DNA of 64,000 bases from Inediibacterium massiliense (GTDB lineage Bacteria > Bacillota > Clostridia > Peptostreptococcales > Thermotaleaceae): the NCBI RefSeq assembly GCF_001282725.1, contig NZ_LN876585.1, positions 126,221 to 190,220 of the forward strand. Reading direction: 5' to 3'. The notes below the pieces were generated by a model. That model did no database searches. It saw only the letters and a list, made by a program, of their open reading frames with translations, and was not told the DNA's origin. Positions 1-64,000 of the stretch are shown here, piece by piece. The position numbers and the translations under genes were made by a program. How positions within the stretch are numbered: position 1 is the stretch's first letter; every line of letters begins with the position of its first letter.

Positions 1-175
1 AATGATCAACTATAGTGTAGTAAGTAGAGAGATTGAACCAAAAGAAGAAGTAAATATGCTAGGAGCATTTTTAGTACCTGAAATTGGGAAATATACGGTA
101 AAAGCATTTGTATGGGATAATGAAGAGGATATGAATTCATTATCTAGAAAAATAGTGATTCCAGTGGAAAATTAA
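1..175 (+). CDS. C-terminal fragment of a secreted protein with CARDB-like domain
   Basis: The reading frame is open from the left edge (codons start at base 2) and stops with TAA at 173-175, giving about 57 residues. It contains a GxFLVPExGxYxVKxFVWD pattern. The same pattern closes the proteins at 31996-37632 (FLVPQNGNYQVKSFVWDN) and 45321-46922 (VYVPEKGKYTARGFVWDD), so this is the end of a CARDB-like Ig domain. The gene starts outside the window and shows that the locus continues to the left. As elsewhere in this locus, the CARDB-ended protein is followed directly by an SLH-anchored protein. Confidence 0.8.
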   Translation, partial: MINYSVVSREIEPKEEVNMLGAFLVPEIGKYTVKAFVWDNEEDMNSLSRKIVIPVEN

Positions 176-234
176 AATTTCTAAAACCATTTATGAGTTT
201 TAAATATAATAATTTTCTAATATTTACAAAAAAG

Positions 235-267
235 ATAGGTATAGGTCTAGATAAGGCTTATACCTAT
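235..267 (+). other. intercistronic stem-loop
   Basis: A 9-bp inverted repeat, ATAGGTATA (235-243) and TATACCTAT (259-267), lies between the edge fragment and the next gene. No T-run follows, so it looks more like an mRNA processing or stability hairpin than a terminator. Similar hairpins sit between other genes of the locus (11051-11080 and 37641-37671). Confidence 0.5.
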
Positions 268-289
268 TATCAAGAAAGGAAGAAGGAAG

Positions 290-2527
290 ATGAAAAAAAG
301 ACAATATAGGATTTTTAGTATATTTCTATCTTTGTTATTGACAATAGCCTTTACCGTCCCAGCTTTTGCACAAATAGATGTGGATATTCATGTAGATCAT
401 AAAAATATATCTATACAAGGATATTCAGATTATAAACAAAAGCCTGTGATGATTAAAGTAGAAGGTAGAAATAAAAAAGCATACATAGATGAAGAGATGA
501 CAGATGAAAAAGGACAGTTTCAATTTTCATTTCAGGTAGAAGAAGGAAAAGATTATAAAGGAAAAATAAATATTAGTGGAGAAAAAGAAGAGTTTACTTT
601 TCAAACAAAAAAGGATTCAAGTGGAGGATCTTCAGATAAAAAACTCTATGTAAATTTATCCGTTGAAGGATATAATGGAAAAATATTAAGTAAATCCAAT
701 ATAGAAATTCATAAAAATGATACAGTAGGAAAAATTACAAGAAAGATATTCAATGAAGAAGGAATTTCTTATGAAGCAACAGAGGGATATTTTTCCAGTA
801 TTGCAGGGCAAAGAGAAAAAGACAAAGGACCCTATAGTGGATGGATGTATAATATCAATGGAAATACTACAAATGTAGGAGCAGATCAATATAGATTAAC
901 AGGTGGAGAAGATATAAAATGGTATTATACATTAGACTATAGAACAGATAAAAGAAACACCTCAATGGGAGGAGGCGGCGGAAAACCTGTAGATATAGGT
1001 AAAGAAATAGAAAAGGTAAAAAAAGTATTAGAAAATAAAAATGCGAATGAAGATGAAATAAAAAAAGCAATAAAAGATATGACTCACTATATGAATGAAA
1101 AAATAGAAAAAATGAAGACAAAAGAAGAAGAAAAAGAATGTATTTCTGAAATGAAAAATGTATCGCAAAAAATGCAAGAAGTAGTAGAACATATGAAAGA
1201 TCCAAAAGAAGTAAAAGAAATGTCTGAAAAAATTATTGATGTAAATGGAAAGCTGATTGATAAGATAGGAAAAGAAAAAGGAAAAGAAGTTATAGAAAGC
1301 ACTGCTATCATTGCACAAAAGGCAGTTGAAAAAATGAGTATAAAAAATATAGACCAAAATCAAATCAAATTAGAAGGTCAGAGGGCAATCGGAAAAGTAG
1401 AAACACAAACCATTCAAGAAATCATAAAAGATGCAAATAGTATCAAAGAAAAGATAAAAAATAAAATGGGAAAAAATATAACACAAGAAAAAATTACTAT
1501 TGTTGTACCTACTACAAATAAAAAAGAAGTAGAAGCAACACTACCTTCTGGAATGATGAGTTTATTGAAAGAAAATAATATACAAAAGGCAGTAGTTCAA
1601 ACAGAATATGCAGCATTTGCTATTACTCCACAGATATTTGATACAGAGGACACCATTACACTGATTGCAAAAGATATAGATCAAAGTGAATGTATAGATA
1701 TAGTAAAAAATAAAGTAGGAGAAGAAAATAAAATCGTAGATGTAACTGCCAAGATTGGGCAAAATTTTATTAAAGAATTTAAAATACCTATGAAAGTATC
1801 TATCCCATATAAGGGAGAAGTCAAAAATGGAGAAGTAGTACAAGCCTTCTATCTAAAAGATAATGGTATCATAGAAAATATGGGTGGAGTATATGATAAA
1901 GATACTAAGATGATAACTTTTGAAACTACTCACTTTAGTAAATATTTTGCTCAGAAAGTAGGAAAAGAAGAAGTAAAATCAACTTTTAATGATCTAGTTG
2001 GTTATGAATGGGCAACAAAAGCCATAGAAGAAATGGCTCAAAAAGGAATCATCAGTGGAAGAAGTGAAGATGTATTTGACCCTAGTGCATCTATCACAAG
2101 AGCAGAATTTGCAACTCTCATTACAAAAATGCTTGGATTAAACATAGAAAATGAAAAATTGAGATTTATAGATGTAGAGGATACTGCTTGGTATACTCCA
2201 TATGTAAAAACTGCTTACAAAAATGGATTCGTAAGTGGAAGAAATGAAACGATATTTGATCCAAATGGAAAAATTACAAGAGAAGAAATGGCAACGATCA
2301 TTGGAAAGGTACTCATACAAAAAGGAAAAGAAAAAGCAAATATAAATGAATTGGAAAGATTTAATGACAAAACAAATATAGCTTCTTGGGCAAGTGAAAA
2401 TATAGCATTGTGTGTAAAAGAATCTATGATCAGTGGAATGCCTGATGGTAATTTTATGCCAAAACAAAATGCCAATAGAGCTCAAGCTGCTATGATGCTT
2501 TATAATTTATACAAATCCATAAAATAA
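290..2527 (+). CDS. SLH-anchored DUF4430 (transcobalamin-like) surface protein
   Basis: The protein has 745 residues. A signal peptide ends near ...TVPAFA (about residue 27). A small beta domain follows (28-107), then a DUF4430 domain (about 118-217) with the typical GPYSGWMYNING core and a WYYTLDY end. After a five-glycine linker come a Lys/Glu-rich helical, coiled-coil-like stretch (about 235-390), a beta region ending in HFSKYFAQKV, and three SLH repeats (about 565-745; ITRAEFA, ITREEMA and NRAQAAM motifs). SLH repeats bind pyruvylated wall polysaccharide, so the protein should sit on the cell wall with DUF4430 exposed. DUF4430 resembles the C-terminal beta domain of transcobalamin; corrinoid binding is inferred. 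The start follows AAGGAAGAAGGAAG. Full-length paralogues with the same plan lie at 37697-40072 and, with a toroid added, 46937-50179. Confidence 0.88.
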   Translation: MKKRQYRIFSIFLSLLLTIAFTVPAFAQIDVDIHVDHKNISIQGYSDYKQKPVMIKVEGRNKKAYIDEEMTDEKGQFQFSFQVEEGKDYKGKINISGEKEEFTFQTKKDSSGGSSDKKLYVNLSVEGYNGKILSKSNIEIHKNDTVGKITRKIFNEEGISYEATEGYFSSIAGQREKDKGPYSGWMYNINGNTTNVGADQYRLTGGEDIKWYYTLDYRTDKRNTSMGGGGGKPVDIGKEIEKVKKVLENKNANEDEIKKAIKDMTHYMNEKIEKMKTKEEEKECISEMKNVSQKMQEVVEHMKDPKEVKEMSEKIIDVNGKLIDKIGKEKGKEVIESTAIIAQKAVEKMSIKNIDQNQIKLEGQRAIGKVETQTIQEIIKDANSIKEKIKNKMGKNITQEKITIVVPTTNKKEVEATLPSGMMSLLKENNIQKAVVQTEYAAFAITPQIFDTEDTITLIAKDIDQSECIDIVKNKVGEENKIVDVTAKIGQNFIKEFKIPMKVSIPYKGEVKNGEVVQAFYLKDNGIIENMGGVYDKDTKMITFETTHFSKYFAQKVGKEEVKSTFNDLVGYEWATKAIEEMAQKGIISGRSEDVFDPSASITRAEFATLITKMLGLNIENEKLRFIDVEDTAWYTPYVKTAYKNGFVSGRNETIFDPNGKITREEMATIIGKVLIQKGKEKANINELERFNDKTNIASWASENIALCVKESMISGMPDGNFMPKQNANRAQAAMMLYNLYKSIK

Positions 2528-2532
2528 CCGAC

Positions 2533-2560
2533 AAAACGCTAGCAAATGCTGGCGTTTTTT
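2533..2560 (+). terminator. intrinsic terminator after SLH gene
   Basis: The stem AAACGCTAGC / GCTGGCGTTT is followed by a T-run. It is one of five GCTAGC-type terminators that close SLH genes in this locus. Confidence 0.85.
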
Positions 2561-2625
2561 GTTGAATTTTACTTCATATTATCGAAAAATGTCAAACGAA
2601 TTTTGTAAAATATGTAATATATTGG

Positions 2626-2654
2626 TTGAAAAAATAGTAGAAATATGAAATAAT
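2626..2654 (+). promoter_or_regulatory. promoter of riboswitch 1 transcript
   Basis: TTGAAA (2626-2631), a 17-bp spacer and AATAAT (2649-2654) lie about 60 bases before riboswitch 1. The same layout occurs before the other three cobalamin riboswitches, which supports the call. Confidence 0.6.
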
Positions 2655-2711
2655 AATAAAAGAAGTTTGAAATTACTATCCATTATTTATAAAAATAAAA
2701 TTATATATAAG

Positions 2712-2884
2712 CTTTTAGGTTCTTTGATGAATAGTTCAAAGATGAAAAGGGAATTAGGTGAAAATCCTAAACGGTCCGGCCACTGTAAGTGAGGAGCAGT
2801 CCTTCAATATACCACTGAAATATATTTTATTTTGGGAAGGTGAAGGAGAGTGTTGATCCACAAGTCAGGAGACCTACCTAAAAG
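2712..2884 (+). promoter_or_regulatory. cobalamin riboswitch 1
   Basis: The element contains the conserved cobalamin-riboswitch core: AATTAGGTGAAAATCCTAA, CGGTCCGGCCACTGTAAGTG, TTGGGAAGG and the B12 box AAGTCAGGAGACC. A 9-bp P1 stem closes it (CTTTTAGGT 2712-2720 with ACCTAAAAG 2876-2884). P1 changes in a compensating way in the other three copies. An intrinsic terminator follows at 2944-2976, so cobalamin binding probably ends transcription before the 3048-14432 operon. Confidence 0.95.
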
Positions 2885-2943
2885 TTTTGGTACACATCCT
2901 TCCGAAGAAAGGAGAGATACTCACAAAAGTTTATTTTGCGTGT

Positions 2944-2976
2944 AATCCCTATCTTTTTTGGAAGATAGGGATTTTT
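2944..2976 (+). terminator. riboswitch 1 expression-platform terminator
   Basis: The stem AATCCCTATCTT / AAGATAGGGATT is followed by TTT. It lies between the B12 box and the first gene, as expected for riboswitch-controlled transcription attenuation. Confidence 0.85.
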
Positions 2977-3047
2977 AATTTTGCTGATAAGCCTTGAGGC
3001 TTATAAAATATTCAGAGAAAAAACAAAAAATGAAAGGGGACAAAAAA

Positions 3048-3842
3048 ATGAAAAAGACATTATCATTTATGTTAGTATTAACACTTATTTTAAGCTTAGC
3101 AGGTATACCTGCTTTTGCAGCAGATGCAGACATCACAATGCTTACTCTAGATGATTCTAGTGATTTTACAGTAGTAGGATATGGTGACGAACCAGAGGAA
3201 ATGAAGGTAGTAGGTCTTACAAGTAGTTATCAAAAGGTAGATATTGAAAACAAAGAAGGAATTGTTTGGGAAACTTCAGATGAAAATATAGTAGCTTTTG
3301 TTAAGGATGGAAAAGAAGTAGAAGGAAAGACTATCGCTGGACAAGATACAGTAAATATTAAATTAAAAGAAGCTGGACGAGCTACGATCACAGCTACTTT
3401 AGGTGATAAGGACAAGATTACTCCTATTAGTAGTTATATTGTAGTAGAAGAACCTAGTGATAATCCTACAGTTGAAAAAGTTAATGTAAAAATAATAGGA
3501 AAAACTTTTGGACCTGTTGAGGTAAAAGGATTAACATTAACAAATGATAGTTTAGAAGAATATTTTGATGATGCAGACGTATTAAAAGAAAATCCATCTG
3601 CATTACATGCTCTTATGAAAGCTTTAGAACAAGAAAAAGGTAAAGAATGGGTAAAAAATAATATAGTTGTAAAAAATCAAGGTGGTTATGTAGAAAAAAT
3701 AGGTACAGATGATTCAAGTTCAGATTGGTCAAATGGATGGCAATACACAGTAAATGGTCAAAAACAAGAAAAAGCAGCTTCTATTTATGAATTACATGAT
3801 GGAGATAATGTAGTTTGGGAATTTAAAGGCTGGGAATACTAA
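3048..3842 (+). CDS. secreted Big2-like + DUF4430 protein
   Basis: The protein has 264 residues from the ATG at 3048. This start is chosen because GAAAGGGGA lies about 7 bases upstream and a clean signal peptide (MKKTLSF...GIPAFA, 1-24) follows; upstream in-frame codons would spoil the signal. An Ig/Big2-like region (about 30-140) with WETSDENI precedes a C-terminal DUF4430 domain (about 145-264) with NGWQYTVNGQ and DGDNVVWEF. There is no SLH, lipobox or sortase motif, so it is probably released or held by other envelope proteins. It is the first gene behind riboswitch 1 and is followed by a strong terminator, so it may be the most highly expressed product. Its compact plan resembles a soluble substrate-binding protein; corrinoid is the likely ligand by context. 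Confidence 0.85.
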   Translation: MKKTLSFMLVLTLILSLAGIPAFAADADITMLTLDDSSDFTVVGYGDEPEEMKVVGLTSSYQKVDIENKEGIVWETSDENIVAFVKDGKEVEGKTIAGQDTVNIKLKEAGRATITATLGDKDKITPISSYIVVEEPSDNPTVEKVNVKIIGKTFGPVEVKGLTLTNDSLEEYFDDADVLKENPSALHALMKALEQEKGKEWVKNNIVVKNQGGYVEKIGTDDSSSDWSNGWQYTVNGQKQEKAASIYELHDGDNVVWEFKGWEY

Positions 3843-3867
3843 AATAAGAAATCTCTGAATATTTGAA

Positions 3868-3902
3868 AAATACGAGAATTGGATTTCAATTCTCGTATTT
3901 TT
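3868..3902 (+). terminator. intrinsic terminator, probably partial
   Basis: A 14-bp perfect stem, AAATACGAGAATTG / CAATTCTCGTATTT, is followed by TT and G. The next gene starts 29 bases later without a visible promoter, so some read-through is likely. This would give more of the 3048 product than of the genes behind it. Confidence 0.75.
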
Positions 3903-3930
3903 GTGAAAAAATAGAAAGGAGAGATCCATA

Positions 3931-6900
3931 TTGAATAGAAAAATTTTAAGTATTTTGGTAATGATCTGTATGATTTTTACTATGATATTTTCTTCTTTTG
4001 CAAATGAAATAGAAATAGTAAAGAATGAAAATACAAAAGAAACAGTAACCAATGCAGTGTATGAAGAAGATATCAACAAAGAAAGAGATCAAAAAGAAAA
4101 TATAAAAAATCAAAAAAATGTAGAAGAAAAAATACAAAAGGAAAATATAAATTTCCTTGAGAGTACTATAGATCAAAAGGTTACAGATAAGGTGTATGAA
4201 GATTTACAGCTTGTAAAAGTCACTCCAGAAAATGATTCTACTGTATCAGCAAATACAGAAATAGCATTATTTTTTAATAAGCCTGTAGAAATTAGTAATG
4301 TTAGGAAAAAAGCTACTGTAATTTGCTATGAAAAGGATGAAAGTGCAGGAATAGCTATAGGAAATCCTTATTTTAATCAATTAATTGTAAGTGAAGAAGA
4401 TCCTAAAAAGGTAGTTCTTCATTTATATAAAAGAAAAACAAAGAAAGATTATTTAAAAACTGGACATCTTCATGGGATTAGAGTATGGAAAGATGTCATT
4501 CAAGAAAAAAAAGGAAATGAAAAATTTCCAGGAATAGAATTGGATAAATGGAAGTTTTATGTAAAAGAAAAATCCAATAAAGCAAGTAAATTAGAAATAT
4601 TAGATAAAAATTTAAAAAGACTTCATGTAGGTCAATCCATATCTATACCTATAAAAGCTACAAATGATGAAGGTGATTTGCTAACAGATTGTAAAATAAA
4701 TTGGAAAATATATCCTGATGATAGAGGAACGATTGAAAATGGTTTGCTGACAGCAAAAAGTCCAGGAAATATTACAGTTTTAGCATCTGTATATGATGAT
4801 CCTAGGATTAAGGATGATTATTCACTAGAAATAAGAGAAAATTTTTCAAAAACACTTCTGCCTATATGGAGTACTTCAATTGATAAAAAGAAATACAAGG
4901 GATTTCCTATATTAGGAAAAGATGGATCTGTGTATATTGTTACTCAGATATCAAGAAATTCAGATAATTATGAAATTACAGCTTTCAATTCAGATGGAAC
5001 TATAAAGGAAGGTTTCAAAAGTCCAGAAATAAAGAATGCCATAGAAATAGTAGAAGTAGAAGGTGTTGAATATATTTTTGGAACCTTAGAAAATAAATTA
5101 TTTGCTATAAGTCCATATACAGGAGAACTTATATGGCAGGTAGAGTTAGATTCAGAAATTTTGACAACTCCTGTTATCAATTCTTCTGGAATCATATTTG
5201 TAGGATGTGAGGATTCTAGAGTATATGGAGTAGATGGAAAAAGTAAAAGATTCATATGGAAATTTGATACAAAAAACCAAATTTTAAATGATATAAATCA
5301 AGGATACTATGGTCAAATGCCTATAGATGAAAAAGGAAATGTATATACAGTAGCAGGAAATACTTTATTTGTCATACAACCAAATGGAGAGCTTTTGTGG
5401 AAATTTGAAAATCCAGATCCTAGACTATATTTTATTGTTCAACCTGTCATAGGGCATGACAAAACTGTATATATTGCAGATGAAAAAAATTTATATGCAA
5501 TTGATCCATTAGGAAAAATCAAATGGTCAAAGGATGGTATGTATAGAAACTATGACCTAAACTTGAATCAACAACAAATGGTATTAGGAGAAGATGGCAT
5601 TTATATGAGTGTAGCCAAGAAGGATTATGAAGGGCAGGAACAATATGAAACCTTTACAAAATTTGATCCTCAAACAGGAGAGATATTAAAGGAATATCCT
5701 TATCCTTCTTTTTTTGGAAGAATAGGAAAAGATCAAAAGCTTTATACAACTAAAATCATATATGATGAAGCTGGAGAGCCTATGGCTTATTATGATGATT
5801 ACAAAAATGACATACCATATTTTTCATATTCTGCATTTAATTTAGGAGAAGACAATAGCATCTATAGGATATTAAATAGCGAATCTTTGGCAATAGGAAT
5901 AGAAAAAGTAACACTTTATGATACAAAAGATTCAGTGATAGATGATTTGAAATTATATGAAGAAAATATAGTCCTCTATCCAAAGGAAGAACATAGAATC
6001 AAAGCAGAAGTACTAGATCAAAATAAAGCTGTACTATACAATAAAAAAATTATTTTTGAAAGTAATGATCCTGATGTAGTGTCTATTGAAGAAGATGGAA
6101 TGATGAAAGCAAAAAAAGTAGGAGAAGCAACAATTACAATCACTATAAAAGAAAAACCAGAAATTCACAAAAGTATAAATATAAAAGTTATTGAAACACC
6201 TATTCCAGAAAAAATGTATTTTGTATATGATGATGTGGATAGAGGAAATGACCCTCAAAATCAACAAATTGTAGATGTAGAAAAAGGTTTAAAAGGAGTT
6301 TGTGGGGAAGGGTTAAGATCAATCAGAGTTTTTATAGAAGATCAAAATAATAAATTTGCACCCAAACAACCTATAGAATGGATTTTAGAAGATAGTAGTA
6401 TTGTATCTATGCTCAATTATCAAGGTGGTAGTGGAGATGATAAAGTTCGATACAATGCAGTGTTGACAGGAAAGAAAATAGGAAAAACCATATTGACAGC
6501 AAAGCTTGTAGATCATCCTGAAATCACTTGTAGCATTCCTATAGAAATTGAAGCTACACCTTATGAAATCAAATGGGAGGTACCCCTTCAAGGTCATTGG
6601 TGGGAAAAAAGAGCATATCATGTGATGGGCAAAGAGGATGAAATTTTTTATGTCAATGAAAATAGACTCTTGGCAGTCAATAAACATACAGGGAATTCAT
6701 TGTGGATTTCTGAAATAGGAGCTTATTTGGGAATCAATCTAGGTCATCCTAAAATAGATACAAATGGAGATATTTATTTGTATGGAAAAGATAGCACAGC
6801 TTTTATAAAAGTAAATCCAAAAAATGGAGAAATCATATGGAAAAAAGTAGAAGGAAATGATGGAATCAAATCTTTTGAAATAGGAGAAGATGGAGTTTAT

Positions 6901-7902
6901 GCTTTAACTCAAAGAGGAAAGCTTTATCATTTAAATAAAGATGGAGAATTTTTATGGGAGACTCCTTTAGAGGTAGGACAAAACAGTAGTATTCTTTTAT
7001 CTGAAAGTGGAGTTTTGTATTTATCTATGAATGAAAAGGTTTTTGTTCTTCAAAATGAAAAAAAACTTAATAATATCTATACAGGAGAAGGAGAATTATC
7101 TATAGAAGACATTACATCAAATGAAAACATTATATTGCAACAAAAAAAGGGAGAAAAATATAATTTACTTTCTATTGATCAAAAAGGAAATTGCAAATGG
7201 ACATATGAAGGAATAGATGGAAAAGTAGAATTAAGCTGTGATGATCAAGGATCTGTATATGCGGTAGAGAAAAAACAGGATGATTTTTTAAGAGATATAC
7301 ATATTTACTTTTTAAATTCAGATGGCACGGAAAGAGTAAAAAAAGCTTTAGACAAGGTAGGAAGACCAGATGGGGTATACAAGCCTTTGATCGGAAGTGA
7401 TGGAAGAGTATATATATCTTTAGTTCGGTTGTATGTAGTAGATCCTCAAACGGGAGAAAAACAATGGCAAGTATCTTTAAAGGATGCATTTTCTCATCAA
7501 GCTCCAGATACTATTACGGTAGATGAAGATGAAATCATTTATGTGACAGCAGGAGAGAGAGGATTGGTTGCAATAAAAGGAAAAGAAATATCCAATAAAG
7601 GTATTAGCTTAAATATTATTGGAGGAAATAAAGTTTATTTAGGAAGTTTTCAAGATATAAGCCTTGAGATAAAAAACAATTTAAAAGAAAATAAAAATAT
7701 TATTTTAAAAATAAGCTTGTATGATGAAGAAAAAGAAATACAAAATACTTCCTTTAAAGATCATATGAATGCTAAAGAAACAAAATCTTATGATTGTGGA
7801 ATCCATATTCCAGAGGAAGGAAATTATAAAATGACTATAAAAGTCATAGACCAAGAATCAAAAAATGTACTGATTCAAAAAAATATTAAAGTAAAAAAAT
7901 AG
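3931..7902 (+). CDS. secreted protein with two PQQ-type beta-propellers and Ig-like domains
   Basis: The protein has 1323 residues from a TTG start at 3931, placed 8 bases after AGAAAGGAGAG; a signal peptide (about 1-25) follows. The order is an Ig-like Big_5-type domain (about 95-205, PENDSTVSANTEIALFFNKP), a Big2 domain (about 216-295), a first propeller (about 300-650) with repeats such as YTGELIWQVELDSEILTTPV, a Big2 domain (about 660-755), another Ig-like stretch, a second propeller (about 870-1215) and a CARDB-like end (about 1220-1323). The propeller blades match the PQQ/BamB-type repeat. No quinoprotein dehydrogenase catalytic features were recognised, so binding or scaffolding is more likely than catalysis. 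It is in the riboswitch 1 operon. Confidence 0.82.
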   Translation: MNRKILSILVMICMIFTMIFSSFANEIEIVKNENTKETVTNAVYEEDINKERDQKENIKNQKNVEEKIQKENINFLESTIDQKVTDKVYEDLQLVKVTPENDSTVSANTEIALFFNKPVEISNVRKKATVICYEKDESAGIAIGNPYFNQLIVSEEDPKKVVLHLYKRKTKKDYLKTGHLHGIRVWKDVIQEKKGNEKFPGIELDKWKFYVKEKSNKASKLEILDKNLKRLHVGQSISIPIKATNDEGDLLTDCKINWKIYPDDRGTIENGLLTAKSPGNITVLASVYDDPRIKDDYSLEIRENFSKTLLPIWSTSIDKKKYKGFPILGKDGSVYIVTQISRNSDNYEITAFNSDGTIKEGFKSPEIKNAIEIVEVEGVEYIFGTLENKLFAISPYTGELIWQVELDSEILTTPVINSSGIIFVGCEDSRVYGVDGKSKRFIWKFDTKNQILNDINQGYYGQMPIDEKGNVYTVAGNTLFVIQPNGELLWKFENPDPRLYFIVQPVIGHDKTVYIADEKNLYAIDPLGKIKWSKDGMYRNYDLNLNQQQMVLGEDGIYMSVAKKDYEGQEQYETFTKFDPQTGEILKEYPYPSFFGRIGKDQKLYTTKIIYDEAGEPMAYYDDYKNDIPYFSYSAFNLGEDNSIYRILNSESLAIGIEKVTLYDTKDSVIDDLKLYEENIVLYPKEEHRIKAEVLDQNKAVLYNKKIIFESNDPDVVSIEEDGMMKAKKVGEATITITIKEKPEIHKSINIKVIETPIPEKMYFVYDDVDRGNDPQNQQIVDVEKGLKGVCGEGLRSIRVFIEDQNNKFAPKQPIEWILEDSSIVSMLNYQGGSGDDKVRYNAVLTGKKIGKTILTAKLVDHPEITCSIPIEIEATPYEIKWEVPLQGHWWEKRAYHVMGKEDEIFYVNENRLLAVNKHTGNSLWISEIGAYLGINLGHPKIDTNGDIYLYGKDSTAFIKVNPKNGEIIWKKVEGNDGIKSFEIGEDGVYALTQRGKLYHLNKDGEFLWETPLEVGQNSSILLSESGVLYLSMNEKVFVLQNEKKLNNIYTGEGELSIEDITSNENIILQQKKGEKYNLLSIDQKGNCKWTYEGIDGKVELSCDDQGSVYAVEKKQDDFLRDIHIYFLNSDGTERVKKALDKVGRPDGVYKPLIGSDGRVYISLVRLYVVDPQTGEKQWQVSLKDAFSHQAPDTITVDEDEIIYVTAGERGLVAIKGKEISNKGISLNIIGGNKVYLGSFQDISLEIKNNLKENKNIILKISLYDEEKEIQNTSFKDHMNAKETKSYDCGIHIPEEGNYKMTIKVIDQESKNVLIQKNIKVKK

Positions 7903-7917
7903 ACAAGGAGGATTTAT

Positions 7918-10900
7918 ATGAGAAAAACTGTGAAAAAATTACTCATATACACCATGATTCTTTGTATGATAGTTGGTGTTTATACTCCTTTTTCCTTTGC
8001 ACAAGAAAATGAAGGAATTACCTTTGAATGGGAGAGAACTTTTCATACAGGATATTTTGATGACTTAAGATATGATGAAATTCCTTCCATCCATAAAGAT
8101 GGAAGTGTATATGTAAATGTAACAAGTGGTTATTTATTTTCAGTAGCACCTGATCGAACTATGGATTGGAAGATAAATTTGTTTCAAAGAGGGGAAGCAG
8201 ACAAAATAGGAGGAGTAAGCCCTGTATTTGATGAAAAAGGAAATGCATATATAGCATCAGGAGATAAAAAAGTATATTGCATCTCAAAAAATGGAAATAT
8301 CATTTGGACATATCTTATGAAGGATGAGGTAGCAATAGGAACCTCTACTGTATTAAAAGGAGATACTATCTATGCAGTGACTTTGGGAGGTACATTATAT
8401 GCCATTGACAAAAATACTGGAAAAAAACAATGGGATGCTCCGATCAAGCAAAATTGGAGCTGCAACACTCCAGTTGTAGCTTCAGATGGAACTATATTTG
8501 TAGGAAGCACAAAAAAGATTAATGCTATTCATAAAGATGGAAGTCTAAAGTGGCATATCCGCTTAGATGATGAAACCATTTATCATGGAAGCTGGAGTGG
8601 AACTAATGAAAAGAGAATGGCTGTAGGAGAAGATGACAATTTATATGTCATCACATTTAAAGGAAACAATCATTATAAACTTCATAAATTTTCTGGAGAA
8701 AATGGAAAAGATTTATGGAATATAGATATTTATAAAGGAGCAAGTGCTCCTGCTGTATATAAAGATACAGTTTATTATAAAACACAGGACAATGTACTTC
8801 ATGCAGTAGATACAAAATCTGGAAAAGAAAAATGGATATATACAGCTGAGGGAGAAGAGTATGAAATAGGAAGAGGTGATACACGTCCTCCTGCTATAGG
8901 AGTAGAGGGTACAATTTATGTTCCTATGGGAAAAAATATATATGCAATCAATCCAGATGGAACAAAAAAGGCTCAAAGTAAAGGGGGAGAATATTTTATA
9001 CATACCCTTTCAAAGCCTGGATTAAATGGAGAAATCTATGGAGGAGGAGAAGAGGGAAGACTTCTCAAATTTGTAGATCATACTATTGAGCAAATACCAA
9101 AGGATATCCATATCAAAGATGATGATTTTGCCATGATCAAGGGAGGAGAATATATTCTTTCTATTGATTTAAAAGATACATACAATCGTCCTATGAGTTT
9201 GAATCATCTGGAATATGAAAGCAATAATGAAGAAGTCATAAAGGTAGAAAACGGAAAAGTAGAAGCACTAAAGGAAGGAAAAGCGACCATAAAGGTTTTT
9301 GATGCAGATCATGATCTATCAGATGCGGTAAATATAGAGGTACTAAAAGATAGTAGTCAAGTAAAAATTGAAGTTTCTCCTAAAAATGCGAAGGTCATAG
9401 AAGGAAGGAATATTTTCCTTATAGCAAGTATCAATACCAAAAGTGGAATGAAAATAAAAGGAGAAAAATTAGAATGGATAAGTAGAACTCTACCTATTGT
9501 CAATGTAGATGAAGGAAGGGTAGAGGCAATTCAACCAGGAGAAGGGATCATAAGAGTTAGATTAAAAAATTATCCTCAATTGACAGAAGAAGCAAAAATT
9601 ACTGTAAAAAATGTAGAAGTTCAAAAGGCAACAGATAGAGATATAAAAAATGCCATCATAAAAACCATAGGCTATTATAATAGAAAAGAAACCTATGATG
9701 ATTGGGAAATGTTTGCTATCAATGCAGCAGGTACACAAAATGAACAAATGAAAAGATCTCTTCAAGAATTAGAAAATAAAATAAAAGAAAAGGGAGTAGG
9801 CTCTTTTATGACAGATTATGAGCGTACAACTATAGCTATACTATCAGGAGGAGGAGATCCTACTAATCTTGGAGGAATCAATTTAATAGACAAAATAGTA
9901 AATTGGCCAAATTTGAGTCAAGGAATCAATGCACCTATTTGGGGACTCATTGCATTAGATGCTGCCAATGGAGAAATACCAGCAGGATCTATTCATACAA
10001 GGGATTCTTTGATTGATTATATTCTAACTCATATGAGTGGAGAAGGATGGGCATTTGGAGGAGGAAGTGTAGCAGATCCAGATATGACAGGGATGGCTCT
10101 ATATGCACTAGCTCCTTATAAAGAGAGACCAGATGTAAAATTAGCAGGACAAAGAGCAATCAAATGGTTAAGTGAAAATCAATTAGAAACAGGAGAATTT
10201 GGTTCTTGGGGAACTGAATGTTCTGAATCTATTTCACAGGTAATTATGGGATTGACTGCTTGGGGAATAGATCCACAAAGTCCTGAATTTACAAAGAAAA
10301 AAGGGAATGCAGTAACTGCTTTGTTGAATTATCAAGTAGAAAATGGAATGTTTAAGCATACAGATATAGCAGATCCAAACTTTGGAACTCCACAAGGATT
10401 ACAAGCATTAGCAGCATTAAATGAATATATGGAAAAAGGATATTCTACTATATTCTATAAAATTGATACGGCCAAAGAGGCAAATGTAGAAGTAGAAAGT
10501 ATAGAGATTGCTCCAAAATCTATAGAAATTGAAAATGGAAAAAGTATTTATTTAACTGTCAAAAATCAAGATGGTGCTTATATTTCTAAGGATCAGATAT
10601 TATGGAGTGTGAGTGATCCTTCTATTGCAGAAGTAGAAGATGGAAAACTTATTACTAAAAAAGAAGGAACTGTAAATGTAAAGGCTGTATTTAAGGACCA
10701 AAAAGAAATAAATGCAATTGCAGAAGTAGTAGTAGTCAAACAAGATTTTGAAGTAGATCAAATAGATGTTCAAAAAAATGAAGACAAAGCAATTTTTTCT
10801 TTTGATATCAAAAATATATCAGATAAAAGAAAAGAAGCAGTATGTATTATAGGATTGTATGATAAAAATACTCAAAAAATTATCTATCAATCATTTGTAT

Positions 10901-11049
10901 CCAAAGGATTGGTTCCGAATGAAAAACATACAGTACAAACAAGCTTTGTGATCCCTAAGGATGGAGAATATGAAATCAAAGCAATGATATGGAATGATTG
11001 GTTAAAAGGAAGAGCTTTAGTAGAGGCTATAGTAAAAGAAATAAAATAA
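7918..11049 (+). CDS. secreted beta-propeller + alpha/alpha-toroid protein
   Basis: The protein has 1043 residues and starts at ATG 7918 after AAGGAGG; a signal peptide ends near FSFAQ (about 28). A PQQ-type propeller (about 30-395, e.g. IDKNTGKKQWDAPI) is followed by two Big2 domains (about 400-565). An alpha/alpha-toroid of the prenyltransferase/squalene-cyclase fold comes next (about 570-850; GWAFGGGSVADPDMTGMALYAL), then another Big2 (about 860-940) and a CARDB-like domain (about 943-1043). The toroid resembles the large domain of transcobalamin/intrinsic factor. It lacks the DxDD acid motif of squalene-hopene cyclases and is exported, so it is not a terpene cyclase. It is the only protein here that joins propeller and toroid. 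Confidence 0.82.
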   Translation: MRKTVKKLLIYTMILCMIVGVYTPFSFAQENEGITFEWERTFHTGYFDDLRYDEIPSIHKDGSVYVNVTSGYLFSVAPDRTMDWKINLFQRGEADKIGGVSPVFDEKGNAYIASGDKKVYCISKNGNIIWTYLMKDEVAIGTSTVLKGDTIYAVTLGGTLYAIDKNTGKKQWDAPIKQNWSCNTPVVASDGTIFVGSTKKINAIHKDGSLKWHIRLDDETIYHGSWSGTNEKRMAVGEDDNLYVITFKGNNHYKLHKFSGENGKDLWNIDIYKGASAPAVYKDTVYYKTQDNVLHAVDTKSGKEKWIYTAEGEEYEIGRGDTRPPAIGVEGTIYVPMGKNIYAINPDGTKKAQSKGGEYFIHTLSKPGLNGEIYGGGEEGRLLKFVDHTIEQIPKDIHIKDDDFAMIKGGEYILSIDLKDTYNRPMSLNHLEYESNNEEVIKVENGKVEALKEGKATIKVFDADHDLSDAVNIEVLKDSSQVKIEVSPKNAKVIEGRNIFLIASINTKSGMKIKGEKLEWISRTLPIVNVDEGRVEAIQPGEGIIRVRLKNYPQLTEEAKITVKNVEVQKATDRDIKNAIIKTIGYYNRKETYDDWEMFAINAAGTQNEQMKRSLQELENKIKEKGVGSFMTDYERTTIAILSGGGDPTNLGGINLIDKIVNWPNLSQGINAPIWGLIALDAANGEIPAGSIHTRDSLIDYILTHMSGEGWAFGGGSVADPDMTGMALYALAPYKERPDVKLAGQRAIKWLSENQLETGEFGSWGTECSESISQVIMGLTAWGIDPQSPEFTKKKGNAVTALLNYQVENGMFKHTDIADPNFGTPQGLQALAALNEYMEKGYSTIFYKIDTAKEANVEVESIEIAPKSIEIENGKSIYLTVKNQDGAYISKDQILWSVSDPSIAEVEDGKLITKKEGTVNVKAVFKDQKEINAIAEVVVVKQDFEVDQIDVQKNEDKAIFSFDIKNISDKRKEAVCIIGLYDKNTQKIIYQSFVSKGLVPNEKHTVQTSFVIPKDGEYEIKAMIWNDWLKGRALVEAIVKEIK

Positions 11050-11050
11050 A

Positions 11051-11080
11051 GATAAGGTGAGAATTTTTTCTCGCCTTATC
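11051..11080 (+). other. intercistronic stem-loop
   Basis: An 11-bp stem, GATAAGGTGAG / CTCGCCTTATC, with an AT-rich loop lies between two genes of the same operon. No T-run follows, so it may be a processing or stability hairpin. Confidence 0.6.
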
Positions 11081-11099
11081 CAAATAGAGGAGGGATCTA

Positions 11100-14000
11100 A
11101 TGAATTCATTTCGAAAAAATACCTTGGCTTTTTTTATGATTTTTATGATGATTTTTTCATGTATACCTATTTCTCATGCTCAAGACAATATGACAAGTAG
11201 TATTACACATGAAGGAAATCAAGTAATGATTACAGGAAATACTACTCCTGATACAATTGTGACATTATTAGTTCTTCGAGTAGAAGATCAAAGTAAAAGC
11301 TATTCTAATGAAACAAAATCTAATGATCAAGGAGCTTATGAATTTTCTTTCCCACTTAAGGGAGGAGAATATGAAGTTATTGTAACAAGCAATGGAATTC
11401 ATAAACAAGAAAAATTACAAATTTTAGATGAAAACACAGCAGTAGCAACGGTTCGGGTAGAGGGAGCTACAAAGACATTGCTTCCTTTAACAGAAGTCAT
11501 CATATATGAAGGAGAAACGACTCTTTTAGATGCTGTCAAAAAAGGTTTGGAAAAACAAAATGTAGATTATAAAATGGATGGAGATATGATCCATAGCATA
11601 AGTGGAGAAGTAGGATGGCAATGGATGCTCAATGGAAAAGGTGGTATGGCTATTCCAAGTACAAAGCTTCATGCAGGAGATCAAATAATATTAGTAGATG
11701 ATGAAATATGGGATCCAGTCATCACAAAGCTTAAGCTTAGTAAAGAAGAAGTCAATTCAGGTGAAGAATTTACAGTATATTTAAAAATAGATACAAATGG
11801 AGAAGTACCTGTTTCAAATCAGCCTATTGTCTATGGAGGAGTAGAAAAGAAAACAGATAAAGAAGGAAAAGCAATCTTTACAGGATCCACTACAGGAAAG
11901 GTAGAAGCACCTCTAAAAGGAAAATGGATTCGTCCAGTTCCACTAACAGTTCAAGTTCATTCGTCATCTAGCAATAAGCCAGGACAAGATGATAAATCTA
12001 TCAAAGTAGATATGAGAATTGAAGGATACAAAGGAACTATATTTGATGACAAAATAAGCTTTAAATTAAAAGACTACAGAGGAAGCGATGGAAAATACAG
12101 AATCACAGATCCAAAAGGAGAAGAGCATGTATTTGATAGGCCAACAGTATTTTTAGCAACAGTTGTGGCATGGAATCAAGCAGGTATTAGTGATAATATT
12201 GTCAATTCCAAGGACAAAGGGTATTACATTGCAAGAATGGCAGGAGAGCAAGAATTTGATTTTAAAGATGAGCATCCAACCTGCGGATGGATGATTCGAG
12301 TCAATGATGTAGTTATCCCTAAAGGTTCAGGAGCATGGGAAATCAAAGATAAGGACAAGGTAGAGTGGTATTATACATCTATTGATCCAGGAGTATGTTT
12401 TGGATATATAGATGTAAGTCCTACAAACTTAAAAACAGGAGAAAAATTATATGTAAAGGTCAATGGAAAAATAAATAATTTTGGAGGAGCAGGAAGCAGT
12501 CAACCGATAGAAGGAGCAATTGTCTATGTAGGAAATGAAACTTATACTACAGATAAAGAAGGAAAAGCAGAAATTACTATGAATACAGCAGGTACCTTTG
12601 ATGTATATGCTATTAAATTAGATAAAAATTCAAAGCATGGACAATATTATTTCCCACTTGTATCTAGAACAGAAAAAGTAAAGGTAACTGTTACAGGAAA
12701 AAATATTTCAGGAGGGGGAACTATTTCTAATCCAGATTATCAAAAAGAATATGATATCATTAATAATCCGAATACAAATGAAAAGGATACAGTAAAAGCT
12801 ACAAAGGATGCAATAGATAAATTCAGTAAAAAGGCTGACAAGGTTCAGAATGAAAAAGATGCACAAAATATGATAAAAGACGGAAAAGATATAGGAAAAA
12901 TAATAGAAAAAGCAATAGAAAAAGTAAAAACGGAAGAAGGAGCAAAGGATGTATTCAAAGAAAATATCAAGGTAGTGAATGGATTAGCAAAATCAGGAGA
13001 AAAATTATCTAAAGAAAATGATAAAAAAGAATTAAGTCAAGTGGTAGCACAAAATATGAATCATACAATTAAGCTTGTTTCTGTTATTAATGATTCAAAA
13101 GAAGTAATCAAACTAGCAGGAGAGTGCATGGATGCAAGTGGAAAAGTCATCAAGGCTATTGGAAAAGAAAATAGCAAAGAGGTTATAGAAAAAACCATAA
13201 AACTTGCACAAAATACAGTAGAAAAGGTAAGTATGAAAAAGGTTACAAAAGAAAGAATAACAGTAGAAAAAGAGAAGGCAGTTGTCAAAGTAGAGGAAGC
13301 TATGATTCAAGAAGCTTCAAAAAACACAGCAAGTACTGTAAAAATCATAAATGAAAAATTAAAATCAAATGGGATAGAAGGTATTTCACTTGAAAACAAA
13401 GTCATCATACAAATACCAAAAGTAGAACAAAAAGAAGTAGAAGCAGTACTTTCAGCAAATATAATGAAAATAGTAAAAGAAAATAAAGTAGAAAAAGTAT
13501 CTATTCAAACAGAAAATGCAGTATTTAATGTAACACCAAATACTTTAGTTCAAAAAGAAATAGCTTTAAGTGCAAAAACAATAGATCGAAATGATTTAAC
13601 AGCACTTGAAAAAAATAAAGTACCAAAAGGATGTGTAGTAGTAGATTTAAATGCAAAGGTAGAAGGAGAAAAAATAAATCAATTTAATGAACCTATGAAA
13701 GTATCACTTCCATATAATGGAGAAGTCAAAACTGGAGAAACAGTACAAGTATTCTACCTAAAAGATAATGGTACCATAGAAAATATGGGTGGAATATATG
13801 ATCCTAATACCAAAATGGTAACTTTTGAAGCAACTCATTTTAGTAAATATTTTGCTCAGAAAGTAGGAAAAGAAGAAGCAAAAGTAACTTTTAGTGATTT
13901 AAATGGTTATGAATGGGCAACAAAAGCTATAGAAGAAATGGCTAATAAAGGAATTATCAGTGGAAGAAGTGAAGATGTATTTGACCCTGGTGCATCTATC

Positions 14001-14432
14001 ACAAGAGCAGAATTTGCAACCCTAATTACAAAAATGCTTGGATTAAACATAGAAAATATAAATGTAGGCTTTACAGATGTAGAGGATATGGCTTGGTATA
14101 CTCCATACATTAAAACTGCATACAAAAATGGACTCGTAAGTGGAAGAAGCGAAACTATATTTGATCCAAATGGAAAAATTACAAGAGAAGAAATGGCAAC
14201 CATCATTGGAAAGGTACTCACACAAAAAGGAAAAGAAAAAGCAAATACAAACGAATTAGAAAGATTTAGTGACAAAACAAATATAGCTTCTTGGGCAAAT
14301 GAAAATGTAGCATTATGTGTAAAAGAAGCTATTATCAGTGGAATGCCAGATGGTACTTTTATGCCAAAAGAAAATGCAAATAGAGCGCAAGCTGCCATGA
14401 TGCTTTATAATCTATACAAATCTATACAATAA
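11100..14432 (+). CDS. SLH-anchored protein with two DUF4430 domains
   Basis: The protein has 1110 residues and starts after GAGGAGGG. A signal peptide (ends near SHAQD, about 26) leads to a small beta domain. A first DUF4430-like domain (about 114-203, VGWQWMLNGKGG) is followed by an Ig-like carboxypeptidase-regulatory-type domain. A second, longer DUF4430-like domain (about 300-433, CGWMIRVNDVVIPKGSG, VEWYYTS) carries an insertion in its first half. Another beta domain, a long Lys/Glu-rich helical segment (about 547-757), a beta region ending in HFSKYFAQKV and three SLH repeats (about 928-1110) complete it. It closes the riboswitch 1 operon and is its only wall-anchored product, so it may tether the propeller and CARDB proteins encoded before it (inference). 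Confidence 0.87.
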   Translation: MNSFRKNTLAFFMIFMMIFSCIPISHAQDNMTSSITHEGNQVMITGNTTPDTIVTLLVLRVEDQSKSYSNETKSNDQGAYEFSFPLKGGEYEVIVTSNGIHKQEKLQILDENTAVATVRVEGATKTLLPLTEVIIYEGETTLLDAVKKGLEKQNVDYKMDGDMIHSISGEVGWQWMLNGKGGMAIPSTKLHAGDQIILVDDEIWDPVITKLKLSKEEVNSGEEFTVYLKIDTNGEVPVSNQPIVYGGVEKKTDKEGKAIFTGSTTGKVEAPLKGKWIRPVPLTVQVHSSSSNKPGQDDKSIKVDMRIEGYKGTIFDDKISFKLKDYRGSDGKYRITDPKGEEHVFDRPTVFLATVVAWNQAGISDNIVNSKDKGYYIARMAGEQEFDFKDEHPTCGWMIRVNDVVIPKGSGAWEIKDKDKVEWYYTSIDPGVCFGYIDVSPTNLKTGEKLYVKVNGKINNFGGAGSSQPIEGAIVYVGNETYTTDKEGKAEITMNTAGTFDVYAIKLDKNSKHGQYYFPLVSRTEKVKVTVTGKNISGGGTISNPDYQKEYDIINNPNTNEKDTVKATKDAIDKFSKKADKVQNEKDAQNMIKDGKDIGKIIEKAIEKVKTEEGAKDVFKENIKVVNGLAKSGEKLSKENDKKELSQVVAQNMNHTIKLVSVINDSKEVIKLAGECMDASGKVIKAIGKENSKEVIEKTIKLAQNTVEKVSMKKVTKERITVEKEKAVVKVEEAMIQEASKNTASTVKIINEKLKSNGIEGISLENKVIIQIPKVEQKEVEAVLSANIMKIVKENKVEKVSIQTENAVFNVTPNTLVQKEIALSAKTIDRNDLTALEKNKVPKGCVVVDLNAKVEGEKINQFNEPMKVSLPYNGEVKTGETVQVFYLKDNGTIENMGGIYDPNTKMVTFEATHFSKYFAQKVGKEEAKVTFSDLNGYEWATKAIEEMANKGIISGRSEDVFDPGASITRAEFATLITKMLGLNIENINVGFTDVEDMAWYTPYIKTAYKNGLVSGRSETIFDPNGKITREEMATIIGKVLTQKGKEKANTNELERFSDKTNIASWANENVALCVKEAIISGMPDGTFMPKENANRAQAAMMLYNLYKSIQ

Positions 14433-14434
14433 TG

Positions 14435-14463
14435 AAAAAAGCTAGCTTAGGCTAGCTTTTTTC
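14435..14463 (+). terminator. intrinsic terminator after SLH gene
   Basis: The stem AAAAAAGCTAGC / GCTAGCTTTTTT with loop TTAG belongs to the GCTAGC family of the locus. Confidence 0.9.
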
Positions 14464-14562
14464 TATTGAGAAATTTAAAGAAAAATAGGATACATTTCTA
14501 GTGAAGAAAAATAAAGGTCGAAAAATGTCGAGAAAATTTTGAGAAAAATGTAATATATTGTA

Positions 14563-14591
14563 TTGAAAAAAAATGGGATATAAGATACAAT
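14563..14591 (+). promoter_or_regulatory. promoter of riboswitch 2 transcript
   Basis: TTGAAA (14563-14568), a 17-bp spacer and TACAAT (14586-14591) lie about 40 bases before riboswitch 2. GGTCGAA (14516-14522) and TGTCGAG (14526-14532), both close to the Spo0A box TGTCGAA, lie just upstream. Confidence 0.65.
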
Positions 14592-14626
14592 CTATCATGG
14601 TAAGAGAGTATTTAAATTAAATATTT

Positions 14627-14788
14627 TTTTAGGTTCTTTGATGTAAATATCAAGGATGAAAAGGGAATTAGGTGAAAATCCTAAGCGGTCCGGCCACTGT
14701 AAGTGGGGAACAATCCTTTAGTATACCACTGGGAAACTGGGAAGGTGAAGGAAAGTATTGATCCACAAGTCAGGAGACCTGCCTAAGA
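14627..14788 (+). promoter_or_regulatory. cobalamin riboswitch 2
   Basis: The core is very close to riboswitch 1 (CGGTCCGGCCACTGTAAGTG, GGGAAGG, AAGTCAGGAGACCTGCC). P1 is formed by TTAGGT (14629-14634) and GCCTAA (14781-14786). A terminator at 14876-14913 forms the expression platform for the giant gene downstream. Confidence 0.95.
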
Positions 14789-14875
14789 AATGAGGCATTA
14801 ACCTTCCGAGGAAAGGTGGTATGTAAAGGTAAAATAAGAGTATGTAGATATACATGCATCATGCTTATGTATAAA

Positions 14876-14913
14876 AAACCTTGACTTTCATTAGGAAGTC
14901 AAGGTTTTTTTAT
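14876..14913 (+). terminator. riboswitch 2 expression-platform terminator
   Basis: The stem ACCTTGACTT / AAGTCAAGGT is followed by a run of T. It lies about 90 bases after the B12 box. Confidence 0.85.
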
Positions 14914-15149
14914 AATATATAGGAAATTATAAATGTTCTTTTGGTTTCTTCTTTAAACTCACCCTTTTTTCACCCTTTAGTAGACAAATTTTCGACAAGT
15001 TTGTTATATGAACAGGTACCATAATTATAAAAAGAACATTTATATAAAAGTCCTAACAATATTAAAGTTGGGACTTTCCTATTGATTTTATTTATGCTTA
15101 TGAAAGGAGAAAAATGATTTAAAAAATTATAATAAAAAGGAGGAAGGTC
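14914..15149 (+). promoter_or_regulatory. long extra leader between riboswitch 2 terminator and giant gene
   Basis: About 236 bases without a gene. They hold a 14-bp perfect inverted repeat (ATAAATGTTCTTTT 14929-14942; AAAAGAACATTTAT 15030-15043), a TTCGACA site (14991-14997, reverse complement of the Spo0A box TGTCGAA), and an 11-bp hairpin (15047-15077, AAAGTCCTAAC / GTTGGGACTTT). The ribosome binding site AAGGAGGAAGG lies just before the start. The other riboswitch modules have much shorter leaders. No clear second promoter could be assigned. Confidence 0.5.
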
Positions 15150-18100
15150 ATGAGAAAATCTATTAGTATACTGTTAGTAGTGGCAATGCTTTTTTCATAT
15201 ATGCCAGGTCTAGATAATCTGATGTATGTTTATGGAGAAGAAACAGTTGCAGATTCTGTATATGAAAAAGAAAAAACTACAGTAGAAAATGTATATGAAA
15301 AAGAAACTGACACAGAGAATATTGATCAAAAAGAAGTAGAAGAGGTGATAAAAAAAGTTGAAATACAGCCTCTTATGGAAGAAAAAGTAGAAGTAGATTA
15401 TCAAAGTGTAATAGATGATGGACTGGAAAAATTAAAAGATTATTACAAAGACAATTCTATAGATTATATACCAGCTATGGCATATCATCATTCAAGTAAT
15501 AATCTAGATCAAGATATGAAAATCATAGAAAAAAAAATAAGAACATATTCATTAGACGAAAAAAATGTTTACAATAATTACAAAGGAATTATGGAAGCTA
15601 TCGCATGTGGACAAGATCCAAGAAACTTTGAATGTGATGGAAAAGCTCTCAATTATGTAGATACGTTAATAAAAATGCAAAAAGATTCCGGAGAATTTGA
15701 TGAAGAGATTGTTCACCATATATATTGTATGTTAGCTCTTGATATGGCTTGTGGGGAATATAATGTAGAAAAAGCAGTAGAGATATTAAAAAGTAAATTT
15801 ATCGTAGAAGGAGATCAAGCTTATATAAAGGGAAAGTGGAGTGCTGATTTAAAACAGACTGTCTTAGCCATGATTGCTTTATCTAATCATAAAGATCATG
15901 CAGGTGTTTCTGATTTATTAAAGGGATGTATCAATTACATAAAATCAGATCAAAATGATTCTGGAGGATTTGGAAAATATTCAACGGATCCAGAAACATT
16001 AGGAAAAGTTATACAAGGATTAATTGCAGTAGGAGAGAATCCTTTAGCAGGAGATTATGTAAAAAAGAATGGAAACATGCTGCATCGTTTAATGGAATAT
16101 CAGAGAGACGATGGAACTTATATGAAAGATAAAGCGTTTAAAGGCTATGATAAAAACTCAACAGAAGCAGCTTTTGCAGCTTTAGCAGATTTAAATAAAA
16201 AGAAATCTATGTATCATACTTTAAAAATAGAATTAGGAGATACACCATCTCAAATTGAAATTAAAGCAGATAAAACTGAAATCATCAAAGGAAAGAGTAC
16301 AAAACTTCAAGCCAAGGTTTTAGATGATAAAAATAGATTGGTAACAGGACAACAAATAAAATGGATAAGCTCGGATGAAAACATTGCAACAGTTGAAAAT
16401 GGAGTGGTTACAGCAAAAGAAAAAGGAAAAGTAACTATTACAGCAGAGCTTGAAGGAAATTCTGCAGTTCAAAAAAATATTGAGATAGTCGTACAAGATA
16501 GAAATCCTTCTAGCATTAAAATATATTTAGAAAATAAAGAAGTGACAGATAAAGTTACAATTAAAAAAGATGAAATCATTCAATTGAGTGCAAAAATATT
16601 TGATCAAGATCATGAAGAGATGAAAGAAAAGAAAGTTACATGGAGTATGGCAGAAGGAAATACTCATGCATCTATAGATCAAGAAGGGAAAGTGACTGGA
16701 CTTTCAAAGGGAAATGCAGTCATAAATGCTGCTTATGAATCTATAAAAGCCAGTGCAAATATAGATGTAATACTTATGACAGATGTCGTAAAAGATGTAT
16801 TAGATGAAGTTCAAGCTATTTATAAAGATAAGGAAAAATATACTTATTTAGAAGCTTTATCATTAAGTTACATGGGTGTAGATCAAAAGACTATAAAAGA
16901 AAAATTAGAAATAATAGATAAACCTTCATATAGTACAGAGGAACAAGATTATGCAAAAAATATTATCGCATTAATTTCAGTAGGATTAGATCCTAGAGAT
17001 TACAATGGTAAAAATTATGTAGATGAATTGGCAAAATCTCAAAAGGACTCTGGATATTTTAGTATTGGAAATAATTCTAGACGTACTGAAAATATTGTAT
17101 TACCAATGATTGCTTTGGATATGGCAGATGCGAAATATAATGTGAATCAGTGTATAAATATTTTAAAAACAAGTGCTAAATCTTCTAAAGATACAAAATA
17201 TTTAGAAACTGCAGGAAGTTATAGTGAAATAGAAATTACATCTTTAGCAATGATTGCAATGTCTAAGCATAAAGATGTAGCTGGTGATTTATTCAATCAA
17301 TGTAGAGGATATTTAAAAGAAAAGCAAAATGATAATGCAGAATTCGAAGCAAAAAGTGGATCTGGGTATAATACATCATATGAAGGAAATTGTAAGGCTA
17401 CAGCTTCTGTAATACAAGCATTGATTGCTAGTGGAGAAAATCCATTAAAAGGAGATTGGGTAAAAAATAATAAAACAATCTTTGATGCACTTATTTCATT
17501 TAAAAAAGAAAATAAATTTAAGGAAACTCAATCTACTTATGGTACAAAGGATGAAGCAACTGCATGTGCATTTGCAGCATTAATAGACTTGTATAAAAAC
17601 AAATCCATGTATCATTCAATGAAAATAGAAATAGGAACTGTACCACACAAGATTGAGATTTTAGGAGATCAATATTTTGTAAAAGAAGGACAAACTTTAA
17701 AGCTTAGATCAAAAGTAACAGATATAGATGGAAAATTAGTACCAGAACAAATTATAGAATGGACAAGCTCTGATCCTACAATAGCTATAATAGATGAAAA
17801 AGGACTTGTGACAGGAAAAGATATCAGTCAAGATCAAAAAATTATTATTAAAGCAAAAATAAAAGATCAATCAATAGAAATAACAAAAGAGATTATTGTC
17901 AAGGCTAGAATTCCTTATGAAATAAAAGTTGATTTACCTAAAAATCAAAAGGATAATAATCTTAAAGAAGGAAAAGAACTGGTATTATTTAAAAAAGTTC
18001 TAGAAAAAGATGGGGAAGGATTAAATGAAGATGTAATATGGAGTAGTTCAGATGAAAATATAGCTGTAGTAGATGAAAAAGGATTGGTTACAGCAAAAGA

Positions 18101-21100
18101 AGTACAAAAGGATACAAAAGTAACTATCACCGTTACGTCAAAGAGTAAAAATGATGTAGCAGGAAGTATTGAATTAAATATTATTGCAATAATACCAGAA
18201 AAGATTGAAATTCTTTTTGAGGATCAAGAAATAGATGAAAAAACAATAGAATCAGGATATAAGCTAAAGCTTGATGTAAAAGCTTACGAAAAAGATAAGT
18301 CACTCATTGAAAATGCAGAAATAGAGTGGACAAGCTCTGATCAAAATGTAGCAACTATAGAAAATGGAATGATTACAGCAAAAGATATAAAAGAAGAAAA
18401 AACTATTCAAATTACAGCAAAAGTAAAAGGATTTGAAGCAGAAAAGAAACTAAATTTAAAAGTGATTCCAACTCAAACCAATAAGCAAAAATCACAAAGA
18501 GCAATAGATGATATTAAAAAGTATTATGAAAAAAATACAAAATATGGTTATCTAGAAGCTATGGCATTAAATCGAGCAGGAGTAACTCAAGATAAAATAA
18601 AAAATACATTAAATGTTCCAAAATTAACATTTACAAAAGGTAAATGGAGTGATACTGAAGCAGGAGATTATGCTAAAGCGATTATGTCTATGATTGCAGC
18701 AGGGATAGATCCGAGAGATTATGAAGGTAAGGACTGTGTAAAATATCTAGCAGATTCTCAGGTAGAACAAGGATATTTTGATGCAAAGGGTTATTCTTAT
18801 TCTAATGATAAAGAAGCAGATCATATAGCATATTCCATGATTGCACTAGATATGGCAGGTGCAGAATATAATATAGATAAGGCTTTAGAAGCTTTAAAGG
18901 ATCAATTTACAGTAATGAAAGATCAAGCTTATGTAAAAAAAGGAAGTGCCCAAGCTAAATTAGAAAAAACATCTATTGCTTTAATTGCTTTTTCTAATCA
19001 TACAGATAAAGAAGGAATCCATGATTTAGTAAATAAAATCAAAGCATATATGAAAGAACAATACAATGCATGGAATGACAAAACAAGTAGTAAAGATATG
19101 GCAAATACCCTACAAGCATTTATTGCAATAGGGGAAGATCCATTATCAGAAGATTATATAAAGATAGATCAATATAAAAATAAAGTGACCATGTTAGATA
19201 TGCTTTTAAATCTAAAGACAGAGGATGGATTTAAAAATAATAAAACATCTACTTATATAAATGAAGAAACTACAGCTTTAGCGTTTGCAGCTATTACAGA
19301 TGTGTACAAAGGAAAATCTATGTACAAAGAATTAAAAATCAAAATAGGAGATCCTAAAAAAGTAGAAATTCAATCAGAAAATGATCAAAAAGAGCTAAAG
19401 GTAGGAAAACAATTAAAATTATCAGCAAAAGCATTAGATAAAGATGGTAAATTTGTGCCTTCTCAAACATTTACATGGTCTATAAGTGATCCAGCTATTG
19501 CAACCATAGATGCAAATACAGGAGAAGTTACAGCTATAGGTTCAGGAACAGTAGTCATTACGGCTATGGTGAAGGATTTTGAAAATATTAAAAATACTTT
19601 TGAATTAAAGATTGTCAATGTAATTCCTAACAAAATAGAAGTATCTGTAGATCAAGATATTAAAGAAATAAAAGCAGGTAAAAAGATAAAAATTAATGCA
19701 AACGTATATGATGCAGATAATGATTTTATTGAAAATTATCCTGTAGAATGGACTGTTACTCCTAATGATGTAGGAAGTGTGGATTCATATGGTATTGTAA
19801 CAGCTCTAAAAGAAGGTATAATCAAAATTACAGGAACTGTAAAAAAAGCAGATGGAAAAGAAATTCAAGGTGAAGTAAGTTTAACAATTGTTCAAGGAAA
19901 GACAAATGAAGAAAAAATTAATGAAGCTATTCATGATGTAAAAGAATATTTTAACAAGCAAGATTCATATGATTTTATGACATCTTTAGGACTTAGATTT
20001 ACAGATGTGAATCTAAGTGATATTAGTAAAAAGAAGAATCTTACTACATCTAAAAGTCTTGGAAATTATGCAAAAAATGTTATCAATATTGTTTCAACCA
20101 ATGAAGATCCTAAAAATTATAAAGGTAAAAATTATATAGATTTAATTTTAAATAATACATCTAAGTTTTATGATGATTCTAATGCTGGATTCATAGCAAA
20201 AGCAATCATTGCCCTTGATATGGCAGGAGAAAGCTATGAAGAAAAAGAAGCTATAACTGCTTTAATCCAAAAGCTTACAAAAGATAATGATCAATACTAT
20301 ATTCAATCAACATATTCTTCGGTAGAGGATACAGCTTGTGCATTGATTGCCCTTTCTAATCACAGAGGAAAATCAGGTGCCCAAGAAGCTATAGAAGGAA
20401 TGAAAAAATACTTAAAAGAAAAACAAGATGAAAATGGATTTATTGAAGATACATCTAATACTGCCATTGTGATTCAAGCTATAATAGCAATAGGTGAAAA
20501 TCCACTTTCGGATGAATGGACAAAAATTGATGCATACGGAAATAAAATCACTCTATTAGATGCTATTTTATTGTGTAGAGATGGTGGTCAATTTAAATTA
20601 AAACCTTCAGCAAGTATGAGCTCAAAATTAGTTACATCTTATGCCCTTGCAGCTTTAGCAGACTTAAATAAAAATAAATCTATGTATCATGAGTTAAAAT
20701 ATGTACCAGCAGGAAAAGCAAAAAGTATTAAAATTAACTCAGAGAATTTAAACCTTATGGTAGGAGAAGAAAAATACATAGAGGCACAAGCATTTGATGA
20801 AAAAAATGTAGTAGTAAAAAATGCACAAATAAATTGGGAGAGTTTAACTCCTACCATCGTAGAAGTAAAGGATGGAAAAATCAAGGCATTACAAGTTGGA
20901 GAAGGAAAAGTAAAAGTAACATTAAAAGAAAACAAAGATGCATTTGATGAAATCACAGTAAATGTTAGTGAGAATCAAGATCTAAGCTTACAAGTGAAAG
21001 AAGCTATAAATAAGCTTGTAACTTTTTATGATCAACATGGCTCTTATGATTATATGGCAGCTTTAGCTTCCAAACATATAGGAGAAGGATTTAAGGTAAA

Positions 21101-24100
21101 TCAAGAAAAAGTAGCATCTCATTTAAGACTTTATAGAAAAGATTATGCAATCCATTATGCAAAAAATATAATGGAAATCATTGCAGCAGGAGAAAATCCT
21201 AGAAACTATGCGTTAAAGGATGAAAAAGGGAATGTTTTATCCAAAAATTATGTAATGGATTTAGAAAATTCTCAAAAGGAAAATGGAGAATTTATTGTTC
21301 ACCAAGGAGCAGATCTAGATCATCCAGTTACATTGTCGCTATCCATCATGGCACTAGATATGGCAGATGGAAAATATAATGTAGAAAAAGCTGTAAATAG
21401 ACTTGTAAATATGATCAAAGATGATAAGCATCAAAATGATGGCTTATATACAGATGTTGAAGTAAAAGCATTAGCTATTACTGCGTTATCTAAGCATAAA
21501 GATATAGCTGGAGTACAAGCTACTATTGAGGATTGTATTACTTATATTAAAGATAAACAAAATGAAGAGGGTGGATTTGACCATAGTGGATATAAAAATA
21601 ATCCATTCGCAATAGGAACTGTTGTTCAAGGACTTGTTGCAAACCAAATAGATCCTATGAAATGGGTCAAAAATGGAAATAATATGGTGAAAATCTTACT
21701 AGATCGTCAATTGGATAATGGTGGATTTGAATATAGTGAACAACTACCTTCTACACCAAATGAAGAAATATTTGATGATTTTAAATGCACAGAAACTGCA
21801 TTTGCCGCATTAGCAGATTTATATCAAAATAAATCTATGTATCATTCTAATGGAATCAAAAAAGATGAAAATGATGAAACAAGTAAAAAAATAAAAGAAG
21901 AAATAGAATTTTTAAATAAAGCTTATAAAGAAAAAGTAATACTAGACTATTTGTCTGCATTAGCAGGAAATCTATCAGGACTCGATAAACAATTGATTCA
22001 AAGTAAATTACCTGAAAATAAAAGGGCAAATATAGTTTGGACTATTTCAAAGCAAATTATGTGCTTAATTGGTGCAGATTTAGATCCAAGGGGTGCATTG
22101 ATTGAAAAGGATGAAGTTAGAAACTTTGTTTATGAATTGACAGCTGCACAAGTGAAAGAGGGAGCAAATAAGGGAGAATTTATCATCACAAATACGGATA
22201 AAAACTCTATTGAAGCTTTATGTTATGCCATCATTGCAATGGATATGGCGGATGGAAAATATGACAAAGAAGCAGCAGTAAAAAGACTTCTTCAAATGCT
22301 AAAGGATAAGAACTCTAAAACTTATAGAGAAATCACAACAGAAGCATTAGCTTTAACAGCTTTATCAAAGCATAACGATGTAGAGGGAGTAAAAGAAACT
22401 ATTCAAACTTTAATGGATTTCTTAAAATTCAAACAAAACGAAGATGGTGGCTTTGATACTCAATCAAGAACTTTAGGATTTAAAAATAGCACTATAGCAA
22501 CGGGTAGAGTTATTCAAGCTTTAATAGCAAATGGTATTGATCCTATTTCTGATAAAGAATGGATAAAAAATGATCAAACCATGTTAGATGCTTTATTAAA
22601 AAATAAAATAGTACAAGAAAATCCTGAAAGGTGTGGTTATGGAACAAGCAAAGAAAAAAAGGATTTAAATAATGATGCGACCCATCAAGCATTTGCAGCT
22701 TTAGTAGATCTTTATAACCATGAATCTATGTTTAAAAAATTAGCTACTCAATACAATGGACCAGAATTTACATCAAAGGAAAGAATTGATAAGCTTATTC
22801 GAGCAGTTCAATCCTATTATCAAACAGATTATTTCAAACAAACTCAAGGAAAATTAGATGCTTTAAAAACAGCAACATTAAAAAGAGCAGGAATAGATGT
22901 AAGTAAATGGAACATAGACATAAAATATACTACAAATTATGATGAAGATTTAAAAGATCTATCTAACATTATTACACAAGTAGCTATTTTATTAGATGTA
23001 CAAAAAGATCCAAAGGATTTTGAAGGAAGAAATCTAGTAAAAGAAATTGTAGACAAGCTTGAAAATAGTACAAATCTAAATGAATATATTAATGCTGTAA
23101 CTATTTTAGATAAATATAATGAAAAATATCCAGATCAAAAGGTAGCATACGATGTAGAAAAAACCATTAAAAAAATTCTTTCAAATCAACAAGAAGATGG
23201 AGGCTTTACGCTAATAGGAAATACATCCAATTCTAGAACTACAGGAGATGTGCTACTCGCATTAAGCAAGCATAAAGATATAGAAGCTGTAAAAGAAAGT
23301 ATCAATAAAGCAACAAATTATCTTAGATCTATTCAAAAAGAAGATGGAGGATTATATGAGACAGTATATATTACTGGATATCATGCAGATATAGTAAGAG
23401 GACTTGTAGCAGTAGGAGAAGATTTAAGAACAGAAAAATGGACAAAAGCAGGTAAAAATCCAGTGGATGCCTTATTTATATTATGGAAGGAAGATAATTC
23501 CTTTGATTATAAAAAAGGAGAAAGTAAAAGTGAGGCTACACAAAAAGCATTATATGCATTAATAGACTTAAAAGAAGCTGGATATGGAGATTATTATGCA
23601 AAAGATGTAAAAATATCAGGAGAAATAGAAGAACCTGCTACAAATGTGAATGTATATGTAAGAGTAGAGGGAAATGACCGTACCATTGTTCCAAAAACAC
23701 AAGTTGCAGTAGACAAATTAGATTTGAGTGATTATGGAATCACTAAGAAATTTGAAAATCCAAGAGCTATTCATGCTATCATAAAAGCATTAGAAAGCAA
23801 AGGCATAGATTGCAAAGATAGTGAAAAAGGATTGAATCATGGTGGCGGAAGCAATATAACTATGATTGATGGTTTAAAAGTAAAAAGCACAGGAGACAAA
23901 GATGGTTGGATGTATTATGTAGATCATCAATTCGCGCCAGTAGGAGTAAGTAATTTTGAAATCAAAGAAGGACAATCTATAGTAGTATTTTTTGTAGAAG
24001 ATTATAATAAAAATATATACGCATGGTTTGATAAAGAAGAAATGACTGTAAAAACAGGTAAAAATTTAGATATAGTGCTTACAGGAAATTACTATGATAT

Positions 24101-25595
24101 GGATACGGATAAAATAAAAACAGAACCAGTTCAATTAGCAAAGATTCTTGTAAACAATCAAGAATACAAGATAGGTGAAAAATCTGTATGTACTAATGAA
24201 GATGGAAAAGCAACATTGAAGTTTGATAAAGCAGGAACTTATTATGTATCTGCGGAGAGATTTGATCAAGAAACAAATAAGAGAGATTTAACAAGACCAT
24301 ATTGTAAGGTTGTTGTTGAAAAAGATGAAGTTGATCAACAAAAACCAGTAATTACAACAGATTTAGAAAACAAGGTAGTGAATAAAGAAAAATTAATATT
24401 TACAGTAAGTGCAACAGATGGAAAAATAGAAGTAAAAGTAAATGGAAAAGTAATAGAAGGCAAAGAGAAAAAATACACAGTAACATTAATAGAAGGAAAA
24501 AATACAATTATCATTACAACAGTGGATAAAACAGGAAATAAAGCAGAAGAAACTTACACCATTACTTATGAAAAAAATAAACCATCAAATGGAAATGTAT
24601 CTGGTGGTGGAGGTGGTGGAGGACCAGCACCAGCTCGAAGTGGAACAAAAGTAGAAAAAGATAAGGATGCAAAGGTAGAAAAATATAATGCAGTCATAGA
24701 AATACCAAAAGGTGCAATAGATGAAAATACTTATGTAAAAATAGAAAAACAAGATAATGTATCTAATTTAAAATTAAGTGAAAATGAAAAAATAATAGGT
24801 TCTGTATATGAAATTACAAAGGATAAAAGTAAAGATTTCAAAAAAGCTATTACTATTACATTACCATTTGAAAAATCAAAAATAGACAAAGATAAAGAAG
24901 AGCTTAGTCTATGCTTTTATGATGAAAGCAATAAAAAATGGGTAGAACTTGAAAATGTAAAAGTAGATTTTGAAAAAGGAAAAATAAGTGGACAAGTAAC
25001 ACATTTTACAAAATTTGCAGTCATTTCAATGAAAATTGAAAAAGAAGTAATCAAAGAACCAGTAAATCAAGAAATAAAAGTAGATTTAAAAGATACTAAA
25101 GGACACTGGGCAGAAGGATTTATTAAAGAATTAGTACAAAAACAAGCAATTAGTGGATACCCAGATCAAACCTTCAAACCAGATCAAAATATTACAAGAG
25201 CAGAATTTGCAGCAGTAGTAATCAAAGCATTTAAATTACAACATAAAGAAGGAAAAGTATTTACAGATACAAAAGATCACTGGGCAAAAGGTGTAATCTC
25301 TACTGCATCTGCACATGGCATTGTATCAGGATATGAAGATGGAAGTTTTAGACCAGATGAAAAAATAACAAGAGAACAAATGGCCGTAATGGTAGTCAAA
25401 GCTTCAAAATTAATAAAACAAGAAAATACACAAGTATTTGCAGATCATAAAGATATATCTAGCTGGGCAAAAGATGCTATAGATACAGTGATAAGCAAAG
25501 AAATCATCAAAGGATATCCAGATGGAACATTAAAACCACAAGGAAATGCCACAAGAGCAGAAGCAGTAACGGTGATTGTAAAAGCAATGAAGTAG
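15150..25595 (+). CDS. giant SLH-anchored protein with seven alpha/alpha-toroids and one DUF4430 domain
   Basis: The protein has 3481 residues. After a signal peptide come seven toroid domains at about 80-362, 547-830, 1110-1400, 1583-1850, 1943-2233, 2240-2530 and 2540-2813. Most carry YAKNIxxxIAxGEDPRNYxGKNYV-like and ALSKHKDIxGV-like segments and end with a KSMYH signature. About eight Big2 domains sit between toroids 1 to 5. A DUF4430 domain (about 2830-2952, GWMYYVDHQ) follows the last toroid, as in transcobalamin (toroid, then beta domain). Then come two Ig-like domains, a glycine-rich linker, a ZU5-like region and three SLH repeats (about 3310-3481; ITRAEFA, ITREQMA, ATRAEAV). This SLH set is unlike that of the neighbouring proteins. 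It is alone behind riboswitch 2. A multivalent corrinoid-binding surface fibre is the favoured interpretation. Confidence 0.88.
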   Translation: MRKSISILLVVAMLFSYMPGLDNLMYVYGEETVADSVYEKEKTTVENVYEKETDTENIDQKEVEEVIKKVEIQPLMEEKVEVDYQSVIDDGLEKLKDYYKDNSIDYIPAMAYHHSSNNLDQDMKIIEKKIRTYSLDEKNVYNNYKGIMEAIACGQDPRNFECDGKALNYVDTLIKMQKDSGEFDEEIVHHIYCMLALDMACGEYNVEKAVEILKSKFIVEGDQAYIKGKWSADLKQTVLAMIALSNHKDHAGVSDLLKGCINYIKSDQNDSGGFGKYSTDPETLGKVIQGLIAVGENPLAGDYVKKNGNMLHRLMEYQRDDGTYMKDKAFKGYDKNSTEAAFAALADLNKKKSMYHTLKIELGDTPSQIEIKADKTEIIKGKSTKLQAKVLDDKNRLVTGQQIKWISSDENIATVENGVVTAKEKGKVTITAELEGNSAVQKNIEIVVQDRNPSSIKIYLENKEVTDKVTIKKDEIIQLSAKIFDQDHEEMKEKKVTWSMAEGNTHASIDQEGKVTGLSKGNAVINAAYESIKASANIDVILMTDVVKDVLDEVQAIYKDKEKYTYLEALSLSYMGVDQKTIKEKLEIIDKPSYSTEEQDYAKNIIALISVGLDPRDYNGKNYVDELAKSQKDSGYFSIGNNSRRTENIVLPMIALDMADAKYNVNQCINILKTSAKSSKDTKYLETAGSYSEIEITSLAMIAMSKHKDVAGDLFNQCRGYLKEKQNDNAEFEAKSGSGYNTSYEGNCKATASVIQALIASGENPLKGDWVKNNKTIFDALISFKKENKFKETQSTYGTKDEATACAFAALIDLYKNKSMYHSMKIEIGTVPHKIEILGDQYFVKEGQTLKLRSKVTDIDGKLVPEQIIEWTSSDPTIAIIDEKGLVTGKDISQDQKIIIKAKIKDQSIEITKEIIVKARIPYEIKVDLPKNQKDNNLKEGKELVLFKKVLEKDGEGLNEDVIWSSSDENIAVVDEKGLVTAKEVQKDTKVTITVTSKSKNDVAGSIELNIIAIIPEKIEILFEDQEIDEKTIESGYKLKLDVKAYEKDKSLIENAEIEWTSSDQNVATIENGMITAKDIKEEKTIQITAKVKGFEAEKKLNLKVIPTQTNKQKSQRAIDDIKKYYEKNTKYGYLEAMALNRAGVTQDKIKNTLNVPKLTFTKGKWSDTEAGDYAKAIMSMIAAGIDPRDYEGKDCVKYLADSQVEQGYFDAKGYSYSNDKEADHIAYSMIALDMAGAEYNIDKALEALKDQFTVMKDQAYVKKGSAQAKLEKTSIALIAFSNHTDKEGIHDLVNKIKAYMKEQYNAWNDKTSSKDMANTLQAFIAIGEDPLSEDYIKIDQYKNKVTMLDMLLNLKTEDGFKNNKTSTYINEETTALAFAAITDVYKGKSMYKELKIKIGDPKKVEIQSENDQKELKVGKQLKLSAKALDKDGKFVPSQTFTWSISDPAIATIDANTGEVTAIGSGTVVITAMVKDFENIKNTFELKIVNVIPNKIEVSVDQDIKEIKAGKKIKINANVYDADNDFIENYPVEWTVTPNDVGSVDSYGIVTALKEGIIKITGTVKKADGKEIQGEVSLTIVQGKTNEEKINEAIHDVKEYFNKQDSYDFMTSLGLRFTDVNLSDISKKKNLTTSKSLGNYAKNVINIVSTNEDPKNYKGKNYIDLILNNTSKFYDDSNAGFIAKAIIALDMAGESYEEKEAITALIQKLTKDNDQYYIQSTYSSVEDTACALIALSNHRGKSGAQEAIEGMKKYLKEKQDENGFIEDTSNTAIVIQAIIAIGENPLSDEWTKIDAYGNKITLLDAILLCRDGGQFKLKPSASMSSKLVTSYALAALADLNKNKSMYHELKYVPAGKAKSIKINSENLNLMVGEEKYIEAQAFDEKNVVVKNAQINWESLTPTIVEVKDGKIKALQVGEGKVKVTLKENKDAFDEITVNVSENQDLSLQVKEAINKLVTFYDQHGSYDYMAALASKHIGEGFKVNQEKVASHLRLYRKDYAIHYAKNIMEIIAAGENPRNYALKDEKGNVLSKNYVMDLENSQKENGEFIVHQGADLDHPVTLSLSIMALDMADGKYNVEKAVNRLVNMIKDDKHQNDGLYTDVEVKALAITALSKHKDIAGVQATIEDCITYIKDKQNEEGGFDHSGYKNNPFAIGTVVQGLVANQIDPMKWVKNGNNMVKILLDRQLDNGGFEYSEQLPSTPNEEIFDDFKCTETAFAALADLYQNKSMYHSNGIKKDENDETSKKIKEEIEFLNKAYKEKVILDYLSALAGNLSGLDKQLIQSKLPENKRANIVWTISKQIMCLIGADLDPRGALIEKDEVRNFVYELTAAQVKEGANKGEFIITNTDKNSIEALCYAIIAMDMADGKYDKEAAVKRLLQMLKDKNSKTYREITTEALALTALSKHNDVEGVKETIQTLMDFLKFKQNEDGGFDTQSRTLGFKNSTIATGRVIQALIANGIDPISDKEWIKNDQTMLDALLKNKIVQENPERCGYGTSKEKKDLNNDATHQAFAALVDLYNHESMFKKLATQYNGPEFTSKERIDKLIRAVQSYYQTDYFKQTQGKLDALKTATLKRAGIDVSKWNIDIKYTTNYDEDLKDLSNIITQVAILLDVQKDPKDFEGRNLVKEIVDKLENSTNLNEYINAVTILDKYNEKYPDQKVAYDVEKTIKKILSNQQEDGGFTLIGNTSNSRTTGDVLLALSKHKDIEAVKESINKATNYLRSIQKEDGGLYETVYITGYHADIVRGLVAVGEDLRTEKWTKAGKNPVDALFILWKEDNSFDYKKGESKSEATQKALYALIDLKEAGYGDYYAKDVKISGEIEEPATNVNVYVRVEGNDRTIVPKTQVAVDKLDLSDYGITKKFENPRAIHAIIKALESKGIDCKDSEKGLNHGGGSNITMIDGLKVKSTGDKDGWMYYVDHQFAPVGVSNFEIKEGQSIVVFFVEDYNKNIYAWFDKEEMTVKTGKNLDIVLTGNYYDMDTDKIKTEPVQLAKILVNNQEYKIGEKSVCTNEDGKATLKFDKAGTYYVSAERFDQETNKRDLTRPYCKVVVEKDEVDQQKPVITTDLENKVVNKEKLIFTVSATDGKIEVKVNGKVIEGKEKKYTVTLIEGKNTIIITTVDKTGNKAEETYTITYEKNKPSNGNVSGGGGGGGPAPARSGTKVEKDKDAKVEKYNAVIEIPKGAIDENTYVKIEKQDNVSNLKLSENEKIIGSVYEITKDKSKDFKKAITITLPFEKSKIDKDKEELSLCFYDESNKKWVELENVKVDFEKGKISGQVTHFTKFAVISMKIEKEVIKEPVNQEIKVDLKDTKGHWAEGFIKELVQKQAISGYPDQTFKPDQNITRAEFAAVVIKAFKLQHKEGKVFTDTKDHWAKGVISTASAHGIVSGYEDGSFRPDEKITREQMAVMVVKASKLIKQENTQVFADHKDISSWAKDAIDTVISKEIIKGYPDGTLKPQGNATRAEAVTVIVKAMK

Positions 25596-25635
25596 AAGAC
25601 ATAGTAATAAAGTGAATAAAAAAGATAAATTTTTA

Positions 25636-25676
25636 AAAAGAGAATTCTTTTATACAAAAGGATTCTCTTTTTTTGT
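25636..25676 (+). terminator. intrinsic terminator after giant gene
   Basis: The stem AAGAGAATTCTTTT / AAAAGGATTCTCTT is followed by a T-run. It is not of the GCTAGC family. Confidence 0.85.
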
Positions 25677-25762
25677 CTATCATTACCACATTTAGGTTAA
25701 AGTTGAAATTATATATAGAATCAGTTAGAATATACCATGTATTCAAAGAAAAAAACGACTAA

Positions 25763-25792
25763 TTGCGACATTTCTTGTGATTTTTATAAAAT
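25763..25792 (+). promoter_or_regulatory. candidate promoter of lipoprotein operon
   Basis: TTGCGA (25763-25768) and TAAAAT (25787-25792) are separated by 18 bp; an overlapping TATAAA gives 16 bp. Composition resembles the riboswitch promoters, but no cobalamin riboswitch core lies between it and the gene at 25839. The gap 25596-25838 holds only this and the preceding terminator. Confidence 0.35.
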
Positions 25793-25838
25793 GATGTATT
25801 TTATAAAAAATATTTTTCGATAAATAAGGAGGGTAAAA

Positions 25839-26756
25839 ATGAAAAAATGGTGTTGGATGGTCTTGATCATTTTGTTGATTACTGGTTGTAGTAGCCAATC
25901 TGTTGACGAAGGAAGAATTCAAGTCATGGTTTCAAAGGATTTTGGAAAGAAAGTGATGCACGATCAAGATATAAAACTCAATCGAGATAAAAGTGTGATG
26001 GAGGTGATGAAAGAAAATTTTCAGGTAGAGACAGCCTATGGTGGTGGATTTATTAATGGAATTGATAGTTTGAAATCTGGTTTTACAGGAATGGAAAATA
26101 AAACGAAACTAGATTGGTTTTATTATGTAAATGGGATGATTTCAGAAGTGGGTGCAGATGACTATATATGCGAACCTGGAGATGTAATTCTATGGGATTA
26201 TCATGACTGGAGTCAAAAAAGTATTTCAAGTATTATTGGAGCATATCCACAAAATTTTATAAATGGATATAATGGACAAGTATTAAAAACAGAAATATCT
26301 TCTACAAAAGAATATGAAAAGGATTCTAAAAATTTATTGCAATTTTTACAAGGAAAAAAGGTAGAGATCTCTAGGGAAAATATAAACGAGGATCATCTAA
26401 AGAATGGCGAAATAAATTCTATTTTGATTGGTTTATGGGATGAGTTATCAAAGCTAGGTACTATCAAAGATTATTATGAAAATAAGGATAAAGTAGGTCT
26501 ATCTTTTGAGGTGGATTCAAATATAAAGTTATTAGATATGAATGGAAAAGTGGCCAAAGAATATAAAAAAGGCGCATGGATTGTTTCTATATCTAAGGAA
26601 TATGGAATGAGTGGAACCCTTTGGATGATTAGTGGAAATGATCAAACATCTATTCAAAGAGCAGTAAAAATATTATATGAAGAACCTGAAAAAATAAGAG
26701 GAAAATTTTCTGTATTTGTTACAGAAGATGAAATAATCAATATGCCTATAAAATAA
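25839..26756 (+). CDS. DUF4430 lipoprotein
   Basis: The protein has 305 residues and starts after AAGGAGGG. It has a lipoprotein signal with lipobox LITGC (Cys at about residue 17), so it should be anchored on the outer face of the membrane. A DUF4430 domain (about 25-128) contains KLDWFYYVNGMISEVGADDY and GDVILWDYHDW. An unassigned alpha/beta domain follows (about 130-305). It is the only membrane-anchored DUF4430 protein in the window. It is well placed to receive ligand from wall-bound proteins and pass it to a transporter such as the ECF system at 53792-56840; this relay is inferred. It leads a three-gene operon with a secreted toroid protein and an SLH protein. Confidence 0.85.
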   Translation: MKKWCWMVLIILLITGCSSQSVDEGRIQVMVSKDFGKKVMHDQDIKLNRDKSVMEVMKENFQVETAYGGGFINGIDSLKSGFTGMENKTKLDWFYYVNGMISEVGADDYICEPGDVILWDYHDWSQKSISSIIGAYPQNFINGYNGQVLKTEISSTKEYEKDSKNLLQFLQGKKVEISRENINEDHLKNGEINSILIGLWDELSKLGTIKDYYENKDKVGLSFEVDSNIKLLDMNGKVAKEYKKGAWIVSISKEYGMSGTLWMISGNDQTSIQRAVKILYEEPEKIRGKFSVFVTEDEIINMPIK

Positions 26757-26770
26757 AAGGAGGAATTTTC

Positions 26771-27586
26771 ATGAAAAAAATTATATCTTTTGTACTATTA
26801 TTTACTTTGCTTTTTAGTAGTTTTTCTTTTGCACTAGATATAAATAGTGCAGCTAAATATCTTAACAAACAAAAGATAGATGAATGGGGAATTTTAGCAC
26901 TATATAGTAGTGGAAAATCTGTAAAAGGAAAAGCATTAAAAAATATTTCTTCAAAGGTTACTACAGATTATGAAGCTTATATAATGGGAGCCCTACCTCT
27001 AGGAAGAAATGTATCTAAAGAGGCGCAAATCATTATGAAATCTCAAAGAAGTACTGGTAAATTTGCAGATTTTATAGATGGAACAGGAGAAGATTTAATG
27101 AACTCTCATATTTGGGGAATTATAGCTTTATATTGTGCAAAACAAGAAAATTATAACAAACAAAATGCATTACTTTGGTTAAAACAAAATCAAAATAAAG
27201 ATGGAGGATTTCCTGTTTATAAAGGAGATCCTGAGTCTGATATAGATTTAACTTCAATGGCCATTATTGCTTATCATATATTAGGGCTTAATGAAAATAG
27301 CAAAGAAGTAAAAAGTGCTCTTTCATTTATTCAAAAGAATATAGGGAAAAGAGAAAGTTGTGAATCTATCAGTTATTACATATTGGCAAAAACAAAATTA
27401 GGAATGAAGGTAGAAAAAAGTCTTTATGATCAATTAGGAGCTTATCAATTAAAAAATGGCGGATTTAAGCATTTCAAAAAGCAAACCAAAGAAAATTATA
27501 TGGCAAGCTGGCATGGACTTTTAGCTATGACAGATTATAAAAATAAAAAATCTATTTTTACAAGATTACATGAAAAAAATAAATAA
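26771..27586 (+). CDS. small secreted alpha/alpha-toroid protein
   Basis: The protein has 271 residues and starts after AAAGGAGG, 14 bases after the lipoprotein stop. A signal peptide (MKKIISF...FSFA, 1-21) is followed by a single toroid of the prenyltransferase/squalene-cyclase repeat type, with SHIWGIIALYCAKQ, LKQNQNKDGGFPVYKGD and LKNGGFKHF repeat segments. It is shorter and more divergent than the toroids in the large proteins. With the DUF4430 lipoprotein before it, it gives the two halves of a transcobalamin-like protein as separate chains. Cobalamin binding is inferred from this pairing; no terpene-cyclase acid motif is visible. Confidence 0.8.
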   Translation: MKKIISFVLLFTLLFSSFSFALDINSAAKYLNKQKIDEWGILALYSSGKSVKGKALKNISSKVTTDYEAYIMGALPLGRNVSKEAQIIMKSQRSTGKFADFIDGTGEDLMNSHIWGIIALYCAKQENYNKQNALLWLKQNQNKDGGFPVYKGDPESDIDLTSMAIIAYHILGLNENSKEVKSALSFIQKNIGKRESCESISYYILAKTKLGMKVEKSLYDQLGAYQLKNGGFKHFKKQTKENYMASWHGLLAMTDYKNKKSIFTRLHEKNK

Positions 27587-27601
27587 AGAGGGAGCTATTT
27601 T

Positions 27602-30600
27602 ATGAAAAAAAATTATAAAGTCAAACTATCATTTTTGATGATATTTTTAATGCTTTTTTCAATAGGAGCATATGCCTTAGAACCTTTGAATCATGAAAGC
27701 AATCATGAAATTGTTAAAGATACAGTATATGATAGTGTATATGGAGGAGAAGACCAAGATCGTACAATAAGAGTGAGAGTAGAAGGAAAAGATGAAACAT
27801 TATTTGATAAAGATGTAGTGATAGGAAATTGTAAAAATGCATTAGAAATCCTAAAAAAAGCAGTAGGAGAAGAAAATGTAAAAGGTGAGGAAGGTGCATA
27901 TGGATTTTTAATCCAAGGAATAAAAGGAGAAGAAGCTAATTGGAAAACTAATGGAGCTTTTTGGGGATTTTATACAGTAGTGGATGGAGAAACAAGTGAG
28001 TCTATGAGTGGGGTTTCTGATGTTTCTATAGAAGGATTAGATGAAGTTTTGTTTCATGTGAATCAAAATACAAACCTTCCTATTCTTAGCTATGAAAAAA
28101 ATAATAATGAAATTTATTTAATCATAAAAGAATCAGTCACTACTTATGATAAAAATGGAAATTCTACTACAAGTATAGTACCAGTAGAAAATGCCAAATT
28201 AGAAATAGAAGGAAAAATTTATGTCACCAATACAGATGGAAAAGTAAAGGTAGACTTAAAATCAGGAAGTTGTATCGTAAAAATATCAAAGGATGAAGAA
28301 AATGAGTATCCTAAATTAATCAAATGTACTAAAAAGATTCAGATAGGAACAAAGAGAATAGAAATTCTTTCTCATTGGAAAGAAGTAACCATAGGAAATG
28401 AGTTAAAACTAGATAAAAAAGTTTATGAAGAGGAAAATATTTTAGATGAAGCAGTAAAATGGTATAGCACCAATCCAGAAATCGCATCTGTAGATGAGAA
28501 TACAGGGATAGTAAAAGGGATTAAGGAAGGAAAAACAATCATTACTGCAAAACTTGCTAGCAATGAAAATATCTATACATCTATTGAGATTTCTGTAGAA
28601 TCACCTAAAACAAATGAGAGAAAAATAGAAGAAGTATTAAATACATTACGTGCTCGTTATGAGAAAAAAGAAAGTTTTACTCTTTCAGAAGGACTAGGAT
28701 ATAAATATAGTAATAAAAATATAGATAAAAATGCTTCAAAGGTAAAAGAAAAATATAAACTTATTCCTAATACTTCAGTTACAAGTTATGCTAAAAATAT
28801 TATAGGGTTAATAGAAACAGGACAAGATTCTAAAAATATGGTAACTGAATTATTAAATAAACAAACAACAGATAGCAAATTTATTGTGAATGGATGGGAT
28901 GATTATCCATCTACCCAAGCTTATTGTATTCTTGCCCTAGATTTAGCAAAGGCTAAATATGAAGTGGAAAAGACAGTAAAATCTCTTCTAAAATATCAAA
29001 ATACAGATGGAACCTTTGGGGAATATAAAGATATAGATACTTTAGCTATGTCTATGATGGGACTTTCTAACCATAGAGATATAGAAGGAGTTAATGAAGC
29101 TATACAAAAGGCTATCCATAAACTGCAATTAGAAAAGGAAAATATTATAAATAATGATAATGCAAATACATTAGCAACAGTGATTCAAGGACTTGTTTCG
29201 GTAGGAGAAAATCCTTTAGCAAGCCAATGGAAATTAGATCAAAAAACTATGCTCAATGCCATGTTAAAGTATCAAAATGAAGATCATTTTGGAAATGATT
29301 TAGCTACAGAGCAAGTATTTACAGCTTTATCCGACTTATATCAAAAACAATCAATGTATACAAAAAAATCTATTTCGATAGAAGGCTTTGGAGATTATTT
29401 TATTCCTACAAAAAATGATGGACCAGGATCTGGAGGAGGATCTATAGAAGAAGGAGATGAAGCTTCTATTTCTATCAAAGGATATAACAATGATCCTAAT
29501 ATCTCTAAAACACAAATAAAATTACAAAAAGGAGATACGGTTTTATCTGTAACAAAGAGGCTTTTAAAGGATAAAAATATAAGCTATGAATTAAATGATA
29601 CAGAAACTTATTTTAAGCGTATCGGAAAATATGGAGAATTTAGTCAAGGAGCAAAAAGTGGATGGGAATATACATTAAATGGAGAAAGGGTACAAAAAAG
29701 TGTAAATGATTGTAGTGTGAAAAATAAAGATGAAATAAAGTGGATTTATACTATAGACTATACAAAGGGTTCTTCAGCAAGTGAACCAAAAGATGAAATG
29801 ACCAAAGAAATAGATAAAATACAAGAGATCTTAAACAATAAAAATATAAATGAAGGAGATATTACAAAGACAGTAAAAAATGTAATAAATCAATTGAATA
29901 AAAAAGCAGAAGATATAAAGACAGAAGAGGATGCAAAAAAGTTAGTGTTTTATGGGAAAGAATTTTCTAATTCTATACAACATGCTATAGAACAAATAAA
30001 AAGTGAAGAAGCAGCAAAAGGTTTATTAAAAGACAATATAAAGATACTCAATATTTTAGCAAAATCTACAGAAAAACTATCCAAAAAAGAAAATCAAAAG
30101 GAAGTAAATGAAGTAGTATCAAAAAATATTCACAACATGATCCAATTAATCAATAAGGTAGAGGATAAAAAAGAAGTAGTAAGTTTAACGGGAAACATTA
30201 TAGATGAAAGTGGAAAAGTTTTAAAATCTATAGGAAAAGAAAATGGAGAAGAAGTAGAAAAAAGCACTATAAAAATGGCTCAAAATACAATTGATCAATG
30301 TAGTATGCTACAAGTTAAAAAAGTAGAATATGAAAGTGAAAAATCATTGGCTCAATTAGATGAAAATACAATCAAAAAAACAGCAAAAGATATAGTAAAT
30401 GCTACAAAAGACATAAAGGAAAAATTAAATAAAAATAGTATTGAATCTAAGAATATAGAAAATAAAATGATGATTCAAATACCAAATACAAATAAAAAAG
30501 AAGTAGAAGTTCGTTTGCCTTCCAATATGATGAAAATAGTAAAAGAAAATAAAATAGAGAAGGTAACTATTCAGACAGAAAATGCAGTATTTAACATGAC

Positions 30601-31504
30601 AGCAAATACTTTGATTCAAAAAGATCAACCCATATCTTTAAGTGCGAAAGCTATAGATCAAGAAGATTTAACAGCTTTTGAGAAAAATAAAGTTCCAAAA
30701 GAAAGTATAGTTCTAGATTTAAATATAAAGATGGGAGAAGAAAAAATAAATCAATTTCATGAACCTATGAAAGTAGCTATTCCATATGATGGAGAAGTCA
30801 AAGATCAAGAGGTAGTGCAAGTATTTTATCTAAATGATAAGGGCACTATAGAAAATATGGGTGGAGAATATGATCAAGATACAAAAATGGTTACTTTTGA
30901 AATAAGTCATTTTAGCAAATACTTCGCTCAAAAATTAGAAAAAGAAGAAGTAAAAATAACTTTTCATGATTTAAAAGATTATGAATGGGCGAAAGAATCT
31001 ATAGAAGAAATGGCTGAAAAAGGAATCATCCATGGAAAAAGTAAAGATCTATTTGACCCGAGTGCATCTATTACAAGAGCAGAATTTGCAACTTTAATCA
31101 CAAAAATGCTTCAATTAGATATAGAAGATATCCATGTAAGCTTTACAGATGTAGAAGATTCTGATTGGTATGCTCCATATGTAAAAGCCGCTTACAAAAA
31201 TGGATTCATCAGTGGAAGAAGTGCTACTATATTTGATCCAAATGGAAAAATTACAAGAGAAGAAATGGCAAGCATCATTGGAAAAGTACTTACACAAAAA
31301 GGAAAAGAAAAAGCAAATATCAATGAATTAGAAAAATTTATTGACAAAGAAAGTATTGCTCCTTGGGCAAATGAGAATGCAGCATTATGTGTAAAAGAAT
31401 CTATTATTAGTGGAATGCCAGACGGCACTTTTATGCCAAAAGAAAATGCAAACAGAGCACAAGCAGCTGTGATGCTTTACAAATTATACAATAGTATAAA
31501 GTAA
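27602..31504 (+). CDS. SLH-anchored protein: DUF4430, Big2, toroid, DUF4430
   Basis: The protein has 1300 residues. A signal peptide (ends near AYALE, about 27) leads to a DUF4430 domain (about 53-158, NGAFWGFYTVVDG), a beta domain, a Big2 domain (about 251-336), one toroid (about 338-592, ending KQSMYTKKS), and a second DUF4430 domain (about 620-721, KSGWEYTLNGERV, IKWIYTIDY). A long helical Lys/Glu-rich segment (about 730-950), a beta region and three SLH repeats (about 1118-1300) follow. The toroid followed directly by DUF4430 is the domain order of animal transcobalamin and intrinsic factor. It is the last gene of the lipoprotein operon and its only wall-anchored member. The ribosome site is AGAGGGAG. 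Confidence 0.87.
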   Translation: MKKNYKVKLSFLMIFLMLFSIGAYALEPLNHESNHEIVKDTVYDSVYGGEDQDRTIRVRVEGKDETLFDKDVVIGNCKNALEILKKAVGEENVKGEEGAYGFLIQGIKGEEANWKTNGAFWGFYTVVDGETSESMSGVSDVSIEGLDEVLFHVNQNTNLPILSYEKNNNEIYLIIKESVTTYDKNGNSTTSIVPVENAKLEIEGKIYVTNTDGKVKVDLKSGSCIVKISKDEENEYPKLIKCTKKIQIGTKRIEILSHWKEVTIGNELKLDKKVYEEENILDEAVKWYSTNPEIASVDENTGIVKGIKEGKTIITAKLASNENIYTSIEISVESPKTNERKIEEVLNTLRARYEKKESFTLSEGLGYKYSNKNIDKNASKVKEKYKLIPNTSVTSYAKNIIGLIETGQDSKNMVTELLNKQTTDSKFIVNGWDDYPSTQAYCILALDLAKAKYEVEKTVKSLLKYQNTDGTFGEYKDIDTLAMSMMGLSNHRDIEGVNEAIQKAIHKLQLEKENIINNDNANTLATVIQGLVSVGENPLASQWKLDQKTMLNAMLKYQNEDHFGNDLATEQVFTALSDLYQKQSMYTKKSISIEGFGDYFIPTKNDGPGSGGGSIEEGDEASISIKGYNNDPNISKTQIKLQKGDTVLSVTKRLLKDKNISYELNDTETYFKRIGKYGEFSQGAKSGWEYTLNGERVQKSVNDCSVKNKDEIKWIYTIDYTKGSSASEPKDEMTKEIDKIQEILNNKNINEGDITKTVKNVINQLNKKAEDIKTEEDAKKLVFYGKEFSNSIQHAIEQIKSEEAAKGLLKDNIKILNILAKSTEKLSKKENQKEVNEVVSKNIHNMIQLINKVEDKKEVVSLTGNIIDESGKVLKSIGKENGEEVEKSTIKMAQNTIDQCSMLQVKKVEYESEKSLAQLDENTIKKTAKDIVNATKDIKEKLNKNSIESKNIENKMMIQIPNTNKKEVEVRLPSNMMKIVKENKIEKVTIQTENAVFNMTANTLIQKDQPISLSAKAIDQEDLTAFEKNKVPKESIVLDLNIKMGEEKINQFHEPMKVAIPYDGEVKDQEVVQVFYLNDKGTIENMGGEYDQDTKMVTFEISHFSKYFAQKLEKEEVKITFHDLKDYEWAKESIEEMAEKGIIHGKSKDLFDPSASITRAEFATLITKMLQLDIEDIHVSFTDVEDSDWYAPYVKAAYKNGFISGRSATIFDPNGKITREEMASIIGKVLTQKGKEKANINELEKFIDKESIAPWANENAALCVKESIISGMPDGTFMPKENANRAQAAVMLYKLYNSIK

Positions 31505-31506
31505 AT

Positions 31507-31536
31507 GAAAATTGCTAGCGAAAGCTAGCATTTTTA
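31507..31536 (+). terminator. intrinsic terminator after SLH gene
   Basis: The stem TTGCTAGC / GCTAGCAT has a GAAA tetraloop and is followed by a T-run. It is of the GCTAGC family. Confidence 0.88.
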
Positions 31537-31558
31537 TTATAAAAAAATATATTTACGA

Positions 31559-31587
31559 TTGCAAAAATATACTAAATGATGTAAAAT
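31559..31587 (+). promoter_or_regulatory. promoter of riboswitch 3 transcript
   Basis: TTGCAA (31559-31564), a 17-bp spacer and TAAAAT (31582-31587). A TACGACA site (31602-31608) lies just downstream, at the same place as TTCGACA in the riboswitch 4 leader. Confidence 0.65.
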
Positions 31588-31657
31588 ATAACATGGTTAA
31601 ATACGACATATTATGACTATTTTAAACAATATACGATTTTAAATTACATATTATTTT

Positions 31658-31820
31658 ATTTAGGTTCTTCTTTTAAGAAGATGAAAAGGGAATTAGGTGA
31701 AAATCCTAAACGGTCCAGCCACTGTAAGTGAGGAGCTACCTTTGATATGCCACTGAAATCATTATATTTTGGGAAGGCAAAGGAAAGTGCAGATTCACAA
31801 GTCAGGAGACCTGCCTAAAT
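31658..31820 (+). promoter_or_regulatory. cobalamin riboswitch 3
   Basis: The core elements are GAATTAGGTGAAAATCCTAA, CGGTCCAGCCACTGTAAGTG, TTGGGAAGG and AAGTCAGGAGACCTGCC. P1 pairs ATTTAGGT (31658-31665) with GCCTAAAT (31813-31820). The leader is closest to riboswitch 4 (both have CGGTCCAGCC, while 1 and 2 have CGGTCCGGCC). A terminator follows at 31894-31929. Confidence 0.95.
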
Positions 31821-31893
31821 GTATGAGCATACTTCCTTCTGGGGTTAGGGAAAGTGCATAAAATTAGGTGTAAGTATACACTTGCTATGGGCT

Positions 31894-31929
31894 AAAAATC
31901 TTAACTCTATTAGAGTTAAGATTTTTTTT
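31894..31929 (+). terminator. riboswitch 3 expression-platform terminator
   Basis: The stem AAAATCTTAACTC / GAGTTAAGATTTT is followed by a T-run. Confidence 0.87.
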
Positions 31930-31995
31930 GTTTAAAACTTATGAAAAAGGAGGAGCAAATTTTTATAAAAAATAATTAAGAGAGAGGAGATTTTT

Positions 31996-34900
31996 ATGAA
32001 TAAAAAATTATTAAGTTTAGTATTGGTTTTTACGATGTTGCTTGGAATTTTACCATTATCTTCTATGATGGCACATGCAGAAGGTAGCCAGTATAAAGAA
32101 GAATTAAAGGTAGTGGATCAAGTTTATGGGGAAAATAAAAATGTAGAAAAAGAATGTGAAGAAAATCTATCAAAAGTAATGACAATGGATCAAACAAATG
32201 AAAAAGAAGAATGGATTCATGTAAGAATAGAAGGTTGTAAAGATACCTTGTATGATGAAAAAATAAAATTTACAAAAGATATGAAAAATCCTCTAGATGT
32301 GTTAAAAGCAGCAGTAAAAGAGGAAAATATACAAGGAACAAACAATCCATCTACAGGATTTTTTATTACAGAAATATTAGGAGAATCACAAAAGGAAAAC
32401 TTTGGTTGGTGCTATTATGTACATTTTAATAGTGGAGATATCATTTTTCCAAGTATAGGAGTAGAGCAATTTGATGGATTGACTAATTTAAATGGAGAAT
32501 TAAATTGCAAAGAATTAGTATTTTATATGTGTTCTTACTCAGGAACAAGCATTATTACTAAAATACCAGTCATTACTGTCAAACAAGATGGAATTCATTT
32601 TACTATCAAAGTGGTAGATAATCAAGTGGGAAATGCTCCGATTAAAAATGTTGATATAAAAGTAGGAACAAAAGGAAATTATCAAACTGATGAAAATGGG
32701 GAGGTAACTTTTTCTTTACCCAAAGCTGGAACGTATCAAGTAGATATTTCAAAGGATCAAGATTATCCAGCTATTGTAAGACAACATATTCAGATAGAAA
32801 GTGAAGGAAAAGACTCAGAAGGATTACAAGATATCATAAATGAATTAAAGGAAATGTATAAAGATAAAGAAGATTTAAAGGCTATAGAGGTTATGGCCTA
32901 TAATCATTTGATGAGTGGGGAGAAAGATTATAAGAAAGTATTTAAAATAAGTAATAAAAAAGATGCAGCAGCTTATGCAGAAAATATAATGGGATGCTTA
33001 GCTACTGGCCAAAATCCAAAGGAGTATGTAGATTTATTGGTAGCCTCTCAGGATGAAAGTGGAAAGTTCATTGTAAAAAGCAGGGATAAAAAATTAGTTA
33101 CAGCATTGGCAGATTCTATTGTTGCACTAGATATGGCAAAAGGAAAATATGATGTGCAAAAAGCAGTAAAAGCTTTAATGGATGAAGCAAAGGATGGATA
33201 TTATAAAGATGCTGTTGATACGGCTTATGCTCTAAAGGCTTTGGTAAAACATAAAGATATAGAAGGAGTAGAATCTATCATTCAATCTTCAATCCAGTAT
33301 TTAAAAAATAATCAGCTAGAAAAAGGTGGATATGATGCCTTTGGTATGGGTAATAGTCCACATGCTACAGGACCTGTAATACAAGGCTTGGTATTGGTTC
33401 AAGAAGATATATTATCAGACTCTTTTAAAAAAGGGAATAGAACCCTTGTAGATTCTTTACTTGCTTGCAAACTAAAGGACAAAGGATTTGAATTTGCAGA
33501 GGGAAAAGGATCAGGATATGATGATCCTACGGCCACTCAATTTGCTTTTGCAGCTTTGGTAGATATTTTTAATGGGGAGTCTATGTATGAAAAATTTAGT
33601 ATAAAGGATGGAAATACACAAAAAAATTATGAAAAAATGATTCAAGAGGCAATTGATGGAATAAGAGATTATCTAACTTCCATGGAAACAAGAATGGATT
33701 CTAAATATGAAACACAACCTGCTTTTTATAGGCCATTAGAAGCTTTAGGAATGAATGTAACTAGTAAAAATATTCAAGAAGATGTGGAAGATTTGGCTAA
33801 CAAAGTTCAATTAAATAAAAATCAAGGGACACTTCCTTATGTAATGAATAGTATAGGATTAATATCTTCAGGACAAGGTGCAAACCAATATTTAGAATTA
33901 TTAAAAGAAGGGCAACAAGCAGATGGAAGTTTTAAAATAGGAAGAGTAAAACAAACAGAATGGGCAGTCATTGCTTTAGATATGGCACAAAAGGAATATG
34001 ATAAACAAAAGGCCGTAGAATGTATTATGAAAAATAATAAAGATCAAGAAGATATATCATTATTATCAGTGGCTTTAACTGCATTAGCTTCTCATAAGAA
34101 TATAGATGGAGTAGAGGAATTTATCCATTCCAAATTGGATTATATAAAACAACAACAATTAGATACTGGTGGATTTGAGATGCTTGACATGATGAGCAGA
34201 GAAAAAGTGGAAAGCTCTGTACCAACAGCATATGTAATTTCTGCATTAGTTGCAAATGGTATTGATCCACTGACAGATTCAGAATGGATCAAAGGAGAAA
34301 ATACTTTAATAGATGCTTTACTAAAATTTAAAAAACTAAATTATTTTGTATGCAATCAAGGGAAATCTGCAGAATATTTTTATAAAGATGAGGCTACAGA
34401 ACAAGCATTTATTGCATTAGCAGATGTAATCAATAAAAAGTCTTCTTATCAAAATGTGCAAAAGGCTACAAGCTATAAGGGAATCATCAAAGATGCAACA
34501 TTGAAGCTTAGAAATTATTTAACAACTACACAAACTAGAAAAAATTCTTCATTAAAAGATGTACCTATTTTTTATTCTTCTCAAGAAGCTTTAGCTCTTT
34601 ATTATATGAGCAATGAAAAAGAAAAAGATGTAAAGGATATACAACAAAAATACAAATTAAATAATAAAGATGACGTATTGTCTTATAGCCAGGATATTAT
34701 GGGAATTATTGCTTCTGGACAAAATCCTAAAAAATATAAGGATAAAAATTATGTACAAGAATTGATGAATTTACAAAATGAAGAAGGAAAATTTGTAGAA
34801 AAAGGAAAAGATTCAAATGTATATAAGCAGTCTTATGCAATAATAGCGTTAGATTTGGCACAAGAAGAATATGATGAAAAAAAAGCAATAACTGCTTTAA

Positions 34901-37632
34901 TCAATATGAAAGATCAAGATCATTTTGAAGATGTTGAAGAGACTGCATGGGCTTTAATTGCTTTATCTAAACATAAAGATATAAAAGGTGTTTCTGAATT
35001 AGTAGATTCAGCGATCCAGTATTTAAAATCTAATCAATCAGAAAATGGTGGATTTGATATGGGCGGATGCGGAGATACTCCTCAATATACAGGACTAGTA
35101 ATTCAAGCTTTAATGGCAAATGATATAGATCCTATGTCTAAGGAATGGATGAAGGGCGATAAAAATTTAGTTACATCTATGCTTCATGATCAAATGGAGG
35201 ATGGTACTTTTAGAGCTTGTGAAATGATGGGGGATTATGTAGATATTCCTTCTACAGAACGTGCTTTTGCCGCTCTTTCAGATCTATATATGGGAAAATC
35301 TATGTATAAAAATATAGAGCCTGTATTAGATGATTCAGATATTTTGAAAAAGACAATCAAAGAATTAAAGGACTATTATAAAAAAGATAATAAATATAAT
35401 TATATTCAGGCAATGGCTTTAAATTTGGCTGGATTAGATAAAAGTGAGCTTCAAAATCAATTGGAATTAAGAGAAGATGAAGCTAAAAGAACGTATATTG
35501 TTTTAGATAATGAAACAGAGATGTATGCTAAAAATATTATGGGGATTATTGGATCAGGAGAAGACCCTAGAAATTATAAAGGTAAAAATTATGTAGAAGC
35601 CTTGGAGAAATCCCAAAACAAAGATGGAATTTTTAATATAGACGGAAATAATGTAGGTACACAGGCTTATAGTATGATTGCATTAGATATGGCTGATGGA
35701 ACATATGATGTGCAAAAAGCAATTGAGGTCTTAACATCTGAGTATGAAAAATTAAAAAATCCTAGTGTATATACTACATCAGAAGTGCTTATTGCATTGT
35801 CTTTTCATAAAGATTTAGAACATGTAAATTCTAAGATAGATATGTATGTAAAGGATTTAAAAGAGATGCAAATTGATACAGGAGGATTTGATTATAATAA
35901 AGGCAGTATTAGTAGTGATCCTCATGAAGTATCTGAGTACGATGCAATAGCTCTTCAAGCTATGATTGCAGCAGGAAAAGATCCTTTTTCAGAGGAATTT
36001 AAGAAAAATGGAAAGACTGTTTTAGATGGTATGATGGCATTTAAAAAAGATGATCATTTTGTATATGATATTCAAAAATCTAGTTATAAAGAATATACAG
36101 ATTCAGCAACAGGTATGGTTCTTGCAGCATTAATAGATGTAGATACTCAAAAATCTATGTATCATACTTTAAAGATCAAATATGAACAAAAGCCTATAGA
36201 AGAAAATAGTAATCAGGAAAAGATAAAAGATGCGATCCAAGATTTGAGAAAGTATTATGAGAAGAAAGATCAATTTACATTTAGAGAAACTATAGCATAT
36301 CACTATTCTAGTGATAAAATTTATGAGGATATAAAAAAGATACAACAAAAATATAAAATCAGAGAAAATCCAGCTCAAGCTTCAGACTATGCGTCTAATA
36401 TCATAGGGTTAATTGCAGCAGGAAAAAATCCAAGAAATGCTTATGGTAAAAATTATGTACAAGAGCTTACAAATTATCAGAAAGAAAATGGAATATTTGA
36501 AGTAAAAGCAGAAGGAACATATCCTACTCAAACAGCTTTTAGTATGATTGCATTAGATATGGCAGATGCACAGTATCAAGTACAAAAAGCAGTAACAGCA
36601 TTAATGAGTTTTCAAAAAAGTGATGGAAGTTTTGGAGACATTGATACAACAGCTATGAGTATTATGGCTCTTGGAAAGCATAAAAATATAGAGGGTGTAA
36701 AGAATTGCATAGATCAAGGGGTTTCATATATTCATAAACAGCAACAAGATACAGGAGGATTTGTGGCATGGGGACAAAACAATCCATATACTACAGCTGC
36801 TGTGATTCAAGGGCTGATTGCTGTAGGAGAAAATCCATTACAAGAGAAATGGGTAAAGAATGGAAAAAATATGTTAGATTTTTTACTTTCATTTAAAGTA
36901 GAAGATCATTTTGAAAATAAATCTGAGTATGGATCAGAAATTAACAGTGTAACAGAACAATGTTTTATGGCTTTAGCTGATTTATATAAAGGAAAGTCTA
37001 TGTATCACGAATTGAGAATGATTGATGTAGAACCAACTCGTATTAGTAAGATTGAGATTCAAAAACCAAATATAAATGCACTCAAAGTAAATAACACTTT
37101 AAAACTCCATGTAAAAATATGGGATGAAGAAAATAAAGAAATCATTACAGAAAAAATTGAGTGGAAAAGTTTAGATGAAAAAATTGCAACAATAGATGAA
37201 GCTGGAGTTGTAAGAGGAATTCAAGAAGGAAAAGTAAGCATTACTGCTAAGGTTGTTGGAAATGAAAAAATTCAAGATACAATAGAACTAAAGGTAGAAG
37301 CTTTACCTATGAAAAATTTTGATATTACAAAAATAGGAGAAGAAGTATTTAAAAATGGAAAAGAAGCAAAAGTACAAGTAAAAGTGAAAAATAATGGAGA
37401 AAATAATCAAAATGTTACTTTGATTATTGCATTATATAATCAAGACAATGGAAAAATGATCAATTATTCTTATGTGATAGAAAATATAAATCAAGGAGAG
37501 AGTAAAGATCTGATTGGAGGATTTTTAGTTCCTCAAAATGGAAATTATCAAGTCAAAAGCTTTGTATGGGATAATTTTGAAGATCAAAATATACTATTAA
37601 TCAATCCTTTTGTTGTAGAAGTTCAAAAATAA
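31996..37632 (+). CDS. secreted DUF4430 protein with five alpha/alpha-toroids
   Basis: The protein has 1878 residues and starts after AGAGAGGAG. A signal peptide (ends near MMAHAEG) is followed by a DUF4430 domain (about 72-188, FGWCYYVHFN), an Ig-like domain (about 195-265), five toroids (about 275-533, 541-818, 828-1104, 1115-1390 and 1405-1673), a Big2 domain (about 1681-1770) and a CARDB-like end (about 1773-1878). The toroids carry NQSENGGFDMGG-type glycine turns and mostly end in KSMY. Here DUF4430 comes before the toroids, opposite to the giant protein. There is no SLH or other anchor, so it may be held by the SLH protein encoded next (37697-40072). It is under riboswitch 3. Confidence 0.87.
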   Translation: MNKKLLSLVLVFTMLLGILPLSSMMAHAEGSQYKEELKVVDQVYGENKNVEKECEENLSKVMTMDQTNEKEEWIHVRIEGCKDTLYDEKIKFTKDMKNPLDVLKAAVKEENIQGTNNPSTGFFITEILGESQKENFGWCYYVHFNSGDIIFPSIGVEQFDGLTNLNGELNCKELVFYMCSYSGTSIITKIPVITVKQDGIHFTIKVVDNQVGNAPIKNVDIKVGTKGNYQTDENGEVTFSLPKAGTYQVDISKDQDYPAIVRQHIQIESEGKDSEGLQDIINELKEMYKDKEDLKAIEVMAYNHLMSGEKDYKKVFKISNKKDAAAYAENIMGCLATGQNPKEYVDLLVASQDESGKFIVKSRDKKLVTALADSIVALDMAKGKYDVQKAVKALMDEAKDGYYKDAVDTAYALKALVKHKDIEGVESIIQSSIQYLKNNQLEKGGYDAFGMGNSPHATGPVIQGLVLVQEDILSDSFKKGNRTLVDSLLACKLKDKGFEFAEGKGSGYDDPTATQFAFAALVDIFNGESMYEKFSIKDGNTQKNYEKMIQEAIDGIRDYLTSMETRMDSKYETQPAFYRPLEALGMNVTSKNIQEDVEDLANKVQLNKNQGTLPYVMNSIGLISSGQGANQYLELLKEGQQADGSFKIGRVKQTEWAVIALDMAQKEYDKQKAVECIMKNNKDQEDISLLSVALTALASHKNIDGVEEFIHSKLDYIKQQQLDTGGFEMLDMMSREKVESSVPTAYVISALVANGIDPLTDSEWIKGENTLIDALLKFKKLNYFVCNQGKSAEYFYKDEATEQAFIALADVINKKSSYQNVQKATSYKGIIKDATLKLRNYLTTTQTRKNSSLKDVPIFYSSQEALALYYMSNEKEKDVKDIQQKYKLNNKDDVLSYSQDIMGIIASGQNPKKYKDKNYVQELMNLQNEEGKFVEKGKDSNVYKQSYAIIALDLAQEEYDEKKAITALINMKDQDHFEDVEETAWALIALSKHKDIKGVSELVDSAIQYLKSNQSENGGFDMGGCGDTPQYTGLVIQALMANDIDPMSKEWMKGDKNLVTSMLHDQMEDGTFRACEMMGDYVDIPSTERAFAALSDLYMGKSMYKNIEPVLDDSDILKKTIKELKDYYKKDNKYNYIQAMALNLAGLDKSELQNQLELREDEAKRTYIVLDNETEMYAKNIMGIIGSGEDPRNYKGKNYVEALEKSQNKDGIFNIDGNNVGTQAYSMIALDMADGTYDVQKAIEVLTSEYEKLKNPSVYTTSEVLIALSFHKDLEHVNSKIDMYVKDLKEMQIDTGGFDYNKGSISSDPHEVSEYDAIALQAMIAAGKDPFSEEFKKNGKTVLDGMMAFKKDDHFVYDIQKSSYKEYTDSATGMVLAALIDVDTQKSMYHTLKIKYEQKPIEENSNQEKIKDAIQDLRKYYEKKDQFTFRETIAYHYSSDKIYEDIKKIQQKYKIRENPAQASDYASNIIGLIAAGKNPRNAYGKNYVQELTNYQKENGIFEVKAEGTYPTQTAFSMIALDMADAQYQVQKAVTALMSFQKSDGSFGDIDTTAMSIMALGKHKNIEGVKNCIDQGVSYIHKQQQDTGGFVAWGQNNPYTTAAVIQGLIAVGENPLQEKWVKNGKNMLDFLLSFKVEDHFENKSEYGSEINSVTEQCFMALADLYKGKSMYHELRMIDVEPTRISKIEIQKPNINALKVNNTLKLHVKIWDEENKEIITEKIEWKSLDEKIATIDEAGVVRGIQEGKVSITAKVVGNEKIQDTIELKVEALPMKNFDITKIGEEVFKNGKEAKVQVKVKNNGENNQNVTLIIALYNQDNGKMINYSYVIENINQGESKDLIGGFLVPQNGNYQVKSFVWDNFEDQNILLINPFVVEVQK

Positions 37633-37640
37633 TGAATAGG

Positions 37641-37671
37641 CTTTAGCTTCTCTATTATAGGGAAGCTAAAG
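37641..37671 (+). other. intercistronic stem-loop
   Basis: CTTTAGCTTC (37641-37650) pairs with GAAGCTAAAG (37662-37671). No strong T-run follows. The next gene begins 25 bases on, in the same operon. Confidence 0.55.
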
Positions 37672-37696
37672 TATATAATTGTTGAGGAGGAAAAGA

Positions 37697-40072
37697 ATGA
37701 AAAAAATTTTATGTATTATAGGTATGATTTTATGCATGACTATATCTTCTTTTGCACAGATTCATATAGAAAGTAGAATCAATGGGGAGGAAATTCAGTT
37801 CATAGGAAATACAAATCATTATGATGCCCCAGTATCATTGCAAGTATTTGATGATTCTCAAAAATACTATATGAATCAAGGAAAAACAGATCAAGAGGGG
37901 AATTTTAAATTTTCGTTTTCATTGGACAAAAATAAAAAATATAAAGCTAGGTTTAATATTGAAGGAGATAAACAAGAAGTAGATTTAAATTTAGTAAATG
38001 GTGGAGATCATAATAATTCTAATAATAAAGAGAGGGTTTCTATATATATAAAAGGATACAAAGGAATTATATTGCCATATACGGAAGTAGAGATGAAAAA
38101 AAATGATACAGTATTAAGTATTACAAAAAGAATATTAGAACAAAATAATAAAAGTTATGTAGATAGAGAAGGATATATTGCAAGCATAGATGGACAAGGA
38201 GAATTTGATAAAGGTAAAAAAAGTGGATGGATGTTTTCTATAAATGAAAAATTTCCAGATGTAGGAGCAGGGGTTGTACAAGTACATAATGGAGATACAA
38301 TTAAATGGCTCTATACGGTAGATCTTGGGCAAGATATTGGAGGAGGAGGCAGTGTTTCTTCCAAAAAAAATGAAAAAGTGCAAAATCAAATAGACCATAT
38401 TCAAAATATGATCAAGGATAAAAATGTAAACGAAAAAGATATTACAAAGGCCATTAGTGATGTTGCAGAGCAATTGAATAAAAAAGTAGAAGAAATAAAA
38501 ACAGAGGAAGATGTTAAAAATTTAGTATTTTATGGGAAAGATTTTTCTAAGTCTATACAAAAGGCTATAGAAAAAGTAAAAAGTGAAGAAGGAGCAAAAA
38601 CAGTAGTCAAAGAAAATATAAAAATAGTAAATATATTAGGAAAAGCTTCAGAAAAAATATCTAGATCAGAGAATCAAAAAGAAATCAATCAAGTAGTCAA
38701 AGAAAATATAGAAAATACTATTAAGCTTATGGATAAAATAAATGATTCTAAAGAAGTTACTATTTTAGCAGGTGAATTTATAGATGCAAATGGAAAAGTA
38801 ATTAAAGGAATAGGCAAGGAAAATGCAAAAGATATTATAGAAAATACTCAAAAGCTTATGGAAAAGACTTTGGAAAAAGCAAGTACAAAAAAAATTGAAA
38901 AAGCAAATATAGAACAAGAAAAAGCAACTATTGTAGTAGGTGAAAATACTGTAAAGGAATTGGCTAAGGATATAGAAAATACAGTAAAAATCTTAGAAGA
39001 AAAATGTAATAAAAATCATATAGAAGCTAAGAATATAGAAGGCAAGATGATTCTTCAAATGCCAAATATAAATAAACAAGAAGTAGAAACCATTTTACCA
39101 GCTAATACAATAAAAATAGCAAAAGAAAACAATATAGAAAAAGTTCTTGTGAAAACAGAAAAAGCAGTGTTTACCCTTACACAAAATACATTTGAGGAAG
39201 TAAAAGACAATATTATATTGAATGTAAAGGAAATAGAAAAAAATACATTGTATTCTTTTATACCTAAAGAAAGTACAGTAGTAGATTTGACAGTTTATTT
39301 AGGGGAAAAACCGATTAAAGAATTTAAAGAAAAAATAAAAGTAGCTATTTTATACAATGGAGAAGTTAAAAAAGAAGAAGTAGTGCAAGTATTTTATCTA
39401 AAGGATAAGGAAACTATAGAAAACATGGGTGGTCAATATGATCAAGATACAAAGATGGTTACCTTTGAAACAAGTCATTTTAGCAAATATTTTGCTCAAA
39501 AAGTAGAAAAAGAAGAAATAAAAATAGGATTTCATGATTTAAAAGATTATGAATGGGCAAAGGAAGCTATAGAAGAAATGGCTCAAAAAGGTATCATCAA
39601 TGGAAGAAGTAAAGAGCTATTTGACCCGAGTGCATCTATTACAAGAGCAGAATTTGCAACTTTAATTACAAAAATGCTTCAATTAGATACAGAAGATACA
39701 AAATTAAGCTTTACAGATGTAAAAGAAAATCAATGGTATGCTCCATATGTAAAAGCTGCTTACAAAAATGGACTCATTAGTGGAAGAAGCAAAACTATAT
39801 TTGATCCAAATGGAAAAATTACAAGAGAAGAAATGGCAACAATTATTGGAAAGGTACTGACTCAAAAAGGAAAAGAAAAAGCAAGTATAAATGAATTAGA
39901 AAGATTTATTGATCAAGCAAATATAGCTTCTTGGGCAAATGAGAATGCAGCATTATGTGTAAAAGAATCTATTATTAGTGGAATGCCAGATGGTACTTTT
40001 ATGCCAAAAGAAAATGCAAACAGAGCACAAGCAGCTGTTATGCTTTACAAATTATATAAATCCATACAATAA
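37697..40072 (+). CDS. SLH-anchored DUF4430 surface protein
   Basis: The protein has 791 residues from the ATG at 37697, chosen because GAGGAGG lies 7 bases upstream and a signal peptide follows (MKKILCI...SSFAQ). The order is a small beta domain (about 22-97), DUF4430 (about 112-211, KSGWMFSINEKF, IKWLYTVDL), a glycine linker, a long helical segment (about 223-445), a beta region and three SLH repeats (about 611-790). It has the same plan as 290-2527. From base 38537 on it is nearly identical at DNA level to the end of the gene at 46937-50179, pointing to recent duplication or gene conversion. It closes the riboswitch 3 operon. Confidence 0.88.
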   Translation: MKKILCIIGMILCMTISSFAQIHIESRINGEEIQFIGNTNHYDAPVSLQVFDDSQKYYMNQGKTDQEGNFKFSFSLDKNKKYKARFNIEGDKQEVDLNLVNGGDHNNSNNKERVSIYIKGYKGIILPYTEVEMKKNDTVLSITKRILEQNNKSYVDREGYIASIDGQGEFDKGKKSGWMFSINEKFPDVGAGVVQVHNGDTIKWLYTVDLGQDIGGGGSVSSKKNEKVQNQIDHIQNMIKDKNVNEKDITKAISDVAEQLNKKVEEIKTEEDVKNLVFYGKDFSKSIQKAIEKVKSEEGAKTVVKENIKIVNILGKASEKISRSENQKEINQVVKENIENTIKLMDKINDSKEVTILAGEFIDANGKVIKGIGKENAKDIIENTQKLMEKTLEKASTKKIEKANIEQEKATIVVGENTVKELAKDIENTVKILEEKCNKNHIEAKNIEGKMILQMPNINKQEVETILPANTIKIAKENNIEKVLVKTEKAVFTLTQNTFEEVKDNIILNVKEIEKNTLYSFIPKESTVVDLTVYLGEKPIKEFKEKIKVAILYNGEVKKEEVVQVFYLKDKETIENMGGQYDQDTKMVTFETSHFSKYFAQKVEKEEIKIGFHDLKDYEWAKEAIEEMAQKGIINGRSKELFDPSASITRAEFATLITKMLQLDTEDTKLSFTDVKENQWYAPYVKAAYKNGLISGRSKTIFDPNGKITREEMATIIGKVLTQKGKEKASINELERFIDQANIASWANENAALCVKESIISGMPDGTFMPKENANRAQAAVMLYKLYKSIQ
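38537..40056 (+). repeat. 1.52-kb near-identical direct repeat, copy 1
   Basis: This copy matches 48641-50160 at a constant offset of 10,104 bases without gaps. Only a handful of substitutions were seen by eye (for example GCTATAG/GTTATAG near the start and GTTATGCTT/GTGATCCTT near the end). It covers the helical, beta and SLH regions of two surface proteins. Confidence 0.9.
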
Positions 40073-40074
40073 AA

Positions 40075-40112
40075 CAAAAAACGCTAGCATATGCTGGCAT
40101 TTTTGTTTTTAT
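40075..40112 (+). terminator. intrinsic terminator after SLH gene
   Basis: The stem around GCTAGCAT / ATGCTGGC, flanked by A-run and T-run, is of the GCTAGC family. Confidence 0.82.
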
Positions 40113-40159
40113 ATATCTATAGTCATAAAATAAGAAATTTTCAAATAAAATATCCAGTA

Positions 40160-40188
40160 TTGAAAAAATATGAGAAATAATATAAAAT
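40160..40188 (+). promoter_or_regulatory. promoter of riboswitch 4 transcript
   Basis: TTGAAA (40160-40165), a 17-bp spacer and TAAAAT (40183-40188). TTCGACA (40203-40209), the reverse complement of the Spo0A box TGTCGAA, lies just downstream. Confidence 0.68.
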
Positions 40189-40258
40189 ATTACATGTCTG
40201 AATTCGACATATTAATACTTTTTTAGTAATAATTATAATTTAAACTACATAGTATTTT

Positions 40259-40425
40259 AATTTAGGTTCTTCTTTTGAGAAGATAAAAAGGGAATTAGGT
40301 GAAAATCCTAAGCGGTCCAGCCACTGTAAGTGGGGAGCAATTCTTTGACATACCACTGAAATATATTTTATTTTGGGAAGGGAAAGGAAAGCGTTAATCC
40401 ACAAGCCAGGAGACCTATCTAAATT
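40259..40425 (+). promoter_or_regulatory. cobalamin riboswitch 4
   Basis: The core elements are GAATTAGGTGAAAATCCTAA, CGGTCCAGCCACTGTAAGTG, TTGGGAAGG and a slightly altered B12 box AAGCCAGGAGACCTATC. P1 pairs AATTTAGGT (40259-40267) with ATCTAAATT (40417-40425), keeping pairing by a G-U. A terminator follows at 40493-40530. Confidence 0.94.
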
Positions 40426-40492
40426 TTTTAGCATACTTCCTTCTAGGGTTAAGGAAAGTGCAAGGTATATAAATGTTTATGAAGATATTTAT

Positions 40493-40530
40493 AAAAAATC
40501 CTTGACTTTCTTTGAAAGTCAAGGATTTTT
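40493..40530 (+). terminator. riboswitch 4 expression-platform terminator
   Basis: The stem AATCCTTGACTTTC / GAAAGTCAAGGATT is followed by a T-run. It is 41 bases before the next start codon. Confidence 0.87.
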
Positions 40531-40570
40531 GTATAATTAAACAAAATAGGTATAGAAAGGAGCATTTAAG

Positions 40571-43500
40571 ATGAATAAACGAGTAATGAGTGTTTTATTG
40601 ATGATTGTTTTATTATGTAGTGGAATACCCTTTGATTTTGTATATGGACAAACAGATCATGAAGAAGATATGTTCATAGAAGATCAAGAAAGTAAAATTG
40701 AACAAAAAGAAATAGGGGCAGGAGAAAGTATAAAAGAAATTGATAACCAATCCAAATATGAAAAGCATATAGCTTTTAGAAGTGAACCAAAAAAAACAGA
40801 AATAAAAGTAGGAGAAACAATAAGCTTATATGCAATGGTAGTAGATGATGAAGGAAATGAAGATACGTACTGGGATGATTTAGATGGAGATGTACCAAGT
40901 TATACAAAATATAGCTGGAGCAGTGAAGATGAAAAGATAGCGATAGCCAAGGGAGAACAATGGGAGGAAGATACAGGAAATATAACGGGAATCAGTGCTG
41001 GAAAAGTAAAAATAAAAATAGAAAGCAAAGACTGTAAAAATTGTGAGGCAAAGGAAATAGAAATTACAGTAATTGATGACAGACCTAAATATGAAAGACA
41101 CATAGCATTTAGAAGTAAGCCAAAAAAAACAGAAATAAAAGTAGGAGAAACAATAAGCTTATATGCAATGGTAGTAGATGATGAAGGAAATGAAGATACG
41201 TACTGGGATGATTTAGATGGAGATGTACCAAGTTATACAAAATATAGCTGGAGCAGTGAAGATGAAAAAATAGCAACAGCCAAGGCAGGCCAATGGGAGG
41301 AAGATACAGGAAATATAACGGGAATCAGTGTTGGAAAAGTAAAAATAAAAATAGAAAGCAAAGACTGTAAAAATTGTGAGCCAAAGGAAATAGAAATTAC
41401 AGTAGTAGAGGATGAACCTATTCAAGAAGTTGGAGAGATAGATCATATAAATATTTCTTTAGATCAAGATATAAAAGAAATAGAATGTGGAAGAAATATT
41501 AAAGTAAATGTTATAGCTAAAGATAAAAATAAAAAAGAAATAAAAAATCCACAAATAAAATGGAGTATAGAACCTGTAGATATTGTAACAATAGATGAAC
41601 AGTATATAATACATACCCTAAAAGAGGGAGATGTAAGCATTAAGGCTGTGACTCAAAGTACAGATAAAGAAATGATAGAAAGCAATAGTATTACATTGGA
41701 AGTTACAAAATCAAAAACAAGAGAAGAAAAGATTCAAGAAGCTATAGAGGAGCTTACAATACGATATAAAAATCCAACCTTTTATGGATCCGAATATACT
41801 TTAAGCAAATATGTAGGAGAATTGGCATTATCACTAAGATATTCAGGTATGGATATAGAGGAAATTAACAATACAAAAAGGATATTTCCAACAGATGCAG
41901 GAACATATGACCTTTTAAATACTTCAAAAAATATTATGACTCTTATTGCAGTGAATGAAGATCCCAAAAAAGAGATAGAAAAAATACTTGATGATTCATT
42001 TGTCTTTTATGAAGATATAGATGAAAACAAAGAAGATAAACTTGTTTATGCTATTATTGCTTTAGACATGACTAATGCAAAATATGATTCAGAAAAAGCT
42101 GTAAAAGCTTTAATACATAAAATAAAAAAAGATGATAATGGAAATTTCTATTTTGAAAGATATGAAAATCCAGATATGGAGTTAACAGCAAAAGCAATGA
42201 TTGCATTTTCAAAACATAAAGATATAGATGGTGCGGTAGATGCCATTAATGGTATAAAAAAGTTTTTCAAAAGTGCACAAAGTGAATCGGGATTAATAAA
42301 AGAAGAAACTTCCTTTTCAAATCAAGAAAGCTGTTTGATTACAAGTGCAGTGATTCAGGGAATCATAGCAATAGGAGAGAGTCCTTTAGACGAATATTGG
42401 AGGATACAAGATCAGTATAAAAATCAAAATAATTTAGTAGATGCAATGCTTATGTGTAGAGATGGACAAAGATTTAAAAGTTCATTTAATGGAAGCGTAG
42501 CAGATATTCAAACAAATGCAGCTATGGGGGCTTTGGTAGATCTAAAGGCACAGGCTTCTATGTATCATAATATTAAATATGTAAAAGAAGGAGCTCCTTC
42601 TAGAATAGAAATAAAAAGTAACGAGTCGGTTGTATTAACAGAAGGAGATCAATTACAAATCAAAGCTATTGTATATGATGAACAAAATTATCAAATAAAA
42701 AATCCAGTTGTTTTATGGGAAAGCAGTGATTTAACAAAAGCAACAGTAGAAAATGGAGTCATAAGAGCTTTAGCAGAAGGAACTGTAAAAATAAAGGCGT
42801 ATTTAGAAAATAATAAAGAAATATCAGATGAAATTATAATTCAGATCCAATCAGGAATATCTGATGAAGTTTTAAAACAAAGAGTTAAAGAGGAAATAGA
42901 ATTTTTAAAAGGTTATTATAAAGAATATAATCAGTATGAATTTTTAGCAGCTCCAGCAGCGATAACAGCAGGAATGGACAAAGAAATGATTCAAAAGAAG
43001 ATATATAGATATTCAAGACCTACGGCTCTTCAATATGCAAGAATGATTATTGCGGTTAGGGGAAGTGGGCAAGATCCTAGAAAAGATGAATTTAAAAAAG
43101 ATACATTTAAGAATTATGTAGACCTATTAAGGGCACATCAAATCAAAGATGGTGAAAATAAGGGACAGTTCATTATTAATGAATCTATGGATTCTAAAAA
43201 CATTGAAACACTAGCTTGTTGTATTATGGCGCTAGATATGGTAGATGCAGATTACAATAAAGAAGAAGCTGTAAAAGCATTGTTATGTTTAATGAATGTA
43301 TCTAATAAAGAGAATGTTTCAGGATATGAAGAAATAAAATCAGAGGCGTTGGCTTTAACGGCATTGGCAAAGCATAAGGATATAGGTGGGGTTGAGGAAA
43401 AAATAAATGAGTGGATAGAGTATATCAAAAAACAACAAAATGAAGATGGTGGATTTGATGCAAATGGAGGATATTTTAAAAATAGTCCAATCACAACAGG

Positions 43501-45307
43501 AACTGTGATCCAAGGGTTAATTGCTAATGGTATCAATCCCCTTTATGATAAAGTATGGATGAAAAATAAAAAAACAATGTTAGATAGTATGTTAAAAAGT
43601 AAGTTTGTATCTCCTACAGGAGATTTAAAAAATTCAGGATTTTGTCAAGGAGAAGGATTAGATTTTAAAAATGAGAAAGCTACTTATAATGCTTTTGCAG
43701 CATTAGTGGATATGTATGAAAATAAATCTATGTTTGAAATTCATTCTATCAAATATGATGAAAGTATTCAGCCAAAAGATGTGGCTACCGTTTCTATATT
43801 AAAACCAAAGAATGATAAAATTTTGATAGGACAAGAGCTCAAGCTACAATTAGTTGCTTTTGACGATCAATATAATTGGATAGAGAATCCTTCTATTGTA
43901 TGGTCCTCTTCTGATGAAGATATAGCCAGTGTAAAAAATGGGGTAGTTAATGGAAAAAAAACAGGAAATGTAACCATTACGGCCACTGTAGAAGGTACAA
44001 CTATAAAAAATGAGATGCATTTAAGTGTAGAAGATTTGGAAATAAAAAATGTAAAAATACAATGTAATAAAAATAAAATAAGAAAAGATGATGTTATTTT
44101 ATTAAGTGCAAATTCCTTTGATAAAATAGGCAATGAAATAAAAGGAGTAAAATGTATTTGGTCTGTAGATAATGAAAATGTTGCAAACATATATGAAGAA
44201 GAAGGAAAAATATATCTTAAGGCTTTATCTACAGGAAAAGTAGTGATAAAAGCTGTTTTAGAGGAAAATAAAAATGTTTGTGAGTCTATTTCGATAGATA
44301 TTATCAATAAAAAATCAGCTCAGGTAAAGGTCAGAGTAGAAGGACTAAAAGATATCATCGTACCAGAAATTGAATTAGAAATAGATAATTTTGATATGGC
44401 TTTATATGGAAATGGAAACTCTGTTTTAAAAGAAGCTCCAACAGCTATGAATGCTCTTATAAAAGCTCTAAAGAGTAAAGATATAGATTGTACGGATAAA
44501 AATAAATTTGATGCAGGAATGGATCTATCTATTTTATCAAATATCAATGGATTAAAAGAAGGACAAGAAGGACCTAATAGTGGATGGATGTATTATATCA
44601 ATAATCAATATGTAAATGACTATTTTGTAAATACAACCATAAAGGATGGAGATTCTATATGTGTATTTTATGTGAAGGATTATCAAAAACAATCTTATTC
44701 TTATTTTGATAAAACACAAGTTGTTGTTCAACCTAATGAAGAATTTACTTTGAATTTAAAGACATATATAAGTACAGATATGACAAATCGTGAAAAAACA
44801 AATGTAAAAAATGCTCAAATTCTAGTCAATCAAAAGCCTTATATGATCAATGGAGAAAATATAACAACAGATCATCTTGGAAATGCTACATTAAGATTTG
44901 ATAAAGAAGGAGAATATATGATTGGTGCAGTTTATGAGGATGAAAGCTTAAATATTGTTGCAGCTTATTGTAAAGTAAAAGTTACAAATGATGTAAAAAA
45001 TAATAAATTAGAATGGAGTTTATTAAATCAAGAGGATTTTCATTGTGGAGAAGAAGTAAAACTAAGAATGAAAGTAAAGAATAAAGGAATACAATCTAGC
45101 AATATGATTTGTGTCATTCAATTAATAGATGAAAACAATAAAGTATTAAAGGGAAGTAGTATAGAAAAAGAATTATTAGATGGAGAAGAAACGATTTTAT
45201 CTCCTGGATTTGCTATTCCTGATTGTGGAGAATATAAAATAAAAGTATTTTTGACAGATGAAAAAATAGACCTATCCAAACCAGTAAAAGTGATAAGTAT
45301 CAACTAA
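40571..45307 (+). CDS. secreted protein with two toroids, Ig-like domains and DUF4430
   Basis: The protein has 1578 residues and starts after AGAAAGGAG. A signal peptide (ends near FVYGQ) is followed by two almost identical 111-residue Ig/Big2-like repeats (about 62-283) with a KDCKNCE motif. Next come a Big2 domain (about 287-378), toroid 1 (about 383-670), Big2 (about 673-760), toroid 2 (about 765-1063), two Big2 domains (about 1070-1247), DUF4430 (about 1250-1373, NSGWMYYINNQ), an Ig-like domain and a CARDB-like end (about 1477-1578). Toroid 2 and DUF4430 occur in the transcobalamin order, separated by Ig domains. DUF4430 here closely resembles that of the giant protein (both have a YGxxxxxKExPxAxxALIKALxSKxID pattern). 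It has no wall anchor and is first behind riboswitch 4. Confidence 0.87.
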   Translation: MNKRVMSVLLMIVLLCSGIPFDFVYGQTDHEEDMFIEDQESKIEQKEIGAGESIKEIDNQSKYEKHIAFRSEPKKTEIKVGETISLYAMVVDDEGNEDTYWDDLDGDVPSYTKYSWSSEDEKIAIAKGEQWEEDTGNITGISAGKVKIKIESKDCKNCEAKEIEITVIDDRPKYERHIAFRSKPKKTEIKVGETISLYAMVVDDEGNEDTYWDDLDGDVPSYTKYSWSSEDEKIATAKAGQWEEDTGNITGISVGKVKIKIESKDCKNCEPKEIEITVVEDEPIQEVGEIDHINISLDQDIKEIECGRNIKVNVIAKDKNKKEIKNPQIKWSIEPVDIVTIDEQYIIHTLKEGDVSIKAVTQSTDKEMIESNSITLEVTKSKTREEKIQEAIEELTIRYKNPTFYGSEYTLSKYVGELALSLRYSGMDIEEINNTKRIFPTDAGTYDLLNTSKNIMTLIAVNEDPKKEIEKILDDSFVFYEDIDENKEDKLVYAIIALDMTNAKYDSEKAVKALIHKIKKDDNGNFYFERYENPDMELTAKAMIAFSKHKDIDGAVDAINGIKKFFKSAQSESGLIKEETSFSNQESCLITSAVIQGIIAIGESPLDEYWRIQDQYKNQNNLVDAMLMCRDGQRFKSSFNGSVADIQTNAAMGALVDLKAQASMYHNIKYVKEGAPSRIEIKSNESVVLTEGDQLQIKAIVYDEQNYQIKNPVVLWESSDLTKATVENGVIRALAEGTVKIKAYLENNKEISDEIIIQIQSGISDEVLKQRVKEEIEFLKGYYKEYNQYEFLAAPAAITAGMDKEMIQKKIYRYSRPTALQYARMIIAVRGSGQDPRKDEFKKDTFKNYVDLLRAHQIKDGENKGQFIINESMDSKNIETLACCIMALDMVDADYNKEEAVKALLCLMNVSNKENVSGYEEIKSEALALTALAKHKDIGGVEEKINEWIEYIKKQQNEDGGFDANGGYFKNSPITTGTVIQGLIANGINPLYDKVWMKNKKTMLDSMLKSKFVSPTGDLKNSGFCQGEGLDFKNEKATYNAFAALVDMYENKSMFEIHSIKYDESIQPKDVATVSILKPKNDKILIGQELKLQLVAFDDQYNWIENPSIVWSSSDEDIASVKNGVVNGKKTGNVTITATVEGTTIKNEMHLSVEDLEIKNVKIQCNKNKIRKDDVILLSANSFDKIGNEIKGVKCIWSVDNENVANIYEEEGKIYLKALSTGKVVIKAVLEENKNVCESISIDIINKKSAQVKVRVEGLKDIIVPEIELEIDNFDMALYGNGNSVLKEAPTAMNALIKALKSKDIDCTDKNKFDAGMDLSILSNINGLKEGQEGPNSGWMYYINNQYVNDYFVNTTIKDGDSICVFYVKDYQKQSYSYFDKTQVVVQPNEEFTLNLKTYISTDMTNREKTNVKNAQILVNQKPYMINGENITTDHLGNATLRFDKEGEYMIGAVYEDESLNIVAAYCKVKVTNDVKNNKLEWSLLNQEDFHCGEEVKLRMKVKNKGIQSSNMICVIQLIDENNKVLKGSSIEKELLDGEETILSPGFAIPDCGEYKIKVFLTDEKIDLSKPVKVISIN
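40754..41419 (+). repeat. 333-bp tandem duplication (two units)
   Basis: Unit 1 is 40754-41086 and unit 2 is 41087-41419, an exact 333-base (111-codon) offset. Long stretches are identical, including the part that encodes VDDEGNEDTYWDDLDGDVPS. The duplication stays in frame and doubles an Ig-like domain near the N terminus. Confidence 0.92.
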
Positions 45308-45320
45308 AGGGGAGAAAAAT

Positions 45321-46922
45321 ATGATAAGAAAAAATAGGAAGATACTGATTGTAATTGCATGTAGCTGTATTTTTACACTGACTGCTCAACTAGGTATTTC
45401 TTACGGAGATACAGCTTTGCCTAAAAAGTATGATTTAAGAGAAGAAAATAGAGTAACAGCAGTAAGGGATCAAGGAAAGGTGAATGGATGCTGGGCTTTT
45501 GCAGCCCTCTCTTCCCTAGAATCCAATATGAAGGATAAGAATATAGACATAGATTTTTCAGAAAACCATATGATGACCCATCATGGTTTTGATTTAAAAC
45601 CTACCGATGGAGGAAATATTTATATGGCTGTAGCTTACCTTGCAAGTTTTAAAGGACCTGTCCTAGAAGAAAAAGATCCGTACTTGGGAACTCCTATTAA
45701 AAGAGAAATATATGGAGAAGATGCTCAAATTAAAGATGTAATATTTATCCCTAAAAGAAAGGATTTTAAAGATAACGAAAAAATAAAAAAAGCAATCCAC
45801 ACTTATGGAGCGGTTTATACAAATATAAAATGGGATGATGATTATTATAATAAAGAAAAAAAAGCTTATGGAAGTACTAGCAAATTAAAAGGATATGACC
45901 ATACAGTAACCATAATAGGATGGGATGATGATTATCCAAAGGAAAATTTTAAAAGCAATGAAATATATGGAGACGGAGCATTTTTATGTAAAAACAGCTG
46001 GGGAACAAGCTTTGGAGATGAAGGGTATTTTTATATCTCTTATTATGATTTTAATATAGGAGATACTGAAAACGCAGTTTTTGTAGGAAGAGAAAAACAA
46101 TATGACAATATTTATCAATATGACCCATTAGGACAAACTACAGAATATGGTTTTGGAATGGATACAGCCTGGTTCTCTAATATATTTGAAGCTAAAGCTT
46201 CAAATGAAAAATTAAGTGGAGTAAGTTTTTATACTAGAGGAGAAGAATCAGAATATGAAATTTGGATATGCAGAAATTTTGAAGATATCCATTCTTTTTC
46301 AACAAAAGAAAAAATCAAAAGTGGAAAAATAGATTCTATGGGTTACCATACGATTTCTATAGACTCTATTGAACTTTCTAAAAATGAGAAATTCGCAGTG
46401 ATTGTAAAATTAATAACAAAAGGGAGCAAGGATCCTATAGCCATAGAAAGTCCTAAGGGATTTAAGTCTAGTAAAGCAAGATCAAACCAAGGAGAAAGTT
46501 ATATTAGTACAGAAGGAAATGATTGGAAAGATATAACTTTCTATGAACCCAATACAAATGTTTGTTTGAAAGCTTTTACCAATGGAGGAGAAAAGGTTCA
46601 TGTAAAAAGAAATTTATGGATAGAGAAAATAGATTCAATAAGTTTTTCAAATGGAGAGGAAGCTTTCTTAAAATTGAAAATAAAAAATGAAGGAAATCAG
46701 TCAGAGAAAGTAGCTTTAATGGTGGGATTATATGATGAAAATAATAAAATGGTAAATCATAGCTATATTAATGAAGAAATAAAACCTAATGAAGAAATAA
46801 AATTGTCTTCATCTGTATATGTTCCAGAGAAAGGGAAATATACAGCAAGAGGCTTTGTATGGGATGATTCAGACCATGGTATTTCTTATAATAGAAATCC
46901 TATAGAAATAACTATACAATAG
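45321..46922 (+). CDS. secreted papain-family (C1A) cysteine protease
   Basis: The protein has 533 residues and starts after AAAGGGGAG. A signal peptide (about 1-30) is followed by the mature papain fold beginning LPKKYDLREENRVTAVRDQG. The oxyanion Gln and catalytic Cys lie in RDQGKVNGCWAFAALSSLES, the His in GYDHTVTIIGWDDDY, and the Asn in CKNSWGTSFGDEGYF, so the catalytic set is complete. There is no long inhibitory propeptide. A second beta-rich region (about 275-415) fits the lectin-like domain often fused to clostridial C1 proteases, and a CARDB-like domain ends it. It lies between two corrinoid-type surface protein genes under riboswitch 4. It could trim surface proteins or free cobalamin from carrier proteins (inference). 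Confidence 0.9.
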   Translation: MIRKNRKILIVIACSCIFTLTAQLGISYGDTALPKKYDLREENRVTAVRDQGKVNGCWAFAALSSLESNMKDKNIDIDFSENHMMTHHGFDLKPTDGGNIYMAVAYLASFKGPVLEEKDPYLGTPIKREIYGEDAQIKDVIFIPKRKDFKDNEKIKKAIHTYGAVYTNIKWDDDYYNKEKKAYGSTSKLKGYDHTVTIIGWDDDYPKENFKSNEIYGDGAFLCKNSWGTSFGDEGYFYISYYDFNIGDTENAVFVGREKQYDNIYQYDPLGQTTEYGFGMDTAWFSNIFEAKASNEKLSGVSFYTRGEESEYEIWICRNFEDIHSFSTKEKIKSGKIDSMGYHTISIDSIELSKNEKFAVIVKLITKGSKDPIAIESPKGFKSSKARSNQGESYISTEGNDWKDITFYEPNTNVCLKAFTNGGEKVHVKRNLWIEKIDSISFSNGEEAFLKLKIKNEGNQSEKVALMVGLYDENNKMVNHSYINEEIKPNEEIKLSSSVYVPEKGKYTARGFVWDDSDHGISYNRNPIEITIQ

Positions 46923-46936
46923 AGGAGACTATAAAT

Positions 46937-49900
46937 ATGAATAAAAGAAAAATAGGAATGCTTGTATTGTCTTTATGGATGATAGTATCACTTAGTATGA
47001 CTTCCTTTGGGCAAATTATAATAGAGCAACAAATAAAAGGAGAAAATATAATCATTAGTGGTCATAGTGATTATAAAGATCAACCTATTAGTATTCAAAT
47101 TAATGATGAGAAGAAAAAAGTTTATTTTGACCAAGTATTAACAGACAAAGATGGAAATTTCAAATTTCAATCTCAAGTAAATACCAACAAATCATATCAA
47201 GGATACGTATTAGTAGAAGGAGAAAAAGAAAGTTTTATTTTTCATACAGATAAAGAAGATTCTTCTGTAGAAAAAGAAAAAACAAATGAAGAAAGAATTG
47301 AAGAAATTATAAAATCTCTAAGAAAGAAGTATAAAGAAAAAGAAAATTTTACTTTCAGAGAAGCTATAGGATATTGTTATACAAGTGATGATTTAGATCA
47401 TGATAAAGCAACCATAAAGGAAAAATATAAAGAAAAAACAGAATGTAGATATCCAACTGATTATGCAGGAAATATAATAGGAATTATTGCAAAAGGTTTT
47501 GACCCCAAAAAATATGAAGATGGAAAATATGTAGATCTATTGATCAAGGCTCAAAAACCAAATGGAGTATTTGAAATCAATGGAGAAGGAAATCAATCTA
47601 CTCAATTAGCTTGGAGCATCATATCTCTTGATATGGCCAAGGCACAATATAATGAAGAAGGCGCTATAAAAGCATTAATGAATAGTCAAGACAAGCAAGG
47701 AAGTTTTGGAAGTATAGATCATACAAGTATGTGTATGATGGCCCTTCAAAAGCATAAAAATATAAATCAAGTAGAAGATAGAATTATTAAAGCCAAGGAA
47801 TATTTATTTAATCATAAGAAAAATATTATAGAGCAAGGAAACGTATTTACTTTATCTACAGTCATACAAGGACTTGTTTCCATAGGAGGAAATCCTTTAT
47901 CTAAGGATTGGACGGTAGAAGGAAAAAATATGTTTGGAGCATTGTTAGATTGTGAAAAAGATGGACACTTTGGAAGTGGTATGGCAAATGAGCAAGCTTT
48001 TCTAGCTCTTTCAGATTTATATAAAAAAGAATCCATGTTTACAAAAGTCAACATCAATAATGAAGGATTCGACAATTCATCTGGAAAAGAAGAAAATAAT
48101 CCAACAGATCAAGGTGGAGGAAATAAATCAAATCAAGAGCAAAAGGTTAATATATCTATAAAAGGATATGATAACAATCCTAATATTTATAAAAAAGAAG
48201 TTCAAATCAAAAAAGAAGACACTGTTTTAATCCTTACGAAAAAAATATTAGATGAACAAGGTGTTTCTTATGAAGAGAAGAATGGATATTTTAAAAGAAT
48301 AGGAAAATATGGAGAAAAAGATAAAGGTCTTAATAGCGGTTGGATGTTCAATGTGAATGGAGATACACCTAATAAGGGAGCAGGAGAATATGTTTTAAAG
48401 GCAGGAGATGTAATTGAGTGGTTCTATACCAGTGATTATACAAAAGATTCTAGAAATAAAAATAATTCATCAAAAAAAGAAATAGCAATAGATTCGAAAA
48501 TTGAAAAAATTAATGATATTTTCAAGGATAAAAATGCAAAAGAAGAAGATATTACAAAATTAATCAAAGAAGCTGTAGAACAATTTAAAGAAAATGAGAT
48601 TCAAACAGAAAAAGCTGCGCAAGATATGGTGAAATATACAAAAGATTTTTCTAAGTCTATACAAAAGGTTATAGAAAAAGTAAAAAGTGAAGAAGGAGCA
48701 AAAACAGTAGTCAAAGAAAATATAAAAATAGTAAATATATTAGGAAAAGCTTCAGAAAAAATATCTAGATCAGAGAATCAAAAAGAAGTCAATCAAGTAG
48801 TCAAAGAAAATATAGAAAATACTATTAAGCTTATGGATAAAATAAATGATTCTAAAGAAGTTACTATTTTAGCAGGTGAATTTATAGATGCAAATGGAAA
48901 AGTAATTAAAGGAATAGGCAAGGAAAATGCAAAAGATATTATAGAAAATACTCAAAAGCTTATGGAAAAGACTTTGGAAAAAGCAAGTACAAAAAAAATT
49001 GAAAAAGCAAATATAGAACAAGAAAAAGCAACTATTGTAGTAGGTGAAAATACTGTAAAGGAATTGGCTAAGGATATAGAAAATACAGTAAAAATCTTAG
49101 AAGAAAAATGTAATAAAAATCATATAGAAGCTAAGAATATAGAAGGCAAGATGATTCTTCAAATGCCAAATATAAATAAACAAGAAGTAGAAACCATTTT
49201 ACCAGCTAATACAATAAAAATAGCAAAAGAAAACAATATAGAAAAAGTTCTTGTGAAAACAGAAAAAGCAGTGTTTACCCTTACACAAAATACATTTGAG
49301 GAAGTAAAAGACAATATTATATTGAATGTAAAGGAAATAGAAAAAAATACATTGTATTCTTTTATACCTAAAGAAAGTACAGTAGTAGATTTGACAGTTT
49401 ATTTAGGGGAAAAACCGATTAAAGAATTTAAAGAAAAAATAAAAGTAGCTATTTTATACAATGGAGAAGTTAAAAAAGAAGAAGTAGTGCAAGTATTTTA
49501 TCTAAAGGATAAGGAAACTATAGAAAACATGGGTGGTCAATATGATCAAGATACAAAGATGGTTACCTTTGAAACAAGTCATTTTAGCAAATATTTTGCT
49601 CAAAAAGTAGAAAAAGAAGAAATAAAAATAGGATTTCATGATTTAAAAGATTATGAATGGGCAAAGGAAGCTATAGAAGAAATGGCTCAAAAAGGTATCA
49701 TCAATGGAAGAAGTAAAGAGCTATTTGACCCGAGTGCATCTATTACAAGAGCAGAATTTGCAACTTTAATTACAAAAATGCTTCAATTAGATACAGAAGA
49801 TATAAAATTAAGCTTTACAGATGTAAAAGAAAATCAATGGTATGCTCCATATGTAAAAGCTGCTTACAAAAATGGACTCATTAGTGGAAGAAGCAAAACT

Positions 49901-50179
49901 ATATTTGATCCAAATGGAAAAATTACAAGAGAAGAAATGGCAACAATTATTGGAAAGGTACTGACTCAAAAAGGAAAAGAAAAAGCAAGTATAAATGAAT
50001 TAGAAAGATTTACTGATCAAGCAAATATAGCTTCTTGGGCAAATGAGAATGCAGCATTATGTGTAAAAGAATCTATTATTAGTGGAATGCCAGATGGCAC
50101 TTTTATGCCAAAAGAAAATGCAAACAGAGCACAAGCAGCTGTGATCCTTTACAAATTATACCATTTAGTTATAGAATGA
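46937..50179 (+). CDS. SLH-anchored protein with toroid then DUF4430
   Basis: The protein has 1080 residues and starts after AGAGGAG. A signal peptide (ends near SFGQI) is followed by a small beta domain (about 25-108), one toroid (about 116-375, with QGSFGSIDHTSMCMMAL and ending KESMFTKV), DUF4430 (about 404-503, NSGWMFNVNGDTP, IEWFYTSDY), a helical Lys/Glu-rich segment, a beta region and three SLH repeats (about 896-1076). Toroid plus DUF4430 without an Ig domain between is the closest match here to the full transcobalamin/intrinsic factor plan. Its last 1.52 kb copies that of 37697-40072. The last residues (LYHLVIE) differ from the LYKSI ending of its paralogues. Confidence 0.88.
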   Translation: MNKRKIGMLVLSLWMIVSLSMTSFGQIIIEQQIKGENIIISGHSDYKDQPISIQINDEKKKVYFDQVLTDKDGNFKFQSQVNTNKSYQGYVLVEGEKESFIFHTDKEDSSVEKEKTNEERIEEIIKSLRKKYKEKENFTFREAIGYCYTSDDLDHDKATIKEKYKEKTECRYPTDYAGNIIGIIAKGFDPKKYEDGKYVDLLIKAQKPNGVFEINGEGNQSTQLAWSIISLDMAKAQYNEEGAIKALMNSQDKQGSFGSIDHTSMCMMALQKHKNINQVEDRIIKAKEYLFNHKKNIIEQGNVFTLSTVIQGLVSIGGNPLSKDWTVEGKNMFGALLDCEKDGHFGSGMANEQAFLALSDLYKKESMFTKVNINNEGFDNSSGKEENNPTDQGGGNKSNQEQKVNISIKGYDNNPNIYKKEVQIKKEDTVLILTKKILDEQGVSYEEKNGYFKRIGKYGEKDKGLNSGWMFNVNGDTPNKGAGEYVLKAGDVIEWFYTSDYTKDSRNKNNSSKKEIAIDSKIEKINDIFKDKNAKEEDITKLIKEAVEQFKENEIQTEKAAQDMVKYTKDFSKSIQKVIEKVKSEEGAKTVVKENIKIVNILGKASEKISRSENQKEVNQVVKENIENTIKLMDKINDSKEVTILAGEFIDANGKVIKGIGKENAKDIIENTQKLMEKTLEKASTKKIEKANIEQEKATIVVGENTVKELAKDIENTVKILEEKCNKNHIEAKNIEGKMILQMPNINKQEVETILPANTIKIAKENNIEKVLVKTEKAVFTLTQNTFEEVKDNIILNVKEIEKNTLYSFIPKESTVVDLTVYLGEKPIKEFKEKIKVAILYNGEVKKEEVVQVFYLKDKETIENMGGQYDQDTKMVTFETSHFSKYFAQKVEKEEIKIGFHDLKDYEWAKEAIEEMAQKGIINGRSKELFDPSASITRAEFATLITKMLQLDTEDIKLSFTDVKENQWYAPYVKAAYKNGLISGRSKTIFDPNGKITREEMATIIGKVLTQKGKEKASINELERFTDQANIASWANENAALCVKESIISGMPDGTFMPKENANRAQAAVILYKLYHLVIE
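48641..50160 (+). repeat. 1.52-kb near-identical direct repeat, copy 2
   Basis: This is the second copy of 38537-40056. Identity ends within the last codons of the gene, before the terminator, and begins inside the helical region. The exchange therefore kept both reading frames. Recombination between copies would remove about 10.1 kb with riboswitch 4 and the protease gene. Confidence 0.9.
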
Positions 50180-50189
50180 AATGAACCAT

Positions 50190-50220
50190 AAAAACTGCTA
50201 GTATATGCTAGCAGTTTTTA
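50190..50220 (+). terminator. intrinsic terminator after SLH gene, just before nitrogenase-like gene
   Basis: The stem AAAACTGCTAG / CTAGCAGTTTT is followed by TATTA. The next gene starts only 24 bases later with no room for a promoter between, so the downstream operon depends on read-through or on a promoter inside the preceding gene. Confidence 0.82.
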
Positions 50221-50243
50221 TTACAAAAGAAGAAGGTGAAAAT

Positions 50244-52424
50244 ATGAAAGAAATTGCCATTTATGGAAAGGGAGGTATTGGAAAATCAACCATATCCTCC
50301 AATTTATCAGCAGCTTTATCTAAACTAGGAAAAAAGGTTCTTCAAATAGGTTGTGATCCTAAGCATGACTCTACAAGACTTTTATTAGGGGGAGAAAATA
50401 TTACGACAGTTCTTGACTATATAAGAGATATGTCTCCTGATGAATATAAAATAGAAGATGTGATCAAACAAGGCTATGGGAAAGTAGATTGTGTAGAAGC
50501 AGGAGGGCCTAACCCAGGAGTAGGGTGTGCTGGACGAGGAATCCTTACTACTTTTGATTTATTGGAAAGATTTTCTGTAAAGGATAGAGGATATGATCTT
50601 GTTCTTTATGATGTATTAGGAGATGTAGTTTGTGGAGGTTTTGCCGTTCCTATTCGTCATGAATATGCAGATGTTGTATATATTGTTACATCAGGAGAAT
50701 TTATGTCTATTTATGCTGCCAATAATATTTTAAGAGGAATTAAAAACTATGATGATCATATGAAGAGAGTAGGAGGATTGATTTTCAATCAAAGGGGAGT
50801 AGAGTATGAAACGGAAAGAGTGAAAAGATTTTCAGAAAAAGTAGGAACCCCTATTTGTGAAACTTTCCCAAGAAGTGATGAGTTTACAAATTCTGAAAGA
50901 CTAAGTATTCCTCTAGTAGAAATGAAAGACTCCTCTCTTTCTACTAAATTTTTAAATTTAGCTCAAAGAATTATGGATACAAATGAATTTTATGAAGCGA
51001 AGCCTCTTACAGATGAAGAGTTGGAAATGGTGGTATTAGGACAAAAAAGAAAAAATAGTACTTCAGTGAAAAAAACTGAAAAAATAGAAGAGAAAAAATG
51101 TAGTCATAAACATTCTTATCAAGAGTATTTATCTAAAAATGTATTATATAGAGAGCCATTACATGGATGTGCTTTTAATGGAGCTGTCAATATTGCCATT
51201 CAATTAGAAGATGCTATGACTATTGCCCATGGACCTAAGAGCTGTGCACATATTTCTTATCAAACCATTACATCTATAGGAAGAAGAAGCTTATATGAAA
51301 GAGGACTTTTTATGCCTGTCCAAATGGATCCTCCTCTTGTAAGTTCTGAAATGAATGAAGGGGTTATGGTATTTGGAGGAGTAGAAGAGTTAAAAAATAA
51401 AGTGAAGAAATTAAAAAAATATGATCCAAAAGCATTCTTTTTAGTAACTACCTGTCCATCAGGGATTATAGGAGATGATATAGAACAAGTAAAAAGTATA
51501 GAAGAAGATGTTCCTATTATTCCTATAAAAACAGATGGAAATATTACAGGCGATTATCTTCAAGGAATGATTTATGCTTATATGGAGATTGCAAGAGGGC
51601 TTATTAAAAAATCTGTAAAACCTCAAGAAAATAGGGTCAATATTTTAGCTGAAAAAACAATTGCTAAAAATACAGAAGAAAATTTTGAGAGAATAAAAGA
51701 AATTCTTTCTGCTATGGATCTAGAGGTCAATTGCAGATATATTTGCAGAACAAATGTCAATGATATTCAAAACTTTATGAGAGGAAAAGTAAATCTATTA
51801 GCATATGAAGATTATATGGGAAGAATAATGAAAAGTTTCTTTGAAAAAGAATATGAAGCAAATTTTTTTGAACATCCTTTTCCAGTAGGATTTTTTGATA
51901 CACAAAAATGGATCAAAGATTTAGCCAAAAGATTTAAAAAAGAAGACAAGGTAGAAGATCTTATTGAAAAAAATAAAAAAGAATATGAAAAAGAAATTGA
52001 TAAATTAAAGAGACATCTTAAAAATAAAAAATTGATGATTGTGACTTACAATCATAATATAGATTGGATTTTAGATGTGGCTATAGATATAGGAATGAAT
52101 ATTGTAAAGGTATGCATTTTAAATTATTCACAGGATAATTTGTTTCAAACAAAACATAAAGATAAATTTTTAATAGAAACCCATTATGATCAAAACAAAA
52201 GAGGAGAGGACATAAAAAAATATAAACCAGATATTGTTCTTTCCAATTATACTTCACCCTCTTTAGATGGAGAAGCATTGACAGATAATATTCCATTATG
52301 CCCAGATGTAGGATTTTTTAGTGGACTAAATTTGGCAAAAAGATGGGCAGGATTATTTGAATTTCATGTAAAAGAGGGGTGGAAAGAAGATGAAAAATTA
52401 TTCTCAAAATATTATGGGCGATAG
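50244..52424 (+). CDS. NifH-like reductase fused to NifD-like protein
   Basis: The protein has 726 residues from ATG 50244. This start is chosen over an in-frame one 39 bases upstream, which would overlap the terminator; GAAGGTG precedes it. Residues 1-270 are a NifH/BchL-type ATPase: P-loop GKGGIGKST (8-16) and cluster cysteines C95 (PGVGCAGRG) and C130 ([11 protein letters not shown]). A linker with KCSHKH follows. Residues about 300-726 are a NifD/BchN/CfbD-like component with C309 (LHGCAFNGA), C334 ([10 protein letters not shown]) and C404 ([11 protein letters not shown]), matching the three P-cluster-type cysteines. Fusion of the two components is unusual. No nif biosynthesis genes are nearby, so nitrogen fixation is not supported; tetrapyrrole reduction, as in DPOR or CfbCD, is the better analogy. 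The substrate is unknown. Confidence 0.85.
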
Positions 52425-53685
52425 TTTGACAGGAGCATTGTTGGCTTTAGAAGGAATAAAAGATGGACTTGTTATATTAAATGGCCCTACAGGATGTAAA
52501 TTTTATCATAGTGCCATATCTGATGGTCAATATCCAAGACAATTATCCTTTGATCCACTAAATTTTCCAGAAGAATTTTATTTTGGACAACCTAGAATTC
52601 CTTGTACGTATTTAGATGGATATGATTACGTGTATGGTGCTAGTGATAAATTAAAAAAAATATTAAAGACCATTAAAGAAGATGAATACAGTTTTTTAGC
52701 CATTGTGAATTCTCCAGGAGCTGCATTGATAGGAGATGATTTGAATCGATTCATAAAAAATGAAGTAAAAGGTATTCATTGTATTTCTATCGAAAGCACA
52801 GGGTTTTCTGGATTTTTCTCAGATGGATTTCAAAAGGCTATGATCAAAGTATTAGAGGATATTTTAAATGAAACAAAAGAAACCATTCCAAATAGTGTAA
52901 ATCTCATAGGAATTCCTATTTATGATTTGTATTATGAAGGAAATATAAAAGAAATAAAAAGAATTTTAAATCTTTGTGGAATAAAAGTCATCTCTACCCT
53001 TTGTGCAGGGGATTCCATAAAAACTTTAAAAAATGCTTCAAAGGCAGAATATAATATTGTTCTATCTGCTGAATATGGATTAGATATAGCCAAATGGATG
53101 GATAAGCATTATCATATTCCTTATTTATTATTAGAAAAAGGAGCTCCTATAGGCTTTGATGCTACAAAAGAAATGATTGAACAATTATCTAATGTGCTAA
53201 AGATCCATATGGATCTATTTATAGAAGAATTAGAAAAGGCAAGGGCAAGAAGTTATTTATATATTTCAAGATTTCATTCTTTAACAGGACTACCTAAAGG
53301 GGCTACTTTTTCTATCAAAGCAGAGGCTTCCAGAGCATATGCTTTGACCAAATGGTTATATACCTATTTAGGGATGCTGCCTGTATCTATTGAAATTGTA
53401 AAAAGTAGTAATACTTTATTTGAAGAAAAATTGTTGCAGTTTTTAAAGGATTTATCTTATGAAGAGGTACTAAGTACTTTAATTTCTGAAAGAGTAGGAC
53501 AAATTTTATTTGCAGATGGAAACACTATTGCACAGCTTAGATGGAATGAAAAAAAATTTACAGGAATAGAAATCTCTCTTCCTTCTTTGGGATATTTGCA
53601 TATTATTCCTAAAAGTATATTTGGTATATCAGGAAGCTTGATGATTATAGAGCAAATATTAAATGGACTAAGGTTTTTATCATAG
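52390..53685 (+). CDS. NifK/NifE-like nitrogenase component 1 partner
   Basis: The protein has 431 residues. It starts at 52390, overlapping the previous gene by 35 bases, which suggests translational coupling. It belongs to the oxidoreductase/nitrogenase component 1 family: [24 protein letters not shown] (C36), [19 protein letters not shown] (C72) and [11 protein letters not shown]. Compared with NifK, only the cysteine matching C95 is kept; the first is replaced and the third is Ser/Pro (NSPGA). The complex could therefore hold a bridging [4Fe-4S] cluster from the three cysteines of the fused partner plus one ligand here, as in DPOR-type enzymes (inference). It probably forms a complex with the 50244-52424 product. 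It is followed by the ECF transporter genes. Confidence 0.8.
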
Positions 53686-53791
53686 ATACATTCATTTCAA
53701 ATAGAGAAATAATCATTGAAAGAAATACCATAAGATGATAGAATAAATTGCATGAAATGTAGAAAATTGTTATATAGAGGAACGTGATAAA

Positions 53792-54673
53792 ATGAAATTT
53801 CATCCATTAACAATGATATTATTTTCTATAACTTTGCTTTTCATGACCCTTGTATATTCTCATCCTATATATATTGCTTCTATACTTTTATTTATGATTA
53901 TGAGTATATGTATTGTAGGAGAAGCTAAAAAGATCATAAGTAGCATAAAATATGGAATTTATGGAGCAATCCTTATAATCATCGTCAATCCTTTAGTATA
54001 TCATGAAGGAAGAACGGTGATTTATGAAGGAATGAGACTTCCCATTATAGGAAGATTTAAAATTACTCTAGAAGCATTGGCTTATGGTGGAAATAGTGCT
54101 TTAAAGCTTATTTGTATTTTATTAATCTTTGCTTTTTATGGAGTTATGACAGATAGAGATGATACTTTTAGCTTTTTTTCAAAATATGCTCATAGACTCA
54201 CTCTTACTTTGTCTATGACTATTAATATTATTCATAGATTAAAGCTAGAGGTTTTAAGAGTAAAGGATGTAATGATTCTAAGGGGAGTTAATTTTAAAGA
54301 AAAGAATATCATAAAAAGAGTAAAAGCTTATTATCCAATACTAAAGGTTATTTTTATGTCCTCTTTGGAAGGATCTTTAGATCGAGCAGAGTCTCTTTAT
54401 TCAAGGGGATACGGAAAACATTCAAGAACTTCTTATTCAAAGCTTCAGATGAATGGAAGAGATTATTTATTTCTAAGTTTAAATACTATAGTATTAGCTG
54501 TATTTATATATGGATTATTGTCACAAAAAGGATTGGTGCTGTTTTATCCTACTTTTACAGGTTTTCATATAGAGAATCTTTTATTTGTAATTTGGATAGA
54601 TGTAGCCCTATTTAGTTGTACTTTACTATTATGGGGGTGTAAAAGATGGAAATTTCTAAAATACAAGATTTAA
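53792..54673 (+). CDS. ECF transporter T component (CbiQ family)
   Basis: The protein has 293 residues and starts after AGAGGAACG. Several hydrophobic membrane segments (about 8-75, 100-120 and 222-282) flank a cytoplasmic helical region. That region carries the EcfT signature RVKDVMILRG near 155 and RAESLYSRGYG near 200, the coupling motifs that contact the ATPases. It is the membrane scaffold of an energy-coupling factor importer. Its gene overlaps the ATPase gene, and the S component follows, so this is a dedicated (group I-like) ECF system. The 106-base gap before it holds nothing I recognise. Under the CbrTUV naming for predicted cobalamin ECF transporters it would be the CbrV-type subunit, but I cannot prove orthology. 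Confidence 0.86.
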   Translation: MKFHPLTMILFSITLLFMTLVYSHPIYIASILLFMIMSICIVGEAKKIISSIKYGIYGAILIIIVNPLVYHEGRTVIYEGMRLPIIGRFKITLEALAYGGNSALKLICILLIFAFYGVMTDRDDTFSFFSKYAHRLTLTLSMTINIIHRLKLEVLRVKDVMILRGVNFKEKNIIKRVKAYYPILKVIFMSSLEGSLDRAESLYSRGYGKHSRTSYSKLQMNGRDYLFLSLNTIVLAVFIYGLLSQKGLVLFYPTFTGFHIENLLFVIWIDVALFSCTLLLWGCKRWKFLKYKI

Positions 54674-56217
54674 CTTATTATTATCCAAAAAAATCAGAGC
54701 CTGCACTAGAAAAAATTAATTTATCCATAAAAGAAGGAGAATTTGTTCTTTTGTTAGGAGAGTCAGGTTCAGGAAAATCCACATTAGGAAGAGTATTCAA
54801 TAGAATTGTACCAGAGTTTTATGGAGGAAAAATACAGGGAAAGGTAGACAATCAAGTAGAAGTTGGAATGGTATTTCAAGATCCAGAAAAACAACTTGTC
54901 ATGGACTGTGTAGAAAGAGAAATTGCTTTTGGACTAGAAAACTTAGGAAAACCATATGAAATTATGAGAAAAAAAGTAATGGAAGCTTTAAGCTTTTTAA
55001 ATATATGGGATATTAAAGATAAGAAGACCTATGAGCTATCAGGAGGACAAAAGCAAAAGGTGGCCATAGGAGCTACTGTTGCTATGGGATATCGATTTTT
55101 GGTGTTAGATGAACCTACTTCTCAGCTAGATCCAGTAGCAGCAGAGGAGATACTTCATATTTTAAAAAGATTAAATGAAGAGTTAGGATATACAATTGTA
55201 TTGATTGAGCAAAGAGTTGACCGATGTTTTCATTTAGCAGATCGAGTACTTTTTATGGAAAATGGAAAACTCTCATTTGATGGAGAACCACAAAGCTTTG
55301 TAAATTTTAGTTATGAAAATGGTAAAAACTTTTCTCCTTCTGTTTCTGAGTATTTTATTAGAAAAAAAGAAAGAGATGTTCCTTTGACAATAAAAGAAGG
55401 AAGAAAAAAAATTCGAAAAAATTTTTCTATGGATGAGTCTATACCTTTTACATATGAAGAAGAAAAAATATCTAATGAAGAAGTTATATCTATTCAAAAT
55501 TTATCTTTTACCTATGAAAATGGGAAAGAAGCTTTAAAAAAATTAAATTTAACTGTTTTTGAAGGAGAAATTCTTGGAATTATGGGAGAAAATGGAGGAG
55601 GAAAATCTACTCTTCTTAAAAATATTTCAGGACTTGTAAAACCTACAAAGGGAAAACTAAAGGTAAAAAAAGAAGTAGGATACCTTTCTCAAAATCCAAA
55701 TGATTATTTATTTAATGATACAGTATATGAAGAATTGAAATATACATTAGATCAAAAGAACATAAAAGATTTATCTAGAATTGATAAAGTTTTAAAAGAT
55801 TTAGAGATCTTTCATTATAGAGATAAAAATCCAAGGGACTTAAGTGGAGGAGAAAAGCAAAGAGTCGCTTTAGGTTCTATACTGGTTATGGAGCCTGAGA
55901 TTTTGATTTTAGATGAGCCTACAAGAGGGCTAGATCGAAATCTGAAAGAAAGATTAGGAAAAATTATAAATGATTTAAAAAACAAAGGAAAAACTATTAT
56001 TTTAGTTACGCATGATGCAGAATTTGTGTCAAAATATTGTGGTAGAGTATGCTTGATGTTTGATGGAACTATGGCTCAGATGGGCTCAAAGTATCATGTA
56101 TTGACAGAAGGAATTTACTATACTACTCAAATGAATAAATTATTTAATGGATACATAGATCATATTCTTACTTTAGAGGATGCTTTAAAAGCCACCAAAG
56201 AAGAGGTGAGCATATGA
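54646..56217 (+). CDS. ECF transporter double ATPase (fused EcfA-EcfA')
   Basis: The protein has 523 residues and starts inside the end of the T-component gene (28-base overlap). It has two ABC domains. Domain 1 has Walker A GESGSGKST (about 37-45), Q-loop FQDPEKQL, signature LSGGQKQKVAIGA and Walker B FLVLDEPTSQLDP. Domain 2 (from about 280) has Walker A GENGGGKST, Q-loop SQNPNDYLF, signature LSGGEKQRVALGS, Walker B ILILDEPTRGLD and switch His in LVTHDAEF. Both sites look intact. It should power uptake by the adjacent T and S components. Its stop overlaps the S-component start (ATGA). Confidence 0.92.
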   Translation: MEISKIQDLTYYYPKKSEPALEKINLSIKEGEFVLLLGESGSGKSTLGRVFNRIVPEFYGGKIQGKVDNQVEVGMVFQDPEKQLVMDCVEREIAFGLENLGKPYEIMRKKVMEALSFLNIWDIKDKKTYELSGGQKQKVAIGATVAMGYRFLVLDEPTSQLDPVAAEEILHILKRLNEELGYTIVLIEQRVDRCFHLADRVLFMENGKLSFDGEPQSFVNFSYENGKNFSPSVSEYFIRKKERDVPLTIKEGRKKIRKNFSMDESIPFTYEEEKISNEEVISIQNLSFTYENGKEALKKLNLTVFEGEILGIMGENGGGKSTLLKNISGLVKPTKGKLKVKKEVGYLSQNPNDYLFNDTVYEELKYTLDQKNIKDLSRIDKVLKDLEIFHYRDKNPRDLSGGEKQRVALGSILVMEPEILILDEPTRGLDRNLKERLGKIINDLKNKGKTIILVTHDAEFVSKYCGRVCLMFDGTMAQMGSKYHVLTEGIYYTTQMNKLFNGYIDHILTLEDALKATKEEVSI

Positions 56218-56840
56218 ATTATGGAGTCATATCAGCGGCGACCATATTGATTTGCTTTATATTGATTTTTATTTCTTATGAAAGAAAAAAAGTTTCAGTA
56301 AAAGAAATATCTTTAATTGCTACTTTGTCTGCTTTAGCAGGAGTAGGGAGAGTTCCCTTTGCAGCTCTTCCAAATGTACAGCCTACTACTTTTTTGGTAA
56401 TTATTTCAGGTTATGTATTTGGACCTTTTTTTGGATTTATGATAGGGGCTTTTGCTGCATTATCTTCTAATTTCTTTTTAGGACAAGGACCATGGACTCC
56501 ATGGCAGATGCTTGCCTGGGGACTCTGTGGAGTGAGTGCAGGGATTTTAAAGAAATTTTATAAAAATCCTTCAAGGATGATGTTGAGTATATTTGCATTT
56601 TTTTGGGGATTTTTATTTGATTATATTATGAATTTATGGCATTGGCTAGCTTTTGTATATCCCCTTACTCTACAAAGCTTTTTATTTACTTATATGAATT
56701 CATTTTATTTTGATTTGATGCATGCCACAGGAAATTTCTTTTTTGCTTATTTATTTGGAAAGGATTTTATTCATTTATTATCAAGATTTAAGGATAGAAT
56801 TTCCTATACGGAAATACCTGTTGAAAATAAAACATCCTAG
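56214..56840 (+). CDS. ECF transporter S component, probably cobalamin (CbrT-like)
   Basis: The protein has 208 residues and starts in the ATGA overlap with the ATPase gene after AGAGGTGAG. It has six or so hydrophobic segments and the motif VGRVPFAALPNVQPTTFLVI followed by GYVFGPFFGFMIGA and FFLGQGPWTPWQM. This motif set is typical of a family of ECF S components that includes predicted and characterised vitamin B12 carriers (CbrT). The S component gives substrate specificity. With the cobalamin-riboswitch locus directly upstream, cobalamin or another corrinoid is the most likely substrate. I assign this from memory of the family, not from an alignment, so another vitamin cannot be ruled out. 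Confidence 0.7.
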   Translation: MNYGVISAATILICFILIFISYERKKVSVKEISLIATLSALAGVGRVPFAALPNVQPTTFLVIISGYVFGPFFGFMIGAFAALSSNFFLGQGPWTPWQMLAWGLCGVSAGILKKFYKNPSRMMLSIFAFFWGFLFDYIMNLWHWLAFVYPLTLQSFLFTYMNSFYFDLMHATGNFFFAYLFGKDFIHLLSRFKDRISYTEIPVENKTS

Positions 56841-56913
56841 AGTGATTATGACAAAGGTATAAAAAACGTCACTAGGTTTTCAAATTTGGAAAATATAACG
56901 AAACAGTTAAAAA

Positions 56914-56953
56914 TAGCATTACAAACTCGCTATGCTCAAACAGTGTAATGCTA
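56914..56953. other. stem-loop with ACTCGCTATGCTCAAACA loop
   Basis: A 10-bp perfect stem TAGCATTACA / TGTAATGCTA (56914-56923, 56944-56953) encloses a loop with ACTCGCTATGCTCAAACA, a loop type I recall as recurring between clostridial genes. It lies between convergent genes and may serve as a bidirectional terminator or a dispersed repeat. The rest of the 266-base gap shows nothing else except the next hairpin. Confidence 0.5.
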
Positions 56954-57045
56954 ATCATTTTTTCCTTTATTCTATATTTTCACAAATTCTCAACAACTAT
57001 TCCTTATTTTTATAACCTTGTAAACACATTATTTGGTCATAGCTT

Positions 57046-57081
57046 TAAATTGCTAGCTTTTATATAAAAGCTAGCAATTTC
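57046..57081. terminator. palindromic terminator hairpin between convergent genes
   Basis: A perfect palindrome, AAATTGCTAGCTTTTA with its complement TAAAAGCTAGCAATTT, lies between the ECF operon and gpmI. It has short T-runs on both sides and contains the same GCTAGC stem as the terminators of the surface-protein genes. Confidence 0.65.
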
Positions 57082-57106
57082 TATTAATTGAAGAATTAAA
57101 TTGAAT

Positions 57107-58666
57107 TTATGCATTTGCCAAAGCAGGTTCTTCAGAAGGAATGAGGAGAGATTCTCCACTCATCTCAATTGGTTTTTCTAAATCCATCAATTGAAGAAGG
57201 GTAGGAGCTATATCTGCAAGCTTTCCTTCTTGGATATTATATTCACTAGAAGCATTGATTAAAAGAATAGGAACAGGATTTGTAGAATGAGAAGTAATAG
57301 GATGTTCATTTTCATCAAGCATCTCATCAGCATTTCCATGATCAGCAGTAAGGATCATTTGTCCTCCTACTTCTATGATTTTATCTACAACTTTTCCCAC
57401 ACAGGTATCTACTGCTTCTATAGCAGCAATCGTTGCATCTATTACACCCGTATGACCTACCATATCAGGATTTGCAAAGTTTACTGCTATAAAGTCATAT
57501 AGATCTTGATCAATGGCTTCTACTAATTTTGTAGTGACTTCATATGCACTCATTTCAGGTTTTAAATCATAAGTGGCTACCTTTGGAGAAGGAATCAATA
57601 TTCGATCTTCTCCTGGCAGGGAAGCTTCTACTCCTCCGTTAAAGAAGAAAGTTACATGAGCATATTTTTCTGTTTCTGCAATACGAAGTTGTTTTTTTCC
57701 TAATTTAGATAAATATTCTCCTAATGTATTTGTAAGAGTTTGAGGAGGATAAGATACATTTACATTAGGCATAGTCGCATCATATTGAGTCATACACACA
57801 TAATGAAGAGGGAAAAATCCATTTTTTCTTTCAAATCTTTTAAAATCTTTATCTACAAAGCTTCTTGTAATTTCTCTTGCTCGATCTGGTCTAAAATTAA
57901 ACATAATAACAGAATCATTTTCTGATACTTTAGCAGTAGCTTGATTATTTTCTAATATAATTGTAGGTTTTACAAATTCATCTAATTCATCTTTTGAGTA
58001 GGAATTTTGAATAGCTTCTATAGATGAGTTAGCAAATTCACCTACTCCTAAAGTAATCGCATCATAAGAAAGCTTTACTCTATCCCATCTATTGTCTCGA
58101 TCCATTGCATAATAACGACCAGAGAGGGTTGCTATTTTTCCTACACCTATTTTTTTAATTTTATCTTCTAATTCTTCTATATATTTTATAGCACTATCTG
58201 GAGGAACATCTCTTCCATCTAAAAAGGCATGAACATATACTTTTTCAATATTATTTTCTTTTGCCATTTCAAGAAGTGCATAAAGGTGAGTGTTGTGACT
58301 ATGAACTCCTCCATCAGATAAAAGACCAAATAAATGAAGAGCAGTATTATTTTTTTTTACATGATCCATAGCAGCTAACAAAGTATCATTTTCGAAAAAA
58401 GTTTTTTCTTCAATAGCTTTTGTAATTCTTGTAAACTCTTGGTATACAACTCTTCCAGCACCAATATTTAAATGACCTACTTCTGAATTTCCCATTTGTC
58501 CATAGGGAAGACCTACATCTAAACCACTAGCATGTATTTGATTATGTGGATATTTACTTAAATATTGATCAATATTTGGAGTATTTGCCATTTTAATAGC
58601 ATTTCCATGAGTTTTTTCATTCCATCCAAAACCATCTAAAATCATAAGAATTGTAGGGCGTTTCAT
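57107..58666 (-). CDS. gpmI: 2,3-bisphosphoglycerate-independent phosphoglycerate mutase
   Basis: The protein has 519 residues, close to the usual length of about 510. It interconverts 3- and 2-phosphoglycerate in glycolysis, using two Mn ions. The alkaline-phosphatase-like metal site begins with D11 (LMILDGFGW) and the catalytic Ser is S61 ([13 protein letters not shown]). [41 protein letters not shown] and [11 protein letters not shown] supply the rest of the substrate and metal residues. AAAGGAG precedes the start. It lies downstream of the small ferredoxin gene on the same strand with only 53 bases between, so they may share a transcript. No functional link to the upstream corrinoid locus is seen. 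Confidence 0.97.
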
Positions 58667-58719
58667 AGTAAATCTCCTTTCTTGTTGAATATCAACTTAT
58701 ATATACCCAAATGGGTCTA

Positions 58720-58899
58720 TTACTCTTCAATAATTGCATGAAATTTACAAACACTTTTGCATTTTCCGCAATGAATGCATTTTTGTTGATCAATTTCATA
58801 TCCTTCTTTTGCAAGTCCTCCAATAGCTCCTACAGGACAATTTTTCAAACAGCCATTACAGGCTACACAATCTTTTTTTATAATAAAATATTTCTTCAT
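58720..58899 (-). CDS. small 2[4Fe-4S] ferredoxin
   Basis: The protein has 59 residues from ATG 58899. A TTG two codons upstream is too close to the AAGGGG site. There are two classic cluster motifs, CVACNGCLKNCP and CIHCGKCKSVC, giving a clostridial-type two-cluster electron carrier. The second motif closely resembles the end of the NuoF-like protein (CIKCGKCHSVCPFHAI), so it may serve the same redox enzymes. It has its own promoter-like site and follows the terminator of the FDH-like gene. Confidence 0.93.
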   Translation of the reverse strand: MKKYFIIKKDCVACNGCLKNCPVGAIGGLAKEGYEIDQQKCIHCGKCKSVCKFHAIIEE

Positions 58900-58933
58900 A
58901 TACAAACCCCTTTTAATATTTTATAGTACTTTT

Positions 58934-58939
58934 ATTATA
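58934..58939 (-). promoter_or_regulatory. -10 element of ferredoxin promoter
   Basis: On the minus strand TATAAT lies about 35 bases before the ferredoxin start. A TTTTCA at 17 bp upstream is a possible -35 element. Confidence 0.45.
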
Positions 58940-58960
58940 TCATAGTAGAAATATGTTGAA

Positions 58961-58992
58961 AAATAAAAGTAAGCCCTAAAGTAGGGCTTACT
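58961..58992 (-). terminator. intrinsic terminator of FDH-like operon
   Basis: On the minus strand the stem AGTAAGCCC / GGGCTTACT is followed by TTTTATTTTT. It lies just after the stop of the 58998-62564 gene. Confidence 0.85.
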
Positions 58993-58997
58993 AGAGA

Positions 58998-61900
58998 TTA
59001 TAGTATTTCTTTTTCTTGAAGAAATTTCACAAAATCATTTGTGAAATGATTTGTGTTTTTATGTTGTGTAAAGAAAACTCCATCATTTACAATTTGCAAT
59101 TTGGCATTTTTATTTTCAAAATAAAATCCATTGGTATATAAAATAGGACTTTGATCAGTAGGCCAAAATACACTATTTTCTTCATTGAAGTAAAAATACT
59201 CAGGAATATTTGCACAAATTTCTTTTCTAATTTTATCAGGATTATTGTATTTTATATGAAGACCAAGAGAATTTGCAAGTTTTAAAATCACTTCCCAGTT
59301 TTCTAGTCCGCATAGTGGAGGAATAGCTCGATGGATCTTTTGAATTCTTCTTTCACTATTTGTAAAGGTTCCTCTAGATTCAGCAAAGCTCACTCCAGGG
59401 AGTACTACATGAGCTAATCTTGCTGTATCTGTTAGGTGTGTATCTTGAACCATCAAAAACTCAAGGGAAGAAAGATCTATACCTTGAGGATCTTCTCCAA
59501 AGATCATAAGACCTTTTATTTGTTTGTCATGAATTTTTTGATTCATTGTATCTTTATGGGTGAAAATACCCATGTCTACGAGACCTTGACTATTGTTGTT
59601 AGGTTTTAATTGAATGATTCCACATCGAGCCTCTCCAATATGATTAGATATGACAGCCATATTGGCAATAAGCTTTTGTGCATTATAGCTTAAAAATGCT
59701 TGATCGAATATAATGATAGCTTTTTTAGAAGAAGCATAAAGATTTGCAATTTCTTTGGCATTTTGAGTAACTTCTACATGAGACAAGCTTTCTTTTAATT
59801 TTTCAAAGTTATCAGCATTTTTAGGAATACATCCATCATCTATTAATGCCTTTAATATACCTTTTAAAAGAGATAAATCATTTTCAGGACATATTTTTTT
59901 ATGTGCCCATTCATCTATAGAAGAAGAAAATGGATTGATCACAATAAGCTGAGCACCTTTTTTTACAGCCTTTTGAATCTTTAGTCCTACAATAGTATGA
60001 TCTTTCATAACATTTGCACCTATTACTAAAATCAAATCAGTAGATAAAATTTCTTCAAAGGTGTTGGTAGATGCATCATATCCTAAAACTTCTTTAAGTC
60101 CTGAAGCTGTTTTGTTAAAAGAACCTATATTTTGAGTACCAAAAATTTTTTTAGAAATCTGATTTAAAAGATATAATTCTTCATTGGTATATCGATCGGA
60201 TACAGAGACTCCAATAGATTCATTTCCATAAAGAGAAGATATACTTTGTATTTTCTTTGTTGTGTATAAAAGGGCTTCGTCCCAAGATACTTCTGTAAGT
60301 TTTCCTTCTTTTCGAATAAGAGGTCTTTGAAGACGTTCTCCCATTTTATTTGGATCAAAACCAAATCTTCCTTTGACACATAAAAGACCATGATCAATAC
60401 TACGTTCTTTATTTGGAAGAGAACGAAGAAGTAAATCTCCCTTTGTAGTTAAATTGATATTGCAACCTACACTGCAATGAGAACATATGGTGTGAGTTGT
60501 ATTTGTCTTTACAGGAACACTCTTTTGAATACTTAGTTTTTCTCCTAATGCACCTGTAGGACATAGATCAATACAAGCTCCACAAGATATGCATCCACTT
60601 TCATTTAAAGGTTTATCTAAAGCAGGAGTTACAGTTGTATCAAATCCTCTATCTACAAGGCCTAAAGCTGCAATGCCCATGACTTCATCACAAACTCTTA
60701 CACATAATCCACAAAGAATACATTTATCAGGATTTCTATGTACAAAAGGATGATCATCTTCTATTTGAGAGTGATGTACTTCACCTTCATACTTTTGAGG
60801 GGATACATGGTATTCGTTTGCATATTCTAAAAGTTTACATTCAAATACATCATGACATCCACATTCTAGACATCTTGAAGCTTCTTTTTTTGCTTCTTCT
60901 TCTGTATAGTTGGATACGATTTCTTCAAAATTTTCTTTTCGAATAGTAGGGGATAGGTGACACATAGAAGGACGATGCAATTTTTCACGATCTTTAAAAT
61001 CTTCTTCTGTTAAGTCATCTCTTTCTACGTAAAATGGCTTTTTATAAGGAACAATTTTTCCATCTAAATAAGAACAAATCACTTGGGATGCATATTTTCC
61101 TTCTCCAATGGCAGAAATGGCAATGCTCGCTCCCTTATTGGTAGCATCTCCACCAGCAAATACTTTAGGGATGTTGGTTTGAAAAGAGGATTCATCTGCA
61201 GAAAGGGTTCCTTTTTTAGTTAAAGTAATATCTTCAAAGCCTGTTGTATTTGCCATTTGACCGATGGCTACAATGATAGAATCTATATCTAATAAATCGT
61301 ATTCTCCTTCTATAGGAATAGATTTTCGTCTACCACTTGCATCCTTTTCTCCTTGTTTCATCTTTTGAAGTTTAACTTGTTTTACTTTTCCTGACTCTCC
61401 TATGACTTCAATAGGGTCTACTAAAAATTTAAAAACAACTCCTTCTTCTTTTGCTTCTTGGATTTCTATTTTTTCTGCAGGCATTTCCTCCTCTGTTCTT
61501 CTGTATAATAAATAAACTTCTTTTGCACCTAATCGAATAGAAGTTCTGCAAGCATCCATGGCAGTATTTCCACCACCTAAGACAGCTACTTTTTCTCCGA
61601 TTTGAACAGGTTTATTCATAGAAACATCTTGTAAAAAGTCAATTCCACCCATTACACCATCTAAATCATTTCCAGGACAAGAAAGAGGAGTGCTTTTCCA
61701 TGCACCAATAGATACATATACAGCATCAAAATGCTCTCTAATATATGAAAAATCTATATCTCGCCCAATTCTTGTATTTGTAATCATTGTAACGCCCATA
61801 TTTTCTATAAGCTTTATTTCTTTGTCTAAAACTTCTTTAGGAAGACGATACTCTGGAATTCCATATTGAAGCATTCCACCCATTTTGGGCATAGCTTCAT

Positions 61901-62564
61901 AAATAGTAATATTGTGTCCTTCTTTTGAAAGAAAATATGCAGCAGTCAATCCACTAGGCCCTCCACCTATGATTGCAACTTTTTTGTTTGTAGAGGGTTT
62001 CATATGAGGCATAAAAGTATTTTTATCTTGTAAGTCTAAATCTGCTACAAATCTTTTTAAGTGTGCAATAGAGATGGGTTCTTCTACTAAATTTCTTCTA
62101 CAGGCTTCTTCACAAGGGTGAGGGCAGACTCTTCCAATACTTGCAGGAAGAGGAAGTTGTTCTTTGATAAGAGATAAAGCTTCTTTATATTCTCCATTTG
62201 CAATAAGCCCTACATATCCTTGACAATCTGTATGGGCAGGACAAGCTAAAACACATGGAGGACGACAATCTCCAGTATGATTGGATAATAAAAGTTCAAG
62301 GGCTGTCTTTCTAGATTTTTTAACTCTTAAGGTGTCAGTTTTGATAACCATACCATCACTTACTTTTGTAGCACAAGCTCTTAAAAGCTTTGGAATTCCT
62401 TCTACTTCTACTACACAAAGTCCACATGCACCATAAATTTCAAGTCGATCATCATAGCAAAGAGTAGGAATAGAAATTCCATTTTCTCTTGCTACCTCTA
62501 AAATCGTTTGATTAGGATAAGCAGTTACTTCTTTGCCATCTATATTTAATGAAAATTTCATCAT
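58998..62564 (-). CDS. fused Fer2 / GltD-like flavoprotein / formate-dehydrogenase-like subunit, without Mo ligand
   Basis: The protein has 1188 residues. A [2Fe-2S] domain (C36, C47, C50, C64) is followed by a GltD-type N-terminal Fe-S region (about 95-180, CRPPCVLACP, CPHPCEEACRR). An FAD/NAD(P)H oxidoreductase domain (about 190-510; GGGPSGLTAAYFL, LGGGNTAMDACR) and two [4Fe-4S] motifs (CILCGLCVRVC, CISCGACIDLC) come next. An FDH-type Fe4S4 domain (CSHCSVGCN) and a molybdopterin oxidoreductase domain (about 750-1110) end it. The Cys/Sec-His segment that binds Mo in formate dehydrogenases is absent (here IGSFNKTASGLKEVLGYDA), and the C-terminal dinucleotide-binding domain is missing. It is therefore probably a NuoG-like electron-transfer subunit rather than a formate dehydrogenase. 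It pairs with the NuoF-like gene 16 bases upstream. Confidence 0.85.
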   Translation of the reverse strand: MMKFSLNIDGKEVTAYPNQTILEVARENGISIPTLCYDDRLEIYGACGLCVVEVEGIPKLLRACATKVSDGMVIKTDTLRVKKSRKTALELLLSNHTGDCRPPCVLACPAHTDCQGYVGLIANGEYKEALSLIKEQLPLPASIGRVCPHPCEEACRRNLVEEPISIAHLKRFVADLDLQDKNTFMPHMKPSTNKKVAIIGGGPSGLTAAYFLSKEGHNITIYEAMPKMGGMLQYGIPEYRLPKEVLDKEIKLIENMGVTMITNTRIGRDIDFSYIREHFDAVYVSIGAWKSTPLSCPGNDLDGVMGGIDFLQDVSMNKPVQIGEKVAVLGGGNTAMDACRTSIRLGAKEVYLLYRRTEEEMPAEKIEIQEAKEEGVVFKFLVDPIEVIGESGKVKQVKLQKMKQGEKDASGRRKSIPIEGEYDLLDIDSIIVAIGQMANTTGFEDITLTKKGTLSADESSFQTNIPKVFAGGDATNKGASIAISAIGEGKYASQVICSYLDGKIVPYKKPFYVERDDLTEEDFKDREKLHRPSMCHLSPTIRKENFEEIVSNYTEEEAKKEASRCLECGCHDVFECKLLEYANEYHVSPQKYEGEVHHSQIEDDHPFVHRNPDKCILCGLCVRVCDEVMGIAALGLVDRGFDTTVTPALDKPLNESGCISCGACIDLCPTGALGEKLSIQKSVPVKTNTTHTICSHCSVGCNINLTTKGDLLLRSLPNKERSIDHGLLCVKGRFGFDPNKMGERLQRPLIRKEGKLTEVSWDEALLYTTKKIQSISSLYGNESIGVSVSDRYTNEELYLLNQISKKIFGTQNIGSFNKTASGLKEVLGYDASTNTFEEILSTDLILVIGANVMKDHTIVGLKIQKAVKKGAQLIVINPFSSSIDEWAHKKICPENDLSLLKGILKALIDDGCIPKNADNFEKLKESLSHVEVTQNAKEIANLYASSKKAIIIFDQAFLSYNAQKLIANMAVISNHIGEARCGIIQLKPNNNSQGLVDMGIFTHKDTMNQKIHDKQIKGLMIFGEDPQGIDLSSLEFLMVQDTHLTDTARLAHVVLPGVSFAESRGTFTNSERRIQKIHRAIPPLCGLENWEVILKLANSLGLHIKYNNPDKIRKEICANIPEYFYFNEENSVFWPTDQSPILYTNGFYFENKNAKLQIVNDGVFFTQHKNTNHFTNDFVKFLQEKEIL

Positions 62565-62580
62565 ATATTCCCCCCTTACG

Positions 62581-64000
62581 TTATTTGCGATCTATGGCAT
62601 GGAAAGGACAGACAGAGTGACACTTTCCACATTTTATGCATTTTTGTGGATCAATGAGTACTTTTCCTTCTTTTTTAGAAATAGCTCCTACAGGACAACT
62701 TCTTATACAAATTCCACATTTCCTACATAAATTTTCTTCAATATGATAAGAAAGTAGGGCACTACATTTGTGAGCAGGACATGTTTTTTCATAAATATGC
62801 TTTTCGTATTCATCTCTAAAATATTTAAGAGTGGTAAGGACTGGATTAGGAGCAGTCTGACCTAGTCCACATAAGGCGCCTTCTTTGATTTGTACTGCCA
62901 AATCTTCTAAAAGTTTGATATCTCCATCTTTCCCTTTACCATCACAAATTCTATTTAAAATTTCTAACATTCGCTTTGTGCCAATTCTACAATGAATACA
63001 TTTTCCACAAGATTCTTTACAAGTAAAATCTAAAAAGAAACGAGCCATATCTACCATACAAGTAGTTTCATCCATAACTACCATTCCACCAGAGCCCATG
63101 ATGGCTCCTGTAGCAGTGATAGATTCATAATCCACAGAGGTATCTACTAAAGATGAAGGAATACATCCACCAGATGGTCCTCCCATTTGAACAGCTTTTA
63201 ATTTTTTATCATCTTTAATGCCTCCGCCAATGTCAAATATAATTTTACGAAGGGGCATTCCCATAGGGACTTCTACAAGTCCTCCTTTTTTAATTTTACC
63301 TGTTAAAGCAAATACTTTGGTTCCTTTGCTTTTTTGTGTTCCCATAGAGGCAAAGGCTTCTCCTCCCTTTTGCAAAATCCATGCTACATTTGCAAAGGTT
63401 TCTACATTATTAATATTTGTAGGATGAGCTAGATACCCTTTTTCAGCAGGGAATGGGGGTTTTAGTCTTGGCATACCACGTTCACCTTCTAAAGATGCAA
63501 TCAGAGCTGTTTCTTCTCCACATACAAAAGCACCAGCACCAGCTTTGATTCTTATATCAAAATCAAAATGACTATCAAATAAATTTTTACCTAAAAATCC
63601 TTTTTCGTGAGCTTGTATAATGGCTTTCTTCAGTCTTTGAATAGCTAGGGGATATTCAGCACGAACATATACAATTCCTTCATTGGCTCCCATAGCGAAG
63701 CCACCAATCATCATTCCTTCAATTAATGTATGAGGATCTCCTTCTAAAACACTTCGATCCATAAAAGCTCCTGGATCACCTTCATCAGCATTACATACAA
63801 TATATTTGGGAGAACCTGTAGATTTTTTGGCTGCATTCCATTTAAACCAAGTGGGAAAGCCAGCTCCACCTCTTCCTCTTAGGCCAGATATTTTTATTTC
63901 TTCAATGACTTTATCAGGTCCTTTATCTAAGATACATTTTTTTATAGCTTCATAACCGCCAATAGATATATACTCTTCAATAGATTCAGGATTTATGATT
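62581..64000 (-). CDS. NuoF/HndC-like NADH-binding subunit, 5' end outside window
   Basis: The frame is open to the right edge, so the N terminus is missing; about 473 residues are present. GRGGAGFPTWFKWNAA and CNADEGDPGAFMDRS form the FMN/NAD site. GGETA-type flavin contacts follow (CGEETALIASLEG), then the [4Fe-4S] motif ESCGKCIHCRIGTKRM and a C-terminal pair of [4Fe-4S] motifs (CRKCGICIRSC, CIKCGKCHSVC). This is the NADH dehydrogenase module used in HydB, HndC and NAD-linked formate dehydrogenase or bifurcating enzymes. It precedes the FDH-like subunit in one operon, so the two likely form an NAD(P)/ferredoxin-linked flavoenzyme; the precise reaction cannot be told from sequence. Confidence 0.92.
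   Translation of the reverse strand, partial: IINPESIEEYISIGGYEAIKKCILDKGPDKVIEEIKISGLRGRGGAGFPTWFKWNAAKKSTGSPKYIVCNADEGDPGAFMDRSVLEGDPHTLIEGMMIGGFAMGANEGIVYVRAEYPLAIQRLKKAIIQAHEKGFLGKNLFDSHFDFDIRIKAGAGAFVCGEETALIASLEGERGMPRLKPPFPAEKGYLAHPTNINNVETFANVAWILQKGGEAFASMGTQKSKGTKVFALTGKIKKGGLVEVPMGMPLRKIIFDIGGGIKDDKKLKAVQMGGPSGGCIPSSLVDTSVDYESITATGAIMGSGGMVVMDETTCMVDMARFFLDFTCKESCGKCIHCRIGTKRMLEILNRICDGKGKDGDIKLLEDLAVQIKEGALCGLGQTAPNPVLTTLKYFRDEYEKHIYEKTCPAHKCSALLSYHIEENLCRKCGICIRSCPVGAISKKEGKVLIDPQKCIKCGKCHSVCPFHAIDRK

Follow-up and report, generated by a model that had tools for sequence, protein, structure and literature searches.

The window examined here, a stretch of 64,000 nucleotides from Inediibacterium massiliense, carries on one strand a long series of genes for proteins with DUF4430 domains and alpha/alpha toroids. 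They are interspersed with cobalamin riboswitches and followed by genes for a nitrogenase-like protein pair and an ECF transporter. The features are listed below in window coordinates.

290..2527, +, DUF4430 and three SLH, 745 aa (Pfam DUF4430 3.8e-15, SLH 8.8e-34)
2700..2895, +, cobalamin riboswitch 1 (RF00174 134.6 bits), followed by a terminator-like hairpin at 2944-2973
2994..3842, +, DUF4430 protein, 282 aa (Pfam DUF4430 3.6e-11)
3931..7902, +, beta-propeller/Ig-like protein, 1323 aa (Pfam PQQ_2 7.9e-29, Big_2)
7918..11049, +, beta-propeller, one toroid (aa 573-847, HMM) and Big_2, 1043 aa (Pfam PQQ_2)
11100..14432, +, two DUF4430 and three SLH, 1110 aa (Pfam, own HMMs)
14614..14800, +, cobalamin riboswitch 2 (RF00174 131.0 bits), terminator-like hairpin at about 14873-14910, read by eye
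15150..25595, +, giant surface protein with seven toroids, Big_2 repeats, one DUF4430 and three SLH, 3481 aa (Pfam, own HMMs)
25839..26756, +, DUF4430 protein with lipobox-like motif, 305 aa (Pfam 7.6e-18; motif)
26771..27586, +, solo toroid, 271 aa (Pfam scan, toroid HMM)
27602..31504, +, DUF4430, Big_2, toroid, DUF4430 and three SLH, 1300 aa (Pfam, own HMMs)
31645..31832, +, cobalamin riboswitch 3 (RF00174 133.5 bits), terminator-like hairpin at 31894-31926
31996..37632, +, DUF4430, five toroids and Big_2, 1878 aa (Pfam, genome search, own HMMs)
37679..40072, +, DUF4430 and three SLH, 797 aa (Pfam)
40247..40436, +, cobalamin riboswitch 4 (RF00174 122.2 bits)
40571..45307, +, two toroids, Big_2 and DUF4430, 1578 aa (Pfam, own HMMs)
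45321..46922, +, papain-type cysteine protease with lectin-like domain, 533 aa (Pfam Peptidase_C1 2.9e-28, Lectin_like 1.7e-49)
46937..50179, +, toroid (47288-48055), linker, DUF4430 (48143-48439) and three SLH, 1080 aa (Pfam, own HMMs, AF2, fold matches)
50188..50221, +, strong hairpin before the reductase genes (z -5.9)
50205..52424, +, NifH-NifD-like fusion, 739 aa, start possibly at 50244 (Pfam Fer4_NifH 1.2e-94, Oxidored_nitro 3.1e-73)
52390..53685, +, NifK-like partner, 431 aa (Pfam Oxidored_nitro 2.9e-45)
53792..54673, +, EcfT transmembrane component (Pfam CbiQ 38.4 bits, cut-off 25)
54646..56217, +, fused EcfA-EcfA' ATPases (Pfam ABC_tran, two stretches; NCBIfam ECF_ATPase_1 365.8 bits, cut-off 315)
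56214..56840, +, EcfS substrate component of the CbrT (vitamin B12) type (phmmer to 6fnp_A 1.1e-12; profile 9.1e-24)

Extent, composition and riboswitches of the cluster

The first-pass annotation had described a locus from 290 to 50179 with DUF4430 domains, toroids, SLH anchors and four cobalamin riboswitches, and all of these were recovered with Rfam, Pfam and HMMs built from the cluster itself. Neither border held. The cluster begins 34 kb upstream, at a riboswitch at contig position C12:92105, and beyond 50179 come the NifH-NifD fusion, the NifK-like protein and the ECF transporter, so that it runs to the stop of the S-component (C12:183060; window 56840). Within these limits, which were drawn partly by riboswitches, lie 91 kb with 24 toroids, 15 DUF4430 domains and seven cobalamin riboswitches; 18 of the toroids and 12 of the DUF4430 domains fall in the window. 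As a control, 103 proteins (66 reversed, 37 not belonging to the cluster) gave no E-value better than 0.059 with the toroid HMM and 0.47 with the DUF4430 HMM. Of 14 proteins from 290-50179 compared with Pfam, nine had DUF4430 above its cut-off, and a tenth (31996) was seen only in the genome search at 24.2 bits. The earlier description of about 50 kb of exported DUF4430 and toroid proteins needs correcting at 45321-46922, which encodes the protease, and the proteins at 3931-7902 and 7918-11049 carry beta-propellers, the former matching designed propellers and BamB-type chains in sequence. The upstream gene C12:93534 had no Pfam match.

Triple SLH stretches were found by Pfam in six of the 14 window proteins (290, 11100, 15150, 27602, 37679 and 46937). 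A polysaccharide pyruvyl transferase (PF04230) is encoded in the genome and in eight of 14 control genomes as well; its presence weakly supports SLH anchoring. The modules themselves are divergent, with a median identity of 27% among the 24 toroids and 20% among the 15 DUF4430 domains, whereas the C-terminal 560 residues are 54-94% alike in six of the seven SLH proteins compared. The giant protein is the exception, at 27-30%.

All four riboswitches of the window scored above the RF00174 gathering threshold of 31.5 (122-135 bits). A terminator-like hairpin separates riboswitch and gene at riboswitches 1 and 3 and, by eye, at riboswitch 2; at riboswitch 4 no terminator was found in this position. 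Because terminators were no commoner in a scan of positions 1-20000 than in shuffled sequence (5 versus 5.6), the evidence for these hairpins is where they lie and how the first one folds (z -3.3). Seven of the 18 cobalamin riboswitches of the genome lie inside the cluster, against 0.47 expected by length for borders drawn partly by riboswitches. Relatives were sought among named genomes. A scan with the toroid and DUF4430 pair gave 526 pattern matches and no relative; a second scan with an alignment of the lipoprotein (25839..26756) recovered them. In 80 loci found via this lipoprotein and its paralogue, with ORFs called mechanically, riboswitch density was 56 per Mb, compared with 5.1 per Mb in the genome of I. 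massiliense itself. A riboswitch model (R1) built from 14 copies taken out of such clusters gave 79 matches (E<=0.05) in 62 of the 80 loci, and for 61 of the 79 the next gene downstream encodes DUF4430 or a toroid, at a median distance of 159 nt. No match was obtained in the other 18 loci, 10 of which hold less than 5 kb upstream of the match; the remaining eight are not cut short in this way. That the genes stand behind riboswitches, both in this cluster and in most loci of the relatives, argues for the cobalamin-responsive regulation proposed earlier.

Predicted fold of the toroid and DUF4430 modules

In transcobalamin an alpha/alpha toroid is followed by a beta domain, and B12 is bound between both. 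The toroid and DUF4430 unit at 47288-48448 was modelled by AF2 with 22 aligned sequences, at a pLDDT of 91.4 and a pTM of 0.70. Residues 1-246 of the model form 13 helices, each at least four residues long, and the beta domain follows. The top 15 PDB matches retrieved with Foldseek were exclusively transcobalamin, haptocorrin or intrinsic factor, spanning both domains (E 3.7e-11 to 1.2e-7; 13-16% identity; rmsd 7.6-9.5 A). Intrinsic factor (2pmv) aligned with model residues 1-383 over 323 residues (Z 21.6, rmsd 5.0). By this prediction for 46937-50179, which the first-pass annotation had asked for, the cluster module belongs to the transcobalamin/intrinsic factor fold family, with a toroid and then a DUF4430 beta-grasp in one chain. 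The model does not fix how the two domains sit towards each other, nor whether they could close a ligand cleft, as indicated by the pTM, by a disordered linker (residues 265-282, pLDDT <50) and by both-domain rmsd values of 4.5-5.8 A, or 4.5-9.5 A overall.

Sequence comparison gave a fainter picture. The DUF4430 part of profile A7 matched the transcobalamin-2 beta domain (E 2.8e-4), and Pfam Cobalamin_bind was found at E<=1 in five toroids out of 24, the strongest at 4e-5, and reached 27.8 bits in the giant protein (cut-off 25). The toroid profile A1, profile A2 of the 15 DUF4430 domains and the lipoprotein-family profile A8 yielded no animal carrier at E<=10, and single-protein PDB searches with 27602 and 46937 gave only S-layer/SLH proteins below E 0.05.

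Taken alone, the toroid of the model does not single out transcobalamin: terpene cyclases fit it just as closely (Z 21.7 over 235 residues), sequence profiles place squalene-hopene cyclase first, and complement TED and glycoside-hydrolase toroids are matched too. The latter matches, together with the many Ig-like repeats, would suit toroids that bind proteins or glycans or are structural repeats of the S-layer, with DUF4430 in general adhesion and no small ligand. We regard this as highly unlikely in view of the two-domain match to B12 carriers, the cobalamin control, the CbrT-type neighbour and the lack of the relevant motifs: the TED thioester motif and the terpene-cyclase DxDD motif each occur in 0 of 24 toroids. 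Terpene cyclase or TED activity of the toroids is likewise unlikely.

The view that the modules consist of toroid plus DUF4430 needs qualification. Only three DUF4430 domains in the window, and one upstream, lie on one chain with a toroid no more than 60 residues away; in the upstream protein C12:120963 toroids flank DUF4430 on both sides. In the 80 named loci the toroid precedes DUF4430 in 19 of 19 adjacent pairs, with linkers of 6-47 residues, the order seen in transcobalamin. The bacterial modules share this order with the animal carriers, which are also what the complete modelled unit resembles most in the PDB. They differ in being wall-anchored, multivalent and distant in sequence, in that their binding is predicted, and in that toroid and DUF4430 are often found in separate chains.

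Importer, lipoprotein and solo toroid

The only significant PDB match of EcfS was CbrT of Lactobacillus delbrueckii, to which it is homologous over nearly its length (next best E 0.7), and both cobalamin and cobinamide have been shown to be substrates of transport by ECF-CbrT (PMC5997447). On sequence evidence the cluster ends with an importer of this proven B12 type. The EcfT scored 21.5 with the NCBIfam model of cobalt CbiQ, whose cut-off is 111.8. Compared with the Lactobacillus system as described in the accessible part of that paper, the S-component is homologous and an ECF module is present in both; here the module is dedicated, EcfA and EcfA' are fused, and binding proteins are linked. 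Capture for import had been proposed for this locus from the surface proteins; the transporter at 53792-56840, absent from that account, would supply the import step. The same account also lacked the link of lipoprotein and solo toroid to this transporter and the nitrogenase-like proteins.

The lipoprotein at 25839..26756 gave an AF2 model with a pLDDT of 91.5 that superimposes on the haptocorrin beta-domain with Z 14.4 and an rmsd of 1.7 over 95 residues, and it is predicted to be the conserved core binder. In relatives EcfT comes immediately after a gene of the lipoprotein type in 49 of 77 rows (counted by hand), a solo toroid gene directly follows EcfS in several, and toroid genes adjoin ECF genes in many loci. 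This linkage bears on whether the surface proteins could instead store, sequester or deny corrinoids, while the transporter works with its own S-component alone. The 24 toroids and 15 DUF4430 domains do seem more than one importer needs, and L. delbrueckii ECF-CbrT is described as transporting on its own (PMC5997447, in the part available). Set against the lipoprotein-type genes before EcfT and the toroid genes beside ECF genes, however, such a role appears improbable.

Nitrogenase-like reductase and proposed function

Both component types of the nitrogenase superfamily are present (Pfam Fer4_NifH and Oxidored_nitro; 317.3, 247.4 and 155.3 bits). The NifH half remained below the NCBIfam equivalog cut-offs for nifH (327.6 versus 394), CfbC (326.4 versus 402), BchL (227 versus 345) and BchX (193 versus 331). 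Nitrogen fixation by the pair is unlikely, its scores being below the nifH/nifD cut-offs. With CfbCD, DPOR, COR and nitrogenase it shares a NifH-type ATPase and two component-1-like parts; it differs in its sub-cut-off scores, in the fusion of NifH and NifD and in its B12-type importer neighbour. The hairpin at 50188..50221 could be a terminator or processing site and may end the transcript before NifHD.

In two samples of 148 and 391 genomes 10 NifHD copies were found, seven of them inside DUF4430 clusters. The others lie far from any DUF4430 (G066), 12 kb away (G042) or with none in 20 kb (G485). In locus L129 riboswitch, EcfT, EcfAA, toroid/SLH, DUF4430, NifHD, NifK-like and EcfS follow one after another on one strand. 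Since the DUF4430-rich relatives G023 and G035 lack NifHD, it is accessory. DUF71, predicted for B12 salvage (PMC3541065, part available), is a neighbour of NifHD in three clusters, which belong to G084 and G072 (two by sequence start, L026 confirmed as PF01902). Neither DUF71 nor CbiZ was found in the genome of I. massiliense. The rare fusion and its NifK-like partner are new as elements tied to a probable B12-capture system. The substrate of the pair is possibly the corrinoid brought in, or else some related tetrapyrrole. That a nitrogenase-superfamily enzyme forms part of corrinoid uptake, reducing cobalt with its ligands or the ring downstream of partly split binders and ECF-CbrT, is a tentative proposal. 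We know of no nitrogenase-type reductase for corrinoids, and none of the open-access matches listed ties nitrogenase-like proteins to corrinoid uptake.

The modules might capture another tetrapyrrole (heme, F430-like or chlorin) that the nitrogenase-like enzyme reduces, with cobalamin only regulating. The CfbC, BchL and BchX models do match the NifH half, below cut-off, and ECF transporters for heme reportedly exist. A protein with nine NEAT stretches also belongs to the genome's cobalamin-riboswitch regulon, as do CobN-like and CbiK proteins that begin like exported ones, a possible hint of heme or another tetrapyrrole. The proven B12 type of the S-component, the fold match to B12 carriers and the riboswitch control in most relatives' loci nevertheless make another tetrapyrrole an unlikely ligand.

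In its main points the first-pass reading is supported by these comparisons, and in our judgement the locus likely encodes a machine of the Gram-positive envelope that captures corrinoids (vitamin B12-type) and takes them up. When corrinoid is scarce the riboswitches, by their type and terminators, would permit transcription. S-layer-anchored proteins with many modules of predicted transcobalamin-like fold would hold corrinoids in the outer wall, each sitting between a toroid and a DUF4430 beta-domain, from one chain or from two chains meeting on the ligand. Near the membrane the membrane-bound lipoprotein and the separately encoded toroid would take over the corrinoid and pass it to the CbrT-type transporter and so inside, where the linked NifH-NifD and NifK-like proteins could act as an ATP-driven, low-potential two-component reductase in the cytoplasm. 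In role this would resemble BtuG/BtuH of Bacteroides, surface corrinoid capture ahead of an importer, in a different type of envelope.

The need for scavenging is not obvious, because the genome has CbiD and a long operon that by eye resembles corrin synthesis. Bacteria with such proteins were described as usually lacking key B12 genes (PMC1796856, part available). In Dehalobacter riboswitch operons rise on corrinoid starvation (PMC4285132); the words prenyltransferase, S-layer, transcobalamin, DUF and ECF do not occur in the accessible part of that paper.

The general idea was already predicted by Burroughs, Balaji, Iyer and Aravind (2007; PMC1796856): in the part available, secreted fusions of SLBB (DUF4430-type) and toroid domains of low-GC Gram-positive bacteria were proposed to scavenge B12 or its precursors, with CbiO/CbiQ genes alongside and paralogues predicted to form surface complexes. 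In its main text 'SLH', 'S-layer', 'riboswitch', 'ECF' and 'NifH' are absent and 'nitrogenase' occurs only in a reference title; no other account of bacterial DUF4430 function was among the open-access matches listed. The present cluster differs from the 2007 clade in its 24 toroids, with up to seven per chain, the CbrT-type S-component, NifHD and the apparent corrin synthesis genes of the genome. New are also the extreme multiplication, the SLH anchoring and the packing of DUF4430 lipoprotein and solo toroid with ECF genes in relatives.

A domain-based prediction is thereby turned into a concrete machine with named parts, i.e. anchored multivalent binders, a lipoprotein/toroid pair, an importer and a linked reductase. 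For an orphan branch of the nitrogenase superfamily, the NifHD linkage gives a lead to the substrate. The divergence of the modules next to conserved C-termini would fit selection for different corrinoids, and a two-chain transcobalamin-like binder closing on its ligand would, if true, be new. The system bears on the competition of Gram-positive anaerobes for B12 and on the origin of the animal B12 carriers.

Extent and composition of the surface-protein cluster

Within the 3.5-Mb genome of Inediibacterium massiliense (14 contigs) the window occupies C12:126221-190220, and every ORF longer than 200 aa between positions 290 and 50179 lies on the plus strand. The encoded proteins contain DUF4430, SLH and Big_2 domains, PQQ_2 propellers and toroids of the prenyltransferase/squalene-cyclase type (Pfam), and export-like N-termini were seen by eye in those whose starts were inspected. 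The first-pass annotation had described exported DUF4430/toroid/SLH proteins, which were recovered with Pfam and with HMMs built from the cluster, and four cobalamin riboswitches, which were found at 122-135 bits. With the cluster-built HMMs, 24 toroids and 15 DUF4430 domains were detected in a cluster of 91 kb (18 and 12 in the window); among 103 control proteins the best E-values were 0.059 and 0.47. All 13 matches of the Pfam DUF4430 model in the genome fall inside the cluster, which also holds seven of the 18 cobalamin riboswitches of the genome. Further toroid and DUF4430 proteins, a subtilase and a riboswitch-led module are contributed by the upstream part of the contig:

L002 6200-18875 (C12:92420-105098): gene of a DUF4430 protein, then MoxR, DUF58, BatA and VWA genes

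Downstream, a NifH-NifD fusion (NifHD) starts 25 bases past the last surface protein and is followed by genes for a NifK-like protein, EcfT, EcfA-EcfA' and EcfS. The cluster includes two proteases, of the papain type (window 45321-46922) and a subtilase (L003 9224-13264), which might release corrinoids from proteins. The C-terminal 560 residues of 37679-40072 and 46937-50179 are 94% identical, in contrast to widely divergent binding modules, which points to recent duplication or conversion of the anchors. Long intergenic palindromes at 14434-14463, 50188-50221 and 57047-57080 have a GCTAG/CTAGC core in common.

Predicted fold of the putative binding modules and recurrence in relatives

A toroid-DUF4430 unit (47288-48448) was modelled with AlphaFold2 from 22 sequences, three from the window and 19 from named loci. 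The model had a pLDDT of 91.4, with values below 50 only at linker residues 265-282. A transcobalamin-like structure had been proposed for this part of 46937-50179, and at the level of the domain folds the computed model agrees with it: the first 15 Foldseek ranks were B12-carrier chains (E 3.7e-11 to 1.2e-7). The ranks below these went to an isolated transcobalamin beta domain, then to 3u7z (a beta-grasp protein), drimenyl diphosphate synthase and complement C3. In VIA-align the carriers were aligned over both domains (Z about 20-22, 322-333 residues, rmsd 4.5-5.8), whereas terpene cyclases reached a Z of about 20-22 over the toroid only (about 235 residues, rmsd about 2.6). The predicted toroid alone is therefore not diagnostic, but its pairing with DUF4430 is. 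The lipoprotein (25839-26756) was modelled from 33 sequences (pLDDT 91.5, pTM 0.87); its DUF4430 domain superposed on the haptocorrin beta domain over 95 residues (Z 14.4, rmsd 1.7). For the second domain of the lipoprotein, the nearest structures were BcsB and glycosidase N-terminal domains (Z 8-12). Counting against the proposed reading, the animal carriers were not reached by sequence profiles other than A7, whose DUF4430 part matched the transcobalamin-2 beta domain, and the model constrains the placing of the two domains relative to each other only loosely.

A search with an alignment of eight sequences, seven of the lipoprotein type plus a paralogue, gave 250 matching stretches; 213 were relatives, and from these the best 80 loci were retained. 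Judged by record titles, the loci were mostly from Clostridia, others being from Aneurinibacillus, Tumebacillus, Chloroflexota, Solirubrobacterales and further groups. With the same HMMs, toroids were found in 59 of these 80 loci, EcfT-like proteins in 58, EcfS-like proteins in 55 and SLH domains in 48. Two settings recurred among 77 rows counted by hand: a lipoprotein-type gene followed by EcfT (49) and the paralogue followed by the heading gene of the MoxR/VWA module (16). A riboswitch model built from 14 copies gave 79 matches in 62 of the 80 loci (E<=0.05); the next downstream gene was of the DUF4430/toroid type in 61 cases, another gene like those of the cluster in two and another ORF in 15, with none in one. 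Anatomy, predicted fold, riboswitch control and recurrence of the cluster are in this way established by computation.

The importer, a nitrogenase-like reductase and cobalamin-controlled genes elsewhere in the genome

The importer family was likewise identified computationally as the CbrT type. A profile of 25 S-components matched 6fnp_A (CbrT) in the PDB with an E-value of 9.1e-24, the second-best match being at 0.7, and the EcfS of the window alone matched it over residues 25-198 (E 1.1e-12). According to the accessible text of PMC5997447, CbrT binds, and ECF-CbrT transports, cobalamin and cobinamide. No other single piece of evidence points to the putative ligand as strongly as the CbrT match, a sequence similarity.

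NifHD occurs in ten copies over two genome samples. Among 148 genomes of the order it was found in I. massiliense, G084 (two copies), G096, G072, G068, G042 and G066; among 391 genomes of the class, five had a match at E<=1e-120 (I. massiliense, G042, G066, G177 and G485). Seven copies lie inside DUF4430 clusters (I. massiliense, both of G084, G096, G072, G068 and G177). In G042 DUF4430 is 12 kb off with other genes intervening, in G066 it is far away, and none was present within the 20 kb examined around NifHD of G485. NifHD was not found in the DUF4430-rich relatives G023 and G035, which counts against the proposed reading. In G177 (locus L129) one riboswitch (34.6 bits; gathering value 31.5) is followed on a single strand by EcfT, EcfAA, toroid-SLH, DUF4430, NifHD, NifK-like and EcfS genes. 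Co-transcription with riboswitch 4 (40247-40436) is not certain in I. massiliense, since a strong hairpin (50188-50221) precedes the fusion. In eight aligned copies, cysteines 322, 347, 417, 510, 514 and 699 of the NifD-like part and 36, 196 and 205 of the NifK-like chain are conserved; a three-to-one distribution of cysteines over two chains would be reminiscent of chlorophyllide reductase. In three clusters a DUF71-like gene (PF01902 in L026; called by sequence start in L025 and L030) is directly 5' of NifHD:

L025 5400-6068: DUF71-like gene
L026 14313-14972: DUF71-like gene
L030 4305-5024: DUF71-like gene

A role in B12 salvage is predicted for the DUF71 family in the accessible part of PMC3541065.

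Other genes located 3' of cobalamin riboswitches in the genome were as follows:

L118 (C14:543000-553000) 91-6344: NifH, two proteins resembling nitrogenase component 1 (268 and 402 aa), PF01497 binding protein, permease and ATPase (by eye)
L117 (C13:307600-317600) 82-9209: 1704-aa protein with nine NEAT stretches, then binding protein, FecCD-type permease and ATPase
L120 1504-7828 (minus strand), L127 2385-3830 and L121 2190-3920: CobN-like proteins whose starts look export-like, and a double chelatase of the CbiK type

L118 is a second nitrogenase-like/transporter operon of this genome. NEAT domains bind heme. One CobN-like protein has a MotA/ExbB neighbour; another, preceded by group II intron matches, is matched over the N-terminal part only. 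Among these cobalamin-controlled genes, those for the NEAT, CobN-like and CbiK-type proteins look like heme-type tetrapyrrole handling, which argues against the corrinoid reading, as does the presence of corrin-synthesis genes (CbiD, a CobB/CobQ-type gene and a long operon, by eye).

Proposed pathway and earlier predictions

We infer that the surface modules bind corrinoids. The reductase (NifHD plus NifK-like) may take an imported corrinoid, or another tetrapyrrole of this kind, as its substrate. A captured corrinoid would be passed from the wall to the lipoprotein and on to EcfS, and toroids and DUF4430 domains from separate chains may assemble together. Such split binders are plausible, given that intrinsic factor fragments are able to reassemble around cobalamin.

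The idea of capture is not new: as far as the accessible text goes, SLBB-toroid proteins on the surface of bacteria, scavenging B12 and accompanied by CbiO and CbiQ genes, were predicted by Burroughs et al. 2007 (PMC1796856), who also predicted that animals acquired their versions from Gram-positives. What is added to that prediction here is the identity of the importer and an unexpected enzyme, in a rich variant of the system.
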